Assembly (NCBI GenBank): GCA_018433765.1
Contig: JAHDQO010000006.1
Span: 124,001-188,000 of the forward strand
DNA length: 64,000 nt
Direction: 5' to 3'
Origin: Tissierellales bacterium
Lineage (GTDB): Bacteria; Bacillota; Clostridia; Tissierellales; Sedimentibacteraceae
In this document: one piece after another, positions 1 through 64,000 of the stretch
How the letters are laid out: each line of letters opens with the position of its first letter
How positions within the stretch are numbered: the first letter of the stretch is position 1
Made by a program: the position numbers and the translations under genes
The notes under the pieces: generated by a model
Databases searched by the model: none
Told to the model about the DNA's origin: nothing
Seen by the model: only the letters and a program-made list of their open reading frames with translations

Positions 1-120
1 GATTTACTCATTACTTCGTAAATCTTTTCTTTATTAACACGGAAAAACACGGAATTTATTTTTCCAACTTTCCAACTTCTTACTTTCCATTTTGAATTTT
101 GTATTTTTCATTTTGCATTT

Positions 121-1098
121 TCAATTTTCCATTTTATAAACGTTTCTGTTATCAAGTATCCAAATCCTATCAGAAAATTCACCTGGATTTACACTTTTCA
201 AAGCATTTTCAAAATCAAACATTCTTGCGTCAATTATATCCAAATAATGAAGAAGTTCAGCTTCAGGTGTCATAGGTTTTTTTGGACTTCCATATTCTGG
301 TTGATAGTGATGTGATAGTATCATATGCTGTAGTATAAGGCTTTTTTCTTTATCAAGACCAATTAACTCTGCCTGTACTTCTATTTCTTTTATTCCTTGT
401 ATAATATGACCTAACAATTTCCCCTCAGTTGTATAATCTGAAACTATTCCAAGTTCATTTGAATCCATCTCACTTGTTTTGCATATATCATGCAATATAA
501 CACCTGCATATACATAATCCATTTTAAGATAATCATATACTTGTCCAATTTTTTCTCCTGTTTGAAGCATTCTTAGTATATGATATAATAAACCACCTTT
601 ATATGAATGATGGTTTTTCTTAGCAGCAGGATAGTATTTTAGCTTATTTTCATATTTTTTTATTATATTTGATACTAAAGTTTTTATTTCAACATCTTGA
701 ATTTTTTCTATATATTTATTTATTTCGGCATACATTTTGTCTGAACTTATTGGAGCAGCAGGTACAAAATCATCTATATTGATATTGTCATTTTCTATTA
801 TTCCTCTTATTTTACTTATTTTAAACTGCTTTTTACCCTGCCATTCTATTACTTCTCCTCTTGCTTTGACGATATTGTTTTCTTGAAATATTTGCAAATA
901 TTTTTCGTTGTATTCCCATAGTTTAGCATTAATTTCCCCTGTTTTGTCTGCAAAAGTTATATCTATATATTTTTTTTTGTTATTTGATGTTTTTATATCG
1001 TATGATTTCACTAGAAAATATCCATCTGATTTATCTGAAACTTTTAAATTTTCTATTGTTTTATTTTCAATTAATTTATCTATAGCTATTTGTTCCAT
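121..1098 (-). CDS. yhaM: 3'-5' exoribonuclease YhaM family
   Basis: Predicted cytoplasmic 3'-5' exoribonuclease of the YhaM/Cbf1 type, 325 aa, close to the family's usual ~315. An N-terminal OB-fold region (about residues 20-105) is followed by an HD-type domain; HHSYKGGLLYH, ILHDICKT, GHIIQ and LSHHYQPEYGSPKKP supply the expected metal-binding His/Asp residues. The ATG at 1098 is preceded by AGGAGG at good spacing. It stands alone, divergent from the cysteine-rich micro-ORFs. The 120 bp downstream hold only AT-rich degenerate repeats of the CATTTTGAATTTTG kind. Family assignment is firm; RNA targets are unknown. Confidence 0.9.
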   Translation of the reverse strand: MEQIAIDKLIENKTIENLKVSDKSDGYFLVKSYDIKTSNNKKKYIDITFADKTGEINAKLWEYNEKYLQIFQENNIVKARGEVIEWQGKKQFKISKIRGIIENDNINIDDFVPAAPISSDKMYAEINKYIEKIQDVEIKTLVSNIIKKYENKLKYYPAAKKNHHSYKGGLLYHILRMLQTGEKIGQVYDYLKMDYVYAGVILHDICKTSEMDSNELGIVSDYTTEGKLLGHIIQGIKEIEVQAELIGLDKEKSLILQHMILSHHYQPEYGSPKKPMTPEAELLHYLDIIDARMFDFENALKSVNPGEFSDRIWILDNRNVYKMEN

Positions 1099-1274
1099 CT
1101 CACTACCTCCTATTATACTTTTATCTTTTAATTATTTATATTTAGCTGTTAATGAATTATAACATAATGAAGCAAGTTCGAACAAGTACAGCATTTTTTT
1201 TTACTTTTTTATCACGCTATTTTCTATAATACATATAATAAATCAAGAAAAAGTATTTTTAAGGAGGTCTAGAT

Positions 1275-1376
1275 ATGGGTAACTTATTTGGCTGTGGAGA
1301 TAATGGTTGTAGCTTATTACTTTTCTTCTTGCTGTTAGTAGTTCTTTTCTGTAATTGCGACGGCTGCGGTTGCTAG
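1275..1376 (+). CDS. cysteine-rich hydrophobic micro-protein
   Basis: A 33-residue ORF with an excellent SD (AAGGAGG, 1261-1267) ahead of ATG. It has a Cys/Gly start (FGCGDNGC), a leucine/phenylalanine-rich hydrophobic core, and a cysteine-rich tail (CNCDGCGC). Tiny proteins of this composition are common in spore-forming clostridia and Bacilli, sometimes annotated as high-cysteine chorion-like proteins. A spore-surface role is inference only. A second, similar micro-ORF follows 25 bp later, so the two look like a tandem pair. Confidence 0.65.
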   Translation: MGNLFGCGDNGCSLLLFFLLLVVLFCNCDGCGC

Positions 1377-1401
1377 TACAACTTAGATTGGAGGAATAAT
1401 T

Positions 1402-1482
1402 ATGTCACGTAGAGGTAGTTGCACAAGTTTACTATTCTTTTTCCTTATACTAGTATGCTTGTATTGTGGATACTGTGACTAA
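1402..1482 (+). CDS. second small cysteine-containing hydrophobic micro-protein
   Basis: A 26-residue ORF behind a clear SD (TTGGAGGAAT) and ATG. It starts MSRRGSC, runs through a hydrophobic stretch (LLFFFLILVCLYC) and ends CGYCD. Same style as the preceding 33-residue ORF: basic/Cys head, hydrophobic centre, Cys-rich end. It is followed directly by a strong hairpin terminator, consistent with a short two-cistron transcript. Function unknown. Confidence 0.6.
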   Translation: MSRRGSCTSLLFFFLILVCLYCGYCD

Positions 1483-1500
1483 GAAACATTTAATATATTA

Positions 1501-1529
1501 TAGAAAGTCAGGTTTCACCTGACTTTCTA
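1501..1529. terminator. bidirectional terminator
   Basis: Perfect 13-bp arms (1501-1513 and 1517-1529) around a 3-nt loop, lying between the convergent micro-ORF pair and the lysR gene. It probably serves both. Confidence 0.75.
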
Positions 1530-1532
1530 GCT

Positions 1533-2441
1533 TTATATACATTTATAATTATATCTATTAAATATAAACTCTTTGAATACTTTATCAATTTTAGAAAAAT
1601 ATCTGTTTTTATGATACACATAAAATAACTTTCTTTTTAAATCTATATCTTTAATTTTAATTGAAACTAAACTACCTTCTTCTATTTCTTTTTTTACTGC
1701 AAGATTAGATATTATAGATACACCCATTCCTTTTTTAACCATGTACTTTATTATCTCTGCATCTTCAACTACTGCTTTTATTTTAAAATCATTCAATGTA
1801 CAATTTAGTTCATTTAAGGCTTGATTAAATGTTTGTAATGTAGCTGAACCTTTTTCTCTAATTATAATATTCTGCTCTAATAAAAATTTAATATCTATAT
1901 CTTTATTATTATATTTTTCATATTCGTTAGGAGGAGCTATTACAACTAGTTCATCATTAAAAATACATAAACTTTCAATACCTTTTTTATTATATGAAGT
2001 ACCAGTAAATCCAAAACTAGTTAAACCATTTACTATAGATTCATATACTTCTTTTGAATCTATTTTTTTTATATTATATAAAATGTGTGAATACTCTTTT
2101 GAAAATTCTGATATTATATCTGGCAATAGATATGTTGCAGGAAGAGAACTTGAATATATTGTTAAATCTCCTGATAATATATCATTCTTACCGCAAAGTT
2201 TATTATATATTGCATCTTCTGCATTAAGAACATTAATAGCATATACATATAATTCTTTACCTTCATTAGTAGGTATAATTTTTCTCCCCTGTCTTTTTAA
2301 TAACACCGTTCCAAAATCTTTTTCAAGTGATTGTATCTGCTTAGTTACAGCAGGTTGAGTGATAAAAAGTTTATCAGCTGCTTTTGAAAAACTCTCTAAA
2401 TTAACAACCTCTATAAATGTTTTTAAATATAATGTATTCAT
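1533..2441 (-). CDS. LysR-family transcriptional regulator
   Basis: 302 aa, typical LysR length. The N-terminal winged HTH (MNTLYLKTFIEVVNLESFSKAADKLFITQPAVTKQIQSLE by parts: the SFSKAADKL and TQPAVTKQI segments) is followed by a LysR substrate-binding domain from about residue 90. It resembles the CysL/CbbR branch, but the effector cannot be read from sequence. It lies 57 bp downstream of the diguanylate cyclase gene on the same strand. No divergent partner gene, so its target is not obvious from context. Confidence 0.88.
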   Translation of the reverse strand: MNTLYLKTFIEVVNLESFSKAADKLFITQPAVTKQIQSLEKDFGTVLLKRQGRKIIPTNEGKELYVYAINVLNAEDAIYNKLCGKNDILSGDLTIYSSSLPATYLLPDIISEFSKEYSHILYNIKKIDSKEVYESIVNGLTSFGFTGTSYNKKGIESLCIFNDELVVIAPPNEYEKYNNKDIDIKFLLEQNIIIREKGSATLQTFNQALNELNCTLNDFKIKAVVEDAEIIKYMVKKGMGVSIISNLAVKKEIEEGSLVSIKIKDIDLKRKLFYVYHKNRYFSKIDKVFKEFIFNRYNYKCI

Positions 2442-2498
2442 TATGTGACAACCTTTCCATTTATTAATTAAATATATTGCCCAGGTAATAAGCTATTT

Positions 2499-4667
2499 TT
2501 AATTAAACTTATACATTTTAACACTATCTCTACTTCTATTTTTAGCTTCATACAACGCTTTGTCAACGTAGTCAAGAATTTCACATATTTCTAAATTATC
2601 TTTTGGTTTTAATTTAACTACTCCGACTGAAGCTGTTAAACTAATAACCCTATTTTCATACTTAGTTAGATGATTCATTTCTTTTATAGAACTTCTTATC
2701 CTTTCAGCTAAAATTTTACCATTTTTGCCCTGCTTAGGTATATAAGTAAACAGAAACTCGTCTCCCCCATATCTGTATACTTCGGCTCCATATTCAATTG
2801 AAATTTCTTTGAAAGCTCTTCCTATTTGTTCTAAGCATTTATCTCCTGCTATGTGACCATTAACATCATTATATTCTTTAAAATGATCTAAATCTACCAT
2901 TATTACATATAAACATCTGTTCAAATTAGTACAGCTTTGCATAATGTTATTTAATTCATTATATAAATAATGTCTATTCTTTAATGAAGTAAGTGCATCC
3001 GTTACAGAAAGATTGTACAATTTTTGATTTGCTATCTCAAGTTCTTTTTGTATTTTTCTTCTTGTTTCATTCTCTTCTTGAAGTTTCTCTCTATTTTTAG
3101 TATTATTTAAAGCTATGGCTATAAACGATTTCAATATCTTTAATATTTCAAGTTGGTTTTTATCATAGGCATTTTTTTCTTTACTTTTAACAGCCATTGT
3201 ACCAATTATATTATCTTTATATTCAAGTAAAAGAATAACCATAGAATTTATAGCTTCCTCATTATCTAAATATGAAACCAATTTACTATCCACATATCTT
3301 TCTTTTTGATATTCACTTGAATTATCTAGTAAAATTAAATCTTTCTTATTCCTAACAACCCATGAAGAGAAGCTGTTGTCATTATTAACTTTTATATCTT
3401 GTTTTTTTATAATTTTACCATTTTCCATGAAACTGTTATAAGATATGGTATTGGCTTTTTTATCATATAGTCCTATACTAAATATATTAACATCCATTAT
3501 ACTATTGAGAGATTTATAAACATGTTCAATAATTTCAATTATTGTTTGTGATGCAGTTACTTCTTTTACTACATCATTTATTTTAATTAAATTTTCATAG
3601 GCAAGTTCTAATTCTTCATTTTTCTTTTTAAAAAATTCCTTTTCATGCTGGGTTATAATTAAATCAAATTGACTGGTTATTCCTTTTAATCTGTTTTTCT
3701 TTTCTTCTTTTATGCAAATTTCATTATAATCTACATATAGATTAAAATATTTATTGCTTTCTTTAATATCTCCATTTTTTTCATAAAGTCTAGCTATTAA
3801 GCAGCTTAGTTTTTGCATCTGTTTGATATTGCTTGATGACTTAGCATTATCAAATAATTTTTTGAGAATTTGTAAAGATTCTTGTTCTCTACCTTGCTCT
3901 AACAGCATTATGCTGTAATCATACGCAGTCTCATAAATATATGTGCCTTCTTTAATTTTGTAAAAAATATTTAAGCTTTTTTTAAACCATTTATCTGCTT
4001 CTTTAAACATACCGATTTCATTATAATATCTACCAAATATTTTGTATATATACCCTTGTCCAACAACGTCATTAATTTTCTCTGCTAATCTTAAACCTTC
4101 TTTAAGCATTTCTAATACATTATCAAATTGCTTTTCACTTATTGATATTTCACAAATGTTGGATAAAGCGATTTCATAAATATACTCATCTTCTTGAACT
4201 TCATTTTGGTATATAAGTTGATTAAAATACTTCATAGCAAAATTAAAATCACCGAGTCTTCTATACATCTCTCCAATATTTAAATAAAATTTTAATTTTA
4301 AAATATTGTTTGTATCTCCTAAGATGTTAATTCCTGTTAAAAAAAACTCAAGAGCTATTTCATAATTATCAATTTCCATATTTGCAGTACCTAAAGAATT
4401 AATAATACTAGTTAAAAGTTTAATATCATCAAATTGTTTAGCTGCTTCATAAGCCTCTTTAAATGCATTAATGCTTTTATTAGCATCACCTTTATCAAGT
4501 AATATTTTCCCTTGTACAAATTTACTTTTCGCAATTCCCTCTAAATAGTTGTTATTAACTGACAATTTATATGCTTTCTCTGCTAATTTATAAGTTACAT
4601 CTAAATCATTATTATATGAATTATCAATTATTTCTATAATTTCATTTACTTCATATTTATAATCCAT
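2499..4667 (-). CDS. TPR-GAF-GGDEF diguanylate cyclase
   Basis: Large cytoplasmic signalling protein, about 722 aa. Residues ~1-340 are TPR-like helical repeats, then a short coiled coil, a GAF-like domain (~360-530), a second coiled coil (~535-560) and a C-terminal GGDEF domain with intact YRYGGDEF near residue 640. It should make c-di-GMP. No RxxD inhibitory site is seen just before GGDEF. No transmembrane segment is visible. The ATG at 4667 is preferred because GGTGAG lies just upstream; an in-frame ATG at 4679 has no SD. The neighbouring gene is under c-di-GMP riboswitches, so a local signal-output circuit is plausible. Confidence 0.88.
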   Translation of the reverse strand: MDYKYEVNEIIEIIDNSYNNDLDVTYKLAEKAYKLSVNNNYLEGIAKSKFVQGKILLDKGDANKSINAFKEAYEAAKQFDDIKLLTSIINSLGTANMEIDNYEIALEFFLTGINILGDTNNILKLKFYLNIGEMYRRLGDFNFAMKYFNQLIYQNEVQEDEYIYEIALSNICEISISEKQFDNVLEMLKEGLRLAEKINDVVGQGYIYKIFGRYYNEIGMFKEADKWFKKSLNIFYKIKEGTYIYETAYDYSIMLLEQGREQESLQILKKLFDNAKSSSNIKQMQKLSCLIARLYEKNGDIKESNKYFNLYVDYNEICIKEEKKNRLKGITSQFDLIITQHEKEFFKKKNEELELAYENLIKINDVVKEVTASQTIIEIIEHVYKSLNSIMDVNIFSIGLYDKKANTISYNSFMENGKIIKKQDIKVNNDNSFSSWVVRNKKDLILLDNSSEYQKERYVDSKLVSYLDNEEAINSMVILLLEYKDNIIGTMAVKSKEKNAYDKNQLEILKILKSFIAIALNNTKNREKLQEENETRRKIQKELEIANQKLYNLSVTDALTSLKNRHYLYNELNNIMQSCTNLNRCLYVIMVDLDHFKEYNDVNGHIAGDKCLEQIGRAFKEISIEYGAEVYRYGGDEFLFTYIPKQGKNGKILAERIRSSIKEMNHLTKYENRVISLTASVGVVKLKPKDNLEICEILDYVDKALYEAKNRSRDSVKMYKFN

Positions 4668-4820
4668 TACACTCACCATATTAATTATATTTTAATTGTA
4701 TGGGTTTTCTCATGTTTTTTCAAGTTAAAACATGTCGTAGAACTTTAATAAAAAATTCGAGAAATTTGTCATATTTTGTTTATAATAAAGAAAAAGCCTT
4801 TAAATAGACTTTTTTATGCT

Positions 4821-5627
4821 TTAATATTCAAAATCTTTTTTATAATTTTCGCTGTCTTCTATCATATTATATACTATGTTTTCGTTAAAATATGCAGAAC
4901 CTTTTGTAACATCTATCACCACCCATTCATTTGATTCTTTAATATAAACTTCATTCCAAGAATGATAAGCATCAGTAAACTCGCTATTACCTTTAATTAG
5001 CTTAGTCGGTATTCCTTGACTTCTCAGCATTGCAGCAAACATTGAAGAAAAATCATAACAAATCCCTTTTTTATCTTCTAATATTTGATCTATATTAGGT
5101 ATATACTTAGATGATAAATTAACTTTTTCTTTATCATATGTTAGATTTTCAGTCAAATGTTTGTATACAGCTTGTACTTTTTCTAGTTCTGTTTCGCAAT
5201 CTTTTACTAATTCTTCAGCAAGTTTTATTGATTCCATCTCTTTATTCCAATTTACTAGTTTTATAGAATTTAGGAATATATCATTTTCGTTTTCAATTTT
5301 AACGTTTATATTTTCCTTATATAAATATTTATATTTGGTATCTTCAACATTTTCTAAAACACCAATCTTATACTCTCCATTTCCTAGTTGTAAAGGAAAG
5401 TACTGAAATTCTTCTCCATTTTCTATGTTATAATAGATTTTTTCATCATCAAGTTGAATTAAAACCTTAATTTTTTCGTTATCTATATTATTTACTTTAA
5501 TACCTATTGCTCCTTTTTTTATCAACAGCTTGTCTACTTCAATGCTAGGTTTCTCTTTTGCGTAGGCAGAAGTAAATAAAGAAATTGCAAGTAGTAAAAC
5601 TAAAACCAATGAAATAAATCTTTTCAA
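4821..5627 (-). CDS. secreted transglutaminase-like protein
   Basis: About 268 aa with an N-terminal signal peptide (hydrophobic run to SAYA). A transglutaminase-like/cysteine-protease domain lies in the C-terminal half: KKGICYDFSSMFAAMLRSQGIP carries the catalytic Cys, YHSWNEVY the His, and VIDVTKGSAY the Asp. Family members cleave or cross-link extracellular proteins; the substrate is unknown. Start is TTG: two adjacent TTG codons (5630 and 5627) follow GGAGG, and 5627 has the better 8-nt spacing. Two c-di-GMP-I aptamers precede it, so expression should follow c-di-GMP. Confidence 0.8.
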   Translation of the reverse strand: MKRFISLVLVLLLAISLFTSAYAKEKPSIEVDKLLIKKGAIGIKVNNIDNEKIKVLIQLDDEKIYYNIENGEEFQYFPLQLGNGEYKIGVLENVEDTKYKYLYKENINVKIENENDIFLNSIKLVNWNKEMESIKLAEELVKDCETELEKVQAVYKHLTENLTYDKEKVNLSSKYIPNIDQILEDKKGICYDFSSMFAAMLRSQGIPTKLIKGNSEFTDAYHSWNEVYIKESNEWVVIDVTKGSAYFNENIVYNMIEDSENYKKDFEY

Positions 5628-5645
5628 CAAAAAAACCTCCCATTT

Positions 5646-5730
5646 CGATAGTTAGGCTACCATACGCATAAAGCGCTTAGGTCCTCGACTTTGCGTCCCT
5701 GTTTTTCAACAGGTTTGCCATTATCGTTGG
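5646..5730 (-). promoter_or_regulatory. c-di-GMP-I riboswitch, proximal copy
   Basis: The minus strand shows the GEMM-I signature: AATGGCAAACC, a P2 hairpin, GGGACGCAAAGTC, and the closing GTAGCCTAAC, with a short P1 (CGATA/TATCG). GGGAGG and the TTG start of the transglutaminase gene follow directly, which suggests control of translation, although a terminator cannot be excluded. Confidence 0.88.
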
Positions 5731-5761
5731 AAGCTTCCAGCAACATAAAAACTCCCCGCTT

Positions 5762-5846
5762 CGGTGGTTAGGCTGCCATATACTTAGCACTTAGGCCCTT
5801 AACTTTGCGTCCCTGCCTTTCGACAGGTTTGCCATTATCGTTGGAA
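5762..5846 (-). promoter_or_regulatory. c-di-GMP-I riboswitch, distal tandem copy
   Basis: A second GEMM-I aptamer on the same leader: AATGGCAAACC, a GAAA-capped P2, GGGACGCAAAGTT, GGCCTAAG and GGCAGCCTAAC. It is followed by GGGGAG, five T and ATG TTG, which mirrors the GGAGG, five T, TTG TTG after the proximal copy. The aptamer therefore seems to have been duplicated together with the ribosome-binding region. Confidence 0.87.
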
Positions 5847-6053
5847 AGCTCTCAACTAATATTCACTTATTTATATAATATAATTTTATCTAATTTTTGT
5901 CAACTTTTTATTGTCTATTTCTTAAAAAGACATTATATAAGACGAACAGACAAGGTTTATATTTTTTATATTTGCAAGATTTTAGCAAATTCCTCATAAT
6001 ATATATACCACAAAATTTTCTTTTTAAACATTTTTTTATTATTTAGTAATTTA

Positions 6054-6416
6054 TTAAAAATTATTATTCCTTCCATGTCTATGTCTGCCACGAAAACACG
6101 GCTTGCATTCGCATATATTATCATCGCAAAGTATATAATTTCCGCCTTCTATTTTTATTATTTTACCGTTTACTAAGCTGTCTGCTACTTTTTTCTTTGC
6201 ATCATTGTACATCCTCTGAATTGTTGAACGAGCCACTTTCATTATTTCTGCACATTTTTCCTGCTCTAATCCTTCTAAATCCATGAGTCTTATAACTTCA
6301 TATTCTTCTATTGTTAAATAAATTATATCATTTTCTTCTATAACTGAATTAATAGGTCCAAATTCATTAAATCTAGGAAGGTTACACACTCTTCTCATCT
6401 TCTTCGGTCTAGGCAT
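6054..6416 (-). CDS. DUF134 family DNA-binding protein
   Basis: 120 aa, matching the UPF0251/DUF134 family: [14 protein letters not shown] start, FGP motif, then a sigma-70 region 4-like HTH ([36 protein letters not shown] in parts). The Cys/His-rich tail ([20 protein letters not shown]) may bind metal. The family usually sits beside DUF5320 and NifX/NifB-like Fe-Mo cofactor proteins, and a DUF5320 gene does lie 400 bp upstream here. Role as a transcription factor is inferred. Confidence 0.85.
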
Positions 6417-6631
6417 TCTAACACCCCCATATATTAATTGATAGTTGATAGTTGATAGTTAATAATTGATAGTTAATGGTTGAAATTTTCATTTGAAAAT
6501 TTCTTTTAAACCATATTACTAGTTTTTTGTTATTTTTATCTTTTCTGCTTTACACTAGTAAAGCTACCATGTTACTCGTTGCTCATCTTTTGTTTCTCTT
6601 TTTACTTATTTATATTATATACTAAACAAAA

Positions 6632-6650
6632 AGGTGAGACAAGCTCACCT
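6632..6650. terminator. terminator hairpin, duplicated copy A1
   Basis: AGGTGAG-acaag-CTCACCT hairpin. An identical 19-nt copy occurs at 6798-6816, on the far side of the inserted repeat; only the distal copy carries the T-run on this strand. Confidence 0.6.
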
Positions 6651-6797
6651 CAGGCTATTGACTCGAATTTCATCGTTGTTGCCTCAATCGAGAATGCTCA
6701 CGTATTTCTATATACGCTCCGCTTACTCGCTTTCGGCACGCCTCGAACATCGAGTTTCTCAAAAGGCTGTCATCTTGTTGACTTTGTCAACAATCTG
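6651..6797. repeat. ~147-bp MITE-like repeat, copy 1
   Basis: Non-coding element, nearly the same as the one at 7846-7995 (shared blocks include CTCAATCGAGAATGCTCACG and CTTTCGGCACGCC). Its ends are imperfect inverted repeats (CAGGCTATTGAC against CAGATTGTTGAC read on the other strand). The interior can fold. It sits between two identical copies of a terminator hairpin. Confidence 0.75.
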
Positions 6798-6822
6798 AGG
6801 TGAGACAAGCTCACCTTTTTAT
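6798..6822. terminator. terminator hairpin, duplicated copy A2
   Basis: Second AGGTGAG/CTCACCT hairpin, followed by a T-run at 6816-6820. It lies at the 3' end of the minus-strand DUF5320 gene and overlaps its last codon, so it probably ends that transcript and works in both directions. Confidence 0.65.
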
Positions 6823-7139
6823 TTTTCTTCATTAAGTCCATCTAGTCTTTGCTTTATTTCTTTAAGCTGAGATTCTAATATAGTTTTTTCATTTTCTAAT
6901 ATTGACTTTTCATTTTCTGGTGTCACATTGTAATTTGCTGGCATCATATCATAGTCATCATAGTATGCATATCTTCTTGCACCTCTTGCAAAACCACGTC
7001 CTAACCCTAAACCTAAGCCTAATCCGAAACGTCTTCCATATCTTGAAGTATTATAACCTCTTCCAGTTCTGCAATATCCCATTTGTCTTCCTGTTAATGG
7101 ACCTCTTCCCATTGGTCCTGTTCCATCTAATCTTGGCAT
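6819..7139 (-). CDS. DUF5320 family protein
   Basis: 106 aa. The N-terminal half is glycine/arginine-rich and begins with the diagnostic MPRLDGTGPMGRGPLTGRQMG motif. A low-complexity GLGLGLGRG stretch follows, and the C-terminal 35 residues form a probable coiled coil (ENEKTILESQLKEIKQRL). These proteins co-occur with DUF134 and Fe-Mo cofactor-type proteins; their biochemical role is not established. AGGAGG precedes the ATG. Three phased GGGCATATG boxes lie just upstream. Confidence 0.85.
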   Translation of the reverse strand: MPRLDGTGPMGRGPLTGRQMGYCRTGRGYNTSRYGRRFGLGLGLGLGRGFARGARRYAYYDDYDMMPANYNVTPENEKSILENEKTILESQLKEIKQRLDGLNEEK

Positions 7140-7160
7140 TTTTTTACCTCCTAATTTTAA

Positions 7161-7250
7161 TTTTGAGCATATGTTTAATTTATAAAATTACGAATTCGTT
7201 TTGGGCATATGTTCATTACAATTATATTATATATCATTTTGGGCATATGT
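7161..7250 (-). promoter_or_regulatory. three phased TTTTGRGCATATGT boxes (candidate operators)
   Basis: Copies at 7161-7174 (TTTTGAGCATATGT), 7199-7212 and 7237-7250 (both TTTTGGGCATATGT), spaced exactly 38 bp start to start, upstream of the DUF5320 gene. The core CATATG is palindromic. The regular phasing suggests protein binding, with the nearby DUF134 protein an obvious candidate. This is inference. Confidence 0.5.
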
Positions 7251-7340
7251 CAATAACTTTTTTTAAAAAATTATTAAAAAAGTTCCTAATTATGAATATT
7301 TTTTTTTAGATTACAAAACTTATTACTGGAGGTGAATTTT

Positions 7341-7805
7341 ATGCATTTAACTCAAAAAGAACAATACTTATTACAAGATCAAAAAACTCATGAGGAACTA
7401 TGTATAAAAAAATATAACAGCTATGCTAATCAAGCTCAAGATGAAGAATTAAAACAATTGTTTACATCACATGCTCAGCAAGAGCAGCAGCATCTTAATA
7501 CCATTAATCAAATTATATCAGGTCAAGTTCCTCAAATGAACCAAAATCAGCAAAATCAACAGCAAAATACACAGCACCAATTTACTAAAAATCAATCCGG
7601 TAAATATAATCAGAATGATGCTGACCTTTGCACCGATTTACTTTCAACAGAAAAGTATGTTTCATCAACATATAATACAGCTATTTTTGAATTTAGAGAT
7701 CATAATATTAGACAGACATTAAATCATATTCAAAAGGAAGAACAAGAACATGGAGAACATATTTTTAATTATATGCAAGCGAAAGGTATGTACAATCCAC
7801 AATAA
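7341..7805 (+). CDS. CotF-like spore coat protein
   Basis: 154 aa from ATG 7341 behind TGGAGGTGA. Two ferritin-like helical segments (about 5-60 and 95-150) flank a Gln/Asn-rich linker (QMNQNQQNQQQNTQ). This is the layout of the coat protein F/DUF2383-like family found in spore-formers. The motifs EEQEHGEHIFNYMQAKGMY and AQQEQQHLNTI are typical. It ends in front of a hairpin that has been duplicated around a repeat element. Confidence 0.82.
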   Translation: MHLTQKEQYLLQDQKTHEELCIKKYNSYANQAQDEELKQLFTSHAQQEQQHLNTINQIISGQVPQMNQNQQNQQQNTQHQFTKNQSGKYNQNDADLCTDLLSTEKYVSSTYNTAIFEFRDHNIRQTLNHIQKEEQEHGEHIFNYMQAKGMYNPQ

Positions 7806-7818
7806 TATATTACAATAG

Positions 7819-7845
7819 AAGCTTCATGCTATTCGCATGAAGCTT
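7819..7845. terminator. terminator hairpin, duplicated copy B1
   Basis: Long hairpin with AAGCTTCATG arms 14 bp after the coat gene. A 26-nt identical copy occurs at 7996-8021, beyond the repeat element. Confidence 0.65.
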
Positions 7846-7995
7846 AGGCTATTGACAAACCCGAATTTCATCGTTGTTACCTCAATCGAGAATGCTCACG
7901 TATTTCTATATACGCTCCGCTTACTCGCTTTCGGCACGCCTTGATATTCAAGTTTCTCAAAAGCCTATCATCTTGTTGACTCTGTCAACAATCTG
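7846..7995. repeat. ~150-bp MITE-like repeat, copy 2
   Basis: Second copy of the element at 6651-6797, same orientation, with about 15-20 differences by eye. It begins AGGCTATTGAC and ends GTCAACAATCTG. It is inserted between two copies of a terminator unrelated in sequence to the one around copy 1, which shows that the hairpins are target sequence and not part of the element. Confidence 0.75.
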
Positions 7996-8024
7996 AGCTT
8001 CATGCTATTCGCATGAAGCTTTTA
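7996..8024. terminator. terminator hairpin, duplicated copy B2
   Basis: Second AGCTTCATG hairpin followed by TTTT, 10 bp from the 3' end of the convergent FUSC-like gene. Confidence 0.6.
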
Positions 8025-8030
8025 AATATG

Positions 8031-8528
8031 CTATCTTATAAGCTTTGAAACAGTAAAATTATTATTCTCAGATCTTACAAATTTATTGTTAATGTTTATG
8101 AACCTATTAACTAAAATAGATACAATAATCCCTATAAATGTATCTATAACTCTATTAATAGCATATATATGCGGTGGAATACCCCTTAAATTAGTCATTA
8201 TAGCTATAAAAACTATACATGCTATTGCAACAGAATTTTTCTGATTAAACAAATTACATGAATATATAACAATAGTAATACCTAAACCACAGACTAAACC
8301 ACTATTACCAAGAGTAACAGTTAAAACATACCCCATAACTCCGCCAATTACTGTACCAATCATTCTGTTTTTTCCTGTTTTGAAAGAATTTTTCACAGAT
8401 TTTTGCATACAAATTACTGCTGCTATACAAGCATAAAACGGATACGGTCTGTTTAATAGTTGAAATATGCTTATACAGATAAATACAGAAATTGCCGTCT
8501 TTATATTACGACTTCCTATTTTCATCAT
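8031..8528 (-). CDS. FUSC/aromatic-acid-exporter-like membrane protein
   Basis: About 165 aa with five or six hydrophobic segments. The motif KTGKNRMIGTVIGGVMGY is characteristic of the N-terminal membrane half of ArAE/FUSC (YgaE/DUF939-like) proteins. The usual cytoplasmic C-terminal domain is missing, so this is a membrane-only member. The ATG-ATG pair at 8528/8525 follows GGAAGG and is preferred over an upstream ATG at 8594. Substrate unknown. Confidence 0.72.
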   Translation of the reverse strand: MMKIGSRNIKTAISVFICISIFQLLNRPYPFYACIAAVICMQKSVKNSFKTGKNRMIGTVIGGVMGYVLTVTLGNSGLVCGLGITIVIYSCNLFNQKNSVAIACIVFIAIMTNLRGIPPHIYAINRVIDTFIGIIVSILVNRFININNKFVRSENNNFTVSKLIR

Positions 8529-8645
8529 GATGTCTTTTAACCTTCCTATTCTTATGTAAACAAATTTCAAAAACAGCAATTCATATTTTAACACAATTAT
8601 CTAATATATTCAAAGTTCAATTTAAATTTGTTTATTTCATTTATA

Positions 8646-8674
8646 TTGTAAAAAATTAGAACAAATGCTATAAT
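8646..8674 (+). promoter_or_regulatory. sigma-A type promoter of the leader-peptide/methyltransferase unit
   Basis: TTGTAA, a 17-bp spacer and TATAAT (8669-8674) with an extended TG element two bases before it. It lies 26 bp upstream of a short leader ORF. Confidence 0.6.
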
Positions 8675-8700
8675 TAGTACCAAAAGAGGTGAGACTCGTA

Positions 8701-8742
8701 ATGAGAACAAAACGAATTAAATACTCGGTGCAGTTAATATAA
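8701..8742 (+). CDS. 13-residue leader peptide
   Basis: ATG preceded by AGAGGTGA at about 8 nt encodes MRTKRIKYSVQLI and a stop. It is basic and short, ends just before a large stem-loop, and lies between a strong promoter and a methyltransferase gene. This arrangement is typical of translation-sensing attenuators of antibiotic-resistance methyltransferases and ABC-F genes. Whether it is translated is untested. Confidence 0.5.
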   Translation: MRTKRIKYSVQLI

Positions 8743-8800
8743 ACTGGTAGTAGATTGTATCGAGTTATTATTAATTTGCTATCAGTTAACTGCACTGCTT
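8720..8800 (+). promoter_or_regulatory. candidate attenuator with alternative stems
   Basis: GTGCAGTTA (8728-8736) and ACTGGTAG (8743-8750) pair with CTATCAGT-TAACTGCAC (8779-8795), followed by TGCTTTT. A competing stem can form between ACTCG (8723-8727) and CGAGT (8761-8765). A ribosome stalled on the leader ORF would disturb the first arm. Confidence 0.5.
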
Positions 8801-8839
8801 TTCTCGTAAACAAACAAAAATATGAAAAGGAGAACAGTT

Positions 8840-9601
8840 ATGAACTATAATAAATTAAAAGAATTATGGAAAAAAGATGAAAAGATGAATTTTAAGGGAT
8901 GGGATTTTTCTTATTTAAAAAATAGGTGGAAAGAGGAAAATCTACCTTGGGATTACAAAACTATACTTAAAAAGTATTTAAAAAATTACTTTAAACTTCT
9001 TGATATGGGTACAGGCGGTGGAGAATTCTTATTAAGCCTAAATCATCCATATGATAAAACATCTGCTACAGAATCTTGGGAACCTAATGTTAAATTGTGT
9101 AGAGAAAGATTATCACCTTTAGGTATATCTATTCATCAAGTTAATAATAATGATAACTTACCATTCAAAGATGATTTTTTTGATATGATTATTAATAAAC
9201 ATGCGGATTATAATCTAACAGAAATAAAAAGAATTTTAAAACCTAATGGAATATTTGTTACTCAACAAATAGGTGGAAAAAATAACGAAATTCTCTCTAA
9301 TAGATTAATCAAAAACTTCAAATCTGAACATTCATACTATAATTTGAATTATGCATTAGAAGAATTTGAAAATAATTCATTTGACATTTTATATAAAAAT
9401 GAATTTTTCCCATATTTACGTTTTTATGATGTTGGAGCAGTTGTATATTTTGCTAAAATAATTGTATGGGAATTTCCAGGATTTTCAGTAGATAACTGCT
9501 TTGATGAATTATGCAAATTATATGAAGAATTAAAAAGTAAACCATATATTGAAAGTTGTGAACATAGATTAATTATTGCATCTAGAAATATAAAAGAGTA
9601 A
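8840..9601 (+). CDS. class I SAM-dependent methyltransferase
   Basis: About 253 aa. Rossmann-type SAM motif LLDMGTGGGEFLLSL (motif I), a conserved acidic region and the post-motif LKPNGIFVTQQIGG. The ATG at 8840 follows AAAAGGAGA; an earlier ATG at 8822 precedes that SD and is unlikely. Substrate cannot be told from sequence. The leader-peptide attenuator upstream raises the possibility of antibiotic-inducible expression, hence a role in resistance, but that is inference. Confidence 0.8.
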   Translation: MNYNKLKELWKKDEKMNFKGWDFSYLKNRWKEENLPWDYKTILKKYLKNYFKLLDMGTGGGEFLLSLNHPYDKTSATESWEPNVKLCRERLSPLGISIHQVNNNDNLPFKDDFFDMIINKHADYNLTEIKRILKPNGIFVTQQIGGKNNEILSNRLIKNFKSEHSYYNLNYALEEFENNSFDILYKNEFFPYLRFYDVGAVVYFAKIIVWEFPGFSVDNCFDELCKLYEELKSKPYIESCEHRLIIASRNIKE

Positions 9602-9603
9602 TA

Positions 9604-9646
9604 AAAACCTGTCATTCCTATTTTAAATTTAGGCATGGCAGGTTTT
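9604..9646. terminator. bidirectional terminator
   Basis: AAAACCTGTCAT (9604-9615) pairs with ATGGCAGGTTTT (9635-9646), between the convergent methyltransferase and XRE genes. Confidence 0.7.
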
Positions 9647-9650
9647 ATAC

Positions 9651-9854
9651 TTAATCTTCAGTTATTGTAAACATTTCATCAACTGTAGTATTAAATACTT
9701 TTGCTATATCAAAAGCTAATTTTAATGATGGATTGTATTTACCATTCTCAAGATGGCCTATTGTTTCTCTTCTTACTCCAACTAAGGCTGCCAGTTCTTC
9801 CTGCTTCATACCTTTTTTAGCTCTGTATTCTTTAATTTTAGTTTTAATTGCCAT
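9651..9854 (-). CDS. small XRE-family HTH regulator
   Basis: 67 aa, almost only a helix-turn-helix: KGMKQEELAALVGVRRETIGHLENGKYNPSLKLAFDIAKVF, given here as the family fold. This is the YozG/SinR-like single-domain type. It starts 2 bp after the end of the membrane-protein gene, so the two are translationally coupled. It probably controls its own operon through the long inverted repeat upstream. Confidence 0.85.
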   Translation of the reverse strand: MAIKTKIKEYRAKKGMKQEELAALVGVRRETIGHLENGKYNPSLKLAFDIAKVFNTTVDEMFTITED

Positions 9855-9856
9855 AT

Positions 9857-10195
9857 TTATCTGCTTCTACTTTCTTTTAATTCATAAAATGTTAAAAGAA
9901 TAGTAAAAATTAATATTGATACAATGTAGTTTATTATAAAACTTATAAAAATTATTTTTTCATCCTGAAAAATTACTGTAAGCACAACTGCTATTGACAT
10001 TACAACTATATTTATAAAAAAACCGGGTACTACAGCCTTCCTCACATTACTTTTAAACAATTCGTCAGGTATAACATTAAAATATCGAAAATATACTAAG
10101 AAAGCAAAAAAACTTAAGAATGATCTATATTCTGTAATTATACCAACTATGCCGATTAAACCTAAGAAACCTAAAAAACTTAATTTGTTTTTCAT
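9857..10195 (-). CDS. small membrane protein paired with XRE regulator
   Basis: About 112 aa with three or four hydrophobic segments. It resembles the DUF3796-type membrane proteins that often accompany small XRE regulators, but I am not sure of the family. The ATG at 10195 is preferred: GGAGG lies 7 nt upstream, whereas the ATG at 10201 almost touches the SD. The ribosome-binding site lies inside a long inverted repeat. Confidence 0.7.
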   Translation of the reverse strand: MKNKLSFLGFLGLIGIVGIITEYRSFLSFFAFLVYFRYFNVIPDELFKSNVRKAVVPGFFINIVVMSIAVVLTVIFQDEKIIFISFIINYIVSILIFTILLTFYELKESRSR

Positions 10196-10201
10196 AACCA
10201 T

Positions 10202-10254
10202 ACCTCCATGTTATATATTTATAACTTTATGTTATAAATATATAACATGGAGGT
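10202..10254. promoter_or_regulatory. 24-bp-arm perfect inverted repeat covering promoter and SD
   Basis: Arms 10202-10225 and 10231-10254 are perfectly complementary around TTTAT. The outer ends contain CCTCC/GGAGG, so the SD of the membrane-protein/XRE operon lies in one arm. It is either a dimer operator for the XRE protein or an RNA hairpin that masks the SD. Confidence 0.65.
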
Positions 10255-10348
10255 GTTAAAGTCAAGTGAATTATATAAATTTTTAAAAAAGAATTGATTA
10301 ATTTATAAAACAAATGTATAATTGTTAAAATTATAGGAGGAATAAAAT

Positions 10349-10996
10349 ATGCAAGCATATCAATCTCAAAAAGATTATTGGAACAACGCTGCTTCTGAAA
10401 AAAAATTTACTACCCCTTTTAAAATAGAATTATTCTCAGAATATGTTGGCAGACAAGATAAGATTCTTGATATAGGATGCGGATACGGAAGAACATTAAA
10501 TGAATTATCTTTGCAAGGATTTAAAAATTTGTACGGTATTGATTTCTCACAAAACATGATTAAAAGAGGAAACTTAGAATATCCTAATTTGAATCTATCA
10601 CAGCAAAATGATAAAAACATACCTTTTGAAGATAATACTTTTGATGCAGTAATGTTAATTGCAGTTTTAACATGTATAATTAATGATAAAGATCAAACAT
10701 TTCTTTTTGACGAAATACAAAGAGTTTTAAAACCTAATGGAATATTTTATATGAATGACTTTTTAATAAATACTGATGAAAGAAATTTAACTAGATATAA
10801 TAAATATAAAGATAAATACAATAAATATGGAGTATTTGAACTTCCTGAAGGTGCACTTCTAAGACATTATGAAGTAAATCGAATAGAATCTTTAACTTCT
10901 ACATTCAACAAAATAAAGTTTGAAAAAGTTACATACACAACTATGAACGGAAATAAATCTAATGGTTTTTATTATCTAGGTTCTAATGTCAAATAA
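10349..10996 (+). CDS. class I SAM-dependent methyltransferase
   Basis: 215 aa. Motif I is ILDIGCGYGRTLNEL, followed by a Methyltransf_11-type core (GIDFSQNMIKRG, FDAVMLIAVLTCI, LKPNGIFYMND). SD TAGGAGGA precedes the ATG. Substrate unknown. A GC-poor hairpin (11008-11031) follows the gene. Confidence 0.82.
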   Translation: MQAYQSQKDYWNNAASEKKFTTPFKIELFSEYVGRQDKILDIGCGYGRTLNELSLQGFKNLYGIDFSQNMIKRGNLEYPNLNLSQQNDKNIPFEDNTFDAVMLIAVLTCIINDKDQTFLFDEIQRVLKPNGIFYMNDFLINTDERNLTRYNKYKDKYNKYGVFELPEGALLRHYEVNRIESLTSTFNKIKFEKVTYTTMNGNKSNGFYYLGSNVK

Positions 10997-11182
10997 TTAT
11001 ACACTAAAGGCTATGTATTTTAACATAGCCTCTGACCTTGAAATTCATTCATATTCTGTAATATTTTTACTATTTATTGATACATATATCATCATATCAT
11101 ATATTATTAACTCTTTCATTAGAAGATATGTTAAAATATATTGTACTACATATCCAAACTTTTTTACCATAGGAGGAAAATT

Positions 11183-11749
11183 TTGAACAAAAAATGGATT
11201 GCAGTAATTGGCAGTGCTAGAAAAGGTAAAAATACTGAATTACTTGTAGATTATCTAATAGCTGGATTGAAATTGAAAAACATTGATATAGAAAAATTCG
11301 TTTTAGGCAGTAAAAATATATCAACATGTAATGGATGTGAATATTGCATAAAGACAGGAAATTGTATTATTCAAGATGATATTACAGAAATAATAAAAAG
11401 AATGAAAGAAGTAGACGGATATATCTTTGCTTCTCCATCTTATAATTACAATATAACTGCACAAATGAAAGCATTGATAGATAGAACTTTTTGTCTTAAC
11501 GACTATACCAACGGCTGGAGAAGTCGTTTGTCTCCAAATAAAAAGTCAATTTTAGTAGGTGTTTGCGGAGGAAAAGCTAAAGAATGTATGGGTTATACTA
11601 TACAAGGCATGCATAAATCACTTTCCGAATTAGGTGTAGAAATAATTGATGCAATTGAATATTATGATACTAAACATAAACCTGTTAAAGAAAATAATTC
11701 TATTAAAAAAGAAATTTTTAATAGAATTATGAATTACGAAAATTTATAA
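11183..11749 (+). CDS. NADPH-dependent FMN reductase/iron-sulfur flavoprotein-like
   Basis: 188 aa flavodoxin-fold protein. It begins MNKKWIAVIGSARKGKNTELLV (FMN phosphate loop) and has the CNGCEYCIKTGNC cysteine cluster seen in this reductase family, then ASPSYNYNITAQMKALIDR. The start is TTG at 11183, chosen because AGGAGGAAAA is correctly placed. The cysteine spacing may bind an Fe-S cluster or may be only a conserved patch. Electron partner unknown. Confidence 0.8.
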   Translation: MNKKWIAVIGSARKGKNTELLVDYLIAGLKLKNIDIEKFVLGSKNISTCNGCEYCIKTGNCIIQDDITEIIKRMKEVDGYIFASPSYNYNITAQMKALIDRTFCLNDYTNGWRSRLSPNKKSILVGVCGGKAKECMGYTIQGMHKSLSELGVEIIDAIEYYDTKHKPVKENNSIKKEIFNRIMNYENL

Positions 11750-11789
11750 AAGACACGTAATGAGATTTTTTATCTTAATTACATGTCTT
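11750..11789 (+). terminator. terminator of the flavoprotein gene
   Basis: AAGACACGTAAT (11750-11761) pairs with ATTACATGTCTT (11778-11789) directly after the stop codon. Confidence 0.65.
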
Positions 11790-11861
11790 ATCAAGCAACT
11801 TTATTTTACTGGATAATATAATTAATATCGTATATGATTAAGATACTTTAAGAAAATATAA

Positions 11862-12356
11862 TTATATTAATTTTGCCATATAAAATTCATCTACATATTC
11901 ACCGTCAACAACCATAGAATTCTTTTTTATTCCTTCAATAACAAAACCATTTTTCTCATACAAATGTTTAGCCATTTTATTATTACACATTACTGTCAAT
12001 TCAAGTCTTGTTATTTTGTTTTGCAGTACCCATAAATCCAATTTTCTAAAAAATTTACTACCTATTCCTTTACCCTGAAAATCCTTTCGTATTCCAACTA
12101 CAATGTATGCTGTATGCTTAATTCTGTTAGGTACTCCTCTCTGTGCAGAAAGAAAGCCAATAATATCTTTATCATTCTCAGCTACTAACAATAAATTTTT
12201 ACCTTCTACTGCATTCTGAATACTACTATTTATCAGTTTTAAATTCTTAGTTCTTTCATTAGGTTCGTATATCATATATTTTGTTTCTTTATCTAGCTCA
12301 AACTGCATTTGCCAAAAAGCATCTGCATCACTAATTTTAATTTCCCTTACAACCAT
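11862..12356 (-). CDS. GNAT-family N-acetyltransferase
   Basis: 164 aa. Acetyl-CoA binding motif A is VVGIRKDFQGKGIGSKFFRKL; the region TRLELTVMCNNKMAKHLYEKNGFVIEGIKKN is typical of RimI/RimJ-like acetyltransferases. GGAGG is placed before the ATG. Substrate unknown (protein N-terminus or small molecule). Confidence 0.88.
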   Translation of the reverse strand: MVVREIKISDADAFWQMQFELDKETKYMIYEPNERTKNLKLINSSIQNAVEGKNLLLVAENDKDIIGFLSAQRGVPNRIKHTAYIVVGIRKDFQGKGIGSKFFRKLDLWVLQNKITRLELTVMCNNKMAKHLYEKNGFVIEGIKKNSMVVDGEYVDEFYMAKLI

Positions 12357-12489
12357 AATTTATACCCTCCTATAATTTAAGTAATATTTATTTCACATAT
12401 TTTACAATTACAAGATTAATATATTGAATTATACTATTATTTTAAAAAAACTACAACTGCATATCGAATTTTGATAATAATAAAAAAGC

Positions 12490-12551
12490 TTAATGCAAAA
12501 AATCACGTGATTACTGGCATTTAATCCAAAAATCACATGACTTTTATCACG
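12490..12551 (-). repeat. direct repeat / duplicated terminator, copy 1
   Basis: 62 bp nearly identical to 14967-15031. On the minus strand it folds as a terminator (TCATGTGAT paired with ATCACGTGA, then a T-run) and lies 3 bp past the MATE stop codon. The two copies bracket the AraC-MATE pair. Confidence 0.75.
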
Positions 12552-12553
12552 GT

Positions 12554-13891
12554 TTATTTTGTTGAAATACTTACTCTATATTTTAATATAAATATAACTG
12601 AAATAATTAGTGTAAGTAATTCAGCAAGTGGTACAGCAATCCATACACCCAGAACATTTAACATTGTTGGCAATATTAATAGTCCAACTGCTATAAATAC
12701 AAATGTTCTTAGAAATGAAATAATAGCAGAGATTTTTCCATTTGATAACGCAGTAAACATAGCAGAAGAAAAAATATTAAAACCACATAACAAAAACGAA
12801 TATTTAAAGATTGAAAATCCATTATTTGTTATTTTATATACCTCTGTATCTTGTGGACTAAAAATACTAATCAATGAAGAACCACCAAATAATGATAATA
12901 ACCAAACTAAAATAGACATTATAGATATAAATAAAATACAATTTTTAAATATCTTTTTTAACCTTTGATAATTCTCTGCTCCATAGTTATAGCTAATTAT
13001 AGGCGCAACTCCCATAGAAAACCCTATATAGAGAGCTGTTAGCATAAACTGTGTATAGATAATAATAGTAATCGCAGCAACGCCATTCTCTCCCAGCAAA
13101 TTCATCATAATCAAGTTAAACAAAAATGTTGTAATTGCTGTTGAACTCTGACTAACCATTTCTGAAAAACCATTGTAGCTACTTTCAACTAATACACCTA
13201 TGTCTAAAATTGGTTTTACAAATTTCAACGTGCCTTTACCCCTAAGAAAAATTAGAATACCAACTACAGTTGGAACTAAATACCCAATACCAGTACCTAG
13301 AGCAGAACCGGCAATTCCCATTTTAAATGTGACCATGAAAATATAATCAAGTACAATATTGATGACACCTGCTCCAACAGATAACATTAATCCTAGTGTT
13401 GGCTTTCCTGCTGTTATAATCAAATTCTGAAAAAGAACTTGTAAAACACTGGCAGGGGTGAATATTAATATGACTAATAAATAGCTTTTACAATATGGAT
13501 ATAGTATTTCACTTGAACCCAATCCCCATATAATTTTATCAATAAATAGGACTCCCAAAATTGTAATACCTAAACCAAGTAAAGCTCCGAAAATAATCAA
13601 TAATGTAAAGTCTTGATTTGCCCTTTTTCTTTCATTCGCTCCCATTTTTCTTGCAACAATAGCATTTCCACCAGTAGCAATCATAGACGCTAAACCAACA
13701 ATAATATTTATTACAGGGCACACAATATTTATCGCTGATAGTGCATTCGTATTAACGAGTCTTGATACAAATATAGTATCAACTATAGTGTATAATCCCA
13801 TAAATAGCATCATTACGATAGACGGTAAAGCAAATCTTAATAAAGAAAGTAAAGTAAACTCTTGTGCTAAAGGATTGTCTAACTTATTCAT
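12554..13891 (-). CDS. MATE-family multidrug efflux protein
   Basis: 445 aa, 12 hydrophobic segments in two homologous halves. The N-terminal half has the NPLAQEFTLLSLLRFALPSIVMML start and the VDTIFVSRLVNTNALSAINIV segment of MATE transporters. It exports cationic compounds with Na+ or H+ exchange. Its start overlaps the stop of the AraC-type gene by 4 bp, so the two form an operon. The pair looks like a regulator plus its pump. Confidence 0.88.
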   Translation of the reverse strand: MNKLDNPLAQEFTLLSLLRFALPSIVMMLFMGLYTIVDTIFVSRLVNTNALSAINIVCPVINIIVGLASMIATGGNAIVARKMGANERKRANQDFTLLIIFGALLGLGITILGVLFIDKIIWGLGSSEILYPYCKSYLLVILIFTPASVLQVLFQNLIITAGKPTLGLMLSVGAGVINIVLDYIFMVTFKMGIAGSALGTGIGYLVPTVVGILIFLRGKGTLKFVKPILDIGVLVESSYNGFSEMVSQSSTAITTFLFNLIMMNLLGENGVAAITIIIYTQFMLTALYIGFSMGVAPIISYNYGAENYQRLKKIFKNCILFISIMSILVWLLSLFGGSSLISIFSPQDTEVYKITNNGFSIFKYSFLLCGFNIFSSAMFTALSNGKISAIISFLRTFVFIAVGLLILPTMLNVLGVWIAVPLAELLTLIISVIFILKYRVSISTK

Positions 13892-14739
13892 TGCCTTTTT
13901 CCTTTCTCAGTAGATAGCACAAACTTCTGCGTGGGGTATCCAAATTCTATTAATAATTCTGCTTCTGCAAAACCTAACTGTTTCAGCATTTCTCTTTGTC
14001 CTGTATCTGCTTTATCTCCCTCACGAAAAGTAGTGATTGAAACAGCGGTATTTATTAAAAAATCATTCATAACTTTTTCAAGGAATATTTGTGCTATTCT
14101 CGAATTACGATATTGTGGATGTATTCCAAAAAAATCAATACTTCCAGTTTCTTGATTAAATATCATATTTGCAATAGCAATATTATCAAATTTCAATATC
14201 AAAGCTCTTTTTTCGACAATACACTGTTTCAACTGGAGTATATATTCTTCCTCCTGTAAATTAGGGAAACCGTCTATGACTAATCTCACTAAATCCATCC
14301 ATAATGGGATATCCGACAAGGTTGCTAACGTAATTTCTTTTTTCAATTTTGGAATGGTCTCTAAACCTATGTTCATTTTTTTCAAAACAAATCTTAGCTG
14401 CAAAGGATAAAATTCCTGTTCTCTCCGATATTGATTAGGCGATTTCTTATACATAGCTTTAAAAATAGAAGTAAATGCTTGTTGACTTTCATATCCAGCT
14501 ATCAATGCAATTTCAATGATAGGCTTTTTTGAAAACACCAGCAATTTTGCAGCTTCTGTTAACTTTCTTCGTTGTATGTAATCATGTATTGTTAAACCAA
14601 CGGAAGTTGTAAATGTTCTGTGCAAATAATATTTTGAATAATGAACAGCACTTGCTACTATATCTAAATCCAATTTTTCAGATAAATGCTCCTCTATATA
14701 ATCAATAGCATTTATAACATTCATTACTTTACAAAACAT
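13888..14739 (-). CDS. AraC-type regulator fused to a GNAT-like domain
   Basis: 283 aa. Residues ~1-105 hold the double HTH of AraC/XylS (ASAVHYSKYYLHRTFTTSVG; AGYESQQAFTSIFKAMYKKSPNQYRR). Residues ~130-275 resemble a GNAT acetyltransferase (IHPQYRNSRIAQIFLEKVMNDFL; REMLKQLGFAEAE) in place of the more usual GyrI-like sensor. The domain may sense or modify a ligand. It overlaps the MATE gene and probably controls it. Confidence 0.82.
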   Translation of the reverse strand: MFCKVMNVINAIDYIEEHLSEKLDLDIVASAVHYSKYYLHRTFTTSVGLTIHDYIQRRKLTEAAKLLVFSKKPIIEIALIAGYESQQAFTSIFKAMYKKSPNQYRREQEFYPLQLRFVLKKMNIGLETIPKLKKEITLATLSDIPLWMDLVRLVIDGFPNLQEEEYILQLKQCIVEKRALILKFDNIAIANMIFNQETGSIDFFGIHPQYRNSRIAQIFLEKVMNDFLINTAVSITTFREGDKADTGQREMLKQLGFAEAELLIEFGYPTQKFVLSTEKGKRQ

Positions 14740-14966
14740 TGCAGCTTTCCTCCTTTCATATAGGATTATAGCAAATAGCTATTAAGCATATTTAATAATT
14801 CTTGCTATTTTCTAACTTCTCAATCTATCCCTTTAAATACCTTTCATTTGCTAATCTACCCAAATCATGAACCTAATCATTTTGTTTTATTGTAACTGTA
14901 GAAAGTTTTAAAAGCTCTTTATTATTGCTGTATCGTTAACTTTTAAATCTCCACCCTATAACTCCA

Positions 14967-15031
14967 TTAATGCAAAAAAGTCACGTGATTTCTGGCATTT
15001 TAAATCCAAAAATCACATGACTTTTATCACG
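14967..15031 (-). repeat. direct repeat / duplicated terminator, copy 2
   Basis: 65-bp copy of 12490-12551, with a few small indels and substitutions. It lies 55 bp past the glmS stop, in the terminator position for glmS. The remaining gap up to the AraC-type gene (14740-14966) shows nothing I can name. Confidence 0.75.
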
Positions 15032-15085
15032 ACTTAAATATTCGCAAGATTTTATTATTTTTCTAACGAGTTTATTTAATAATTA

Positions 15086-16876
15086 TTATTCTACAGTTAC
15101 TGATTTTGCCAAATTCCTTGGTTTATCGATATCGCAGCCTTTGTGAAGTGCTGCATAATATGCTAAAAGCTGAGTTGGTATTACGGATGCTATTGGGGTT
15201 AACAATCCGTGGACATCATTCATAATTATTTCATCTGTTTCTGCACTCAGTTTTTTTGTTGATATAACTATAGATGCTGCACCTCTTGCTTTTACTTCTT
15301 TTATATTACTTCTAGTGTTTAAATTTATACACTCTTGAGTTATTATAGCTATAACAGGAGTACCCTTTTCAATAAGAGCAATAGTTCCATGTTTTAATTC
15401 TCCTGCTGCAAATCCTTCTGTTTGAATGTATGATATTTCTTTCAATTTTAATGCTGCTTCTAAGCATACATAATAGTCAATATGCCTTCCTATATAAAAA
15501 CAGCTTCTGCTATCCTTTAAATATTGATATGCCAATTTATCATATATATCCTTGTTATCACATAAAGTTTCCATTACATTTGCCAATATTGCAAATTCTT
15601 TCATTAAATCAATGTTTATATTATTTGAAACTAATGTAGCAAGTATGGCTAATACTGCCATCTGAGCTGTATATGCTTTTGTTGAAGCTACAGCTATTTC
15701 AGGTCCTGCATGTAATAAAAGCGTATAATCAGCCTCTCTTGACAAAGTTGAACCTTTTACATTGGTTAAGGTTAAGGTAGTATAACCCATTTCTTTTACC
15801 TTTACAAGTACCGCTCTACTGTCTGCTGTTTCACCGCTTTGTGATATGAATAAAAACAGCGGTTTTCCACTTAGTAGTGGTGTATTGTAAACAAATTCGC
15901 TTGAAATTATTACCTCAGTATGTTTACCAGCTATGTTTTCAAGAAAGTGCTTACCTACTAACCCAGCATGATAACTAGTTCCGCATGCAATTATATATAC
16001 CTTATCGCACTGCTTTACAGCTTGTAAAACTTCCTCATCAATATGAAGATTTCCATTTTCATCTTTATAATTTGCCATTATTCTTCTTATTACAAATGGC
16101 TGTTCTTCTATTTCTTTAAGCATATAATGAGGATAAGTACCCTTTTCAATATCAGTTGCATCAATCTCTGCTTTATATGGCTCTCTTTGTATTTTATTTC
16201 CGTATATAGTATATATCTCTACATTATCTTTTGTAATTTTCACAAATTCTTTGTCATGCAATTCGTAGAAATTGTCAGTGTGATTAATCATAGCCATAGC
16301 ATCACTGCCGATCATATTAAAACCTTCTCCTATTCCTACAAGTAAAGGTGATTTATTTTTAGCAGCATAAATTGTATTATTGTCTTCTTTATCTAAAATA
16401 GCTAATGCATACGAACCATGTATTTCACTCATAGTATGTCTAATGGCTAAATCTACAGGTTCACCATCCTCTACAAATTTCTGAATTAACTGTACAATAA
16501 CTTCTGTATCTGTATCACTTTCAAATTTTACTTTGCTTAAATATTCATATTTTAAAACATCATCATTTTCTATTACACCATTGTGTACCAAAGTAAATCT
16601 TTTTGAGCTGCTTTGATGAGGATGTGAATTAATTTTATTCGGAACACCATGAGTAGCCCATCTAGTATGACCAATACCTAATGTTGATTCAACATCATTA
16701 TTAACGATTTTTCTTAAATTAAAGATTCTTCCTTTATCTTTGAATATATGCATTCCATCTTTATTTATCATTGCTAATCCAGCAGAATCATAACCTCTAT
16801 ATTCAAGTTTTTCTAGCCCGCTTAATATAATTTCTTTTACATCTTTATTTCCTATATATCCAACAATTCCACACAT
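15086..16876 (-). CDS. glmS: glutamine-fructose-6-phosphate aminotransferase
   Basis: 596 aa, full length. The N-terminal glutaminase begins [12 protein letters not shown] with the catalytic Cys2 after Met removal. The [12 protein letters not shown] and LVHNGVIEN motifs follow. Two SIS domains ([34 protein letters not shown]) form the isomerase half, and it ends [11 protein letters not shown]. It makes glucosamine-6-phosphate for cell-wall precursors. A glmS ribozyme lies in its leader. Confidence 0.97.
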
Positions 16877-17007
16877 TGTGATTACTCCTTAATTAATTAT
16901 TTTATTTTCAAAGATCAAAAATTAATTTGAAAAAGTTTTATACATTTTAACTTCGAATAATATATATCTAACTATCTTTTATTATCAAATTCTATATTTA
17001 AACTTCT

Positions 17008-17128
17008 TATTGTCCTGCAAGTCACCTTCCAGTTTTGAAAAAGTTCTAACGATGCTTATGCACCGCAGGGCATCCGCCGAATGTTCGATTAACCCTGACC
17101 TCGTCAACTCCATTGAGTTCTGGCGCTT
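17008..17128 (-). ncRNA. glmS ribozyme/riboswitch
   Basis: The minus strand carries the family core in order: AGCGCCAGAACT, GTTGACGAGG, TCGAACATTCGGCGGATGCC, the P3/P4 hairpins, and a GACTTGCAGGAC 3' end. Cleavage is expected just before AGCGCC and is activated by glucosamine-6-phosphate, which lowers glmS mRNA. It lies about 130 bp upstream of glmS. The remaining upstream stretch to 17295 is AT-rich with a short GCTTTAC/GTAAAGC hairpin. Confidence 0.95.
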
Positions 17129-17295
17129 TTATATTTTGTTTTAAGTTCTATCCCCTCCTTTAAACTAATAGTTAAAAATTAAAAGATAAAAACTAAAAGT
17201 TATTGGCTAATTTTCTTACAAAAATTTATATTATTTTAATTCTAATTTGCTTTACGTTAGTAAAGCTACCATAACTTATACAGAGAGCTTCACTT

Positions 17296-17895
17296 TTAAC
17301 TATTAACTTTTATCTTAGTAAATTTCTCACCTCCTACAGTACTTTCTTCCTGCCATATCCAAAAAACTCCTAACAAAAGAAATATATCTCCAATACTAAC
17401 AGTTTTAACAAATGGATATGGCTTTTTCAATGTTATTATATCACATAGCACCCTTAATTTGGTATTATTATTTACTATTGTATGTATTAAATCGCTATTT
17501 GATTCTAGAAAAACTCGGTTTACAGAAGAATAAGCAATTTCATCAGCTATTAAAACAGGCATCTTGAAATCATTTGCAAGTATTACAATAAAATTTAAAA
17601 GTGTCCCTATAAAGATTAATTTCATATAATTCTTGTCCAAGTCACATATAATACCTATAAGAAGAAACTGATAAGTAAAACAAGTAATGAAATCATAGTT
17701 ATCTAGTAAAAATTTATTTAATCTTATATTATTAAATCTTTTAAAAATTAATACTGCAGCAAACTGTATAAGTGCTGCAGCAATAAAAAAATAAGTTCCT
17801 TTTATATCAATTTCTAATAAATTTGATAGTTTTTTCTTCTTAACTAAACACATCATTATTGATAAAATAGATACAATTATTAATTCAACATACAT
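17296..17895 (-). CDS. DUF5317-like membrane protein
   Basis: 199 aa, five or six hydrophobic segments. The segments RLNKFLLDNYDF and MPVLIADEIAYSSV...SNSDLIHTIVNNNTKL...DII with SIGDIFLLLGVFWIWQE at the end match the DUF5317 family. These genes often follow HD-GYP genes in clostridia, as here (1-bp overlap). Function unknown. Confidence 0.75.
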   Translation of the reverse strand: MYVELIIVSILSIMMCLVKKKKLSNLLEIDIKGTYFFIAAALIQFAAVLIFKRFNNIRLNKFLLDNYDFITCFTYQFLLIGIICDLDKNYMKLIFIGTLLNFIVILANDFKMPVLIADEIAYSSVNRVFLESNSDLIHTIVNNNTKLRVLCDIITLKKPYPFVKTVSIGDIFLLLGVFWIWQEESTVGGEKFTKIKVNS

Positions 17896-19175
17896 TATGC
17901 AACAACACCTTTATCTATTTTCAAACAATCTCTTAAAATACTTACTGATTTTTCTACTATCTCTGGATTGAATTGAGTGCCTGAATTTATTATTATTTCA
18001 TGTATTGCTTCTTCTATAGACATAGCTTTTCTATAGGGTCTATCTGTCGTCATAGCATCAAAAGAATCAGCTAGCATTAATATTGAAGCTTCTATAGGTA
18101 TCTCATCACCTTTAAGTCCATCAGGGTATCCTTTTCCATCATATCTTTCGTGATGATGTTTTACTATATCCATAGAATCTTTTAAAAATCCTACATCTTT
18201 AATAATTTCAGCACCTATTGTTGGATGATTTTTTATTGCTGCATACTCTTTATCTGTAAGTTTTCCACATTTCTTTAGTATATTATCATCTATACCTATT
18301 TTTCCAATATCATGTAACAATGCAGCTGTACGTATTCTTTCTATTTTTTTTTCCGAAAGTTGTAAAGATTTTGCAATATTAACAGCATAATTTCTAACTC
18401 TTGCCGCATGACCACTAGTATAAGGATCTTTTGCTTCTATCGCATTAATAAGTGCTTTAACTGTATCCATATAGTTATTTCGCATATCTATATATAACTT
18501 AAATGAATATCTTGCAAGTAATAAAGGAATAAAAAATAATATAACTCCACCTGCTCCATAAGAATTATATGATGCAGCTACTATGACACCTAGACAGCTT
18601 ACTGCCATAGAATTAATTACTGTACCTTGAATATTTTTTTTCCATGTTAAAATAAATTTTTCATTTGATACAATAGACATTAGCTTTGCCATAAATGTTG
18701 TATTAAGTGTTAAATATGCAACAATTGCTAATATTACAGATACTGGATTTATTACAGATGATGACTGTATATATAAATTAGATATATAATATACGCTTCC
18801 AGATATACCTGCATTTATAATGTTTTGACTAATATTAAAAACAGTTTTATATATTGGAGACTTAAATATGTGAACTCTACCCCTACCTTCAATATACGGC
18901 ATTCTAAATATTATACTCATCATATCTACAACAGCTGCACCTAAAGGTCCAACTAGTATTATTGCCGCTAAACTTATTGCAAAACTGACAGATACAGCTC
19001 CTATATTTGGCAGTAATATTAAAAATGTCTCTGCAACTGCACCTAAAACTCCAAATAATAATACTATAGATATATCTGATATTTTAAAAAAATATATTAA
19101 AAAAGCCAGTACAACAATTGCTAATATCGTTAGTGATATAATATAGTTTCTGAGTTTAGCAGGTATTTTTTTCAC
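17895..19175 (-). CDS. membrane-anchored HD-GYP phosphodiesterase
   Basis: About 426 aa. The N-terminal ~210 residues have six or so membrane segments (MASE-like). The C-terminal HD-GYP domain shows LLHDIGKIGIDDNIL, HPTIGAEII, KHHHERYDGKGYPDGLKGDEIP and ADSFDAMTTDRPYR, so it should degrade c-di-GMP. Start GTG at 19175 is chosen because GGAGG lies 11 nt upstream; ATG codons further upstream lack an SD. It is the opposing activity to the GGDEF protein at 2499. Confidence 0.88.
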   Translation of the reverse strand: MKKIPAKLRNYIISLTILAIVVLAFLIYFFKISDISIVLLFGVLGAVAETFLILLPNIGAVSVSFAISLAAIILVGPLGAAVVDMMSIIFRMPYIEGRGRVHIFKSPIYKTVFNISQNIINAGISGSVYYISNLYIQSSSVINPVSVILAIVAYLTLNTTFMAKLMSIVSNEKFILTWKKNIQGTVINSMAVSCLGVIVAASYNSYGAGGVILFFIPLLLARYSFKLYIDMRNNYMDTVKALINAIEAKDPYTSGHAARVRNYAVNIAKSLQLSEKKIERIRTAALLHDIGKIGIDDNILKKCGKLTDKEYAAIKNHPTIGAEIIKDVGFLKDSMDIVKHHHERYDGKGYPDGLKGDEIPIEASILMLADSFDAMTTDRPYRKAMSIEEAIHEIIINSGTQFNPEIVEKSVSILRDCLKIDKGVVA

Positions 19176-19252
19176 TATAATGTATACCTCCATAATATAT
19201 ATGACAGACCGGCACATATTTTTAAATTACTAATAAAACACTAATTATTTAA

Positions 19253-19330
19253 TTATATCCAAGTGTATCCAGCACCACTAGCTAAAATTAAAGCTAATAA
19301 TGATATTAAAACAGCAACTATTTTTTTCAT
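19253..19330 (-). CDS. 25-residue hydrophobic peptide
   Basis: ATG with an excellent SD (GGGAGG, 9 nt away) encodes MKKIVAVLISLLALILASG followed by AGYTWI. It looks like a signal peptide with almost nothing behind it. It lies in the 240-bp gap between a conserved unknown gene and the HD-GYP gene. It could be a secreted peptide, a membrane micro-protein or a leader peptide. Its SD is adjacent to a hairpin. Confidence 0.5.
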   Translation of the reverse strand: MKKIVAVLISLLALILASGAGYTWI

Positions 19331-19383
19331 GATATAGCCTCCCTATTTTTTCTCTGCTGTTTCGCTATTCAGCAGGCTATATC
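19331..19383 (-). promoter_or_regulatory. structured leader that can mask the micro-ORF start
   Basis: GATATAGCC and GGCTATATC (19331-19339 and 19375-19383) are perfect 9-nt complements; inside lies a CTGCTG/CAGCAG hairpin (19354-19359, 19370-19375). The inner arm lies between the SD and ATG of the 25-residue ORF, so folding would block translation. No known riboswitch class recognised. Confidence 0.45.
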
Positions 19384-19417
19384 CGCTTCGCTTTTTTATT
19401 GCTGTGTGCCGGTCAAA

Positions 19418-20044
19418 TCATTCGTTATAATATATAGCAACTCGTCTATTTATTGCATCTAAAGCTGCTTTCACTGCGGTTTCTATCCTATCAGTACCAA
19501 CAAATGCACTTCCGCAAAACATTTGCTCTTGTCCATCTATAACAAAAGAAACAGCTACTAAAATTACATCTTTTTCAGCAAGTACGCTAGTTTTTAAGTC
19601 TTCGAGCACAAAACAGTTTCTTATGCCAACAGCATTCTCTACAGCTTTTAATGCTGCTCTTACAGCTACTCTAAATATATTAGAATCTGATTTTACACCT
19701 TCTGCTTGACCAGTAAACTCTTCATTTTGCCATTGAAGTTTAATTTCAATGCATATTTTACCATCAGAACTTTCAAAAGAAGTTGCTCTTTGTACTAGTC
19801 TAAATTCTGTGTTAAGAGATAAGTTTTTATCTATTTGAGCTATACTTATTTTTTTATAATCAATGTTAAGATTAAATTTTGATACTAACACCGACTGAAT
19901 ATCCCTTGAAATCTGCTTAGAATTTCTGCTGCTATCAGAAAGAATATGAATTTCTTTAATCTCATCTTTATTGTCAACAACTATTTTACATGACATAATA
20001 GATTTAAGATTAGTAAGAAAAGATTCTATCTCATTATAATTCAT
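19418..20044 (-). CDS. conserved protein of unknown function upstream of HD-GYP
   Basis: 208 aa, soluble, no membrane segment. Two alpha/beta halves are visible: an N-terminal segment with KIVVDNKDEIKEIHILSDSSRNSKQISRDIQSVLVSKF-like features and a C-terminal half with repeated AVRAALKAVENAVG and AVKAALDAINRRVA helices that suggest an internal duplication. I do not recognise a named family. It precedes the HD-GYP/DUF5317 genes on the same strand. Confidence 0.6.
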   Translation of the reverse strand: MNYNEIESFLTNLKSIMSCKIVVDNKDEIKEIHILSDSSRNSKQISRDIQSVLVSKFNLNIDYKKISIAQIDKNLSLNTEFRLVQRATSFESSDGKICIEIKLQWQNEEFTGQAEGVKSDSNIFRVAVRAALKAVENAVGIRNCFVLEDLKTSVLAEKDVILVAVSFVIDGQEQMFCGSAFVGTDRIETAVKAALDAINRRVAIYYNE

Positions 20045-20132
20045 AATTTTCCCCTTAGAATAAGATTTTTGACTATAATTTCTGTTTCTGTTTTATGTTA
20101 TAATATACCCTATTCACCATTTTACAACATTT

Positions 20133-21362
20133 TTAGACACTAATGCAAATGTTATTTATATTTTCTGCACATTTTTTTGCTGAAGAAAATGCAAATTGTA
20201 AATTGTATCCTCCTGTATCTCCATCAATATCAATAATTTCTCCTACAAACCACAATCTGTTGTTATTCTTAGCTGATAGTGTTTTTAAGTCTATATCATT
20301 TAAATCAATACCTCCACAAGTTGCCATTGCTTTGTTAAAACCTGCATTTCTTACTATTTCAAATTCATCTAATATGATTTTACTTAAAATTTTCTTTGTT
20401 TCAATATTATTTATTTGTGAACATTTTTTTTCATGATTAATGTCTATGTTCTTTAAAATCAAATCAGTATGCTTTTTCGATAAATTTGTAAATTCTTTTA
20501 ATGCAGTATTTATCTGAATTTTTCCTTTATTTTTAAGAAAATTTGATAATTTAATTGTTTCTATTTTTTCATTCAGATAGTTTAATCTTATTATGTCTTT
20601 TTTCTTCAAGTATCTAGATAAATTTAAAATAAGTGGTCCTGATAAACAGTCATGAGTAAAAAGAATATCACCTTCTTCTTCTCTAATTTTTTTATTTTCC
20701 CTAAAAATCTGAACATTAATATCCTTGTAAGAAAGACCTGCCAACTCACTATAAGGATAGTCTTTTACATATATAGGAACTAAAGAAGGTTTTATTTTTG
20801 TTATCTTTATTCCTAGTTGTTTGCCAAGATTAAAGCCACTTCCATCTGATCCTGTTGTAGGATAAGAACATCCACCAGCAGCTAAAACAAAATGTCTTGA
20901 TTCATACATTTTTTTATTGCCTATAACTTTAAATATAGACTTATCATTAATAAAGGTTACATTTTCAACGTTTGATTCATATTTTATATCTACTCCGTTA
21001 TTTTTACATACTTTTAATAAAACATCTAATATATCTGCTGCTTTAAATGAAGCAGGGAATATTTTTTTATCCTCTCTTTCAACAAAATTAATTCCTCTAT
21101 CTTTAAAAAATTTGATTAACTGTTGATTATTAAACTTATATAATATTTGTCTTATTTTTTGTCCATTATTACCATAGTGTTTAAGGAAATTTTTTATATT
21201 TCCTCCATGAGTGATGTTACACTGCCCTCCTCCAGACATAAGAAATTTAATTCCTAATGTTTTATTCTTTTCTAATACCAAAACTTTTAATTTTTTATCA
21301 ATGTTACATGCTGTAAAAAGTCCAGCTGGTCCACCACCAACAATAATTACATCATAAGTCAT
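20133..21362 (-). CDS. HI0933/BaiN-type flavoprotein
   Basis: About 409 aa. FAD-binding GGGPAGLFTACNI near the N-terminus, the family signature SGGGQCNITHGG, AAGGCSYPTTGSDGSGF, and a C-terminal WFVGEIIDIDGDTGGYNLQFAFSSAKKCA. These NAD(P)/FAD-dependent oxidoreductases (YhiN, BaiN) have few defined substrates. The ATG at 21362 follows AAAGGA. Family is certain, reaction is not. Confidence 0.88.
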   Translation of the reverse strand: MTYDVIIVGGGPAGLFTACNIDKKLKVLVLEKNKTLGIKFLMSGGGQCNITHGGNIKNFLKHYGNNGQKIRQILYKFNNQQLIKFFKDRGINFVEREDKKIFPASFKAADILDVLLKVCKNNGVDIKYESNVENVTFINDKSIFKVIGNKKMYESRHFVLAAGGCSYPTTGSDGSGFNLGKQLGIKITKIKPSLVPIYVKDYPYSELAGLSYKDINVQIFRENKKIREEEGDILFTHDCLSGPLILNLSRYLKKKDIIRLNYLNEKIETIKLSNFLKNKGKIQINTALKEFTNLSKKHTDLILKNIDINHEKKCSQINNIETKKILSKIILDEFEIVRNAGFNKAMATCGGIDLNDIDLKTLSAKNNNRLWFVGEIIDIDGDTGGYNLQFAFSSAKKCAENINNICISV

Positions 21363-21550
21363 ATTCTTCCTTTCCTTCACTTGTTAATTATTTTTATTTA
21401 TTTTATCACAACTACTACATTTTATTTGAGTAATATTTAGCAGTCAAGATTTAAGATTAATTGCTTTAATGTTTAAATTAAGAAAAGTAATTCACAGGTA
21501 AACTTACTATTGAATATTATATTAAAGAACTTTTAAAAAAGGGTGATACT

Positions 21551-22555
21551 GTGAATTGTAAATATAAAATAAATAATCTAGTATTTTCAGGTGGTGGAGT
21601 ATTGGGAATAGCATTTTTAGGAGTACTAGACTTTTTACATGAGCATATGATACTGCAAAATATAAAAAGAGCAGCTGGCACATCAGCTGGAGCAATCACT
21701 GCATGTATAACAAGTTTTAATTTGCCTTTTCCTGAAATTAAAAAAATAGCTGATACACTAGACTATAGAAAAATACCTCAAAAAACTGATCGTCCAAAAA
21801 TCAGCAACATACCAGATGTATACGTAAAAAGCTTTGAAGACATATTTGGAGACATAGATTGTTTATATAGATTAATAAACAATTATGGTTGGTATTCTAG
21901 TGAATACTTCTATGAATGGATGAAAGAGCATATAGCAGCTCAGTTTGACTCAACAAAAAAGCTTCCGCCTTATACTTTTGAAGATTTTAAAAATAACAAT
22001 ATACACAAAAATCAAAGACCTTTTTTAGATTTATATGTTATTGGTGTTGATGTATCAAATAAATGCTCTAAAGTTTTCTCCTATGAAACAACACCAAATA
22101 TGGAAGTTGCTGAAGCAGTAAGAATTTCAATGTCTATACCTTTGTATTTTGAACAAATTGAAATCACAGATAACAAACAAACATCCAGTATTTACAGTGA
22201 TGGTGGAGTCATGCGAATTTACCCAATAAATATTTTTGATTATGATTTTTATGATGATGTAACAATAAAAAATATTAATATGCAAACTTTGGGAGCAAGA
22301 TTTGAAAGTAAGATTGAATATAATGAGATTGATAATTTCTTAGATTATATAGAAAATTTATTAAAATCAATTTTAAGAGTACAGCAAGATATATTTGATA
22401 ATAGTCCCGAAGATAAAGCCAGATCAATAAATATATATACAGATAATATATCTTCAACAGATTTTGATATAAGTTTAAATGATAAAAAATATACTTTTTT
22501 ATATCAACAAGGCTACAATGCAGCTAAAAATTATTTCAAAAAATCCCTACATTAA
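21551..22555 (+). CDS. patatin-like phospholipase
   Basis: 334 aa. Oxyanion hole FSGGGVLGIAFLG, nucleophile elbow GTSAG (Ser-Asp dyad) and the DGG motif in IYSDGGVMRIYPI, all intact. It is predicted to hydrolyse acyl esters of membrane lipids. No signal peptide is seen. GTG start behind GGGTGAT. It is convergent with the CoA-disulfide-reductase fusion gene and separated from it by a terminator. Confidence 0.87.
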   Translation: MNCKYKINNLVFSGGGVLGIAFLGVLDFLHEHMILQNIKRAAGTSAGAITACITSFNLPFPEIKKIADTLDYRKIPQKTDRPKISNIPDVYVKSFEDIFGDIDCLYRLINNYGWYSSEYFYEWMKEHIAAQFDSTKKLPPYTFEDFKNNNIHKNQRPFLDLYVIGVDVSNKCSKVFSYETTPNMEVAEAVRISMSIPLYFEQIEITDNKQTSSIYSDGGVMRIYPINIFDYDFYDDVTIKNINMQTLGARFESKIEYNEIDNFLDYIENLLKSILRVQQDIFDNSPEDKARSINIYTDNISSTDFDISLNDKKYTFLYQQGYNAAKNYFKKSLH

Positions 22556-22573
22556 TTTAACTTAATGTAGGGA
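22544..22573. terminator. bidirectional terminator
   Basis: TCCCTACATTAA (22544-22555) and TTAATGTAGGGA (22562-22573) form perfect 12-bp arms. The first arm includes the patatin stop codon. Confidence 0.75.
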
Positions 22574-22579
22574 TATATC

Positions 22580-25081
22580 CTAAATGAATAAATTAACATC
22601 ACTTGTTTCAGCAGCTGCTAAATACGAAGCTACGCCTGCATATTCTATTCCATCGATTAATTCTTCTTTTTTTATTCCCATAACATCCATAGACATAGTG
22701 CATGCAACAATATTTACTCCATTTTTCTGTGCTTGATTAATTAATTCTTCAAGACTTGTTACATTTTTGTCCTTCATTACTTTCTTCATCATTACAGAAC
22801 CCATACCTGCCATATTCATTTTAGAAAGTTTTAGTTTTTTACTGCCTCTCGGCATCATCATTCCAAACATTTTTTCAATTATGCTCTTCTTAACATTTAT
22901 TTTTTCATGCTTTCTTAATATATTTAATCCCCAGAAAGTAAAGAACATTGTAACTTTTCTACCCATTGTTGCACCACCGTTAGCAATTATAAAAGCAGCT
23001 AAAGCTTTATCTAAATCACCGCTGAAAACTACCATGGATTTATCACCATTATTAATTAAATCCTGTACTCTATTATCTTGTACTTCTTTAGTTCCTTTCA
23101 TAATCTGTACAAAAAATTCTTTTCCTTTACTTTCAGATTTAACGAATGTATTACCTGTTCTTTGACACCAAGCTGCAATATCAGATGCAAATCCCATGTC
23201 AGTTGCAGTTATCTCAAGTATATCTCCTTCATTCATGGCTTTCATTGATTCGTAAACCTGCATTATTGGACCGGGGCACTGCAAGCCACAAGCATTTACT
23301 TTATATATCTTTGCATTCTTGTTTTGTATCTTTGTTTGTACTTCCCCTCTATCATCTATATCACAATTTGCTTGACAGCAAGTATTATTATTATCTTTAG
23401 TCAGACAGCTGTTTATTTTATAAAAAGCTAAATTGTAAGTAGTCCACCCACCACTTAAATTTTTAACGTTTTTAAATCCATTCTGCATCAATATACGTGC
23501 TGCAATATATGCTCTTAAACCTACTGCACAATATACTATTATTGTTTTATTTTTATCAAGCTCATTTAATCTATCTCTTAAGTCATCTACAGGTATATTT
23601 ACTGAATTTGGAATGAATCCTAAATCTATTTCAATTTCTTCTCTAACATCAAGTATTGTATATTTACTCATATCAAGAGTTTCTAACTCATGCCACTGTA
23701 TTATATTCATCTTCCCTTTTAAGATGTTTTCAGCTGCAAATCCAACCATGTTTACAGGATCTTTTGCTGATCCGTAAGGTGGTGCATATGCAAGTTCAAG
23801 TTCTACAAGATCATATATAGTACCTCCAAATCTAATTGCAGAAGCAATAACATCTACCCTTTTTTCAACTCCATCAAGCCCTACAACTTGTGTACCAATG
23901 ATTCTTCCATCTTTAGAATCAAATACTAATTTCATATTTAACTGGCATGCCCCCGGATAATATCCTGCATGGTTTTTGGGATGTGCAAATACTGTTAAAT
24001 AATCTTTTCCGTATTCTTTACCAAGCTTTTTCAAAACTTTTTCATTACTACCAGTAGAAGAAACAGTAAGATCAAACACTTTAGCAACAGATGTTCCTTG
24101 AGTTCCTTTATATTTTATGTTGTCTCCACAAATATTATCTGCTGCTATTCTTCCCTGTTTATTTGCAGGTCCTGCAAGAGGAATCATTGTTTTACCGTCA
24201 TTTATATAATCTACAACTTCAATAGCATCTCCTACAGCATATATATGTTCGTCAGAAGTTCTTAAGTAATCATCAACAACTATTCCGCCCCTTTCATTTA
24301 CTTTAAGACCTGCTTTTTTAGCGATTTCACCATTTGGTCTTACACCTATTGCAAGTATTACAATATCTGCATCGACTTCTGACCCACTGTTAAGCTCAAT
24401 TGTAGTTACACCATCATTATATCTGAAAGATTTTACACCATCTTTTAAATGTAATTTTAATCCTTTTGAATTAATATGTCTGTGTACTATTTGAGCCATT
24501 TCATAATCTAGAGGTGCCATAACTTGATCTGCGAGTTCTATTATAGAAACGTCAAATCCAAGGTCGTAAAGATTTTCAGCCATTTCAATTCCTATAAATC
24601 CTCCACCAATTACTGCTGCCTTTTTCACTTTTCCACTATCAACATATGTCTTTATTGCATCTGTATCGGGGATATTCCATATTGTAAAAATATTTGGTGC
24701 ATCTATTCCCGGTATAGGAGGTCTTAGCGGAGATGAACCCGGAGATAATATTAGTTTGTCGTAAGATTCTTTATAAATAATATTATTTGTATAATCTTTC
24801 ACTTCAACTTCTTTATTTTGCCTGTCTATATTTATAATTTCGTTCATTACTCTTACATCAATATTAAATCTTTTTTTCATATCTTCTGGTGTTTGAACTA
24901 GAAGATTAGACCTTTCTGTAATTGTATTACCAATATAATAAGGTAACCCACAATTTGCAAATGAAATATACTGTCCTCTTTCAAACATGATTATTTCAGT
25001 ATTTTCATCATTTCTTCTTAATCTTGCTGCAGCACTTGCTCCACCTGCTACGCCACCAACAATTAATATCTTTTTTCTCAT
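22580..25081 (-). CDS. CoA-disulfide reductase-like / rhodanese / TusA / DsrE fusion
   Basis: 833 aa, four modules. Residues 1-450: pyridine-nucleotide disulfide reductase with FAD loop GGVAGGASAAARLRR, active Cys44 (SFANCGLPYYIG), NAD loop AVIGGGFIGIEMAENL and a dimerisation domain. Residues ~455-550: rhodanese with Cys518 in VYCAVGLRA. Residues ~590-665: TusA with CGLQCPGP (Cys598/602). Residues ~670-833: DsrE/DsrF-like with Cys794. The chain suggests relay of sulfane sulfur or persulfide reduction by NAD(P)H. An ArsR-type regulator lies upstream, likely a sulfur or redox sensor. Confidence 0.9.
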   Translation of the reverse strand: MRKKILIVGGVAGGASAAARLRRNDENTEIIMFERGQYISFANCGLPYYIGNTITERSNLLVQTPEDMKKRFNIDVRVMNEIINIDRQNKEVEVKDYTNNIIYKESYDKLILSPGSSPLRPPIPGIDAPNIFTIWNIPDTDAIKTYVDSGKVKKAAVIGGGFIGIEMAENLYDLGFDVSIIELADQVMAPLDYEMAQIVHRHINSKGLKLHLKDGVKSFRYNDGVTTIELNSGSEVDADIVILAIGVRPNGEIAKKAGLKVNERGGIVVDDYLRTSDEHIYAVGDAIEVVDYINDGKTMIPLAGPANKQGRIAADNICGDNIKYKGTQGTSVAKVFDLTVSSTGSNEKVLKKLGKEYGKDYLTVFAHPKNHAGYYPGACQLNMKLVFDSKDGRIIGTQVVGLDGVEKRVDVIASAIRFGGTIYDLVELELAYAPPYGSAKDPVNMVGFAAENILKGKMNIIQWHELETLDMSKYTILDVREEIEIDLGFIPNSVNIPVDDLRDRLNELDKNKTIIVYCAVGLRAYIAARILMQNGFKNVKNLSGGWTTYNLAFYKINSCLTKDNNNTCCQANCDIDDRGEVQTKIQNKNAKIYKVNACGLQCPGPIMQVYESMKAMNEGDILEITATDMGFASDIAAWCQRTGNTFVKSESKGKEFFVQIMKGTKEVQDNRVQDLINNGDKSMVVFSGDLDKALAAFIIANGGATMGRKVTMFFTFWGLNILRKHEKINVKKSIIEKMFGMMMPRGSKKLKLSKMNMAGMGSVMMKKVMKDKNVTSLEELINQAQKNGVNIVACTMSMDVMGIKKEELIDGIEYAGVASYLAAAETSDVNLFI

Positions 25082-25269
25082 GCTTTATCCTCCAATCTTT
25101 AATTTTGAAGATTTTTTATTTTTATATATTTCAATATTAAAATTTACTTATTTTAAATAATTTTGCTGTTAATTGATTAGTTTGTTAAAAATTTAATAAA
25201 CTAATGTGAAAAGCATTTGATTATTTATATATTATTATATTACAATATTTGAATATATGTGTCAATAAA

Positions 25270-25293
25270 AAAATCCGTAATATAACGGATTTT
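25270..25293 (-). terminator. terminator of the arsR-type gene
   Basis: AAAATCCGT (25270-25278) pairs with ACGGATTTT (25285-25293), with a T-run on the minus strand. Confidence 0.7.
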
Positions 25294-25313
25294 AAAACTT
25301 CATCATATAAAAA

Positions 25314-25601
25314 TTAACTAATTAAGACCTTTAATAATTTCTCAATTTCTTTATTATGTATTCTATAATTTATTTCAGTTCCATTTCTTTTACCTTCTAT
25401 TATTCCTGCTGATTTTAGTTTTGCTATATGCTGTGAAACTGTCGATTGAGGTTCACTAAGACAATGCTGCATATTAGTAACATTTGATTCTCCAACTTTC
25501 AAGAGTTTAAACAATATACATAATCTTGACGGATGAGCCAAAACTTTCAACATTTCAGCTTTTTCTTCCAAATCTTCTTTTTTTATATCATCAATATTAA
25601 T
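25314..25601 (-). CDS. ArsR/SmtB-family regulator
   Basis: About 95 aa from the proposed start. Winged HTH: MLKVLAHPSRLCILFKLL, then SEPQSTVSQHIAKLKSAGIIEGKRNG, then NYRIHN. No ATG, GTG or TTG is suitably placed. The only good SD (GGGAGG, 25610-25615) precedes three consecutive ATT codons, the third (25601) at 8-nt spacing. The only upstream in-frame ATG, at 25685, lacks an SD. A cysteine (QHCLSEPQ) in the recognition region may sense persulfide or metal. It likely controls the neighbouring sulfur-transfer fusion gene. Confidence 0.82.
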   Translation of the reverse strand: MNIDDIKKEDLEEKAEMLKVLAHPSRLCILFKLLKVGESNVTNMQHCLSEPQSTVSQHIAKLKSAGIIEGKRNGTEINYRIHNKEIEKLLKVLIS

Positions 25602-25762
25602 AATAATTACCTCCCTCTGATCAATTGATATTATGTAAATGAGTAATGAATAACTAGAAACGAGAAACAATGATAATTTACTCATTTATTCGTAAATTTT
25701 ATAAATATTTATTGTTTTACATTGTAAAACAACCTTGTTACTAGTTTTAAAAGTTTTATCTT

Positions 25763-26716
25763 TTAACTTATTAAAGCTGTTTTCCACATATATATTATGT
25801 AGGCAAAATATATACAAATCATTACTATTCCCTGCGGTCTTGTAACTTTTTTCTTTATCCATGCAGGAATAACAAGTATAAGAGTTAATAATGATGCTAC
25901 AGGTAAATCTAAAGATATATTCTGTGGTATTATAGTTAACTCAGCAACTGTTCCTGAAGCCCCTATTACAAGTACAGAATTAAGTATATTTGCTCCTATT
26001 ATATTACCTAATCCTATATCTTCATTTCCTTTAATTAATGACGATATTCCTGTCACTAGTTCAGGCAGTGATGTTCCAAGCGCTATCAATGTAAGGCTTA
26101 TAACTGCTTTTGGTACTCCTAAATGCTCTGCTATAACAACACCGTTGTTTATCATAAGGTTTGAACCTGCTATAATTGCAGCTATACCTAAAACAAAATA
26201 GAACATTGTTCTTCCAAGAGACTTTCTTTCTACCATTATGTTTTTGCTTAAAGACTTCATTTCAGAATTTTTTTTTAACATTTTAATATTTGAATACATA
26301 TATAAGCCTAATAAAACAAGCAAAAAAACCCCTTCAACTTTTCTAATAATTCCATCATATGAAAAGGCAATCAGTACAGCTGTACATGCAACTAGAATTG
26401 CTGATTTTGCTCTAAAATCTTTTGTATTAGCCTTAACTATACCAAATATTGCAGTTATAGAAAGTATTAATCCAATATTGCATATCATAGAACCTACAGC
26501 GTTTCCTACTGCCATCGTTGTATGTCCTTGATTTGCCGCTGTTAAAGATACAATAACTTCAGGAAGTGTCGTAGCTACACTAACTATCGTTGCTCCAATA
26601 AATATTTTAGGTAAACCTGAAATTTTAGCTATTTCAACTGCTGAGTCTACAAACCAATCTCCACCTTTTATAACTAAAATAAAACCTAAAATAAAAAGTA
26701 CATATATTGTAAGCAT
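25763..26716 (-). CDS. CaCA-family Na+/Ca2+ exchanger (YrbG-like)
   Basis: 317 aa with ten hydrophobic segments in two inverted halves. Each half has an alpha repeat: GATIVSVATTLPEVIVSLTAA...AVGNAVGSMICNIGL and SLTLIALGTSLPELVTGISSL...GLGNIIGANILNSVL. It exchanges Ca2+ (or similar) against Na+ across the membrane. The 262 bp upstream (26717-26978) are T/A-rich with no recognisable signal. Confidence 0.9.
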   Translation of the reverse strand: MLTIYVLFILGFILVIKGGDWFVDSAVEIAKISGLPKIFIGATIVSVATTLPEVIVSLTAANQGHTTMAVGNAVGSMICNIGLILSITAIFGIVKANTKDFRAKSAILVACTAVLIAFSYDGIIRKVEGVFLLVLLGLYMYSNIKMLKKNSEMKSLSKNIMVERKSLGRTMFYFVLGIAAIIAGSNLMINNGVVIAEHLGVPKAVISLTLIALGTSLPELVTGISSLIKGNEDIGLGNIIGANILNSVLVIGASGTVAELTIIPQNISLDLPVASLLTLILVIPAWIKKKVTRPQGIVMICIYFAYIIYMWKTALIS

Positions 26717-27044
26717 TTCACCATTCCTTTCAATTATGCATCTTTCAACTAGTCTAATTTATAATTTTTTTTTTAATTTTACAATTTTAAATTAAAATTC
26801 AAATATAATTATAATTAAAAATACCAATAATTACAATAACTATATTTTTATTTTTTTTTGTTTATACTATTATTATATATTTTATTTATTTTTCAAGCAA
26901 AACATAATTTTTTTTAATTATAATAATTATTAAAATTTTATATTAAAGAAAATATATGTAATTAATAGTTTTATTTACATGATTATTTTTCTTAAGACTG
27001 TAGAAAATAATATTACACTAAAAATCATGAGAGGAGTGAATTTT

Positions 27045-27278
27045 GTGAATAGTGGAACTAATACCAACAAAACAGGTTTAAACAACATAGTTGTTCCAGA
27101 AGCAAAGCAAGCTTTAAATCAAATGAAAGCAGAAATAGCTTCTGAATTAGGTTTAGCTAACTATGAATCTATGGATAAAGGTAACCTAACAGCAAGACAA
27201 AACGGTTATGTTGGAGGTTATATGACAAAGAGATTAGTTGAGATGGCTCAAAGACAAATGAGTGGCGGATCTTACTAA
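27045..27278 (+). CDS. alpha/beta-type small acid-soluble spore protein
   Basis: 77 aa. The GPR cleavage region (MKAEIASELGL) and DNA-binding motif (NLTARQNGYVGGYMTKRLVE) are intact. It coats and protects spore DNA, and shows that the organism belongs to a spore-forming lineage. The start is GTG at 27045 after GAGAGGAGTGA; an upstream in-frame ATG (26979) has no SD. Likely transcribed in the forespore. Confidence 0.93.
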   Translation: MNSGTNTNKTGLNNIVVPEAKQALNQMKAEIASELGLANYESMDKGNLTARQNGYVGGYMTKRLVEMAQRQMSGGSY

Positions 27279-27295
27279 TTACGAAATAAAAAATT

Positions 27296-27326
27296 GGTGC
27301 TGTAATTGACGGCACCATTTTTTATT
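27296..27326 (+). terminator. terminator of the spore-protein gene
   Basis: GGTGCTGT/ACGGCACC hairpin (27296-27303, 27309-27316) followed by TTTTTTATTTT. Confidence 0.75.
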
Positions 27327-28016
27327 TTATTCGAAAAGTACAATGTTTAATTTTTTATACATATATGGTGTAATCCAATCTGTTATTTTAATATCATTAT
27401 TTTTTTGAAATCTTAAAAGAGCAGATTTCATATTATCTCCATATACACCATCTATAGAACCATTATAATAACCTAATTCTTTTAAATGCCTTTGCACTTC
27501 CATAACATCTTCACCTCTATCACCAGGTTTAAGAACACGAAATCCAAATGCAAATGGTCCAAAAGTTCCTTTAAATAAAGTAACTTTTGTTCCATATTTA
27601 ACCATATTGTACAATTCATCTATGTCTGTATTTTTCATACGGACACATCCATGTGAAGCAGCATATCCTATACTTCTCGGCTCATTAGTTCCATGGATGC
27701 CGTATTGACCCCATGGTACATTTATCCTCATCCATTTACTTCCAAATCCTCCACCCCAAGCAGCTTTTTCTATAATTTTATATGTCCCAGTTGGAGTTGG
27801 AGTACTCCATTTTCCTGTAGCAACGGTATATTCTTTAATTATTTCCTTATTAGCTATATCATACAAATATAACTTATTAGAATCAATATCTACAATAATA
27901 TGCAGTATTTGTTTTTTTTCAATTGTATTATCTATAATTCCTTTATTATTGTATTTATATAATAAAAGAATTAAAGCTCCAATAAATATAAATAATGTTA
28001 TAATCTTCTTATTCAT
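27327..28016 (-). CDS. L,D-transpeptidase with peptidoglycan-binding domain
   Basis: 229 aa. N-terminal membrane anchor/signal (~residues 4-22), a YkuD domain (~40-150) with the catalytic HGTNEPRSIGYAASHGCVRM (His, Ser, Cys), and a C-terminal PG_binding_1 domain (KPGDRGEDVMEVQRHLKELGYYNG...GVYGD). It should make 3-3 cross-links in the cell wall or act in the spore cortex. Intact. Confidence 0.92.
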   Translation of the reverse strand: MNKKIITLFIFIGALILLLYKYNNKGIIDNTIEKKQILHIIVDIDSNKLYLYDIANKEIIKEYTVATGKWSTPTPTGTYKIIEKAAWGGGFGSKWMRINVPWGQYGIHGTNEPRSIGYAASHGCVRMKNTDIDELYNMVKYGTKVTLFKGTFGPFAFGFRVLKPGDRGEDVMEVQRHLKELGYYNGSIDGVYGDNMKSALLRFQKNNDIKITDWITPYMYKKLNIVLFE

Positions 28017-28053
28017 ATTTAATTATATAGAAAAAAAAAATAAAAATGATAAA

Positions 28054-29034
28054 TTATAATACATTTGCTAAAGTTATTATACTGTCAATAACTTTTGTCT
28101 CTACTCCATACCTTTTGCCTAAATTTGATATTGGTACAAGACCATAGGGAATATCTTCAGCGATATACCTGCATTTTAAACTTTTGGGTGCAAATGCATT
28201 AGCATGTACAATACTTTGAGATAAAGCTTTGTAAATATTTGGTTGATCAATATCATATATTTTTTTCATACTATCTAAGAGGCTGTCAACTTTTACGCCA
28301 ACTTTATTTGCTACTTCTATCCTTTCTTTGTCTACTTGCTCAATCACTTTTGCTACAGACGGACTAATACCATCTCCATAAAAATCAAAATTGCCATTCG
28401 TTGTCTCTATCCATCCACAGTTCATAATTGTTGATGCTGTATGCACAACACAGTTAAGATTTGTCAAACAAATTTCATAAATATTATCTCTCTTTTTAAA
28501 TAAAGGATATATTTCATTTAACTCGTTATAAGCATCTTCAGTAAAACCGTTAATTGAATTTAGTAAAACTTCATTTTTCATCCCTTTAATTATTACTGTA
28601 TTAAAATTAATTTTTCTACATGCATACATACATGTATTTAGTCCAACTATCTTAACTTTATCTAGCATATTTATTGATTTCAATTTTTTAGACAAATCAA
28701 AACTGCTGTAATAATCAGGCATTAATATAACAAATTGTCCTTCTTTAAGATAATTAATCATTTCATTAATAAGTTTGTTTCTATACTGTGCTGGAACTGT
28801 AATTACAATTATTTCACCTTCATCAATTATTTCTTTTATATTTGTAGATGCTTTTTTAATTTTACCTGTGCCATTTATAAGACCAGTTAAATTAATTGTT
28901 AAATCTTTTTTTAATTCTAGAATATTGTCTTTTAATAAACTGTTCTCATATAAATATACATCATGACCTAATAAGGCCAAATGTCCGCTTAAAGTTAAGC
29001 CTGCGTTTCCTGCACCAATAATTGATACTCTCAT
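28054..29034 (-). CDS. NAD/NADP octopine/nopaline dehydrogenase-family protein
   Basis: 326 aa. N-terminal Rossmann loop MRVSIIGAGNAGLTLSGHLALLGHDV, followed by a C-terminal all-helical domain of the opine-dehydrogenase type (VVHTASTIMNCG, GDGISPSVAKVIEQVDKERIEVANKVG). The family oxidises N-(carboxyalkyl)amino acids. The real substrate is unknown. It stands just downstream of the ABC-F gene. Confidence 0.82.
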   Translation of the reverse strand: MRVSIIGAGNAGLTLSGHLALLGHDVYLYENSLLKDNILELKKDLTINLTGLINGTGKIKKASTNIKEIIDEGEIIVITVPAQYRNKLINEMINYLKEGQFVILMPDYYSSFDLSKKLKSINMLDKVKIVGLNTCMYACRKINFNTVIIKGMKNEVLLNSINGFTEDAYNELNEIYPLFKKRDNIYEICLTNLNCVVHTASTIMNCGWIETTNGNFDFYGDGISPSVAKVIEQVDKERIEVANKVGVKVDSLLDSMKKIYDIDQPNIYKALSQSIVHANAFAPKSLKCRYIAEDIPYGLVPISNLGKRYGVETKVIDSIITLANVL

Positions 29035-29062
29035 TTATAAGACCTCCACAAATAACCTATAT

Positions 29063-30970
29063 TTATTTTTTTAATTCATCAATTTTTTCTGCTAATTCAT
29101 TTAGATATGTCCACCTTTCATATTTCTCCTCTAGCAAAACTTCTACACCTTCCTTTTCTGTTAAAAGTTCTTGTATCTTAACAAAATCCGAAGGATATTG
29201 TTCCATTGTTTTCTCTATAGTTTTTATCTTAGTTTCTAGTTCGTCTATAATTCTATCTATTTCACTAAATTCTTTCTGCTCTTTAAAAGTAAACTTTAAA
29301 GGTCTGTCTTTGTTTTTTCGTTTATGCTCTATTTTTTTAGGAGAGTTTTCATCTTTGTTTTTATCTATTAATATTTTTTTCTGTTGACATGAAGATAAAT
29401 AATCACTATAGTTTCCATTATATCTTACAATCTTACCACTACCTTCATAAGAAAATATTTTTTCACATATTCTGTCTAAAAAATATCTGTCGTGAGATAT
29501 AACTATAACAGGACCATTAAAATCATCTAAAAAATCTTCTAATATTCTTAATGTAGTTATATCTAAATCATTGGTAGGTTCATCAAATAATAATACATTT
29601 GGTGCTGTCATCAAAATACTTAATAAATACAGTCTTCTCCTTTCGCCACCTGACAATTTACCAATCAAATTATATTGGAGGTCTGGTGAAAACAAAAATC
29701 TTTCTAACATTTTTGATGCTGAAATACTATCTCCATTAGGAAGCGGCAAATACTCTCCTATTTCTTTTATATAATCTATAACTCTAATATTCTCGTCCAT
29801 ATAGTGATTTTCTTGAGAAAAAAATCCAATTTTAACAGTTTCACCTATATCAATTTCACCCTCGTCAGCTTTTATATCTCCATTTATAATTTTCATTAAA
29901 GTAGATTTACCTGAGCCATTTGGACCTACAATTCCTATTCTATCATCTCTCAAAAGAGTATAGTTGAAATCTTTTATACATTGTATACTATCAAATGATT
30001 TGCTTAAATTTTTTATTTCTATAATCTTTTTTCCTAATCTTGAACTTATCGGAGTTAATTCAAGGTTTTGATCTTTTGATACTATAATTTGATCTTTAAG
30101 TTTTTCGAATCTTTGAATTCTAGCTTTTTGCTTAGTCGTTCTAGCTTTTGCACCTCTTTTAATCCATGCCAATTCTTTCTTAAATAGATTATATTTTTTA
30201 CTTTGAACTGCTGCTTCTAAATTTTCTCTTTCAATCTTTTTTTCTATATAAACACTATAATTGCCCTCATAAGAATATATTTTACCGTTATAAAGTTCGA
30301 TAATCTTATTAGTTACTCTATCTAAGAAATACCTGTCATGTGTAATCATTAAAAGAGCACCTTTTCTACTATTCAAATATTCTTCAAGCCATACTATACT
30401 TTCACTATCCATATGATTTGTCGGTTCATCCAAAACCAAAAGATCACACGGTGTTATTAATGCCGAAGCTAATGCTATTCTTTTTCTCTGACCACCTGAC
30501 AAAATTCCTAATTTTGCATTGAAGTTTGTTATTTTTAATTTGGTTAAAATCGTTTTAGCTTCACTTTCTATATTCCATAAATTCAAATTATCTATTTTCA
30601 CTTGAAGTTCTAACAGCTTGTCATTATAAGAAGTATCTCCATCAGTCATTTTTTGAAGAGTTTCTTCATACTTTCTTATAAGCTTGATTTCAGGTGTGTT
30701 ACCTTTAAAAACATGTTCTAGAACAGTTGATTCAAGATTAAATTCAGGATTTTGAGATAAATACTCTATTCTAAAATTACTTGCTTTAGAAACATTACCG
30801 CTGTCTGCATATTCTAGGCCTACAATAATCTTAAGCAACGTTGACTTTCCGGTGCCATTTACACCTATTAATCCTATTTTATCTCCTTCATTTATATTTA
30901 ATGATATATTATCTATTAAATTCTTTTCGCTGTAACCTTTAGTTAAGTCTTCTATGGTAATTAAATTCAT
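29063..30970 (-). CDS. ABC-F family ATPase (Uup-like)
   Basis: 635 aa with two ABC cassettes and no membrane domain. Walker A motifs GVNGTGKSTLL and GPNGSGKSTLM, signatures LSGGQRKRIAL and LSGGERRRLYL, Walker B LLVLDEPTNHMD and VLLFDEPTNDLD, an interdomain linker, and a C-terminal coiled coil (~555-635). It acts on ribosomes or on branched DNA intermediates; the C-terminal coiled coil favours the Uup type. Confidence 0.92.
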   Translation of the reverse strand: MNLITIEDLTKGYSEKNLIDNISLNINEGDKIGLIGVNGTGKSTLLKIIVGLEYADSGNVSKASNFRIEYLSQNPEFNLESTVLEHVFKGNTPEIKLIRKYEETLQKMTDGDTSYNDKLLELQVKIDNLNLWNIESEAKTILTKLKITNFNAKLGILSGGQRKRIALASALITPCDLLVLDEPTNHMDSESIVWLEEYLNSRKGALLMITHDRYFLDRVTNKIIELYNGKIYSYEGNYSVYIEKKIERENLEAAVQSKKYNLFKKELAWIKRGAKARTTKQKARIQRFEKLKDQIIVSKDQNLELTPISSRLGKKIIEIKNLSKSFDSIQCIKDFNYTLLRDDRIGIVGPNGSGKSTLMKIINGDIKADEGEIDIGETVKIGFFSQENHYMDENIRVIDYIKEIGEYLPLPNGDSISASKMLERFLFSPDLQYNLIGKLSGGERRRLYLLSILMTAPNVLLFDEPTNDLDITTLRILEDFLDDFNGPVIVISHDRYFLDRICEKIFSYEGSGKIVRYNGNYSDYLSSCQQKKILIDKNKDENSPKKIEHKRKNKDRPLKFTFKEQKEFSEIDRIIDELETKIKTIEKTMEQYPSDFVKIQELLTEKEGVEVLLEEKYERWTYLNELAEKIDELKK

Positions 30971-31027
30971 CTACTACCTCTCAAATTTTAATTTATTGAT
31001 TTCATTATATCATTCATTACATGTCGT

Positions 31028-33142
31028 TTATACTAATATCACTTTACCCTTTTCAGTTAATTTCAATGTTAAAGCACGTTTTTCATTAGTTTTTGGAAAA
31101 ATAATTTCTAAGTTTTCAATTTTCTTATTTGATAATAATTCTTTAATCATTTTTTTATCTAAACTTATATTATATATATCAAGTGTGTTTTTCCATACAG
31201 TAAATTTGCATCCACTTCTCCATTGACTACAATAATATGCTTTGCTGTTTTCTAAAACATATCCTTCACCGCATAATGGACACTTACCAAGTGAAGCTTT
31301 TTTTATTTTATCCATATCTTGTCCCTTATTTTTAAATGTTTCTTTTTGAGGAAAAATTACTTTACCTTTTGTCATTTGTGATGATTTAACTAAATATACA
31401 GTAAAACGTTTAATACTATTCATAAATTTATCAGTATCCATGTCACCTTTGCTAATTTTATTTAAACATCTTTCCCATTTACCTGTTGTTATAGGAGATT
31501 TTAATTCAGGTGGAATTATTTTAATTAAGTTATTACCTTTTTCAGTAGGATATATGGACTTTCCCTTTCTCTTTATATATTCTACTTGAATTAATCTCTC
31601 AATTATTCCTGCTCTTGTTGCTGGTGTACCGAATCCTGATTCTTTAAGCTGTTCTTTTAATTCTTCTTCTTGAACAAATCTACCTGCATTTTCCATAGCA
31701 CTTAGAAGTGAAGCTTCTGTATATGGCTTAGGTGGAGTAGTCTTCTTCTTCAAAGTTTCAGCATCATTAACATTAACTTTATTACCTTTTCTCAACTGTG
31801 GCAAAAGTTGTACTTTATCCTTACCTGTTGATTTGTATAAAGATTTCCAACCTTCTTGTTTAATTACTTTTCCTTTTGAAACAAAACTCTCATTTTCCAC
31901 AATAGTAATTATTTCTGTAGTTTCAAATATATGAGGTTCACAAAAAACTGCAATAAATCTTTTTACTACTAGATTGAATATATTCAATTCATCTTTAGAT
32001 AAATTATTAATTTTAGGAATAACATTTGTAGGAATTATTGCATGGTGATCAGTTATTTTCTTATTATCTATTATTCTTTTATTAAATTTTAAATCCCCTT
32101 TTGATAAAAGAGGCTCAATTGCCTTATTATACGGAGAAATATTTATCTTTCTCATAGTTTCTTTAACTAATGGTTTCATATCATCACTTAAATATCTGCT
32201 ATCCGTTCTAGGATACGTAATTAACTTTTTCTTTTCATATAACTCTTGTGCTATAGACAATACATCTTTTGCAGTATAACCATAGTTTTTATTTCCATCT
32301 CTTTGCAGTTCTGTTAAATCATAAAGTAAAGGAGGCTGCTCTTTCTTCTTCTTTTTAGTTATCTTATCTATAATGCCTTCTTTTCCTTTAACTTTATCCA
32401 TTATCATTTCAGCTTTTTTCTTATTAAATATCTTTGTTTGCGAAGGCTTTTCATCAAACCAAGTTCCTTTAAATTCTCCATAGTCAACAACTATTTCATA
32501 ATAGTCTTTAGGAACAAAATTATTTATTTCATTTTGTCTGTCTACTATTAATGCTAACGTTGGAGTTTGTACTCTTCCAATGCTTAACAACACATTATTA
32601 ACCGTTGTATATGCTCTTGTTGCATTAATCCCAACAAGCCAATCTGCTTCTGAACGACATTTAGCACTTAAATATAAATCATCATATTTACTTCCATTTT
32701 TTAATTTTTCAAAGCCTTCTTTAATGGCTGTATCGGTCATACTTGAAATCCAGAGTCTTTCAAAAGGCTTGTCGCATTTAATATATGAATAAATATATCT
32801 AAATATAAGTTCTCCTTCTCTTCCACTATCTGTTGCACATATTATTGAATTTACATCTTTTCTTCTAGATAAGTTATTGATAATACCTAATTGTTTTTTC
32901 GTCTTTTCATAAGGTTTTAACTGCATATCGTTTGGTATAATAGGTAGTTGTGTATAATTCCATCGTTTAAATTTTTCATCATAGTCTTCTGGTTCTGCTA
33001 ATGTGATTAAGTGGCCAACTGCCCAAGTAATGATATAATCTTTACCCTCAATATAACCGTCACCTTTTTGCTTACAATTTAGTACCTTTGCAATATCTCT
33101 TGAAACAGATGGTTTTTCTGCAATAATAAGTTTTTTACTCAT
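31028..33142 (-). CDS. topB: DNA topoisomerase III
   Basis: About 704 aa type IA topoisomerase. Toprim domain MSKKLIIAEKPSVSRDIAKVL...CATDSGREGELIFRYIY, catalytic tyrosine in LITYPRTDSRYL, a single C-terminal zinc-ribbon-like segment (CPLCGEGYVLE...YYCSQWRSGCKF). The ATG at 33142 follows CAGGAGAAATAAA. Decatenates DNA. Length and motifs are normal. Confidence 0.95.
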   Translation of the reverse strand: MSKKLIIAEKPSVSRDIAKVLNCKQKGDGYIEGKDYIITWAVGHLITLAEPEDYDEKFKRWNYTQLPIIPNDMQLKPYEKTKKQLGIINNLSRRKDVNSIICATDSGREGELIFRYIYSYIKCDKPFERLWISSMTDTAIKEGFEKLKNGSKYDDLYLSAKCRSEADWLVGINATRAYTTVNNVLLSIGRVQTPTLALIVDRQNEINNFVPKDYYEIVVDYGEFKGTWFDEKPSQTKIFNKKKAEMIMDKVKGKEGIIDKITKKKKKEQPPLLYDLTELQRDGNKNYGYTAKDVLSIAQELYEKKKLITYPRTDSRYLSDDMKPLVKETMRKINISPYNKAIEPLLSKGDLKFNKRIIDNKKITDHHAIIPTNVIPKINNLSKDELNIFNLVVKRFIAVFCEPHIFETTEIITIVENESFVSKGKVIKQEGWKSLYKSTGKDKVQLLPQLRKGNKVNVNDAETLKKKTTPPKPYTEASLLSAMENAGRFVQEEELKEQLKESGFGTPATRAGIIERLIQVEYIKRKGKSIYPTEKGNNLIKIIPPELKSPITTGKWERCLNKISKGDMDTDKFMNSIKRFTVYLVKSSQMTKGKVIFPQKETFKNKGQDMDKIKKASLGKCPLCGEGYVLENSKAYYCSQWRSGCKFTVWKNTLDIYNISLDKKMIKELLSNKKIENLEIIFPKTNEKRALTLKLTEKGKVILV

Positions 33143-33234
33143 TTTATTTCTCCTGTTGATAAAAATCATTAGTTTATGTCGTATATTCATTATTTAATTT
33201 AAATTATAACATTTATTCAAACAAAAAAGTAAAA

Positions 33235-33258
33235 AAACTGCTAAATTAATAGCAGTTT
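33235..33258 (-). terminator. terminator after the 4-TM protein gene
   Basis: AAACTGCTA/TAGCAGTTT arms, with a T-rich run on the minus strand, about 125 bp past the stop of the upstream gene. Confidence 0.6.
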
Positions 33259-33381
33259 AAGCTAAAATATATAAATCAAGAGGGAGTCTATTAACTCGAA
33301 TTAAATTTAACATATTAATGTTATGGAATTATTGTGAAAATATTAAGTTAAGGTAAAATCATTAAAAATATTATACTATTA

Positions 33382-33771
33382 TTAATTACAATTGCTTTCT
33401 TCTACAACATTTATTTTTTTATGCTTTAACACAAATACTGCTGCTAATATAAATAATACTAAACTTGCAATAGCTGTCCAACCACCAAATAATATATATA
33501 ATCCAGCTCCAACTATACCACAAATCTGACCTGTAATTTGAAAATTGTTTTGCTTTGACTTAACAAGAGATATAATATTTAAGATTAATGCAATTATAAA
33601 TAATATTCTAAAAAAAACAATAAATCCTGCTGTTACGCTATAATCTTCTCCTAATGTTGAGAGAGTTTCACCTAATCCCATTAAAAACGTAAATCCTGGT
33701 CCTATTAATGAAATTACTGCCATTACTATGTTTACAATACCCGTTGCTGTGTTAATTTTTAATTTTTCCAT
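33382..33771 (-). CDS. four-TM membrane protein, unknown
   Basis: 129 aa with four hydrophobic segments and a short charged tail. An AGGAGG SD lies before the ATG. The ISLVKSKQNN loop between helices 2 and 3 resembles DUF4064-like membrane proteins, but I cannot assign a family securely. Upstream stretch 33772-34098 has no gene; it holds a CCTAAT/ATTAGG hairpin only. Confidence 0.55.
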   Translation of the reverse strand: MEKLKINTATGIVNIVMAVISLIGPGFTFLMGLGETLSTLGEDYSVTAGFIVFFRILFIIALILNIISLVKSKQNNFQITGQICGIVGAGLYILFGGWTAIASLVLFILAAVFVLKHKKINVVEESNCN

Positions 33772-34098
33772 GTTTTCCTCCTATTTATTTGACTTTTTTC
33801 TTATGCAATATTATGTATCTTTTGCATAGAAAACACCTAATGCACATAAAGTACTTTATCTGTATTAGGTTAATATTAGTAATTAATCTATATATTGTTA
33901 GGCTATATATTCCATTATAATATAGTTCACGACTAATTTCAACAATATTTGCCAATTCAGAGAAATATCTTTTGTTAAATTGGTCTTTCTAGCCGTTTAA
34001 AATTATACATCTAGAAAAAAATATTAACTAAGCATTTTAAAAACTAATTCCATAATAAATACGAGAAATTATTTAAAATAATACTAAATTCCAAATTC

Positions 34099-34317
34099 CT
34101 AAGATATAGTCAAAGCAATTAAGTATAATATTGCGGTAAAATATAATCCATAATTACCATTTGAATAAATAGGTAGGTTAAATATTTCTAATATTTTTTC
34201 TCCATATTTTATGTTGTTAGCAAATGTAATATTTAATAACAATAATGTAGTCATTATAATATATACTATTTTCAGATGAATATCTGCTTTAGCTATTTTA
34301 TTTATCAATGTTTTCAT
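34099..34317 (-). CDS. small two-TM protein, unknown
   Basis: About 72 aa with two hydrophobic segments (IVYIIMTTLLLLNITFA; YGLYFTAILYLIALTI). The ATG at 34317 is preceded by GAGAGG. No family recognised. It stands alone on the minus strand. Confidence 0.45.
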   Translation of the reverse strand: MKTLINKIAKADIHLKIVYIIMTTLLLLNITFANNIKYGEKILEIFNLPIYSNGNYGLYFTAILYLIALTIS

Positions 34318-34486
34318 ATATAATAATCCTCTCATGTTTAGAAAATTTCTTTCAATTTTAGTTATATAATAAGCGACAAATAATATGTTTATTTATATTA
34401 CTTATAAGTACTCTAATATAGTGATTTGTGTCACTCCACAATAAATAGAATAGTATTATTCATATATGTAACTATATTGCTGATAA

Positions 34487-34517
34487 AAAATAGCGTCCAT
34501 AATATGGACACTATTTT
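34487..34517 (-). terminator. terminator of the secreted-protein gene
   Basis: Hairpin AAAATAGTGTCCAT / ATGGACGCTATTTT, with one G-T wobble and a T-run on the minus strand, 15 bp past the stop codon. Confidence 0.7.
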
Positions 34518-34531
34518 AATTTATAGCAAAA

Positions 34532-35527
34532 TTAGTTTATTAATTCTGCTTTCAAATTGGAACAGTTCCCACTTGGCAGTAGTAATTGGACATTAGCATC
34601 TGAACCTAGTGGTATTTTCCAAGATTTATTGCTAGTTATATAATTAGTACTATACCAAGTACCATCTGTATTAAATAATATTCTACCTCCTACAGGATGA
34701 GTGATTTTTAGTGTCTTACCTGAAGCACCTTCAAACGTTAAATCATATACAATACTAAAATTACCTAAAGCATGATCGTGTCCTCCACTTTTATAAGATT
34801 CTACGCCGTCATATTCACCAATATTGTTCTTTATCGGATGCTCAAATAAATTAAATGTATCTCCAACATTAGCATTCTGTATAGTTGCTTTTTTACCTAT
34901 ATAAGAAAGTATACCACAAAAGTCAGTTCCATATTCTAATTCTGTTAAAGAAAAGTAATATGACGGATTAGTGGAAATAGGTCCATGCACCACTCTAGCA
35001 TAAACATTAGATTTACTTGACTTCATACTTATTCGACCATTTACTAAGTATCCGGGTTTTACATCTGAATACATGACAAACTTAGCAGATCTAGGTGGGA
35101 TAGTTATTGTTCCTGAACCTTGTCCCTTCTTAAATGGTAAAATCACGTTATATACAATTGAAGATAATTTACTTTCTTCATTTCCAGATAAAAAGTTATA
35201 TGTTGTAATAGCTTTGCCAGCAATATCAAGTGTTATACTTGAGTAGTTATTATTGTAAACTACAACACCAAACCTCAAAGTATTTACTAAAGTATCATTA
35301 TGGTTGTAAATTTCAACATCAAGATATTTATCTGTATTAACCGAACATCCATATACATATTCAGGATTAGAAGATTTGACCCATTCAGGACTTGTTGCCC
35401 ACATAAATCGTCCATCAATACTCTCATATCTAATACTTAAAGTTTGTGCTAAAACAGTACTACACATTAGAAATAAACAAATAATAAAAACTACAATAAT
35501 TGTTACAAATCTTTTTGTTTTAAACAT
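34532..35527 (-). CDS. secreted protein of unknown function
   Basis: About 331 aa. Clear signal peptide (MFKTKRFVTIIVVFIICLFLMCSTVLA, cleavage near AQT). The mature part is beta-rich with many Ser/Thr/Tyr residues, no cysteine cluster and no recognised domain. ATG at 35527 behind AAAGGAGGAA; the longer frame to 35629 lacks an SD. It flanks the respiratory island on the left and has no evident link with it. Confidence 0.65.
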   Translation of the reverse strand: MFKTKRFVTIIVVFIICLFLMCSTVLAQTLSIRYESIDGRFMWATSPEWVKSSNPEYVYGCSVNTDKYLDVEIYNHNDTLVNTLRFGVVVYNNNYSSITLDIAGKAITTYNFLSGNEESKLSSIVYNVILPFKKGQGSGTITIPPRSAKFVMYSDVKPGYLVNGRISMKSSKSNVYARVVHGPISTNPSYYFSLTELEYGTDFCGILSYIGKKATIQNANVGDTFNLFEHPIKNNIGEYDGVESYKSGGHDHALGNFSIVYDLTFEGASGKTLKITHPVGGRILFNTDGTWYSTNYITSNKSWKIPLGSDANVQLLLPSGNCSNLKAELIN

Positions 35528-35851
35528 AAAATTCCTCCTTTTCATTGTATTATTTTCCACTTTAAGAATATTATACCATGCAATATTTGAATAGTAAAGT
35601 CGAAATTTGTACTTCAACTTCACAATCACCTATTATTAACTTGTTTAAATTTGTCATAGGTAATCTAAATTAGTAAACTTAACTATATTTTTGGACCTCA
35701 TATTATATTATTTTTAAACAAAATAAAATAAAGACTTATTTTTACTTAGAAAAAAAGATTTATGACAATAGGCAAAAAGTATTGTTTGAAAATGACAAAA
35801 AAGATAGAATAATATCGATTTTTAATTGTAATATTTAGGCGATTGTTAAAA

Positions 35852-35910
35852 CAAATGTAAAAATAGGATTATAACACTAAAAATTAATATCAATAGTTTT
35901 ACATTTGACA
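35852..35910 (+). promoter_or_regulatory. nqr operon control region
   Basis: CAAATGTAAAA (35852-35862) and TTTTACATTTG (35897-35907) are perfect inverted arms. TCAATAGT (35890-35897) lies 7 bp before a TTGACA -35 (35905-35910). The -10 is poor, as expected for an activated promoter. The rest of 35630-36010 is AT-rich without a gene. Confidence 0.5.
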
Positions 35911-36010
35911 ACCGTCTATTTACAATACTTATCAAGAGGAAAATATTTTACTTATTATTGCTATTTAAATAACATTACTTTAAAAACAGAAAAATGGAGG
36001 AAATTATTAA

Positions 36011-37501
36011 ATGAAAGTTAATTACAAAAAATTCTCCACGGGTGGATATGAATTTAAAGATTTTAAAGGAAACCCAATAAATAAAGTTATAGATATGGAA
36101 ATTCCTCAAACTCTTACTATACCTCTTAAACAAGGTTTTGGAGGTGAAGTTTCTGTTATAGTAAAGCCTGGAGAATATGTTAAAGCTGGGCAAATCATAG
36201 GTATTGATAAAAATGCTATTTCAAGCCCAGTTCATTCAAGTATTAATGGAATTGTAGAGGAAATTAAAACAATTAAACACCTTAATAAAGAAGTAAATGC
36301 AGTAGTTATAAAGTCAGATGGAACAAAAGAATGGCAGCCATTAGAGGGACACTCAAGAGAATGGAATAAATTATCTACTGAACAAATTCAGAAACTATTA
36401 TATATGTCAGGAGTTACGTCTTTAGATAAAAGTGGTATTCCTACAATATTTAAAAGTTCTGTTATTTCACCTGAACAAGTGGAAAATGTGATAGTATACG
36501 GAATTGGTACAGAACCATTTAATATTTCGTTGTCAGTTCTTCTACAAGATGAACGTAAATCTCAATTTGTTACAGGATTAAAAATTTTAAAAAAAGTGAT
36601 GTCAAACGCAAAGTTTTACTTAGCTGTAAATAAGAAAAATTCTAAGTTGATTCAAGAATTAAATAATCTATTATTTGATGTAGATTGGATAGAGCTATAT
36701 GCATTACCACCTAAATATCCATTAGAACTTGACGAGGTACTTATCCCAACGATTTTAGGAAAAAAATATCCTTATGGTTATCTTGCTGCAAATATTGGAG
36801 TTATTGCTTTAAGTATGCAAACTGTTACACAAGTGTATGATGCAGTAGTACAAGGAAAACCTTTGATAGAAAGAACAGTTGCATTAGGCGGTACTGGTTG
36901 GAAAGAAAATGTCCATATGAAAGTTCGTGTAGGTACTTCTATAGAGGATATAACGAGTCTATATCTTAAAGAACATGAGTCGTATAGATTAATTTTAAAT
37001 AGTATGTTAACTAATAAGTCTTTAACTTCTAAATCACTACCTATGGATAGAACATCCTCTGTATTGATTGCTCTAAAAGAAAACAAAGAAAGAGAAGTAT
37101 TCTCATGGTTAAGAGCTGGAAAAAATAAAGACTCTTATTCAAATGCATTTCTTTGTTCTTTAATGAAAGTATCAAATAAATCTTGTGATACAAATATTCA
37201 CGGAGAATATAGATCTTGTATATCATGTGGTTTCTGTGAAGATGTATGTCCTGTAGATATCATTCCACACCTTATCCAGAAGTATGTTAAAAAAAATATG
37301 TTAGATGAAGAAGTAATAGATTATGGAATATTTAATTGTATAGGATGTAATTTATGTAGTTATGTATGTACTTCAAAAATTGATGTTGCAAAAGATATTA
37401 GAGAAGGACAAGAAAAACTTACTAAAGATGAATGTGGTCGTGATACTATTGTAGAACCTTATTTTGATTTAATAGGGTTAAAAGAGTTTAAAAACCTATA
37501 A
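36011..37501 (+). CDS. nqrA: NqrA/RnfC-like subunit with two 4Fe-4S motifs
   Basis: 496 aa, about 50 longer than canonical NqrA. N-terminal barrel-sandwich hybrid region (KPGEYVKAGQIIGID...SSPVHSSINGIVEEI), then the NqrA/RnfC core. The RnfC flavin/NADH signature GxGGAGFPT is degenerate here (MSGVTSLDKSGIPT). The C-terminus keeps two complete ferredoxin motifs: C403-x2-C-x2-C-x3-C413-P and C443-x2-C-x2-C-x3-C453. Gene order and the sister subunits are Nqr-like, so it is called nqrA, although it looks intermediate between RnfC and NqrA. GGAGG precedes ATG. First gene of the island. Confidence 0.85.
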   Translation: MKVNYKKFSTGGYEFKDFKGNPINKVIDMEIPQTLTIPLKQGFGGEVSVIVKPGEYVKAGQIIGIDKNAISSPVHSSINGIVEEIKTIKHLNKEVNAVVIKSDGTKEWQPLEGHSREWNKLSTEQIQKLLYMSGVTSLDKSGIPTIFKSSVISPEQVENVIVYGIGTEPFNISLSVLLQDERKSQFVTGLKILKKVMSNAKFYLAVNKKNSKLIQELNNLLFDVDWIELYALPPKYPLELDEVLIPTILGKKYPYGYLAANIGVIALSMQTVTQVYDAVVQGKPLIERTVALGGTGWKENVHMKVRVGTSIEDITSLYLKEHESYRLILNSMLTNKSLTSKSLPMDRTSSVLIALKENKEREVFSWLRAGKNKDSYSNAFLCSLMKVSNKSCDTNIHGEYRSCISCGFCEDVCPVDIIPHLIQKYVKKNMLDEEVIDYGIFNCIGCNLCSYVCTSKIDVAKDIREGQEKLTKDECGRDTIVEPYFDLIGLKEFKNL

Positions 37502-37542
37502 TATCTGAAATATCAAAATTAATGTGTATGGGAGTTAAAAAT

Positions 37543-38634
37543 ATGAAAAAAATTCATAATTTATTTGATAAATTATACAAAATTGAATCATTAAAGAAAT
37601 TTAAACCTGTTATACAAGCTGCTGATTTTTTTCTTTTTGGTACTGAAGAAACTACTACTTCAGCGCCTCATATATCAGATAATATGGATATAAAGAGATA
37701 TATGATAATGGTAGTTATAGCATTATTGCCTAGTACATTTGCTTCAATTTATTATTACGGTTGGAGAGCAGTAGCTATTATTTTAGTTTCATATATAGTT
37801 GGAGGAATAGTAGAAGTTACTTTTGCAGTAATTAGAGGTCATGATGTAGAAGAAGGTTTTCTTGTTACAGGCCTTATATTTCCGCTTGTATTGCCACCAA
37901 CTATTCCACTTTGGATAGTAGGTGTTGGAATTTTTTTTGGTACTTTTTTTGGAAAAGAAGTATTTGGAGGTACAGGGAAAAATACATTTAATCCAGCTTT
38001 AGTTGGACGTATATTTATTACAATAGCTTTTCCTGTTTTTATGTCAGCTAACTGGTATGAGCCATTTACATCAGGTCTTGGTGGCTTTTTACATTATGCA
38101 CCAGATGTAGTTACTTCAGCTACACCTTTAGCCTCTATTAAAGCAGGAGTTGAATTACCATATTCTTATATTGATCTATTTTTAGGAAAAGCACCCGGTT
38201 CTATGGGTGAGACATTTAGACTTGGAATAATAATTGGTGGATTATTTTTAATAGCTACAAAAATAGTAAATTGGAGAATCCCTGTTGCTTATTTAGGAAG
38301 TGTATTTGTATTATCAAGTTTAGGAAATATAGTAATGCCTGAAACAATTGCTTCTCCTGGATTACAACTTCTATCTGGAGGATTATTATTTGGGGCATTC
38401 TTTATGGCAACAGATCCTGTATCATCTCCTTTTACAAAAATAGGTAAATGGATATATGGTATTTGTTTAGGATTATTTACAATTTTAATAAGGAGTTTTT
38501 CAGGTTATACGGAAGGGGTTATGTTCAGCATAATTTTGATGAACGGATTTACACCTCTTATTGACTCAATTATTTTACAGATAAAATATAAACCAATAAA
38601 AAAGAGAAGTGAGGCAGTTCTCAATGAAAGGTAA
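37543..38634 (+). CDS. nqrB: Na+-NQR subunit B
   Basis: 363 aa from ATG 37543 (SD GGGAG); an ATG 21 bp earlier lies upstream of the SD. Ten or so membrane segments. Typical NqrB blocks: LPPTIPLWIVGVGIFFGTFFGKEVFGG (by parts), GKNTFNPALVGR, AFFMATDPVSSPFTKIGKW, YTEGVMFSIILMN. The FMN attachment motif is TSATPL (Thr194), a variant of SGAT. It carries covalent FMN and the sodium path and delivers electrons to quinone. It overlaps nqrC by 11 bp. Confidence 0.93.
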   Translation: MKKIHNLFDKLYKIESLKKFKPVIQAADFFLFGTEETTTSAPHISDNMDIKRYMIMVVIALLPSTFASIYYYGWRAVAIILVSYIVGGIVEVTFAVIRGHDVEEGFLVTGLIFPLVLPPTIPLWIVGVGIFFGTFFGKEVFGGTGKNTFNPALVGRIFITIAFPVFMSANWYEPFTSGLGGFLHYAPDVVTSATPLASIKAGVELPYSYIDLFLGKAPGSMGETFRLGIIIGGLFLIATKIVNWRIPVAYLGSVFVLSSLGNIVMPETIASPGLQLLSGGLLFGAFFMATDPVSSPFTKIGKWIYGICLGLFTILIRSFSGYTEGVMFSIILMNGFTPLIDSIILQIKYKPIKKRSEAVLNER

Positions 38635-39202
38635 ATTGAATATGATATTATTTGTCATAGTTCTTGGGGCTATCTCTTCAGGAATTTTGACAACTATGGA
38701 TTCTATAACTAATGAAAAAATAGAAAGCAATAAAGAATTAGCAGTAAAAGCAAGTGTTTTAACAGCGTTTGATATGGAATTTACTGATGAAACAATAGAA
38801 GAAATTTTTAAAAATAATATAGAAGCTTATGAAAAAGATGGAACTACCTTTTATAGTTCTACTAAAGGTGAAGTAGGATTTTCTTTTTCAGGTTCAGGAC
38901 TTTGGGGTCCAATTGAAGGGACTATTGCATTAAATCCTGATCTAGAAACTATAAAAGGAATTAAAATATCAGCTCAAGAAGAAACTCCGGGTCTTGGAGG
39001 AGTAGTAGCAGAACAATGGTATTTGGAACAGTTTAAGGGAAAAAAAGTTACACCAAGTCTTGTTTTCTTAAAAACTAGCAAAGAAAATAAATTAGATAAT
39101 GAAATTGACGGAATATCTGGTGCAACATTAACTTCTAATGCATTTGAACTTTTGTTAAATACCGATATTAAAAAACATAAGGAGATATTGATGAAGAAAT
39201 GA
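38624..39202 (+). CDS. nqrC: Na+-NQR subunit C
   Basis: 192 aa. One N-terminal membrane helix, then an extracytoplasmic FMN-binding domain: LWGPIEGTIALNP, QEETPGLGGVVAEQWYLEQFKGKK and the flavinylation motif DGISGATLTSNA (Thr168). The first two are diagnostic of NqrC over RnfG. Start ATG 38624 overlaps the end of nqrB, so translation is coupled; its stop overlaps nqrD (ATGA). Needs an ApbE-type flavin transferase, which is not in this window. Confidence 0.93.
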   Translation: MKGKLNMILFVIVLGAISSGILTTMDSITNEKIESNKELAVKASVLTAFDMEFTDETIEEIFKNNIEAYEKDGTTFYSSTKGEVGFSFSGSGLWGPIEGTIALNPDLETIKGIKISAQEETPGLGGVVAEQWYLEQFKGKKVTPSLVFLKTSKENKLDNEIDGISGATLTSNAFELLLNTDIKKHKEILMKK

Positions 39203-39822
39203 AAAAATTAATAAGATTAACTTATACAAAATGGTTTACTATCATTAAGAACGGTTTAGTTAACAGTAATCCAGTTTTATCAGCTACTCTTGGTATTTGT
39301 TCAGCTCTAGCTGTATCAAATAGAGTTGATAATGCAATCGCTATGGGACTAGGTGTAATGTTTGTAACTTTAGCTAGCTCTGTAACAATTTCATTAATAA
39401 GAAATCTTATTCCATCAAGAGTTAGAATGGTAACATATATGGTTGTTATATCGACATTTGTTATTGCATTTCAGCAATTCCTAGAAGCATTTTATCCATC
39501 TATTAATGAAGCTCTAGGGCCTTATGTTGGTTTGATTATAACAAACTGCATAGTAATGGGCAGAGCAGAAGCTTTTGCAATAAAAAACTCTGTAGCCTAC
39601 TCTGCACTTGATGCTATTTCAAATGGTTTAGGATATACATATATATTAGTTATAATAGCAATAATTAGAGAAGTATTGGCTTCTGGAACAATATTAGGAT
39701 TTAATGTTGTAGGACAAGGCTGGACAAATTGGATAGTTATGTCTATGGCACCGGGAGGTTTCTTTGTATTAGCTATACTTTTATGGATTATGAAGTCATT
39801 TACAAATGTTGGACGAACATAA
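39199..39822 (+). CDS. nqrD: Na+-NQR subunit D
   Basis: 207 aa, six membrane segments. NSNPVLSATLGICSALAVSNRVDNA, GLIITNCIVMGRAEAFA and SNGLGYTYILVIIAIIREVLASG are typical of NqrD/RnfE. The WIVMSMAPGGFFVLAILLW ending favours NqrD. Together with NqrE it holds the intramembrane iron centre through conserved cysteines; Cys in ITNCIVMG and in LGICSAL are present. ATGA overlap with nqrC. Confidence 0.93.
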   Translation: MKKLIRLTYTKWFTIIKNGLVNSNPVLSATLGICSALAVSNRVDNAIAMGLGVMFVTLASSVTISLIRNLIPSRVRMVTYMVVISTFVIAFQQFLEAFYPSINEALGPYVGLIITNCIVMGRAEAFAIKNSVAYSALDAISNGLGYTYILVIIAIIREVLASGTILGFNVVGQGWTNWIVMSMAPGGFFVLAILLWIMKSFTNVGRT

Positions 39823-39879
39823 TTGTAACAAATTGAAAATGAATAAATAAAACGCGAATATATAGGAGGAAAGATAACA

Positions 39880-40467
39880 ATGGCTCATTTATTAGAAATA
39901 TTTATAGCCTCTATTACTTCACACAATATAGCATTGACTTATATACTTGGTATGTGTCCTTTAATTGCTATTTCCAAAAAAGTTAAAACTGCGTTTGGTA
40001 TGGGTATTTCAGTAGTTTTTGTTGTAACTTTGACTGTATTTATCAATTGGCCAATTTACAATAAAATACTTTTAACAACCGATAGTGATAATATAGCCCT
40101 TCTTGTTTTCATCATAATTATTGCAGCAACAGTACAATTTTTAGAAATGTTTTTAGAAAAATTTGCTCCATCTTTATATAATGCCTTTGGAATATATTTA
40201 CCTTTAATTACAGTAAACTGTGTTGTACTTTCAGTATCATTATTTATGGTAACAAGACAATACACATATAGTGAAACGGTAGTGTTTGGTTTTGGTTCAG
40301 CACTTGGTTGGACATTAGCAATTGTTACTGTTGCAGCTATTCGTGAAAAATTAGCCCTTACAGCAGATATACCAAAAGGATTGCAAGGTGTAGGAATAGT
40401 TTTAATTATTACAGGTCTATTAGCTTTAGGCTTTACGGGTTTTGGAGGAATGGCAAATATACAATAA
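39880..40467 (+). CDS. nqrE: Na+-NQR subunit E
   Basis: 195 aa, six membrane segments. LTYILGMCPLIAISKKVKTAFGMG, YNAFGIYLPLITVNCVVLS and GFGSALGWTLAIVTVAAIREKL...DIPKGLQGVGI closely follow NqrE rather than RnfA. The two conserved Cys (GMC, VNC) for the membrane iron centre are present. SD AGGAGG ahead of ATG. Confidence 0.94.
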   Translation: MAHLLEIFIASITSHNIALTYILGMCPLIAISKKVKTAFGMGISVVFVVTLTVFINWPIYNKILLTTDSDNIALLVFIIIIAATVQFLEMFLEKFAPSLYNAFGIYLPLITVNCVVLSVSLFMVTRQYTYSETVVFGFGSALGWTLAIVTVAAIREKLALTADIPKGLQGVGIVLIITGLLALGFTGFGGMANIQ

Positions 40468-40508
40468 TTTGTAAGTACAATTAAAATAATTCAGGGATGG
40501 TAGATAAT

Positions 40509-41576
40509 ATGAGTGTTATGCCAATTATACTAATTTCAATATTAGTTGTAGTAGCTATTATATTAGCTATAACAGATAGATTTCTTGGAAGTAAAGGAGA
40601 AAAAAAAATCATCATTAATAAAAACGAAACAGTAATACCAGTAAATGGTGATAATACCCTACTTAATTTTCTTTCTGAAAAAAAGATATATATACCTTCA
40701 GCTTGTGGAGGTAAAGGTACTTGTGGACATTGTAAAGTAAAAGTAATAAACGGTGGTGGAAACATACTTCCAACAGAAGAATTATTATTAAGTAAGGCTG
40801 AGAAACAAGATGGTATTAGACTAGCATGTCAAGTAAAAGTAAAAGAAGACATTGAAATAGAATTATCACAAGAACTTCTTTCAGTTCAGGAGTATAAAGG
40901 AAAAGTTGTAGAAATTAAAGATTTAACACAGAAAATTAAATTTGTAAAAGTAGAGTTACCAACTCCAATTGATTTTATACCAGGACAATATGCACAAATC
41001 AAAGTTCCTGGCGTAGAAGTGTTTCGTGCATACTCTATTGCTTCCAAACCAAGTGATAGAAATATATTAGAATTTTTAATTCGTTATATGCGCAAAGGTG
41101 TATGCACAACATACATTCATAAAGCTTTAGAAGTTGGAGATTATCTTACTATTACTGGACCGTATGGACATTTCTATCTTCACGAAGACTCAGATAAAGA
41201 AATTGTTTGTGTTGCACGTGGTTCTGGTATGGCTCCAATTAGATCTATAATATATCATCTTATAGATCAAGGCATGCCTAGAAAAATAACTTACTTTTAT
41301 GGTGGAAGAACTAGAAAAGATTTATTTTTAACGGAAGAACTTTTTAAAATATCTAAGAAGTTTCCTAATTTTACATATGTTCCAGCTTTATCAAATCCTG
41401 ATCCTGATTGGACTGGAGAAGTTGGTGTAATAACAGATGTAATTAATCGCTATTATAAAGCTTTAGAACATGCTGAAGCATATTTATGTGGTTCTCCTCG
41501 TTTAATTGACCCATGTGCAAAAGTATTAAGAAAAAATGGAATGAAAGACGAGAACATATATTACGATAAGTTTTAG
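40509..41576 (+). CDS. nqrF: Na+-NQR subunit F (NADH dehydrogenase)
   Basis: 355 aa. N-terminal membrane helix, a 2Fe-2S ferredoxin domain (C66, C72, C75, C107 in SACGGKGTCGHC and RLACQ), an FAD domain with RAYSIAS, and an NAD domain with ARGSGMAPIRS. It takes electrons from NADH to the pump. Rnf complexes have RnfB in place of NqrF, so this gene places the complex with Nqr. ATG at 40509 preferred; the ATG at 40497 lies inside the SD. Subunits A-F are in canonical order. Confidence 0.93.
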   Translation: MSVMPIILISILVVVAIILAITDRFLGSKGEKKIIINKNETVIPVNGDNTLLNFLSEKKIYIPSACGGKGTCGHCKVKVINGGGNILPTEELLLSKAEKQDGIRLACQVKVKEDIEIELSQELLSVQEYKGKVVEIKDLTQKIKFVKVELPTPIDFIPGQYAQIKVPGVEVFRAYSIASKPSDRNILEFLIRYMRKGVCTTYIHKALEVGDYLTITGPYGHFYLHEDSDKEIVCVARGSGMAPIRSIIYHLIDQGMPRKITYFYGGRTRKDLFLTEELFKISKKFPNFTYVPALSNPDPDWTGEVGVITDVINRYYKALEHAEAYLCGSPRLIDPCAKVLRKNGMKDENIYYDKF

Positions 41577-41614
41577 TATATTAGCTAAAAAATAAAAGAA
41601 AGTGGGTATATTAA

Positions 41615-42403
41615 ATGGAACTAGAAAAAATTTATACTCCAATAGATCAAAATATAAAAAAAATGGAAGCTGAACTTAATTTATTTATAAATTCTTGTAT
41701 TCCTTCTATTAATGAATTGTTTAACTATTTTTTTAGAAAATCAGGTAAGCATCTTCGTCCTGCATTAACTTTCCTAACAGCAGGTGCTGTAAACAATATA
41801 CAAACTAATAATAATAATTTAATACAACTAGCTTTGTCACTTGAACTTTTACATAGTGCAAGTTTAATTCATGATGACATAATAGATAAAGATTTTATGC
41901 GCCGAGAACAAAGAACATTAAATAACTCATTTGGAAATAAATTAGCAGTATTAGCTGGTGATACCTTATTTGCTAAGTCATATGCGATAGTTGCAAAATT
42001 TTTTACAATAGAATATTCACAGACTATTGCAGACCTTAGCATTAAAATGTGTGTTGCAGAAATAGAACAAGCTAAAGGTAATATTAATAGGGAAAAATAT
42101 TTTAATATTATAGAAGGAAAAACTGCTCTATTTACTAGTACTTGCTGCAAGCTAGGAGCTATGGTGGCAGGAGCTACAGAAGATCAAATAAAAAATTACA
42201 GAAATTTTGGATTAAATTTTGGAATGGCATATCAAATAATGGATGATTATATGGATAAAGATCCAAATGCTCTTAATAATGTTTCTTTAGAAGAAGCAAA
42301 TAAATTTGCAAAAAAAGCAAAAAAATCTATAGCTAATTTAAAAGATACAGTTTATAAGCAGAAATTATATGATCTTATGGAATATGTTATGGCAAATAAA
42401 TAG
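41615..42403 (+). CDS. trans-polyprenyl diphosphate synthase
   Basis: 262 aa, shorter than the usual 300-325. Both aspartate motifs are present: first HDDIIDKDFMRR, second MDDYMDKD. KHLRPALTFL is the substrate-binding segment. It probably makes the heptaprenyl/octaprenyl chain of menaquinone, since menA and menG lie 2.5-3.5 kb downstream in the same array. The shortened C-terminus might alter chain length or be a normal variant. Confidence 0.88.
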   Translation: MELEKIYTPIDQNIKKMEAELNLFINSCIPSINELFNYFFRKSGKHLRPALTFLTAGAVNNIQTNNNNLIQLALSLELLHSASLIHDDIIDKDFMRREQRTLNNSFGNKLAVLAGDTLFAKSYAIVAKFFTIEYSQTIADLSIKMCVAEIEQAKGNINREKYFNIIEGKTALFTSTCCKLGAMVAGATEDQIKNYRNFGLNFGMAYQIMDDYMDKDPNALNNVSLEEANKFAKKAKKSIANLKDTVYKQKLYDLMEYVMANK

Positions 42404-42412
42404 GAGTTTATA

Positions 42413-43333
42413 ATGAAAAAATTAATTATATTGTTTATTATATTAGCAATTGTAATATCTTCATTTGTAGGGTGTACAACAGAAAATGTAGACAATACAC
42501 TTAAATTGGGTTCGATGCCTACTCTATCAGCAGCAATTTATGGTGTAGGTATTCAAAACGGTATATTTGAAAAGCATGGTGTTAATGTTGATTTAACTAT
42601 TTTTAAATCTGCACCTGAACGTGATTCTGCAGCAGTAGCTGGTGAATTAGATGGATTTATGACAGATATTATGGGGCTTGTAAATCTAGTCGATAAAAAT
42701 TTTAATTTTAAAGCTACATCATATGAATATGAAAACTTTGGAATCATGGTTAATAAACAATGTGGAATAAAAAATAAGAATGAATTAAATAATGAAAAAA
42801 TTGGTATTTCAGAAAATACTGCAATAGAGTATTTTGTTGATCAATTATTAAATGAATCTAAAGTAGAAAAAACTCAAGTTGTTAAGATTCCTGACCGTTT
42901 AGCAGCTGTATTAAGTAATGAAATTCAATTAGGCGTATTTCCTGAACCATATATTTCTATAATTAAAGCAAATGAAGGTACAGAGATTGTTTCAAGTGCT
43001 AAAGAAAGATTACAAACAGTTATTTTAGTGTTCTCCCAAGAAACAATAGATAAAAAAGATGAAACTATTAAATCTTTCTATAAAGCCTATAATGAAACAG
43101 TAGATTACTTGAAAGAAACAGATTATAGTGAGTATAAAGATATATTAATTCAATATGGTTTAGTAAAAGAGGATTCTATAGATAAAATAAAGTTACCAGT
43201 TGATAATTTTACCCATGCTAAAATGCCAACTGAAAATGATTTTAATAAAGTAATAGAATGGATGACTAAAAAGAATTTAACTGAAAATACTTATAAATTA
43301 GAAGATTTATCAGTTGATAAGTATGTAAAATAA
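42413..43333 (+). CDS. ABC substrate-binding lipoprotein (NMT1/SsuA-like)
   Basis: 306 aa. Lipoprotein signal peptide with lipobox FVGC (Cys21). Type II periplasmic-binding fold: LGSMPTLSAAIYGVGIQNGIFEKHGVNVDL, SAPERDSAAVAGELDGFMTDIMG. It is the NMT1/SsuA group that binds small, often aromatic or sulfonated compounds. Position between the side-chain synthase and menA suggests a quinone precursor such as dihydroxynaphthoate, but the ligand is inferred only from context; the halogenated substrate is an alternative. Confidence 0.85.
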   Translation: MKKLIILFIILAIVISSFVGCTTENVDNTLKLGSMPTLSAAIYGVGIQNGIFEKHGVNVDLTIFKSAPERDSAAVAGELDGFMTDIMGLVNLVDKNFNFKATSYEYENFGIMVNKQCGIKNKNELNNEKIGISENTAIEYFVDQLLNESKVEKTQVVKIPDRLAAVLSNEIQLGVFPEPYISIIKANEGTEIVSSAKERLQTVILVFSQETIDKKDETIKSFYKAYNETVDYLKETDYSEYKDILIQYGLVKEDSIDKIKLPVDNFTHAKMPTENDFNKVIEWMTKKNLTENTYKLEDLSVDKYVK

Positions 43334-43355
43334 AAAGTATTTATGGTGGATATAA

Positions 43356-44081
43356 ATGATTAAATGTAAAGACATTGTAGTAAAATATGATAACTTCATT
43401 GCTATTAATAAGATAAATTTATTTGTGTCTAAAAATACATCCTGTGCAATTATTGGGAAATCTGGGTGTGGCAAAACAACTTTGTTATATACTTTAGCAG
43501 GTCTTTTACAACCGGAAAATGGACAAGTTGAAATTGACAATAAACTAATAACCGGTATTCGAAAAGAAACAGGTGTAATTTTGCAAAATCATGGATTATT
43601 CCCTTGGAAAACTGTATGGCAAAATGTATCATTAGGGTTAAAAATACGAAGAAAAAAACCTAATTTTATTAAAAAAGAAGTTGCAACAATATTAAAAAAA
43701 TTAGATATTTTTGAGCAAAAGGATAAATATCTAAATCAGTTAAGCGGTGGGCAAAAACAACGTGTAGCAATAGCTCGTTCTATTGCTATTAAACCCGATT
43801 TACTTTTAATGGATGAACCGACTTCATCATTAGATGCAATTACAAAAGAGGACTTTCAGAAGAAAATACTGAAATTATATAAAAATCAAGATTTGACAAT
43901 GGTATTTGTAACACATGATATTGAAGAAGCTGTATTTTTAGGACAAAAAATTATTATAATGGAAGCAGGTAAAATAAAAAGAGAAATTAGCAATGATTTA
44001 TTTGGAAATGAAAGTATAAAAAAAGAAATTGATTTTTACAAAATATGCTTAGAAGTTCGTGATATTTTGGGGGAATCTTAA
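43356..44081 (+). CDS. ABC transporter ATPase (SsuB/TauB-like)
   Basis: 241 aa. Walker A GKSGCGKTT, Q-loop LQNHGLFPWKTV, signature LSGGQKQRVAIARSIA, Walker B LLLMDEPTSSLD and switch His in FVTHDIEEAV. The Q-loop with FPW is typical for the sulfonate/nitrate/taurine importer group. It is followed 1 bp later by the permease gene. Confidence 0.9.
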   Translation: MIKCKDIVVKYDNFIAINKINLFVSKNTSCAIIGKSGCGKTTLLYTLAGLLQPENGQVEIDNKLITGIRKETGVILQNHGLFPWKTVWQNVSLGLKIRRKKPNFIKKEVATILKKLDIFEQKDKYLNQLSGGQKQRVAIARSIAIKPDLLLMDEPTSSLDAITKEDFQKKILKLYKNQDLTMVFVTHDIEEAVFLGQKIIIMEAGKIKREISNDLFGNESIKKEIDFYKICLEVRDILGES

Positions 44082-44082
44082 T

Positions 44083-44823
44083 ATGAATAGAAGAAATAAT
44101 ACACAATGCGGCTTGTTAATAGTACTAGTACTATGGTATTTACTTTATTTAGTTATAGATTCTTCTATTATTCCATCACCTCATGAAACGTTTGTTAATA
44201 TTATCCATTTAATATTACATGATGAATTACTAAAGCATGTTTTATATAGTTTATATCGTCTAACTGTAGCAGTAAGCATGGCTGTTATTATCGGATGTGG
44301 ACTAGGTGTTTTTTTAGGTGTAAATAAGAAACTAGATAGAATTATTTCACCAGTAATCTATATTTTATTTCCAGTACCTAAAACAGCATTTTTGCCTATT
44401 TTTTTTGTATTATTTGGATTAGGTGATAAATCAAAAATTTTATTGATTTTTATTATTTTAGTTTTTCAAATAATAGTAACGATACGTGATGCTGTTAAAA
44501 ATTTATCTAATGATATATTTCTATCAGCAAAATCTTTAGGGTTAAATCGTATGAATATATACAGACATGTTATTTTGCCTGGTATATTACCTAGTATCTT
44601 AACATCATTACGATTAAACATTGGTATAGGAATTGCAGTGTTATTTTTTGCAGAAACTTATGCAACAAAATATGGAATAGGATACTTCATAATGGATAGT
44701 TGGTCACTAATTGAGTATGTAGACATGTATAGCGGTATTGTTATTTTAAGTCTTATAGGGTATTTATTATTTAAGATTAGTGATTTTTTAGAAAATAATT
44801 ACTGTAGCTGGTCTAAAAAATAG
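44083..44823 (+). CDS. ABC transporter permease (SsuC/TauC-like)
   Basis: 246 aa, six membrane segments. The EAA-type loop is DIFLSAKSLGLNRMNIYRHVILPGILPSILTSLR. PSPHETF near the start and GIGYFIMDSWSLIEYVDMYSGI are usual in this family. ATG at 44083 has GGGGGAA upstream. Completes a three-gene importer whose substrate is not proven. Confidence 0.9.
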   Translation: MNRRNNTQCGLLIVLVLWYLLYLVIDSSIIPSPHETFVNIIHLILHDELLKHVLYSLYRLTVAVSMAVIIGCGLGVFLGVNKKLDRIISPVIYILFPVPKTAFLPIFFVLFGLGDKSKILLIFIILVFQIIVTIRDAVKNLSNDIFLSAKSLGLNRMNIYRHVILPGILPSILTSLRLNIGIGIAVLFFAETYATKYGIGYFIMDSWSLIEYVDMYSGIVILSLIGYLLFKISDFLENNYCSWSKK

Positions 44824-44832
44824 AGGTGATTA

Positions 44833-45726
44833 ATGTTGAGTTTAAAAATAATACTAAAGTTAATGGATATAAAAACTCTTTCTGCAGGGATTATTCCGGT
44901 ACTATTAGGTTCAATTTACTCTTGGTATGCATTTGGACAAATAAATGTACTTTACCTCTTATTATTAAGTGTAGCTATAATACTAATTCAAAGTGCAACT
45001 AATATGATAAATGATTATTTTGATTTTAAGCGTGGATTAGATAATAAAGAAAAAGCAGATGAAAAAGTTCTAGTAAGTGGTGAAATTACATCTAGACAAG
45101 TTATGTTTATAATGTTTATATATCAACTTGTTGCACTAATAATTGGAGTATATATAGCAAGTCAAACAAGCTATAAAATTTTACTAATCGCTTTTATTGG
45201 AGGTATTATATCAATTTTATATGCATGTGGACCATTACCTATTTCATATACACCAATAGGAGAAATTGTATCTGGAATAACCATGGGGATTGGTATTACA
45301 ACTACAGTAATTTTTATACACTCTAATGTTTTTAGTTTAAATACTGTATTAGTAGCAATTCCTACATCACTTTTTATTGGTACTATATTACTATCTAACA
45401 ACATAAGTGATATCAAAGTAGATAAAGAAGCTGGAAGAAAAACACTACCCATAATTATAGGAGTTAAAAATACTGAAAAATTATGGATTTTCAATGTAAT
45501 ATCCTTAATTGTTTTAACATTTATATTATATCTAATAGGTATTTATTCTATCGCTGCATTTTTAATAGTAATATTATTGTTCCCTTATAAATCAGTTTCG
45601 TATTTTTTATCATACGAAAAGAGTATTCAAACAAAAGCTATAACTATGGGGCTTATTAGTAAAATTGGATCAAAATATCATTTAACTGTAATCATAGGAT
45701 TAATAATATCAATTTTTTTGAAGTAG
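44833..45726 (+). CDS. menA: UbiA-family prenyltransferase, likely MenA
   Basis: 297 aa, nine hydrophobic segments. Prenyl-diphosphate/Mg motifs NMINDYFDFKRGLDNKEKADEK (first, NDxxDxxxD) and NNISDIKVDKEAGRKTL (second). VLVSGEIT and GPLPISYTPIGEIVSGITMG are typical of 1,4-dihydroxy-2-naphthoate prenyltransferase. It joins the polyprenyl chain to dihydroxynaphthoate, giving demethylmenaquinone. SD GAGGTGAT. Its stop is 12 bp before the menG start. Confidence 0.88.
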   Translation: MLSLKIILKLMDIKTLSAGIIPVLLGSIYSWYAFGQINVLYLLLLSVAIILIQSATNMINDYFDFKRGLDNKEKADEKVLVSGEITSRQVMFIMFIYQLVALIIGVYIASQTSYKILLIAFIGGIISILYACGPLPISYTPIGEIVSGITMGIGITTTVIFIHSNVFSLNTVLVAIPTSLFIGTILLSNNISDIKVDKEAGRKTLPIIIGVKNTEKLWIFNVISLIVLTFILYLIGIYSIAAFLIVILLFPYKSVSYFLSYEKSIQTKAITMGLISKIGSKYHLTVIIGLIISIFLK

Positions 45727-45738
45727 GTGCTTAATTAT

Positions 45739-46452
45739 ATGATAGAAAATCAGAACATGAAAGAAAAAAAAGTTTATGAAGTATTTCAAAATATATCAAA
45801 AGATTATGATAAGTTAAATAATATTATTAGCTTTAATATGCATAAGAGATGGAAGAGAGATACTATACGTAAGTTAAATATAAAAGAAAATTCTAAGATA
45901 CTAGATGTATGTTGTGGTACTGGTGATTTTAGCTTTATGTTATCTTTAAAAACAGATAAAAAAATTGAAGTTATTGGTATGGATTTTTCTGAAAATATGT
46001 TATCTGTTGCAAAAAAGAAAAATGAAGAACTAAAATTATCTAATGTTAATTTTGTTAATGGAAATGTAATGAATATGCAATATAAAGATAATACTTTTGA
46101 TAATGCTATCATAGGTTTTGGATTAAGAAATGTTCCTAATTACGAACAAGTTATTCATGAAATGATGCGTGTTGTAAAACCCGGAGGAATGGTAGCTTGT
46201 TTAGAAACTTCACAACCTACACTCCCTATATATAAGCAAATTTATTGGATTTACTTTAAATATATAATGCCATTAGTGGGTCATTTATTTTCAAAACATA
46301 AAAAGGAGTATCAGTGGTTAAATGATTCTACCATGCTTTTTTTTAATAAAAAAGAATTAAAAAAATTATTTGAAAAATTAGGTTTGAAAGATGTAAAAGT
46401 AAAATCTTATGCACTAGGAGCAGCAGCCTTGCATGTAGGCGTAAAACATTAA
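45739..46452 (+). CDS. menG: demethylmenaquinone methyltransferase
   Basis: 237 aa. UbiE/MenG signatures: VFQNISKDYDKLNNIISFNMHKRWKRD (family signature 1, by parts), ILDVCCGTGDFS (SAM), FDNAIIGFGLRNV, KPGGMVACLETSQP, and YQWLNDSTMLFFNKKELKKLFEKLG. It methylates demethylmenaquinone to menaquinone. ATG at 45739 is chosen for the AGGTG 9 nt upstream; a GTG at 45727 lies within that SD. Final step of quinone assembly in the island. Confidence 0.92.
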   Translation: MIENQNMKEKKVYEVFQNISKDYDKLNNIISFNMHKRWKRDTIRKLNIKENSKILDVCCGTGDFSFMLSLKTDKKIEVIGMDFSENMLSVAKKKNEELKLSNVNFVNGNVMNMQYKDNTFDNAIIGFGLRNVPNYEQVIHEMMRVVKPGGMVACLETSQPTLPIYKQIYWIYFKYIMPLVGHLFSKHKKEYQWLNDSTMLFFNKKELKKLFEKLGLKDVKVKSYALGAAALHVGVKH

Positions 46453-46469
46453 TAAGAAGGAGAAAAAAT

Positions 46470-46703
46470 ATGGTACTAAACTTTGGTTTAATAGAAATTT
46501 TAATAATTTTAATTATTGCATATTTATTTTTTGGTCCAAAGAAACTTCCTAAAATAGGAAAAAAAGCTGGCGAAGCAATTAAAAAAATATCTAAAGGAGC
46601 AGAAGAATTTAGCAAAGAAATAAATGAAGTAAAAGAATTAAATGAATTAAAGGAGATAAAAGAAACAGTAACTAATTTATCAGACAATATTAAAAATATT
46701 TAG
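46470..46703 (+). CDS. tatA: Tat translocase subunit TatA
   Basis: 77 aa. One N-terminal membrane helix followed by FFGPKKLPKIGKKAGEAIKK, the canonical hinge and amphipathic helix, and then a charged tail. SD AGAAGGAGAA. Forms the Tat pore that exports folded proteins. First of two tatA genes in the island, immediately before tatC and the dehalogenase genes, whose products carry Tat signals. Confidence 0.93.
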   Translation: MVLNFGLIEILIILIIAYLFFGPKKLPKIGKKAGEAIKKISKGAEEFSKEINEVKELNELKEIKETVTNLSDNIKNI

Positions 46704-46738
46704 TTTATTGCTCAATACATAAAAAGTAGGTGAATAAT

Positions 46739-47476
46739 ATGTCAGAAAAAGAAGAAACGTATATAGAACATTTAGCAGATTTGCGTAAAAGATTTATAAA
46801 AGTTCTTATTTTTTTTATTATAATATTAATAATTACTTTTATGTTCGTACCTCAAATAATTGATTTTATTACATTGACATCTAAATCAGTTGATCTAGAT
46901 TTAAATGCATTTAATATAACTGATCCTCTTGCATTATATATTAAAGTTGCATCTATAATTGCTTTTATAGTTTCTTTTCCATACCTTCTTTTACAATTAT
47001 GGTTATTTATTTCACCAGGTCTAAAAAAACATGAAAAGAGATTTGTTTATAAATATATACCTTTGATTTTTATACTTTTTATTTTGGGTATAGCATTTTC
47101 TTATTTTATAATAGTTCCCTATTACGTAATGTTTTCTCAACGGCTTGCAGGTAATACTGATTTAAATATACTTGTTGGAGCTAATAAGTATATTGAATTT
47201 ATAAGCAGAATGGTATTATTATTTGGACTTATTTTTCAATTTCCTATTTTAGTTTATATACTTTCTTATATTAATATTATAAGTTCAAAGTTATTAATAA
47301 ATATTAGAAAATATGCATATTTTGCTTTATTAATTGCATCAGCATTTATTACACCACCAGATCCAGTCTCAATGGGAATAGCTTTATTACCTTTAGCTCT
47401 TCTTTATGAAATTAGCATATTACTAAGCAAGTTAAATGAGAGGAAAAAGAAGAAGAAAAATGAAGAGTTTGAGTAA
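46739..47476 (+). CDS. tatC: Tat translocase subunit TatC
   Basis: 245 aa, six membrane helices. IEHLADLRKRFIKVL (the conserved HLxELRxR region), FPYLLLQLWLFISPGLKKHEKRF, FGLIFQFPILVYIL and SAFITPPDPVSMG, ALPLALLYEISI motifs. It recognises the twin-arginine signal. ATG 46739 is preferred over the GTG at 46730 because AGGTG lies 6 nt before it. An island-encoded TatC suggests dedicated export of RdhA. Confidence 0.94.
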   Translation: MSEKEETYIEHLADLRKRFIKVLIFFIIILIITFMFVPQIIDFITLTSKSVDLDLNAFNITDPLALYIKVASIIAFIVSFPYLLLQLWLFISPGLKKHEKRFVYKYIPLIFILFILGIAFSYFIIVPYYVMFSQRLAGNTDLNILVGANKYIEFISRMVLLFGLIFQFPILVYILSYINIISSKLLINIRKYAYFALLIASAFITPPDPVSMGIALLPLALLYEISILLSKLNERKKKKKNEEFE

Positions 47477-47492
47477 ATAAAGATATGTTTTG

Positions 47493-47537
47493 TCAATAGT
47501 CAAATCGATTGTAATTCTAAATAATGAGCAGTAAAAT
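47493..47537 (+). promoter_or_regulatory. rdhA1 promoter with TCAATAGT box
   Basis: TCAATAGT (47493-47500), an 8-bp gap, TTGTAA (-35, 47509-47514), 17 bp, TAAAAT (-10, 47532-47537). The same elements at the same spacing precede rdhA2, and TCAATAGT precedes the -35 of nqrA by 7 bp. Confidence 0.55.
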
Positions 47538-47612
47538 TATAGATATAAAGACATATTTCTACACAACATAAATGTTAATTAGTTAACAATAATAAAGGAG
47601 GAGTATTCTTAT

Positions 47613-48839
47613 ATGAATCGTAGAGATTTTTTAAAAAAAAGCGCTCTTACAGCAGGTGTCGTAGCAGGAAGTGTTGCAGTTTCATCTGCTGTTAAACCTA
47701 TTGAAGTTGAGGCAAAAGGTTTTGGAGTAAAAGAGCATAAAGGTAAAACAATTTATGACGTAGTTGAAATGAACGATGAATTTCAACCGTTTTATAGAAA
47801 AAATATCATTTTCGAAAGAGGAAGTACGCCTTATCGATCAGATTTTTTTGTTAACCAAAGTGCACCAAAAGAACACGAAGGAGTTAATCACACTTTACTT
47901 AACTATGCATTACTTCAAGGTTCATCAATGAGTTGGGGAGATACAACTTTATTTTATAAATTTAGAAAAGGTAAACCAAATAGTAAAGATGGTAAACCTC
48001 AACAATTTAAAGATAAAAAAGAAGCATCATACTATATTAAAAGAGCAGCAAAATTTTATAAAGCATCCGCCGTAGGAATAGCACCATATGACGAAAATTT
48101 TATGTATGTAGAAAATATAGAAGAATTTAAAGAATTAGGGTTTAAACCTAAAAGTGTTGTAGTTATGTGTATTTTAATGAATCATGAAATATTAAAACTA
48201 TATCCAACATTAATAGGAGGCTGCGGTGCTGCACTAGGTTATAGTAACATGGCTGAAACAGCTGGAAAAGTTGGCGTTTTCATCAGTGAACTTGGTTACA
48301 GTTCCTACGCTGGAGGAAATAATTGGGGAATGTCAGTACCTATAGCCATATCCGCAGGACTAGGTGAAGGTTCTAGAATGGGTACCCTTATTCATCCAGA
48401 ATTAGGTACAGGCTTTAGAATAGTAAAAGTATTTACTGAACTAGAATTAGAATGTGATTCACCTATTACTTTTGGCGTAGAGGATTTTTGTAATAACTGT
48501 AAGAAATGTGCAGATAATTGCCCAAGTGCTGCAATTTATAAAGTTGGTAAAGATTATGCAGATGGATCTAATATTTCAACCCGTAAAGGAATTAAAAAAT
48601 GGGCTACTAATTCAGAAAAATGTTATGAATATTGGGGTGAAGCCGGTTGTGACTGTGGACGTTGTATAACATCGTGTCCATATTTTAAAAATGATACATG
48701 GGTTCATAAGCTTTCAAAAGTAGTAGCTAGTACACCAGGAGTAAACAATGTTGCCCGCTATATGGATGACATGTTTGGATATGGTAAGTTACCAACAGAA
48801 GAAACATATAGAAATTTTTGGGAGAATATAGAGGTTTAA
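47613..48839 (+). CDS. rdhA: reductive dehalogenase RdhA1
   Basis: 408 aa, at the short end of the family. Twin-arginine signal NRRDFLKKSALTAGVVAGS, then the corrinoid-binding RdhA core with ELGYSSYAGG (Tyr229, possible catalytic tyrosine position) and VPIAISAGLGEGSRMGTLIHPELGTGFR (by parts), FGVEDFCNNCKKCADNCPSAAI (Cys293/296/299/303) and the second cluster motif C337-x10-C348-GR-C351-ITS-C355-P. It should reduce a halogenated compound at the outer membrane face using B12 and two 4Fe-4S clusters. Substrate unknown. SD AAGGAGGAG. Confidence 0.93.
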   Translation: MNRRDFLKKSALTAGVVAGSVAVSSAVKPIEVEAKGFGVKEHKGKTIYDVVEMNDEFQPFYRKNIIFERGSTPYRSDFFVNQSAPKEHEGVNHTLLNYALLQGSSMSWGDTTLFYKFRKGKPNSKDGKPQQFKDKKEASYYIKRAAKFYKASAVGIAPYDENFMYVENIEEFKELGFKPKSVVVMCILMNHEILKLYPTLIGGCGAALGYSNMAETAGKVGVFISELGYSSYAGGNNWGMSVPIAISAGLGEGSRMGTLIHPELGTGFRIVKVFTELELECDSPITFGVEDFCNNCKKCADNCPSAAIYKVGKDYADGSNISTRKGIKKWATNSEKCYEYWGEAGCDCGRCITSCPYFKNDTWVHKLSKVVASTPGVNNVARYMDDMFGYGKLPTEETYRNFWENIEV

Positions 48840-48856
48840 TAAGGAGGATATGAGAT

Positions 48857-49153
48857 ATGTATTTTATTTTAGGAGCATTATTTGTAGGTATTCAGTTAAT
48901 AATTCATTCAAAATTAGCAAAAATGGATAAAGCTAAAATATGGCCAAATTGTATAATGGTTTTAGTATCTAATGCATTAATTATTTTTTCAATTGCATGG
49001 GGTTATGAAAGTATAATTGAATATGAATCACAAGCAGCTATTATGGGATTAGTTGCATTTGGTGGACTTGGAATAATATTCGCAATTATTGCTTATCGTA
49101 TTATAAACAAGTCAGAGAAGCCAAATAAAGAATGTGTAGAAGTAAATGAATAA
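48857..49153 (+). CDS. rdhB: reductive dehalogenase membrane anchor RdhB1
   Basis: 98 aa with three hydrophobic segments (residues ~2-15, 32-50, 62-84), the usual RdhB pattern and length. SD AAGGAGG; 17 bp past rdhA1. It anchors RdhA to the outside of the membrane. Nearly the same as RdhB2 at 53188 (about 10 differences). Confidence 0.9.
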   Translation: MYFILGALFVGIQLIIHSKLAKMDKAKIWPNCIMVLVSNALIIFSIAWGYESIIEYESQAAIMGLVAFGGLGIIFAIIAYRIINKSEKPNKECVEVNE

Positions 49154-49254
49154 ATAAAGAAGCAGTCCACTCTCCCCTATAATTAAGTTTATTGACTAAA
49201 TTGTAAGTAAAGAGTGGACTAGATAATTTCAATTTACAAAAAAGAGGTTGCATT

Positions 49255-50196
49255 ATGATAATTAAAAGTTTTAAGTTAGGTAAATATAAAGGACTAAATT
49301 TTAATAAGCCTAACATTTATGTAAATGAGAATGAGATAAATGATGCTTTAAAAAAGATTCAAACTTCTTATGAGGAACTAATTGATAAAGATAAATGTAT
49401 TGAAAAAGGAGATCATATTTATTTCAAATATGAAGTAAAATATGAAGATGAAAATATACCAAATCAAATAATTAGTAATTATCATTTGAAAATTGGACAA
49501 GGCTTTCATATAGAGGAATTTGAAAAAAATTTCTATGGATTAAAAAAAAGTGATAAAAAAATTTTTGATATTATTTTTCCCAATGATTACTCGGTTGAAC
49601 ATTTAAGAGGTAAAAAAGGCGTATATAATGTTGAAATTTTAAATATAAAAGAAGTGACTTATCCCAAGTTAAATGAGCAGTTTGTAAAAAGTTTAGAAAT
49701 AGATGACATAAATACAATTGAAAGCTTAAAAGAGTACATAAAAAAAGATATTTATAATAGAAAGATTTATAGTGAAAATATAGATTTGATAAATTCAATT
49801 ATGCGAATAATACTGGATAATGTTGAAATAGAGTATTATGATGAAGCAGTTGAAGAAGCAGTTAATGAAATGATAAATGACATTAATAAACAAATCAAAG
49901 ATGAAAATCTTTCAATGAATAAGTATTATGAATATCATAAAATTAAAGGAGAAGATGATTTAAGAGAGAAATTTAGTGAAGAAGTTAAAACAACTTATTT
50001 AGAACTAAGAACACTTGAAGAAATTGCTAAAGTAGAAAACATTAAATTGAGTGATTACGAATACAATAATGCTAAAAAAACATATTTAACAAAAAGAGGT
50101 ATTGAAGAAGAAGATATCAGAGATGAAAATGATTTTAAAAAGAGTGTTTTATTGAAAGAAGTAATTAATCATATAGTTGAGTTTAACACAATTTAG
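49255..50196 (+). CDS. rdhT: trigger-factor-like chaperone RdhT (PceT-like)
   Basis: 313 aa. It resembles trigger factor without the N-terminal ribosome-binding domain: an FKBP-type PPIase region at ~50-135 (GDHIYFKYEVKYED, GQGFHIEEFEKNFYGLKKSDKKIFDIIFPNDYSVEHLRGKKGVYNVEILNIKE by parts), then the helical C-terminal arms (~140-300). In Desulfitobacterium, PceT of this type binds the Tat signal of PceA to hold it until the cofactors are inserted. Same role expected here. SD AAGAGGTT. Confidence 0.88.
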   Translation: MIIKSFKLGKYKGLNFNKPNIYVNENEINDALKKIQTSYEELIDKDKCIEKGDHIYFKYEVKYEDENIPNQIISNYHLKIGQGFHIEEFEKNFYGLKKSDKKIFDIIFPNDYSVEHLRGKKGVYNVEILNIKEVTYPKLNEQFVKSLEIDDINTIESLKEYIKKDIYNRKIYSENIDLINSIMRIILDNVEIEYYDEAVEEAVNEMINDINKQIKDENLSMNKYYEYHKIKGEDDLREKFSEEVKTTYLELRTLEEIAKVENIKLSDYEYNNAKKTYLTKRGIEEEDIRDENDFKKSVLLKEVINHIVEFNTI

Positions 50197-50207
50197 AGGT
50201 GAATAAC

Positions 50208-51404
50208 TTGGAAGTAGAATGCAAAACAAAAAAAAATGAAATAAATAAAGAACAAAAAAAAATAAAAAAAGTAATAGCATGGATAGCATTTGTTAGCTTG
50301 TTAGTGTTATATCTGCATTATATGTATCAATCTCATCAAATTGACGAGAATGTGATAGATTTTCTGGATACCTATGAAGAATTTGATTCTTATGAAAATG
50401 TAAGTAATGAACCAGTAACATTTAAAGTACAAAAAGATGGGAGTGAAGTAGGTTATTTAGTTTTCGGGAAAGAAGTAGGTTATCAATCTACTATAATTAT
50501 AGCAACTTTAGTTGATTTAGACGGGATAATAATAAACTCTAAAACATATTCTCAAGATGAAACTCCTTCTTTTTATAATAAGTTGATAAATAAAAAATTC
50601 TTTGATCAATTTGAAGGTAAGTCAATTTCTGAAGGTGTGAAAATTAACACAAATATTGATGCTATTACACGTGCTACAATTTCATCTAATGCTGCAACAA
50701 AAGCAATACATGAAGGTATTAATTATGTAGGACAAACACATTTGGGAAAAGAAGGGCAAAATTTATATACGGGTGTAAACTTTGGAAGTATGGAAATTGC
50801 GATTATTATTTTACTGTTGTTAGTAATATTAGCTTATAAGACAAAGAACAAACAATTACGTACATTAGTTTTAATTTATTCAGTAATAATAATAGGATTT
50901 AAATTTTCATTGTTTATATCATATTCATTATTTTTCTCGTTCATAACAGGTAATTTTCCATCTTTTACTTCAGATTTAAAACGATATCTATTATTCTTTG
51001 GAGCATTAGCGTTTATACTAACGACTGGAAAAAACCTATATTGTACATATATGTGTCCATTTGGAGCAATTCAAGAACTAGAAAATAAATTTGCAAAACT
51101 TAATTTCTTTAAAGTGTCTCCAAAAACCAAAAAAATATTAAATGTTGTTCCAGGGTTTATTGCATACTTTGCTTTAGTGATAGCTTTCACAACAAATCAA
51201 ACGGGAGCTTTAAGTTATGAGCCATTCTCTTTATTATATGGAAGGGTTGGATTAGATATTCAATGGTTATTGCTGCCGATTACGTTATTTATGGGATTAA
51301 TAGTTATGCGTTTTTATTGTAACTTTGGATGTCCAGTTGGATTTACACTTAATATTTTTTTAAAAGCAAGACGAAAAGTGGTGAGCCTATGGAAAAGAAA
51401 ATAA
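50208..51404 (+). CDS. rdhC: NosR/NapH-like FMN-binding membrane protein RdhC
   Basis: 398 aa. N-terminal helix, an extracytoplasmic FMN-binding domain ending in IDAITRATISSNAAT (flavinylation threonine ~157; Gly of the usual TGAT is Arg here), then five or six membrane helices with two CxxxCP motifs (CTYMCPFGA, CNFGCPVGF). This is the layout of PceC/RdhC. It is thought to carry electrons from menaquinol to RdhA or to have a regulatory role. TTG start at 50208 (GAGGTG 6 nt upstream); a GTG at 50199 lies inside the SD. Confidence 0.88.
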   Translation: MEVECKTKKNEINKEQKKIKKVIAWIAFVSLLVLYLHYMYQSHQIDENVIDFLDTYEEFDSYENVSNEPVTFKVQKDGSEVGYLVFGKEVGYQSTIIIATLVDLDGIIINSKTYSQDETPSFYNKLINKKFFDQFEGKSISEGVKINTNIDAITRATISSNAATKAIHEGINYVGQTHLGKEGQNLYTGVNFGSMEIAIIILLLLVILAYKTKNKQLRTLVLIYSVIIIGFKFSLFISYSLFFSFITGNFPSFTSDLKRYLLFFGALAFILTTGKNLYCTYMCPFGAIQELENKFAKLNFFKVSPKTKKILNVVPGFIAYFALVIAFTTNQTGALSYEPFSLLYGRVGLDIQWLLLPITLFMGLIVMRFYCNFGCPVGFTLNIFLKARRKVVSLWKRK

Positions 51405-51499
51405 CCGGTAAGGATTTGATCTTTATAATAGCTGTATTTGTTATGTCTATTGCCTCAATATTAACAATATTATTAAGTTCGGAAATAATTGAAATGTAG
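51389..51499 (+). CDS. 36-residue membrane micro-protein overlapping rdhC
   Basis: ATG at 51389 inside the last codons of rdhC (16-bp overlap, different frame). Starts MEKKITGKDLIFIIAVFVMS, continues with a hydrophobic helix and ends SSEIIEM. AGTGGTGAGCC just upstream gives a usable SD-like stretch. It is a single-span protein with a basic N-terminus. Not recognised. The next gene, tatA2, begins 19 bp after its stop, so it fits neatly in the operon. Confidence 0.6.
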   Translation: MEKKITGKDLIFIIAVFVMSIASILTILLSSEIIEM

Positions 51500-51518
51500 T
51501 GAGAAAGGAGATGATAAA

Positions 51519-51698
51519 ATGTTTGGAAAATTAGGTATAGCAGAAATTATAATTATATTGATTGTAGGATTTCTAATATTTGGGCCTAATTCTTTACCTA
51601 AAATAGGTAAGAGCTTTGGCCAAACAATTAGTGAGTTTAAAAAAGCAGCAAAAAGAGATGATGATTCTGATTTGTTAGAAGAAGTGAAAAACGAATAA
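51519..51698 (+). CDS. tatA: second TatA subunit
   Basis: 59 aa. MFGKLGIAEIIIILIVGFLIFGPNSLPKIGKSFG-type sequence with hinge FGPNSLPKIGKS and a short acidic tail. SD AAAGGAG at 8 nt. Shorter than the TatA at 46470 and different in the hinge (PNS instead of PKK), so the two may form distinct pores or serve as TatA/TatB-like partners. Confidence 0.92.
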   Translation: MFGKLGIAEIIIILIVGFLIFGPNSLPKIGKSFGQTISEFKKAAKRDDDSDLLEEVKNE

Positions 51699-51724
51699 GA
51701 GTTGTTAGCAACTTATATAATTTA

Positions 51725-51762
51725 AAAAGCATTCTGCTATATTTTTTTAGTGGAATGCTTTT
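51725..51762 (+). terminator. terminator after tatA2
   Basis: AAAAGCATTC (51725-51734) and GAATGCTTTT (51753-51762). It separates the first transcript of the island from the rdhA2 promoter. Confidence 0.65.
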
Positions 51763-51824
51763 AATAAATAACTTTAAAGTTTATTAAATACTATACACAA
51801 AAAAATGCTTGAAAACGTTATTTG

Positions 51825-51869
51825 TCAATAGTCAAATAGATTGTAAATGTAAATAATAAACAGTAAAAT
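51825..51869 (+). promoter_or_regulatory. rdhA2 promoter with TCAATAGT box
   Basis: TCAATAGT (51825-51832), 8 bp, TTGTAA (51841-51846), 17 bp, TAAAAT (51864-51869). Same layout as in front of rdhA1; the leader to the SD is also conserved, including GTTAAC. Confidence 0.55.
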
Positions 51870-51943
51870 CATAAGTATAAAAGTAAATTTGTACATATAT
51901 AAATTGTTATTAGTTAACTATAATAAAGGAGGAAAATTCTTAT

Positions 51944-53170
51944 ATGAATCGTAGAGATTTTTTAAAGAAAAGTGCTCTTGCAGCAGGTGTTGTAGCAGGA
52001 AGTGTTGCCGTTTCATCTGCTGTTAAACCTATTGAAGTTGAGGCAAAAGGTTTTGGAGTAAAAGAGCATAAAGGTAAAACAATTTATGACGTAGTTGAAA
52101 TGAACGATGAATTTGGACCATTTTATTGGAAAGATACCATCTTTAGTAGAAAAAGTGATCCTGTTAAGTCAAATTTTTTTGCTAAAATAAATGCTCCGAA
52201 AGAACACGAGGGTTTTGATCATAATTTATTCAATTATGCATTAGCACAAGGTTCAAACTTAAGTAATGGAGATACAACTTTATTCTATAAGTTTAGAAAA
52301 GGTCAACCCAATAGTGTAGATGGTAAACCCCATAAGTTCAAAGATAAAAAAGAGGCATCATACTATATTAAAAGAGCAGCAAAATTTTATAAAGCAACAG
52401 ATGTAGGAATAGCACCATATGATGCAAATTTCATGTATGTAGAGAATATAGAAGAATTTAAAGAATTAGGGTTTAAACCTAAAAGTATTGTAGTTATGTG
52501 TGTTTTAATGAACCATGATATATTAAAACTGTACCCAACATTAGCAGGTATGAGCGGTGCTTGGCTAGGTTATAGTAATATGGCTGAAATAGCTGGAAAA
52601 CTTGGTGTTTTCATAAGTGAACTTGGTTACAGTTCATACGCTGGAGGAAATGAGTGGGGAATGGCAGTGCCTCTAGCCATATCCGCCGGACTAGGTGAAG
52701 GCTCTAGAATGGGTACCCTTATTCATCCAGAATTAGGTACAGGCTTTAGGATAGTAAAAGTATTTACTGAATTAGAATTAGAATATGATTCACCAATTAC
52801 TTTTGGGGTAGAAGATTTTTGTAATAACTGTAAGAAATGCGCAGATAATTGTCCAAGTGGTGCAATCTATAAAGTTGGTAAAGCTTATGCAGATGGGTCT
52901 AATATTTCAACCCGTAAAGGAATTAAAAAATGGGCTACTAATTCAGAAAAATGTTATGAATATTGGGGAGAAGTTGGAAATGATTGTGGACGTTGTATAA
53001 CTGTTTGTCCGTATTTTAAAAATAATACATGGGTTCATAAGCTTTCAAAAGTAGTAGCTAGTACACCAGGAGTAAACAATGTTGCCCGCTATATGGATGA
53101 TATGTTTGGATATGGTAAGTTGCCAACAGAAGATACGTATAAAAAATTCTGGGAAAATATAGAAATCTAA
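51944..53170 (+). CDS. rdhA: reductive dehalogenase RdhA2
   Basis: 408 aa paralogue of RdhA1, about 86% identical by manual alignment, with no gaps. Same twin-arginine signal (NRRDFLKKSALAAG), ELGYSSYAGG, and 4Fe-4S motifs (Cys293/296/299/303; Cys337/348/351/355). Cys346 of RdhA1 is Asn here, which shows it is not a ligand. Differences cluster at residues 58-108 and 201-207. Likely a different substrate range. SD AAGGAGGA. Confidence 0.93.
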   Translation: MNRRDFLKKSALAAGVVAGSVAVSSAVKPIEVEAKGFGVKEHKGKTIYDVVEMNDEFGPFYWKDTIFSRKSDPVKSNFFAKINAPKEHEGFDHNLFNYALAQGSNLSNGDTTLFYKFRKGQPNSVDGKPHKFKDKKEASYYIKRAAKFYKATDVGIAPYDANFMYVENIEEFKELGFKPKSIVVMCVLMNHDILKLYPTLAGMSGAWLGYSNMAEIAGKLGVFISELGYSSYAGGNEWGMAVPLAISAGLGEGSRMGTLIHPELGTGFRIVKVFTELELEYDSPITFGVEDFCNNCKKCADNCPSGAIYKVGKAYADGSNISTRKGIKKWATNSEKCYEYWGEVGNDCGRCITVCPYFKNNTWVHKLSKVVASTPGVNNVARYMDDMFGYGKLPTEDTYKKFWENIEI

Positions 53171-53187
53171 TGAGGAGGTTATGAAAT

Positions 53188-53484
53188 ATGTATTTTATTT
53201 TAGGAGCATTATTTGTAGGTATTCAATTAATAATTCATTCAAAATTAGCAAAAATTGATAAAGCTAAAATATGGCCAAACTGCATAATGGTTTTAATATC
53301 TAATGCATTAATTATTTTTTCAATTGCGTGGGCTTATGAAAGTATAATAGAATTTGAATCACAAGCAGCTATTATGGGATTAGTTGCATTTGGCGGACTA
53401 GGAATAATATTTGCGATTATTGCTTATCGTATTATAAACAAGTCAGAGAAGACAAACAAGGAAAGTTTAGAAACAAATGAATAA
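53188..53484 (+). CDS. rdhB: reductive dehalogenase membrane anchor RdhB2
   Basis: 98 aa, three hydrophobic segments, nearly the same as RdhB1 (differences such as M/I at residue 23, WGYES/WAYES). SD GAGGAGG; 17 bp past rdhA2. Last gene of the island. The rdhAB2 pair looks like a copy of rdhAB1 including its promoter. Confidence 0.9.
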   Translation: MYFILGALFVGIQLIIHSKLAKIDKAKIWPNCIMVLISNALIIFSIAWAYESIIEFESQAAIMGLVAFGGLGIIFAIIAYRIINKSEKTNKESLETNE

Positions 53485-53510
53485 AATATATTAAGTTTCT
53501 TAAATCTAAT

Positions 53511-53546
53511 AAAGCATTCTACTATTCAGTAGAATGCTTTTATTTT
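53511..53546. terminator. bidirectional terminator at the right edge of the island
   Basis: Perfect 13-bp arms (53511-53523, 53528-53540) with a T-run; serves rdhB2 and the convergent XRE-TPR gene. Its core AAAGCATTC is the same as in the terminator at 51725. Confidence 0.8.
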
Positions 53547-54445
53547 TTAATTTGTAGTTTTTCAAATCTTTTTTTTATATATGTATTAAAAAAATCATCA
53601 TCTGAATTTTTAATTAAATTATTAAGAGTTAATGCTTTGTACAACCATATTTCAAACTCTTTTTTATTATTTAACCGATAGTTTAATTCGCCTTTTAAAA
53701 AATATAATTCTCTTAAAAGAATATGTACATTATGGTTCATGCAATAATTAATAGCAATCTCAATATGTGAATCAACTTCATCTAAATTATCTGTTTCAAG
53801 ACATGCACAAATTAGATAAATATAGTACTTGGAAACAATTGCGCGTGCATTAAAAAAATTAATTTTGTTTATATATTTTTCTATTTTTTTTAGATAATTA
53901 TAAGCTTCTTGTTGTTGATTATTTAATAAGAGTAGATAACCAATAGTAAACATAATCCAAAATTCTATACTAGTAGGCGTACTTCCATTAGTATAAGTTA
54001 ACTTCAATATTTTATTACACTCTTTTATACCCCATTCATAATTTTGGGTTATCATAGCATGACTTATATATTCTGCAATTCTAATACACTGCAAATCACA
54101 AAGTGAGACTATTTCAAAATTCTGTTTACTTATTTTGCTTGATAGTTTATTAATACATTCAAAAGCATCTCTTTCAATATAATAAGTGAGTTCTACTAGT
54201 ATTTCTAGAATAGCTAAAGAAGTTGAAGATTCAATTGCTCTAAATAAATACTCTTGATTAACACCTAATTTGTTTGTTATTTGTCTTAATATAATAGAAG
54301 AAGGACAACGTTCTCCTCTTTCAATGCGAGAAATATGTGAAATAGAACAAATACCTTGAGCAAGCTGTGTTTTTGTCATATTTTGTTTTAAACGAAGTTC
54401 TTTAATAACTTTACCTATTTCTACGTAATATTTCATTTCATTCAT
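53540..54445 (-). CDS. XRE-TPR regulator (Rgg/PlcR-like), candidate island regulator
   Basis: About 301 aa. N-terminal HTH (IGKVIKELRLKQNMTKTQLAQGICSISHISRIERGERCPS in parts), then ~230 residues of TPR-like helices. Such proteins often bind a short peptide (RRNPP) but other signals are possible. Start uncertain: ATG 54445 and 54457 both follow AAAGGA. It converges on rdhB2. Known dehalogenase regulators are CRP/FNR (CprK), MarR or two-component systems; none is seen here, so this is the best local candidate. The 54506-54943 upstream gap has no other gene. Confidence 0.8.
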   Translation of the reverse strand: MNEMKYYVEIGKVIKELRLKQNMTKTQLAQGICSISHISRIERGERCPSSIILRQITNKLGVNQEYLFRAIESSTSLAILEILVELTYYIERDAFECINKLSSKISKQNFEIVSLCDLQCIRIAEYISHAMITQNYEWGIKECNKILKLTYTNGSTPTSIEFWIMFTIGYLLLLNNQQQEAYNYLKKIEKYINKINFFNARAIVSKYYIYLICACLETDNLDEVDSHIEIAINYCMNHNVHILLRELYFLKGELNYRLNNKKEFEIWLYKALTLNNLIKNSDDDFFNTYIKKRFEKLQIKK

Positions 54446-54943
54446 TTTTACATTCATTCCTTTCGCTAAGCTCAAGTCACAAAACTTAATGAAAAAAATT
54501 AGCATTGAGCAAAAAAATTATTATTCTATAGTCATAGGAATCAACAGATCTCCAATTACTTATAAGTACTATAAAATCAAGGTCTATTGAATAGTGTTGT
54601 CTATTTAGATTAGTTTTAATTCCTTATAGGTTTACAGTTGGATAGCTTAAAAGATAAAAGTTGTGAAAGTCAATACCTAATTGGTATTCTTATATTTTGT
54701 TTATAATTATTTATTATATCTATCATAATACAAATATAATAAAAGAATTATAATGCTTATTATTTACATTCTTTCTATAAAAAAAGCATATTATTGTTTT
54801 GTTTTTGAATAGTACTACTCTTCGCAATATTAATCTGTATTATATACTACTATAAGTAGTATGTCAATAGTTCTCACTGCACAATCTTGTATAAATTGAA
54901 TATTCACCACTTATTGAAGTATAATATTATAAGGTGATTAATA

Positions 54944-55306
54944 ATGAATCGGTTAAAAGAATTACGATTAGAAAAGAAAATGTCTCAACTTGAATTAGCT
55001 AATTTTTTAAATCTTTCTCAACAAACTATTAGTGGATATGAAAAAGAAACCCGTGTAATTGATACGGAAAAAGCTAAATTAATAGCAGATTTTTTTAATG
55101 CTTCTATTGATTATCTTTTAGGTCGTTCTGATATAAAAAATCCTGAAGAATTATTGACTATTGATAAAAAATCCGCTTTAATTTTATCTGATCCAGATAT
55201 GAAAGCCTTATTTCAAGATTATGACAACTGGAGTGATGAAGACAAGAAGGAACTCATAGCTTATTTAAAAATTAAAAAAATTTTGAGAAATAATAAAGTT
55301 AGATAA
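54944..55306 (+). CDS. XRE-family HTH regulator
   Basis: 120 aa. HTH at residues 1-60 (MNRLKELRLEKKMSQLELANFLNLSQQTISGYEKE by parts) and a helical C-terminal part (DYDNWSDEDKKELIAYLKIKK). SD AAGGTGATTAA. This is the phage-repressor-like type common in Firmicutes, but no phage genes are nearby. Targets unknown. Confidence 0.82.
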   Translation: MNRLKELRLEKKMSQLELANFLNLSQQTISGYEKETRVIDTEKAKLIADFFNASIDYLLGRSDIKNPEELLTIDKKSALILSDPDMKALFQDYDNWSDEDKKELIAYLKIKKILRNNKVR

Positions 55307-55325
55307 AAATAATAAAATATAAACT

Positions 55326-55787
55326 CTATTCTGTTAATTGTTTATACTGTACAATTAATGCTATTAAGTAACCAAATGAAACTATAAAAACTGGTACATC
55401 TTTTATTTGTAAGTTTTTTGCATATGTTTTTCTGTAATAGAAACAAGTTAACACTAAAAGAATTATAGGAAAAACAATAAAATAAAATATTTTTCCTGCT
55501 AAAATATAGTCACTAGTTCCCTTTGTGAAATTTTCACTAGCTTCATTTACAATAAATGTATAGAAAAAAGCCGCATTTATATTAAATAACATATTAAAGT
55601 CATTTTTATATATGTCTTTTATTACTGAATAGATAAAAATTGCTGGCATTATTATATAAGGTACAATCTCTAAATAATCTTGAAAATAGTCAAATATATA
55701 ATTAGTAATTATAAAAAATATCATAAAAAATGCAATAATAAAATCAAATAAATTACATTTTATATCTTTTTTTAAAATGAAAACCAC
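55326..55787 (-). CDS. membrane protein, unknown
   Basis: 153 aa with four or five hydrophobic segments. No motif recognised. Convergent with the XRE gene. Upstream of the start lies AGGTGG; the start at 55787 could also be a few codons later. Confidence 0.5.
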   Translation of the reverse strand: MVFILKKDIKCNLFDFIIAFFMIFFIITNYIFDYFQDYLEIVPYIIMPAIFIYSVIKDIYKNDFNMLFNINAAFFYTFIVNEASENFTKGTSDYILAGKIFYFIVFPIILLVLTCFYYRKTYAKNLQIKDVPVFIVSFGYLIALIVQYKQLTE

Positions 55788-55992
55788 CTCATTTTCTTTG
55801 TTATTTATAAACTACAAACTCTTAATAAAATTATATACAAAATAATATATTTTTCAACCTTATTTTACTATATTTTCTAATTTAAACCTATATTACTCCT
55901 TCCAACTTTTAATTTGACTTTTTTCTACAATAAGATTATAATTACAATATAAGTTGACATATCAACATAACAATGTTAAGGAGGTTATATAT

Positions 55993-57762
55993 ATGAAAAC
56001 TATTATGACCGGAAACGAAGCTGTTGCTCGCGGTGCTTATGAAGCCGGAGTTTTGGTCGCTTCTGCTTATCCGGGTACACCAAGTACAGAAATAATGGAA
56101 AATTTCTCAAAATACGATGGTATCTATGCAGAATGGGCACCCAATGAAAAGGTTGCAACTGAAGTTGCTGTTGGTGCTTCTATTAGAGGTGTTAGAAGTT
56201 TTGCTTCTATGAAACATGTTGGAGTTAATGTTGCAGCTGATGCATTCATGTCTTATGCATATCATAAAACAAATGGAGGTTTTGTATTAATAACTGCCGA
56301 TGAGCCTAATATGTTTTCTTCTCAAAATGAACAAGATAACAGATATTTTGCTCTATTTGGTAAAACTGCATTAATTGAACCTTCTGATTCTCAAGAATGT
56401 ATAGATTACATGAAAGAAGCTTTTGAAATAAGTGAAAAATATCACACTCCTGTTGTTTTCAGAGTAACTACTCGTATTTGTCATTCTAAAGCAATTGTAG
56501 AATTAAATGACAGAATAAATCTAACTGTTAAAGAATTTGAAAAAGACCCTAAAAAATATGTAATGGTTCCTGCTAATTCCAGAAGAAGACATCCAATTAT
56601 AGAAAATGAAAGACTTGCAGGCTTAAAAGAATATTCAAATAACTGCAAATTAAATAGAATTGAAATGGGAAATACTAAAACAGGTGTAATTACCAATGGT
56701 ATTTCTTATCAATACGCTAAAGAAGTTTTTGGTGACAATGCTTCTTATTTGAAGATAGGATTTTCTAACCCCCTACCTGATAAAATGATTAAAGAATTTG
56801 CTTCTAAAGTTGATACTCTTTATGTTATTGAAGAAAATGAACCATTTATGGAAACACAAATAAAAGCTATGGGAATTAACTGCATAGGTAAAGAATTATT
56901 CCCTATTTGTGGAGAATTTAGTCCTGAACTAATAAGAGAAAAAGTTTTTGGAGTTACTCCTAAAGTTTCTTTCACTACTGATAAAGAAGCTCCTCTTAGA
57001 CCACCTGTATTGTGTGCAGGATGTCCACACAGAGGGTTATTCTTTGAACTTGGAAAATATAAAGATAAAGCTTTCTTTAGTGGAGATATTGGGTGTTATA
57101 CTCTTGGATTTATGCCTCCATTACAAGCTTTAGATTCAACTGTATGTATGGGCGCATCCATAACAGCAGGTCTTGGATTCCAAAGAGGAAATATGATGGC
57201 TGATGAGACAAAACATAAAGCTTTTGCACTTATTGGAGATTCTACTTTCTTCCATTCAGGAATTACAGGACTTATAAATATGACTTATAATGATACTCCT
57301 ATTACTACTATTATTCTAGACAACAGCATAACTGGTATGACAGGTCATCAAGATAATCCTGGCACAGGAAAAAATGCTATGGGTATGAAAGCTCCTGCAA
57401 TAGATATTGAGCAATTATGCTATGCTTGTGGAGTTAAGAAAGAAAATCTAATAATAGTTGACCCTTATGATTTAGAAGCTACAAAAGCAGCTGTTAAGGC
57501 TGGTTATGAAGCTACTGAACCTTTTGTTATCATCACTAAAAGAGAATGTGCTCTATTAAAACCAATTGTAAAACAAAGAGCAAATATGAAATGTAAAGTA
57601 GATACTGAAAAATGCAAGGCATGCAAACTATGCTTAAAATCTGGTTGTCCTGCACTTCAGTTTAATGGAGATAAAGTTAGTATAGATACAGATCAATGTA
57701 ATGGATGTACTGTATGTATGCAAATTTGTCCATTTGATGCTATTGAAAAGGTGGGTGAATAA
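55993..57762 (+). CDS. iorA: indolepyruvate:ferredoxin oxidoreductase alpha subunit
   Basis: 589 aa. N-terminal pyrimidine-binding domain (GNEAVARGAYEAGVLVASAYPGTPSTEI), thiamine-diphosphate domain (ALIGDSTFFHSGITGLINM...NSITGMTGHQDNPGTG), and a C-terminal 2x[4Fe-4S] ferredoxin domain (CKACKLCLKSGCP, CNGCTVCMQICP). Oxidises aryl pyruvates from aromatic amino acids to acyl-CoA, reducing ferredoxin. ATG 55993 behind AAGGAGG. Two bases separate it from iorB. Confidence 0.95.
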   Translation: MKTIMTGNEAVARGAYEAGVLVASAYPGTPSTEIMENFSKYDGIYAEWAPNEKVATEVAVGASIRGVRSFASMKHVGVNVAADAFMSYAYHKTNGGFVLITADEPNMFSSQNEQDNRYFALFGKTALIEPSDSQECIDYMKEAFEISEKYHTPVVFRVTTRICHSKAIVELNDRINLTVKEFEKDPKKYVMVPANSRRRHPIIENERLAGLKEYSNNCKLNRIEMGNTKTGVITNGISYQYAKEVFGDNASYLKIGFSNPLPDKMIKEFASKVDTLYVIEENEPFMETQIKAMGINCIGKELFPICGEFSPELIREKVFGVTPKVSFTTDKEAPLRPPVLCAGCPHRGLFFELGKYKDKAFFSGDIGCYTLGFMPPLQALDSTVCMGASITAGLGFQRGNMMADETKHKAFALIGDSTFFHSGITGLINMTYNDTPITTIILDNSITGMTGHQDNPGTGKNAMGMKAPAIDIEQLCYACGVKKENLIIVDPYDLEATKAAVKAGYEATEPFVIITKRECALLKPIVKQRANMKCKVDTEKCKACKLCLKSGCPALQFNGDKVSIDTDQCNGCTVCMQICPFDAIEKVGE

Positions 57763-57763
57763 T

Positions 57764-58342
57764 ATGGCAGATGTTAAAAATATTTTACTAATTGGTGTTG
57801 GTGGTCAAGGTACTATCCTTACTTCTAAAATATTAACTAAAGGCTTTGTTGAAAATGGCTATGATGTTAAAATGGCAGAAATTCATGGCATGAGTCAAAG
57901 AGGTGGAAGTGTAACTACTCAAATAAGATACGGTGAAAAAGTTTATTCTCCTGTTATAGAAAAAGGTACTGCTGATATTATTATATCTTTTGAAAAAAGT
58001 GAAGCTTTAAGATGGTTACAATACCTTAAAGAAGATGGTATATTAGTTGTAAATGATTATGAAATACATCCTGTTACAGTAGCAATAGGAATGGCTGAAT
58101 ATCCTGACGGAATAATTGAAGAATATAAATCAAAAGTCAAAAATGTACATATTGTTGAAGCACACAAAATTGCTGAAGAGCTAGGTAACACTAAATGTAT
58201 GAATATTGTACTCCTAGGCTCATTAGTAAAGATGTTTAAACTAGAAAGTATTGATTGGAAAACATTAATTAAAGATTCACTACCTGCAAAAGTTGTAGAT
58301 TTAAATATAAAAGCTTTTGAAAAAGGTTATAATATTGATTAG
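57764..58342 (+). CDS. iorB: indolepyruvate:ferredoxin oxidoreductase beta subunit
   Basis: 192 aa. GVGGQGTILTSKILTKGFVENGYDVKMAEIHGMSQRGGSVTTQIRYG is the family core, given here in part: GVGGQGTILTS and HGMSQRGGSV. SD GTGGGTGA. Completes the IorAB enzyme; indicates amino-acid fermentation and a source of reduced ferredoxin. Confidence 0.95.
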   Translation: MADVKNILLIGVGGQGTILTSKILTKGFVENGYDVKMAEIHGMSQRGGSVTTQIRYGEKVYSPVIEKGTADIIISFEKSEALRWLQYLKEDGILVVNDYEIHPVTVAIGMAEYPDGIIEEYKSKVKNVHIVEAHKIAEELGNTKCMNIVLLGSLVKMFKLESIDWKTLIKDSLPAKVVDLNIKAFEKGYNID

Positions 58343-58370
58343 AATAAAAAAGTTATAATAATTTAATAAT

Positions 58371-58401
58371 AAAAGGTGGCGGCTTATAACTTCCACCTTT
58401 T
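58371..58401 (+). terminator. terminator after iorB
   Basis: AAAAGGTGG (58371-58379) and CCACCTTTT (58393-58401) followed by ATTTT. Confidence 0.7.
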
Positions 58402-58435
58402 ATTTTCCTACATATTTATTCGAAGGGAGAATTTC

Positions 58436-59161
58436 ATGGAACATACACCACTATACGTAAAAATTAAGGATTATATAAAAGAAAATATTAAGTCTGGAAA
58501 GTTAAAACCTGGCGATAAAGTTCCTTCTGAAAAGGAATTAAGTGATATTTTTAATGTGAGCCGTATTACAGCAAGTACTGCAATAAGAGACTTAGTTAAA
58601 GATGGAATAGTATATAGAATACAGGGTAAAGGAACTTTTATTGCAGATAAAAAAGAAGAGAATATTACCAATCACTCTGCTTTTGGATTTGAAAATGACA
58701 ATGACAGTTTATTAAAACAAGGCACTCATATTACAAAAGAAGCTTATGAAATAAAAGCAGACACAGACTTGGCAGAAAAACTAGACATTAATATAGATGA
58801 CCCTATTTATAAAATTGTTAGAACTAAGGTTATTGATAGTCTAGTTTGTGCAGTTGAATATATTTATTTACCTGCTAAGCTATATCCATCTCTTAATTTA
58901 AAAGACATAAAAAATACTTTGTTACATGATATTGTAGATGAATTTTGTTTTTTAAAACAAAAAAAAGCTAAAGTTTATATTACACCTATTTGTATCAGCA
59001 GTAAAGATGCTAATTTATTAGATATCCCTGAGAATACGCCTGTACTAAACTGGAAAAAAACTACATTTTCTTCTGAAGATAGAATTGTTGAATATTCTGA
59101 AAACCTAATTAACACTACAATTCATAATTTTTATTTAGAATTTGAAACAGGCAGAAATTAA
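58436..59161 (+). CDS. GntR/HutC-family regulator with UTRA domain
   Basis: 241 aa. GntR winged HTH (PLYVKIKDYIKENIKSGKLKPGDKVPSEKELSDIFNVSR by parts), then a UTRA ligand domain (~90-235) ending in ENLINTTIHNFYLEFE. ATG 58436 follows GAAGGGAG. It stands just after iorAB, beyond a terminator; control of iorAB by an aromatic or keto acid is a guess. Confidence 0.87.
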   Translation: MEHTPLYVKIKDYIKENIKSGKLKPGDKVPSEKELSDIFNVSRITASTAIRDLVKDGIVYRIQGKGTFIADKKEENITNHSAFGFENDNDSLLKQGTHITKEAYEIKADTDLAEKLDINIDDPIYKIVRTKVIDSLVCAVEYIYLPAKLYPSLNLKDIKNTLLHDIVDEFCFLKQKKAKVYITPICISSKDANLLDIPENTPVLNWKKTTFSSEDRIVEYSENLINTTIHNFYLEFETGRN

Positions 59162-59177
59162 TTTACAAATAAAACAA

Positions 59178-59227
59178 AGCCTATATCTTAATTTACATAG
59201 TAATTTAAGATATAGGTTAATTTTTTC
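59178..59227 (+). terminator. terminator after gntR-type gene
   Basis: AGCCTATATCTTAA pairs with TTAAGATATAGGTT, followed by TTTTTT. Confidence 0.65.
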
Positions 59228-59308
59228 TTGCTAAAAACAATCTACTGACAAAATTGTTTATAACTCTATACAAGAAAAATGTTTGTTAAAAATCTTTAAA
59301 AGTATAAA

Positions 59309-60211
59309 TTATTTAGTCTTTTTTCTTACTACTGGATACCATAATTCAATATAACCATATTCACGAGTTCCACCATAAATTTCAAATTCGGCACCTTCAA
59401 TCTTTTCGTAATTTGAAGTCGGTAACCATTCAGTATAAAATCTTTTTTGCAATGAAGTAAGAATTCTTGCTAAATCGTCATCCCACTCGAATCTTTTAGA
59501 TGGAAAAATAGCATAGGTTTGTGCTGGAATATGAGTAATACTATAACCTTCTGTATTACTATTTTCACCTACAAAAGAACAAAGCATATAAGGAAATGTA
59601 TTTTTTTCTGTTTTTTTATAGTTTACCACACCATGAATTTTGCATAAATCTTGTGAAATAAACGAAGGTAAATTACCTGAGTCCTTAAATAACTTTTCAT
59701 ATAGACCATTTTTGTGACACTCTTGCCAAAGTTGAGCTGGACTTTGATATCTTTTATCTCCAATTAAAGAGCCAATAGTTTCGATTCCAAAAATATCAAA
59801 AGCCTTTTTTGTTTCAATTCTGTATTCCATCTCTCTTTCTCCTTTAATAGAAATTTGAAAGGATATTCGTGGATAGGCTTTAAGTATAACTCCACCATCA
59901 CGCACCAACGATGGCACTATACCATGCAATGCGCGAAATGCTCTGGTAAATGAAACGGGTGATTCATAACCATACTTTAACGCAACATCCATTATTTTTA
60001 TATCACTGTTTTGAATTTCAAATGCTGCAAGAGTTAGTCTCCTACGTCTAATATATTCAACAAGTGATATTTCAGTTATAAACGAAAACATTTTTTGAAA
60101 ATCATAAGATGAACATAATGCCATTTGAGACACCTTATTCATGTCAATTTCATTTGTTAGATTATCCTCAACATAGTCCAATGCACGATTTATCCTTTTT
60201 AGCCAATCCAT
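59309..60211 (-). CDS. AraC-family regulator with GyrI-like effector domain
   Basis: About 300 aa. Two AraC HTH motifs in residues ~5-110 (ALCSSYDFQKMFSFITEISLVEY; KYGYESPVSFTRAFRALHGIVPS), and a C-terminal bacterial effector-binding (GyrI-like/SHV) domain (~140-300; TEWLPTSNYEKIEGAEFEIY, YIELWYPV). ATG 60211 behind GGGAGG. Ligand probably a hydrophobic compound or drug; no target is adjacent. Confidence 0.88.
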   Translation of the reverse strand: MDWLKRINRALDYVEDNLTNEIDMNKVSQMALCSSYDFQKMFSFITEISLVEYIRRRRLTLAAFEIQNSDIKIMDVALKYGYESPVSFTRAFRALHGIVPSLVRDGGVILKAYPRISFQISIKGEREMEYRIETKKAFDIFGIETIGSLIGDKRYQSPAQLWQECHKNGLYEKLFKDSGNLPSFISQDLCKIHGVVNYKKTEKNTFPYMLCSFVGENSNTEGYSITHIPAQTYAIFPSKRFEWDDDLARILTSLQKRFYTEWLPTSNYEKIEGAEFEIYGGTREYGYIELWYPVVRKKTK

Positions 60212-60639
60212 AAAAAACCTCCCTTCAAGAAAAAGTATATCTAAAATACAGGTTATTGTCGCAACTATTTTCACACAAAAAATGTTTGGTTAATATAATA
60301 ATATAACCCAGATTTATATTAGTCAACATTACATCTAGTACGTAATAACTTACAATTGATCCCCTAATATTTAAGAGCACAACATAGCCCCAAAGTTGGT
60401 AACAGTATGATTTTACTGTAATAGTATATACCTCTCTTTCACTCTTCATAGTTATCATTAATTAAATAATATATTAATCCTAAATCTGTTTGTATTTTTT
60501 ATAAACAATTAACATTCAGCAGTTTTTTTTATTTATTATACTTAATTAATGTTTCATTCATCAAAAATAGCTATAAAAAATTTTAATTTATATATTATAA
60601 AAAGACAAATTTTACATTTTAATTTGGTAAAATAAATAT

Positions 60640-60918
60640 AAACATCTTTAATGTATAATTCACAACCGTCTAGATTCTACAAAACAAGGAGGGTTGAAGT
60701 TTAATAGGATTTGAAATTATTAGGAAGGAGGTACTTTCTAAGCTATAATTAAGTAACAATAACATTATACGGCAGTGTTACTACCACAAACAACTATCAA
60801 TCAATACTATCATTACATATAATAAACTTTATTAAGATTCAAACTTATATATATTATACGTAGTTAACTGCTAAATACCAATTAACAATAGCCGAACAAT
60901 AAATGTTCGGCTATTTAT
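60640..60918 (+). ncRNA. candidate small RNA in a 450-bp gene-free stretch
   Basis: 60475-60925 has no credible ORF. On the plus strand a TG-extended TATAAT (60654-60659) precedes ~250 nt containing two SD-like AGGAGG runs without start codons, a CAACC/GGTTG stem, and an end at a strong terminator (60887-60915). A stable RNA is possible; no known family recognised. Confidence 0.25.
60887..60918. terminator. bidirectional terminator
   Basis: AATAGCCGAACA and TGTTCGGCTATT form perfect 12-bp arms (60887-60898, 60904-60915), 8 bp from the stop of the C39-like gene. Confidence 0.8.
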
Positions 60919-60925
60919 ATTTATA

Positions 60926-61465
60926 TTATTCAATAACAAAAAACATATACCCTGTTAACTTTACTAATATTTTAATATATCTGTACATTGTTATTGTATT
61001 ATATTTAGTAGCCCTACAAAATGATAACTCTTTGAAAAACTCTTCATAGGCTATCTCCCTTTCATTCTGTTCAAAAGGATCAGCAACATAGAATTTTAAA
61101 TTTTGTTTATCTAATCCTATAATAACTGAATAATGTCCTACTAATTCAGGATTTTCAAACTTATTTTTTGCAAGATATATAAAAGGAATAGGAATGTTTT
61201 TTTTAAGTTGATTTTCAACCATCTTAATAAATTTAGTCTTATGCATGAATTTCAATTTTATTTTATAATTAGGTAGATGTTTTCTAAATAATTTCAAAAA
61301 CTTAGTTGGAATAGCACCAAAACATCCTAGTGGCAATTCTTCCTCTAAGTCTTCTTCCTCCACTTTACATCCCAAATAATTGCTAACCATACTTAATGAT
61401 GAATAGCCACATGTATACGACTTTTTCTGCTGTTGAATATCAAAATTATTTAATTTAAGCAACAT
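60926..61465 (-). CDS. C39-like papain-fold cysteine peptidase domain protein
   Basis: 179 aa. Catalytic pattern of peptidase C39: QQQKKSYTCGYSSLSMVSNYLG (Gln and Cys), GHYSVIIGLD (His), VADPF (Asp). No membrane or ATPase part, so it is a stand-alone domain. It may process a double-glycine leader peptide or be an immunity/peptidase relic; no bacteriocin-like substrate gene is seen near. No signal peptide. Confidence 0.72.
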   Translation of the reverse strand: MLLKLNNFDIQQQKKSYTCGYSSLSMVSNYLGCKVEEEDLEEELPLGCFGAIPTKFLKLFRKHLPNYKIKLKFMHKTKFIKMVENQLKKNIPIPFIYLAKNKFENPELVGHYSVIIGLDKQNLKFYVADPFEQNEREIAYEEFFKELSFCRATKYNTITMYRYIKILVKLTGYMFFVIE

Positions 61466-61661
61466 TATTAACTCCTTTTTCTTTGTATATACTCTTTAAA
61501 AGAATTATAAATTTGTTGCATTAATTTGTCAAGATTACTATATTTATATATCACTATTATTTTTTATTTTATTTTTACTTGCACCATTTGTGAAATTTTG
61601 CTATAATTTTACTGGGGATAATATAAAATATTGGAAATAATATATTGATGGGGGGATTAAG

Positions 61662-61865
61662 TTGTCAGATCTTAATAAATTAAAGATGTTATTAAATAAT
61701 GGTTACCTTATTAGCAATATCAAAGGAATTTATTATGCAGGATGTGAAATAGATTTACATTTATCTTCTTCTGGAACATTACTTGAAGATTATGGCGAAA
61801 AAACATCAATCTTTACTTATTCTGAAAAACTTTTTGACTATGCTTATCAAGCTTATAAAAATTAA
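61662..61865 (+). CDS. small protein, unknown
   Basis: 67 aa, TTG start behind GGGGGAT. Acidic-neutral, no membrane segment. Residues 15-45 (YLISNIKGIYYAGCEIDLHLSS) look beta-rich. No family recognised. A hairpin terminator follows at 62001-62027. Confidence 0.5.
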   Translation: MSDLNKLKMLLNNGYLISNIKGIYYAGCEIDLHLSSSGTLLEDYGEKTSIFTYSEKLFDYAYQAYKN

Positions 61866-62000
61866 AATCAAATTACTATTTTATCTTTTTCAATAAGTGA
61901 TAATTTAGAATATGATTATAATTTATGAATAATATTTAAATAAGTATATTATTTGATTGGGAAGCATCTTAGTTATCTAAAAACTTAATAAGCAATAATA

Positions 62001-62034
62001 TAACCCCATATCACTTATATGGGGTTACTTTTAT
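62001..62034 (+). terminator. terminator
   Basis: TAACCCCATAT and ATATGGGGTTA arms (62001-62011, 62017-62027) followed by CTTTTATT. Confidence 0.75.
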
Positions 62035-62044
62035 TGTATAATTC

Positions 62045-62057
62045 TTTACGCAACCTG
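62045..62057 (+). repeat. 13-bp inverted repeat, left copy
   Basis: TTTACGCAACCTG; its exact reverse complement lies at 62555-62567, framing one gene. Confidence 0.6.
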
Positions 62058-62117
62058 CTTTTAAACTAATATACTATTGCATAATAAATAAATTACTATT
62101 AAGATTGGAGGAATAGA

Positions 62118-62531
62118 ATGTTAAAAAATCTTAATAATTTAAGCATGAAAAGAAACTGGAAAGAAGCAATTGTATTTTATATAGCATATTCATTATTAGC
62201 ACTTTTAATTGGTTTTTTGACAGGTAGTATAGTAGGATTAATAAATCCTACATCTCTTACAGTAAGTATTACAGCAGGATCAATTGTTGGTACAATTTAC
62301 TGTCTAATTTTATATTATCTAATTTGTATTAAGAAGAAGCAAACTTCATTTTTATTTATTATATTAGGTATAATTACTGGTATTATATCCTTTTACTTAG
62401 GCAATTTAATTTCTTTAATAATTGTAGCTTTTATTACTACAAGAGAAAACAAAGCTGAAATTGTTGTTAAAAAAGATTCTGAGATAGATGAATATATTGA
62501 AACTCAAACTGAAAAAATAGAAAATAAGTAG
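62118..62531 (+). CDS. membrane protein with four hydrophobic segments, unknown
   Basis: 137 aa. Four hydrophobic segments (about 18-38, 48-70, 78-95, 97-112) and a charged, glutamate-rich tail. SD TTGGAGGAAT before ATG. No family recognised. It is the only gene inside a ~520-bp stretch bounded by 13-bp perfect inverted repeats. Confidence 0.6.
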   Translation: MLKNLNNLSMKRNWKEAIVFYIAYSLLALLIGFLTGSIVGLINPTSLTVSITAGSIVGTIYCLILYYLICIKKKQTSFLFIILGIITGIISFYLGNLISLIIVAFITTRENKAEIVVKKDSEIDEYIETQTEKIENK

Positions 62532-62554
62532 TATAACCATTTAAATCATTACAA

Positions 62555-62567
62555 CAGGTTGCGTAAA
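62555..62567 (-). repeat. 13-bp inverted repeat, right copy
   Basis: CAGGTTGCGTAAA, exact reverse complement of 62045-62057. Confidence 0.6.
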
Positions 62568-62613
62568 AAAATTATTAATTAATTTTAATATAAATCAAAA
62601 TATTAAAACTTAA

Positions 62614-62653
62614 AAATAAAGTTTACAATTATTTATAACTGCAAACTTTATTT
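62614..62653. terminator. bidirectional terminator
   Basis: AAATAAAGTTT and AAACTTTATTT arms (62614-62624, 62643-62653), with a T-run, near the 3' end of the zinc-ribbon gene. Confidence 0.7.
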
Positions 62654-62670
62654 TTTATATCATAATTATA

Positions 62671-62877
62671 TTAATCTTCATATGTATTTACTGTATTGCA
62701 TTTAGTGCATTTTAATTCTATGTGCCCTATTTTGTAATCCTTTTCAATTTTCCCTAATAATTTATTACATTTTTTACATCTCAATTCTCGTGCTTCATTT
62801 TTTATTAAATAATATTTATATATTGGTTTAGCTTTTTCGTATATAGAATATGTTCTACTATATATATTCATTTTCAC
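62671..62877 (-). CDS. small zinc-ribbon (Com-like) protein
   Basis: 68 aa. Two CxxC knuckles: LRCKKCNKLLGKI and ELKCTKCNTVN, matching the Com/zinc-ribbon fold found as translational regulator Com in Mu-like phages and in many small bacterial proteins. Basic N-terminal part. Start at the ATG 62877 or at 62871 (second Met). No phage genes nearby. Nucleic-acid binding is likely. Confidence 0.6.
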   Translation of the reverse strand: MKMNIYSRTYSIYEKAKPIYKYYLIKNEARELRCKKCNKLLGKIEKDYKIGHIELKCTKCNTVNTYED

Positions 62878-63049
62878 GCCCCTTTACATTTTATCTACTT
62901 ATAACATACTCCACTAAGTTTAAAGTTTCCTTAAGTTTTGTATAATTTAGTGTTATATCTTTCTAACTTTGCTATAATTTATTTAATATTAATTTAAAAT
63001 TAAAAGAGGATTCATATGAACTTAGAAAACTTTTTATTATTAATTTGAT

Positions 63050-63931
63050 TTATTTATATTTATCAAACCATTTGAAAATTTCATCATGTATCTCAGTTCT
63101 TTTATTATTTATATTATGATCCTCATTTGGATATATAATTAATTTGTAATCCTTACCATATCGCTTAAGTTTCTCGCCCATTTTCTCTGCTTGGCTTACT
63201 TGTGCTCGCCAATCCCTACTGCCGTGAAGAATAAGCATAGGTACATTTACTTCGTCTGCCCAATAATAGGCTGATCGCTTTATATATTCTTCTTCTTTTT
63301 TTTCTGGTGTACCACCAATAAGTGTTGAAAGTACATCTTTCATTTGCTGTTCTCTTTCATTGTATAATTGAATAAGATCACTTGGAGCACCAATAACTGC
63401 TGCAGCCTTTATATCGTCAGATTTTCTACACGCTATATAGGTCATCATTCCACCTCTTGATTCTCCAAACATAAAAATCTTTTCTTTATTTACATATGGT
63501 AAATCTTTTGCAATTTCTATTAAATTTAGTACATCATTTAAGTCGCTACCTCCAAATTCTTCTCTGCCTTCTCCCCCATCATTACCCCTATATTGTGATG
63601 CTAATACTACATATCCTTCTGAAGCTATTTTTACAAAATATTTTCCAGCTGATGAATCTGAAGTCACACCTAATTCTCTATTTCCACCACGGTTATATAT
63701 AATAACAGGTAGCTTTCCATCAATATTTTTAGGCTTAACTAAAAAACCTACAACTTCTAAGTTATCACTTAAATAGATTATCTTTTTACAATCAATTGAA
63801 CTATTATTATCATACGGTTGAATTGCTTTTTCACTTAATATTTGCGGTCTCCCTTTATTACTACAACTTGTCGTCATAAGTAATATTACAGATATTATGA
63901 ATACAAAAATTGAATATATTTTACCTCTCAT
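63050..63931 (-). CDS. S9/alpha-beta hydrolase lipoprotein
   Basis: 293 aa. Lipoprotein signal peptide with lipobox TTSC (Cys23). Alpha/beta hydrolase fold of the prolyl-oligopeptidase (S9) group: nucleophile elbow GESRGG, acid LILHGSRDWRAQVSQAEKM, His in YPNEDHNINNK. It acts outside the cell, on peptides or esters. ATG behind AGGGGGAA. Reads complete; its promoter lies at or beyond the window end. Confidence 0.87.
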   Translation of the reverse strand: MRGKIYSIFVFIISVILLMTTSCSNKGRPQILSEKAIQPYDNNSSIDCKKIIYLSDNLEVVGFLVKPKNIDGKLPVIIYNRGGNRELGVTSDSSAGKYFVKIASEGYVVLASQYRGNDGGEGREEFGGSDLNDVLNLIEIAKDLPYVNKEKIFMFGESRGGMMTYIACRKSDDIKAAAVIGAPSDLIQLYNEREQQMKDVLSTLIGGTPEKKEEEYIKRSAYYWADEVNVPMLILHGSRDWRAQVSQAEKMGEKLKRYGKDYKLIIYPNEDHNINNKRTEIHDEIFKWFDKYK

Positions 63932-64000
63932 TTCTTTAATTCCCCCTATATAGAATAATTATAAATTAATTATTCAATTATTTCAATAAATGTAATTACC

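Follow-up and report, generated by a model that had tools for sequence, protein, structure and literature searches.

Is the complete path of electrons from NADH to an organohalide encoded in a single gene array, as the original prediction for this locus held, and if so, where does the quinone that links its two ends come from? The array is one 17.5-kb stretch (positions 36011-53484) of a window of 64,000 nucleotides, the window being the whole stretch of DNA that was analysed, and all its named genes lie on the + strand. Our preferred reading, to which we assign a probability of roughly 60%, is that it represents a compact organohalide-respiration locus that depends on a scavenged quinone precursor.

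Layout of the locus

HMM searches confirm the order Nqr-like A-F, polyprenyl diphosphate synthase, importer, menA, menG, tatA, tatC, rdhA1B1, rdhT, rdhC, tatA2, rdhA2B2; all genes named in the original prediction were thus recovered, on the + strand and in the order given. The micro-ORF and tatA2 proposed downstream of rdhC do exist as frames, but they are short and overlapping, and the start of TatA2 is probably ATG 51519. The hairpins and the micro-ORF are as follows:

49154-49254, + strand: hairpin 3' of rdhB1, candidate terminator or attenuator (z -4.22)
51389-51499, + strand: putative hydrophobic micro-ORF of 36 aa (frame from sequence)
51699-51780, + strand: hairpin 3' of tatA2, terminator-like (z -4.92)
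53511-53540, no strand assigned: hairpin 3' of rdhB2 that closes the island, terminator-like (z -5.1)

Given these strong hairpins, the locus is predicted to be split into several transcription units, rather than forming the single regulated array originally envisaged. Matches in a sigma-70 promoter scan of the locus were no more numerous than in shuffled sequences, and hence no promoters are claimed. No rdhK/marR-type regulator was found within the island.

Dehalogenases, accessory proteins and Tat genes

The dehalogenase and export part of the island consists of the following genes:

46470-46703, + strand: tatA (HMM)
46730-47476, + strand: tatC (180 bits, cut-off 133)
47613-48839, + strand: rdhA1, Tat-signal reductive dehalogenase with two Fe-S motifs (204.9 bits, cut-off 160.35)
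48857-49153, + strand: rdhB1, membrane anchor with an EXE motif (EYE) and three hydrophobic segments (from sequence)
49255-50196, + strand: rdhT, trigger-factor-like chaperone without the N-terminal domain (tig, 167.7 bits, model positions 105-402)
50199-51404, + strand: rdhC-like membrane flavoprotein (FMN_bind, Fer4_5; two CX3CP motifs)
51489-51698, + strand: tatA2, likely start ATG 51519 (59.1 bits, cut-off 53.9)
51944-53170, + strand: rdhA2, reductive dehalogenase, 87% identical to RdhA1 (HMM)
53188-53484, + strand: rdhB2, membrane anchor with an EXE motif (from sequence)

The scores of RdhA (205 bits against a cut-off of 160) and TatC (180 against 133) indicate that the assignment of these gene families is not due to chance. 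The two rdhAB pairs are a DNA duplication of about 1.67 kb, 89% identical, that includes about 100 bp upstream. The Tat signal of RdhA scores above the cut-off, its Fe-S motifs have the forms CX2CX2CX3CP and C...CX2CX3CP, and its best PDB match is 8q4h, the menaquinol:organohalide oxidoreductase (MOOR) of Desulfitobacterium hafniense (E 3e-56). Residues Y246, N272 and R305 of SmPceA align with Y210, N236 and R269 of the island RdhA, with the catalytic Tyr and Arg kept, and the menaquinol-pocket residues K489, H495, D515 and Y520 of DhPceA (PMC10624902) correspond in the alignment to K359, H365, D385 and Y390, with R499 of DhPceA replaced by Lys. The EXE motifs of RdhB are EYE and EFE, with three hydrophobic stretches visible by eye. 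From these features, we infer that RdhAB is of the menaquinol:organohalide oxidoreductase type, with dehalogenase activity that uses menaquinol as the donor. RdhC contains an FMN_bind domain and the CX3CP motifs CTYMCP and CNFGCP; its flavinylation motif, TRATIS, departs from the strict form [ST]G[AS]TX[ST] (PMC5928378) in having Arg for the consensus Gly, with the acceptor Thr kept.

The closest known systems are the pceABCT/MOOR loci of D. hafniense TCE1 and Dehalobacter restrictus, which share with the island rdhA, rdhB, rdhC, rdhT, Tat export, the catalytic Tyr/Arg and the menaquinol-pocket residues. In these systems, a Hup hydrogenase supplies the electrons, and Dehalobacter is able to synthesise menaquinone itself (PMC4751268, PMC10624902), whereas the island has an adjacent Nqr-type pump in a genome with an incomplete quinone pathway. 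Furthermore, the island adds adjoining quinone finishing, importer and Tat genes, and its RdhA is shorter. The island tatC is the single copy in the genome, and, in line with the original prediction, no second tat set was found elsewhere; the accompanying statement that published rdh clusters use remote Tat genes is too strong as a universal, because the tat operon of D. restrictus is located in a region of 10 rdh clusters (PMC5928378). The tatC loci of the sister genus are separate native tat loci that lack the island genes.

The predicted unusual packaging held up, nothing comparable having been found in the sampled genomes. Among 61 related genomes, the host is the sole member of its family with such an RdhA, and a first contig scan with RdhA2 as the only query found no relative. 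None of 79 named RdhA loci combines nqr, tatC and menA plus menG, although the search patterns may miss RdhA of the Desulfitobacterium type. Five candidate RdhA loci (G040, G054, G122, G173, G218) were rejected as relatives given their different context, 34-37% identity and no visible Tat signal, and one locus with rdhA near menA (L140) was judged coincidental, its RdhA being non-Tat and rdhB missing.

The Nqr-type pump

Upstream of the quinone genes, six genes encode a candidate pump:

36011-37501, + strand: nqrA-like, NqrA/RnfC intermediate with two [4Fe-4S] motifs (profile scores, alignment)
37522-38634, + strand: nqrB-like membrane subunit (HMM, PDB comparison)
38609-39202, + strand: nqrC-like flavoprotein (HMM; SGAT flavinylation motif in sequence)
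39199-39822, + strand: nqrD-like (HMM)
39880-40467, + strand: nqrE-like (HMM)
40497-41576, + strand: nqrF-like NADH dehydrogenase subunit with 2Fe-2S and FAD/NADH domains (HMM)

The gene originally called nqrA lies where predicted, but its product is intermediate between NqrA and RnfC: against rnfC it reaches 241.6 bits (cut-off 245.95) and against the NqrA models no more than 193 bits, and it has two Fer4 motifs with all 8 cluster Cys kept, together with the NqrA-type insert (EVFSWLRAGKNK). All six subunits score under the curated NqrA-F cut-offs, including the NqrF-like protein (260.7 bits to nqrF, cut-off 295), and the NqrB-like protein also passes the RnfD cut-off. With Na+-NQR (of Vibrio, and the menaquinone-type NQR of Segatella), the island pump shares the six-gene order A-F, the NADH module of NqrF and the quinone-site glycines of NqrB, whereas canonical NqrA has lost the two [4Fe-4S] motifs that the island A subunit keeps (PMC12174285, PMC4014512). 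The likeness to the RNF complex is the RnfC-like Fe-S module, from which point the two differ: no rnfB was found in the pump operon, NqrF is present instead, and the RnfC FMN/NADH loop is lost. The retained cluster Cys thus separate the pump from Na+-NQR, defined by an NqrA without redox cofactors, and the missing RnfB and lost loop separate it from RNF. Judged by these comparisons, the pump is a non-canonical Nqr in which an RnfC-like Fe-S A subunit is paired with NqrF, and it matches the intermediate expected in RNF-to-NQR evolution. This type of pump is also encoded in 4 of 398 genomes of the phylum, never near rdh genes.

Quinone supply, host and the proposed chain

Between the pump and the Tat genes lie the quinone genes and an ABC importer:

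41615-42403, + strand: short polyprenyl diphosphate synthase (PF00348, 165 bits; DDIID and DDYMD motifs)
42413-43333, + strand: substrate-binding lipoprotein, NMT1/SsuA type (HMM)
43356-44081, + strand: ABC importer ATPase (HMM)
44059-44823, + strand: ABC importer permease (HMM)
44833-45726, + strand: menA, DHNA polyprenyltransferase (HMM)
45727-46452, + strand: menG, demethylmenaquinone methyltransferase (333.8 bits, cut-off 235)

The synthase is short, with 262 aa compared to about 320, and both DDxxD motifs are visible. The quinone part of the island comprises finishing enzymes and the importer only. In profile searches of the whole genome, which is estimated to be 100% complete, MenB (best score 159.8 bits, cut-off 342.7) and MenD (64 bits, cut-off 244) were not found and MqnC had no match, with control genomes scoring above the cut-off in each search. 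A full menaquinone pathway, the presence of which would have counted against the original prediction, is accordingly missing, and the naphthoquinone head group must come from outside. The description of the island as self-contained does not survive this result, nor the fact that no ApbE gene and no cobamide genes were found within it.

The importer belongs to the NMT1/SsuABC-type ABC systems. Its homologues adjoin menaquinone genes (MqnL/MqnP/UbiX/MenA) in 18 of 40 loci, from 15 families, compared to 0/25 and 1/79 control loci (together 1/104), and the linkage is scattered across the importer tree. MenA-ABC modules are also present in two genomes without MenB (G522 and G563, the latter only 80% complete). 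Given this linkage and the absence of MenB in the two MenA-only cases, we propose that the island importer probably takes up a DHNA-type head-group precursor; no DHNA transporter is described in the literature searched. In late futalosine-pathway operons (MqnL-MqnP-UbiX; L206, L207, L209, L223), a homologous importer likewise lies beside a quinone prenyltransferase, but these operons carry MqnP/MqnL, whereas the island has MenA/MenG in a genome without MqnC and MenB. Counting against the proposal, many homologues are found in futalosine-pathway genomes, where scavenging would be unneeded. The island also resembles the DHNA-scavenging extracellular electron transfer (FLEET) of Lactiplantibacillus plantarum and Listeria in having a polyprenyl synthase and MenA without upstream men genes, and dependence on outside DHNA has been shown for L. 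plantarum (PMC10746273); in FLEET, no importer has been identified and electrons are delivered to extracellular iron or an electrode, whereas here an ABC importer and a dehalogenase are adjacent. The broader proposition, that this is a widespread, undescribed DHNA-type importer family which, with MenA/MenG, the RNF-to-NQR intermediate pump, Tat and RdhAB, forms a respiratory chain that could be operated by a fermenter on a borrowed head group, we hold at even odds.

The expectation of a fermentative-looking host was confirmed: iorAB adjoins the island, and a canonical Rnf and a PrdC-like protein are encoded outside it, this Rnf running against the expectation that no second nqr/rnf would be present. 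The annotated genes of the window include no integrase or transposase, no tRNA site was seen and there is no plasmid match; portability thus finds no backing, and mobility of the island is unproven.

The weightiest alternative concerns the pump, which could be a new RNF-like branch rather than an NADH:quinone pump, in which ferredoxin, or some other soluble partner, trades electrons with the A-subunit clusters and NqrF serves as the NAD side. Both RnfC-type [4Fe-4S] motifs (eight Cys) are conserved in all five members of the A-subunit group, in the PDB the island protein matches RnfC best (158.6 bits; NqrA, 68.8 bits), and the related operon in G783 adjoins hydrogenase-like genes. We regard this as rather doubtful, because the RnfC FMN/NADH glycine loop is lost in the same 5/5 members, NqrF stands in place of RnfB, the NqrB-like protein is closer to NqrB (220 bits) than to RnfD (188 bits) and conserves the Gly pair equivalent to the quinone-site G140/G141, and the island operon adjoins menaquinone genes. 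Somewhat less probable is organohalide respiration as proposed, with an importer that serves a riboflavin/thiamine precursor, a cobamide precursor, a sulfonate, an organohalide or its product, and menaquinone or its precursor arriving by another route. The NMT1/SsuA type covers a broad range of binding proteins with many ligands, and the island importer might therefore carry a different compound of menaquinone metabolism or an unrelated one; the lipoprotein has no PDB relative that hints at a ligand (a structure prediction from the single sequence gave a mean pLDDT of 34.7), and 22 of the 40 loci with a homologue lack menaquinone genes in their neighbourhood. Against this stand the 18 linked loci, the MenA-ABC modules without MenB, and the importer's position here, sandwiched between the synthase and menA.

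Decay after acquisition, with parts retained by chance and RdhA inactive or non-respiratory, would fit the short synthase, the altered FMN motif of RdhC and the lack of a known close relative of the island, but is very unlikely considering that every frame is intact, that both copies of the duplicated rdhAB encode intact proteins with catalytic residues retained, and that G+C (28.4% in the island, 27.8% in the window) and third-position use are those of the rest of the window. Least probable is contamination or an assembly artefact that brought in the island from another organism: the contamination estimate of the genome is 3.25% and the island is missing from family relatives, but it lies within a 311-kb contig, at about positions 160,000 to 177,500, with matching G+C.

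Under the preferred reading, that of a locus dependent on scavenged precursor, the binding lipoprotein would pick up DHNA or a close 1,4-naphthoquinoid outside the cell, and the ABC transporter would carry it in. The polyprenyl diphosphate synthase and MenA, from their families, would attach the tail and MenG would methylate the product to menaquinone, which the Nqr-type pump would reduce with NADH oxidised via NqrF while exporting Na+ (or H+). RdhA1 and RdhA2 would be exported folded via the island TatA/TatC, with the assistance of RdhT, and docked on RdhB, with RdhC a likely accessory flavoprotein. Menaquinol would be oxidised at the RdhA-RdhB interface and its electrons passed on, through two [4Fe-4S] clusters, to the cobamide; judging from the active-site and pocket residues, the cobamide would strip the halogen outside the cell. 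Overall, such a chain would re-oxidise NADH and couple this to the pumping of ions, in a fermenter that has no other pump of this class apart from Rnf. The continuous path from NADH through the pump and menaquinol to RdhAB that was originally suggested can indeed be drawn from the island, with RdhAB pocket residues as in the solved complex.

As living examples of the RNF-to-NQR transition, previously argued from subunit comparison, these pumps make the function of the Fe-S clusters directly testable. Furthermore, the authors of a 2023 L. plantarum study anticipate that quinone-uptake pathways are still to be found (PMC10746273), and the island, together with its relatives, points to one particular candidate importer for outside quinone precursors that can be tested. 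If the proposal is correct, it would account for the ability of fermenters to respire with quinones that neighbouring organisms produce, and would render organohalide respiration dependent on partner organisms for the quinone.

Organization and genomic setting of the island

The gene order of the original prediction is present at the coordinates given there, and NCBIfam and Pfam scans yielded:

36011-41576, +, six Nqr/Rnf-type subunits
41615-42403, +, short polyprenyl diphosphate synthase
42413-44823, +, ABC importer of the NMT1/SsuABC type
After the importer, +, MenA, MenG, TatA, TatC and RdhA1-RdhB1, in this order
3' of RdhA1-RdhB1, +, trigger factor of the RdhT kind, without the N-terminal domain
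Then, +, RdhC-like membrane flavoprotein, TatA2 and RdhA2-RdhB2

A strong hairpin lies after each of rdhB1, tatA2 and rdhB2, so these genes, originally taken for one array, more likely form three or four separate transcription units. The rdhAB units match each other at 89% DNA identity across ~1.67 kb, including ~100 bp upstream, and RdhA1 and RdhA2 share 87% identity. Both upstream regions (window 47477-47612 and 51840-51943) contain a CAAT-N10-ATTG repeat and, near the ribosome site, a GTTAA-N4-TTAAC palindrome, possible operators; the rdhA2 copy of the shared pattern is one base shorter. Divergent from nqrA lies a gene for a 365-aa protein (window 34532-35629, -) whose N-terminus resembles a signal sequence and which matches no Pfam family. 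Just beyond the island, iorA-iorB (indolepyruvate ferredoxin oxidoreductase, window 55954-58342, +) are followed by a GntR/UTRA regulator.

The source genome (4.19 Mb; estimated completeness 100%, contamination 3.25%) carries the window on a 311-kb contig, and the G+C content of the island (28.4%) is close to that of the window (27.8%). In no other family member does an RdhA exceed the family cut-off (61 related genomes, 26 of them others of the same family), and only 4 of the 391 genomes of the class sample, the source genome included, have one. The RdhA loci of five comparison genomes (G054, G040, G173, G122, G218) have different contexts, and no Tat signal is visible in their proteins; the combination of nqr, tatC and menA+menG is absent from all 79 named RdhA loci examined. 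The island looks acquired. Its proposed portability, however, is unsupported: no plasmid record matches it, the window contains no tRNA, and no integrase or transposase was seen among the annotated genes. Elsewhere in the window are an 833-aa fusion of CoA-disulfide-reductase-like, rhodanese, TusA and DsrE2 domains (22580-25081, -) and a LysR regulator (1533-2441, -; 305 bits against a cut-off of 250 for the selenium-metabolism-associated family).

Quinone supply and the ABC importer

A full menaquinone pathway was looked for in the genome and is absent: MenB (top crotonase 159.8 bits vs cut-off 342.7), MenD (64 bits vs 244) and MqnC are all missing, with positive-control genomes above cut-off in each search. 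Therefore, synthesis of the naphthoquinone head group by this cell cannot be expected, unlike in Dehalobacter, which has the complete pathway (PMC4751268). The finishing enzymes (polyprenyl-PP synthase, MenA, MenG) are all encoded in the island, which includes neither ApbE nor cobamide genes.

The importer genes are flanked by the polyprenyl synthase gene and menA. Of 398 phylum genomes, 123 encode homologues of the importer's binding protein (window 42413-43333). In neighborhoods of 20 kb (less at contig ends) around 40 of these, late menaquinone genes (MqnL, MqnP, UbiX or MenA) were found at 18 loci from 15 families, with MqnL identified by TIGR03701 (665 bits vs 496) and MenA by TIGR00751 (222 bits vs 102). 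In two sets of control loci analyzed in the same way, such genes were found at 0/25 and 1/79 (Fisher p = 2e-5 relative to the first set alone and 5e-11 relative to the two sets together, values that overstate independence because the loci are related). In the tree of concatenated importer proteins, the island falls within the family, over which the quinone-linked members are scattered.

In two genomes without MenB (G522, G563), the module has the order TetR-ABC-MenA-binding protein. At loci L204 (6280-10447) and L205 (9354-13521), from MenB-less genomes, the order is TetR, ABC ATPase, permease, MenA and binding protein, a candidate stand-alone unit for scavenging DHNA, the head-group precursor on which MenA acts; a menA-ABC-binding protein arrangement is also present at locus L226. 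At two further loci (L209 6588-16868, L223 3185-13418), the importer homologue adjoins MqnL/MqnP/UbiX, with NDH-2, polyprenyl-PP synthase, PplA and MenA a few kb away; each region thus combines two quinone prenyltransferases (MqnP, MenA) with extracellular-electron-transfer genes.

The most economical reading is that the importer takes up a DHNA-type precursor. Use of outside DHNA has been shown in L. plantarum (PMC10746273), and we found no description of a DHNA transporter in the literature searched. The importer family is a new variant.

Pump, Tat export and dehalogenases

Against PDB entries, the A subunit of the pump scores higher with RnfC (158.6 bits) than with NqrA (68.8 bits), but it shares with NqrA a segment missing from RnfC. 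Four further operons of this type were detected in the 398 phylum genomes (46-51% identity in the A subunit, 56-67% in B), none with rdh, men or tat genes beside it. All five A subunits retain the eight cysteines of the two [4Fe-4S] clusters of RnfC and have lost the GLGGAGFPTH loop; in the island, NqrF is present, RnfB is absent and NqrB keeps the quinone-site Gly pair. According to reviews, NqrA lacks cofactors, and loss of RnfB made RnfC lose its sites (PMC12174285, PMC4014512). This subfamily has the appearance expected of an intermediate on the RNF-to-NQR path and is a new variant. We did not classify the pump as NQR because defining canonical features, when tested, were not found; nevertheless, we propose that it works like NQR, its direction and ion likewise being putative. 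In one genome (G783, contig C9; L172 8808-20191), such an intermediate operon is directly followed by genes for hydrogenase-like 2Fe-2S/NADH subunits.

The genome has no second tat set, the island tatC being its only one; in relatives that have a tatC, the gene lies at different loci (30-33% identity). In D. restrictus, the rdh region includes a tat operon (PMC5928378), a partial precedent for this linkage.

The best solved relative of RdhA2 is the D. hafniense menaquinol:organohalide oxidoreductase (8q4h, E 3e-56), followed by S. multivorans PceA, of which Y246/N272/R305 correspond to Y210/N236/R269 of RdhA2, all conserved (counted along the structure-match alignment). Of the residues lining the D. 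hafniense menaquinol pocket (K489, H495, D515, Y520, R499; PMC10624902), the first four are kept as K359, H365, D385 and Y390, and R499 is replaced by Lys. Given these residues and the EXE motif on RdhB, RdhAB are, by sequence, menaquinol-linked respiratory dehalogenases, with predicted activity and substrate. The FMN motif of rdhC (TRATIS) differs from the consensus.

A proposed pathway fed by an imported head group

We propose that the imported precursor would be prenylated and methylated to menaquinone, which NADH would reduce via the Nqr-type pump; RdhA would be exported by Tat, and RdhAB would oxidize menaquinol and dehalogenate outside. The genes observed originally stand, but the island is not self-contained: in a genome without MenB, MenD and MqnC, it appears to be made for the use of an imported quinone head group. 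Its parts are of known kinds, and their combination is a new variant. This correction makes the interpretation more interesting, and the importer and the pump each merit an experiment of their own.
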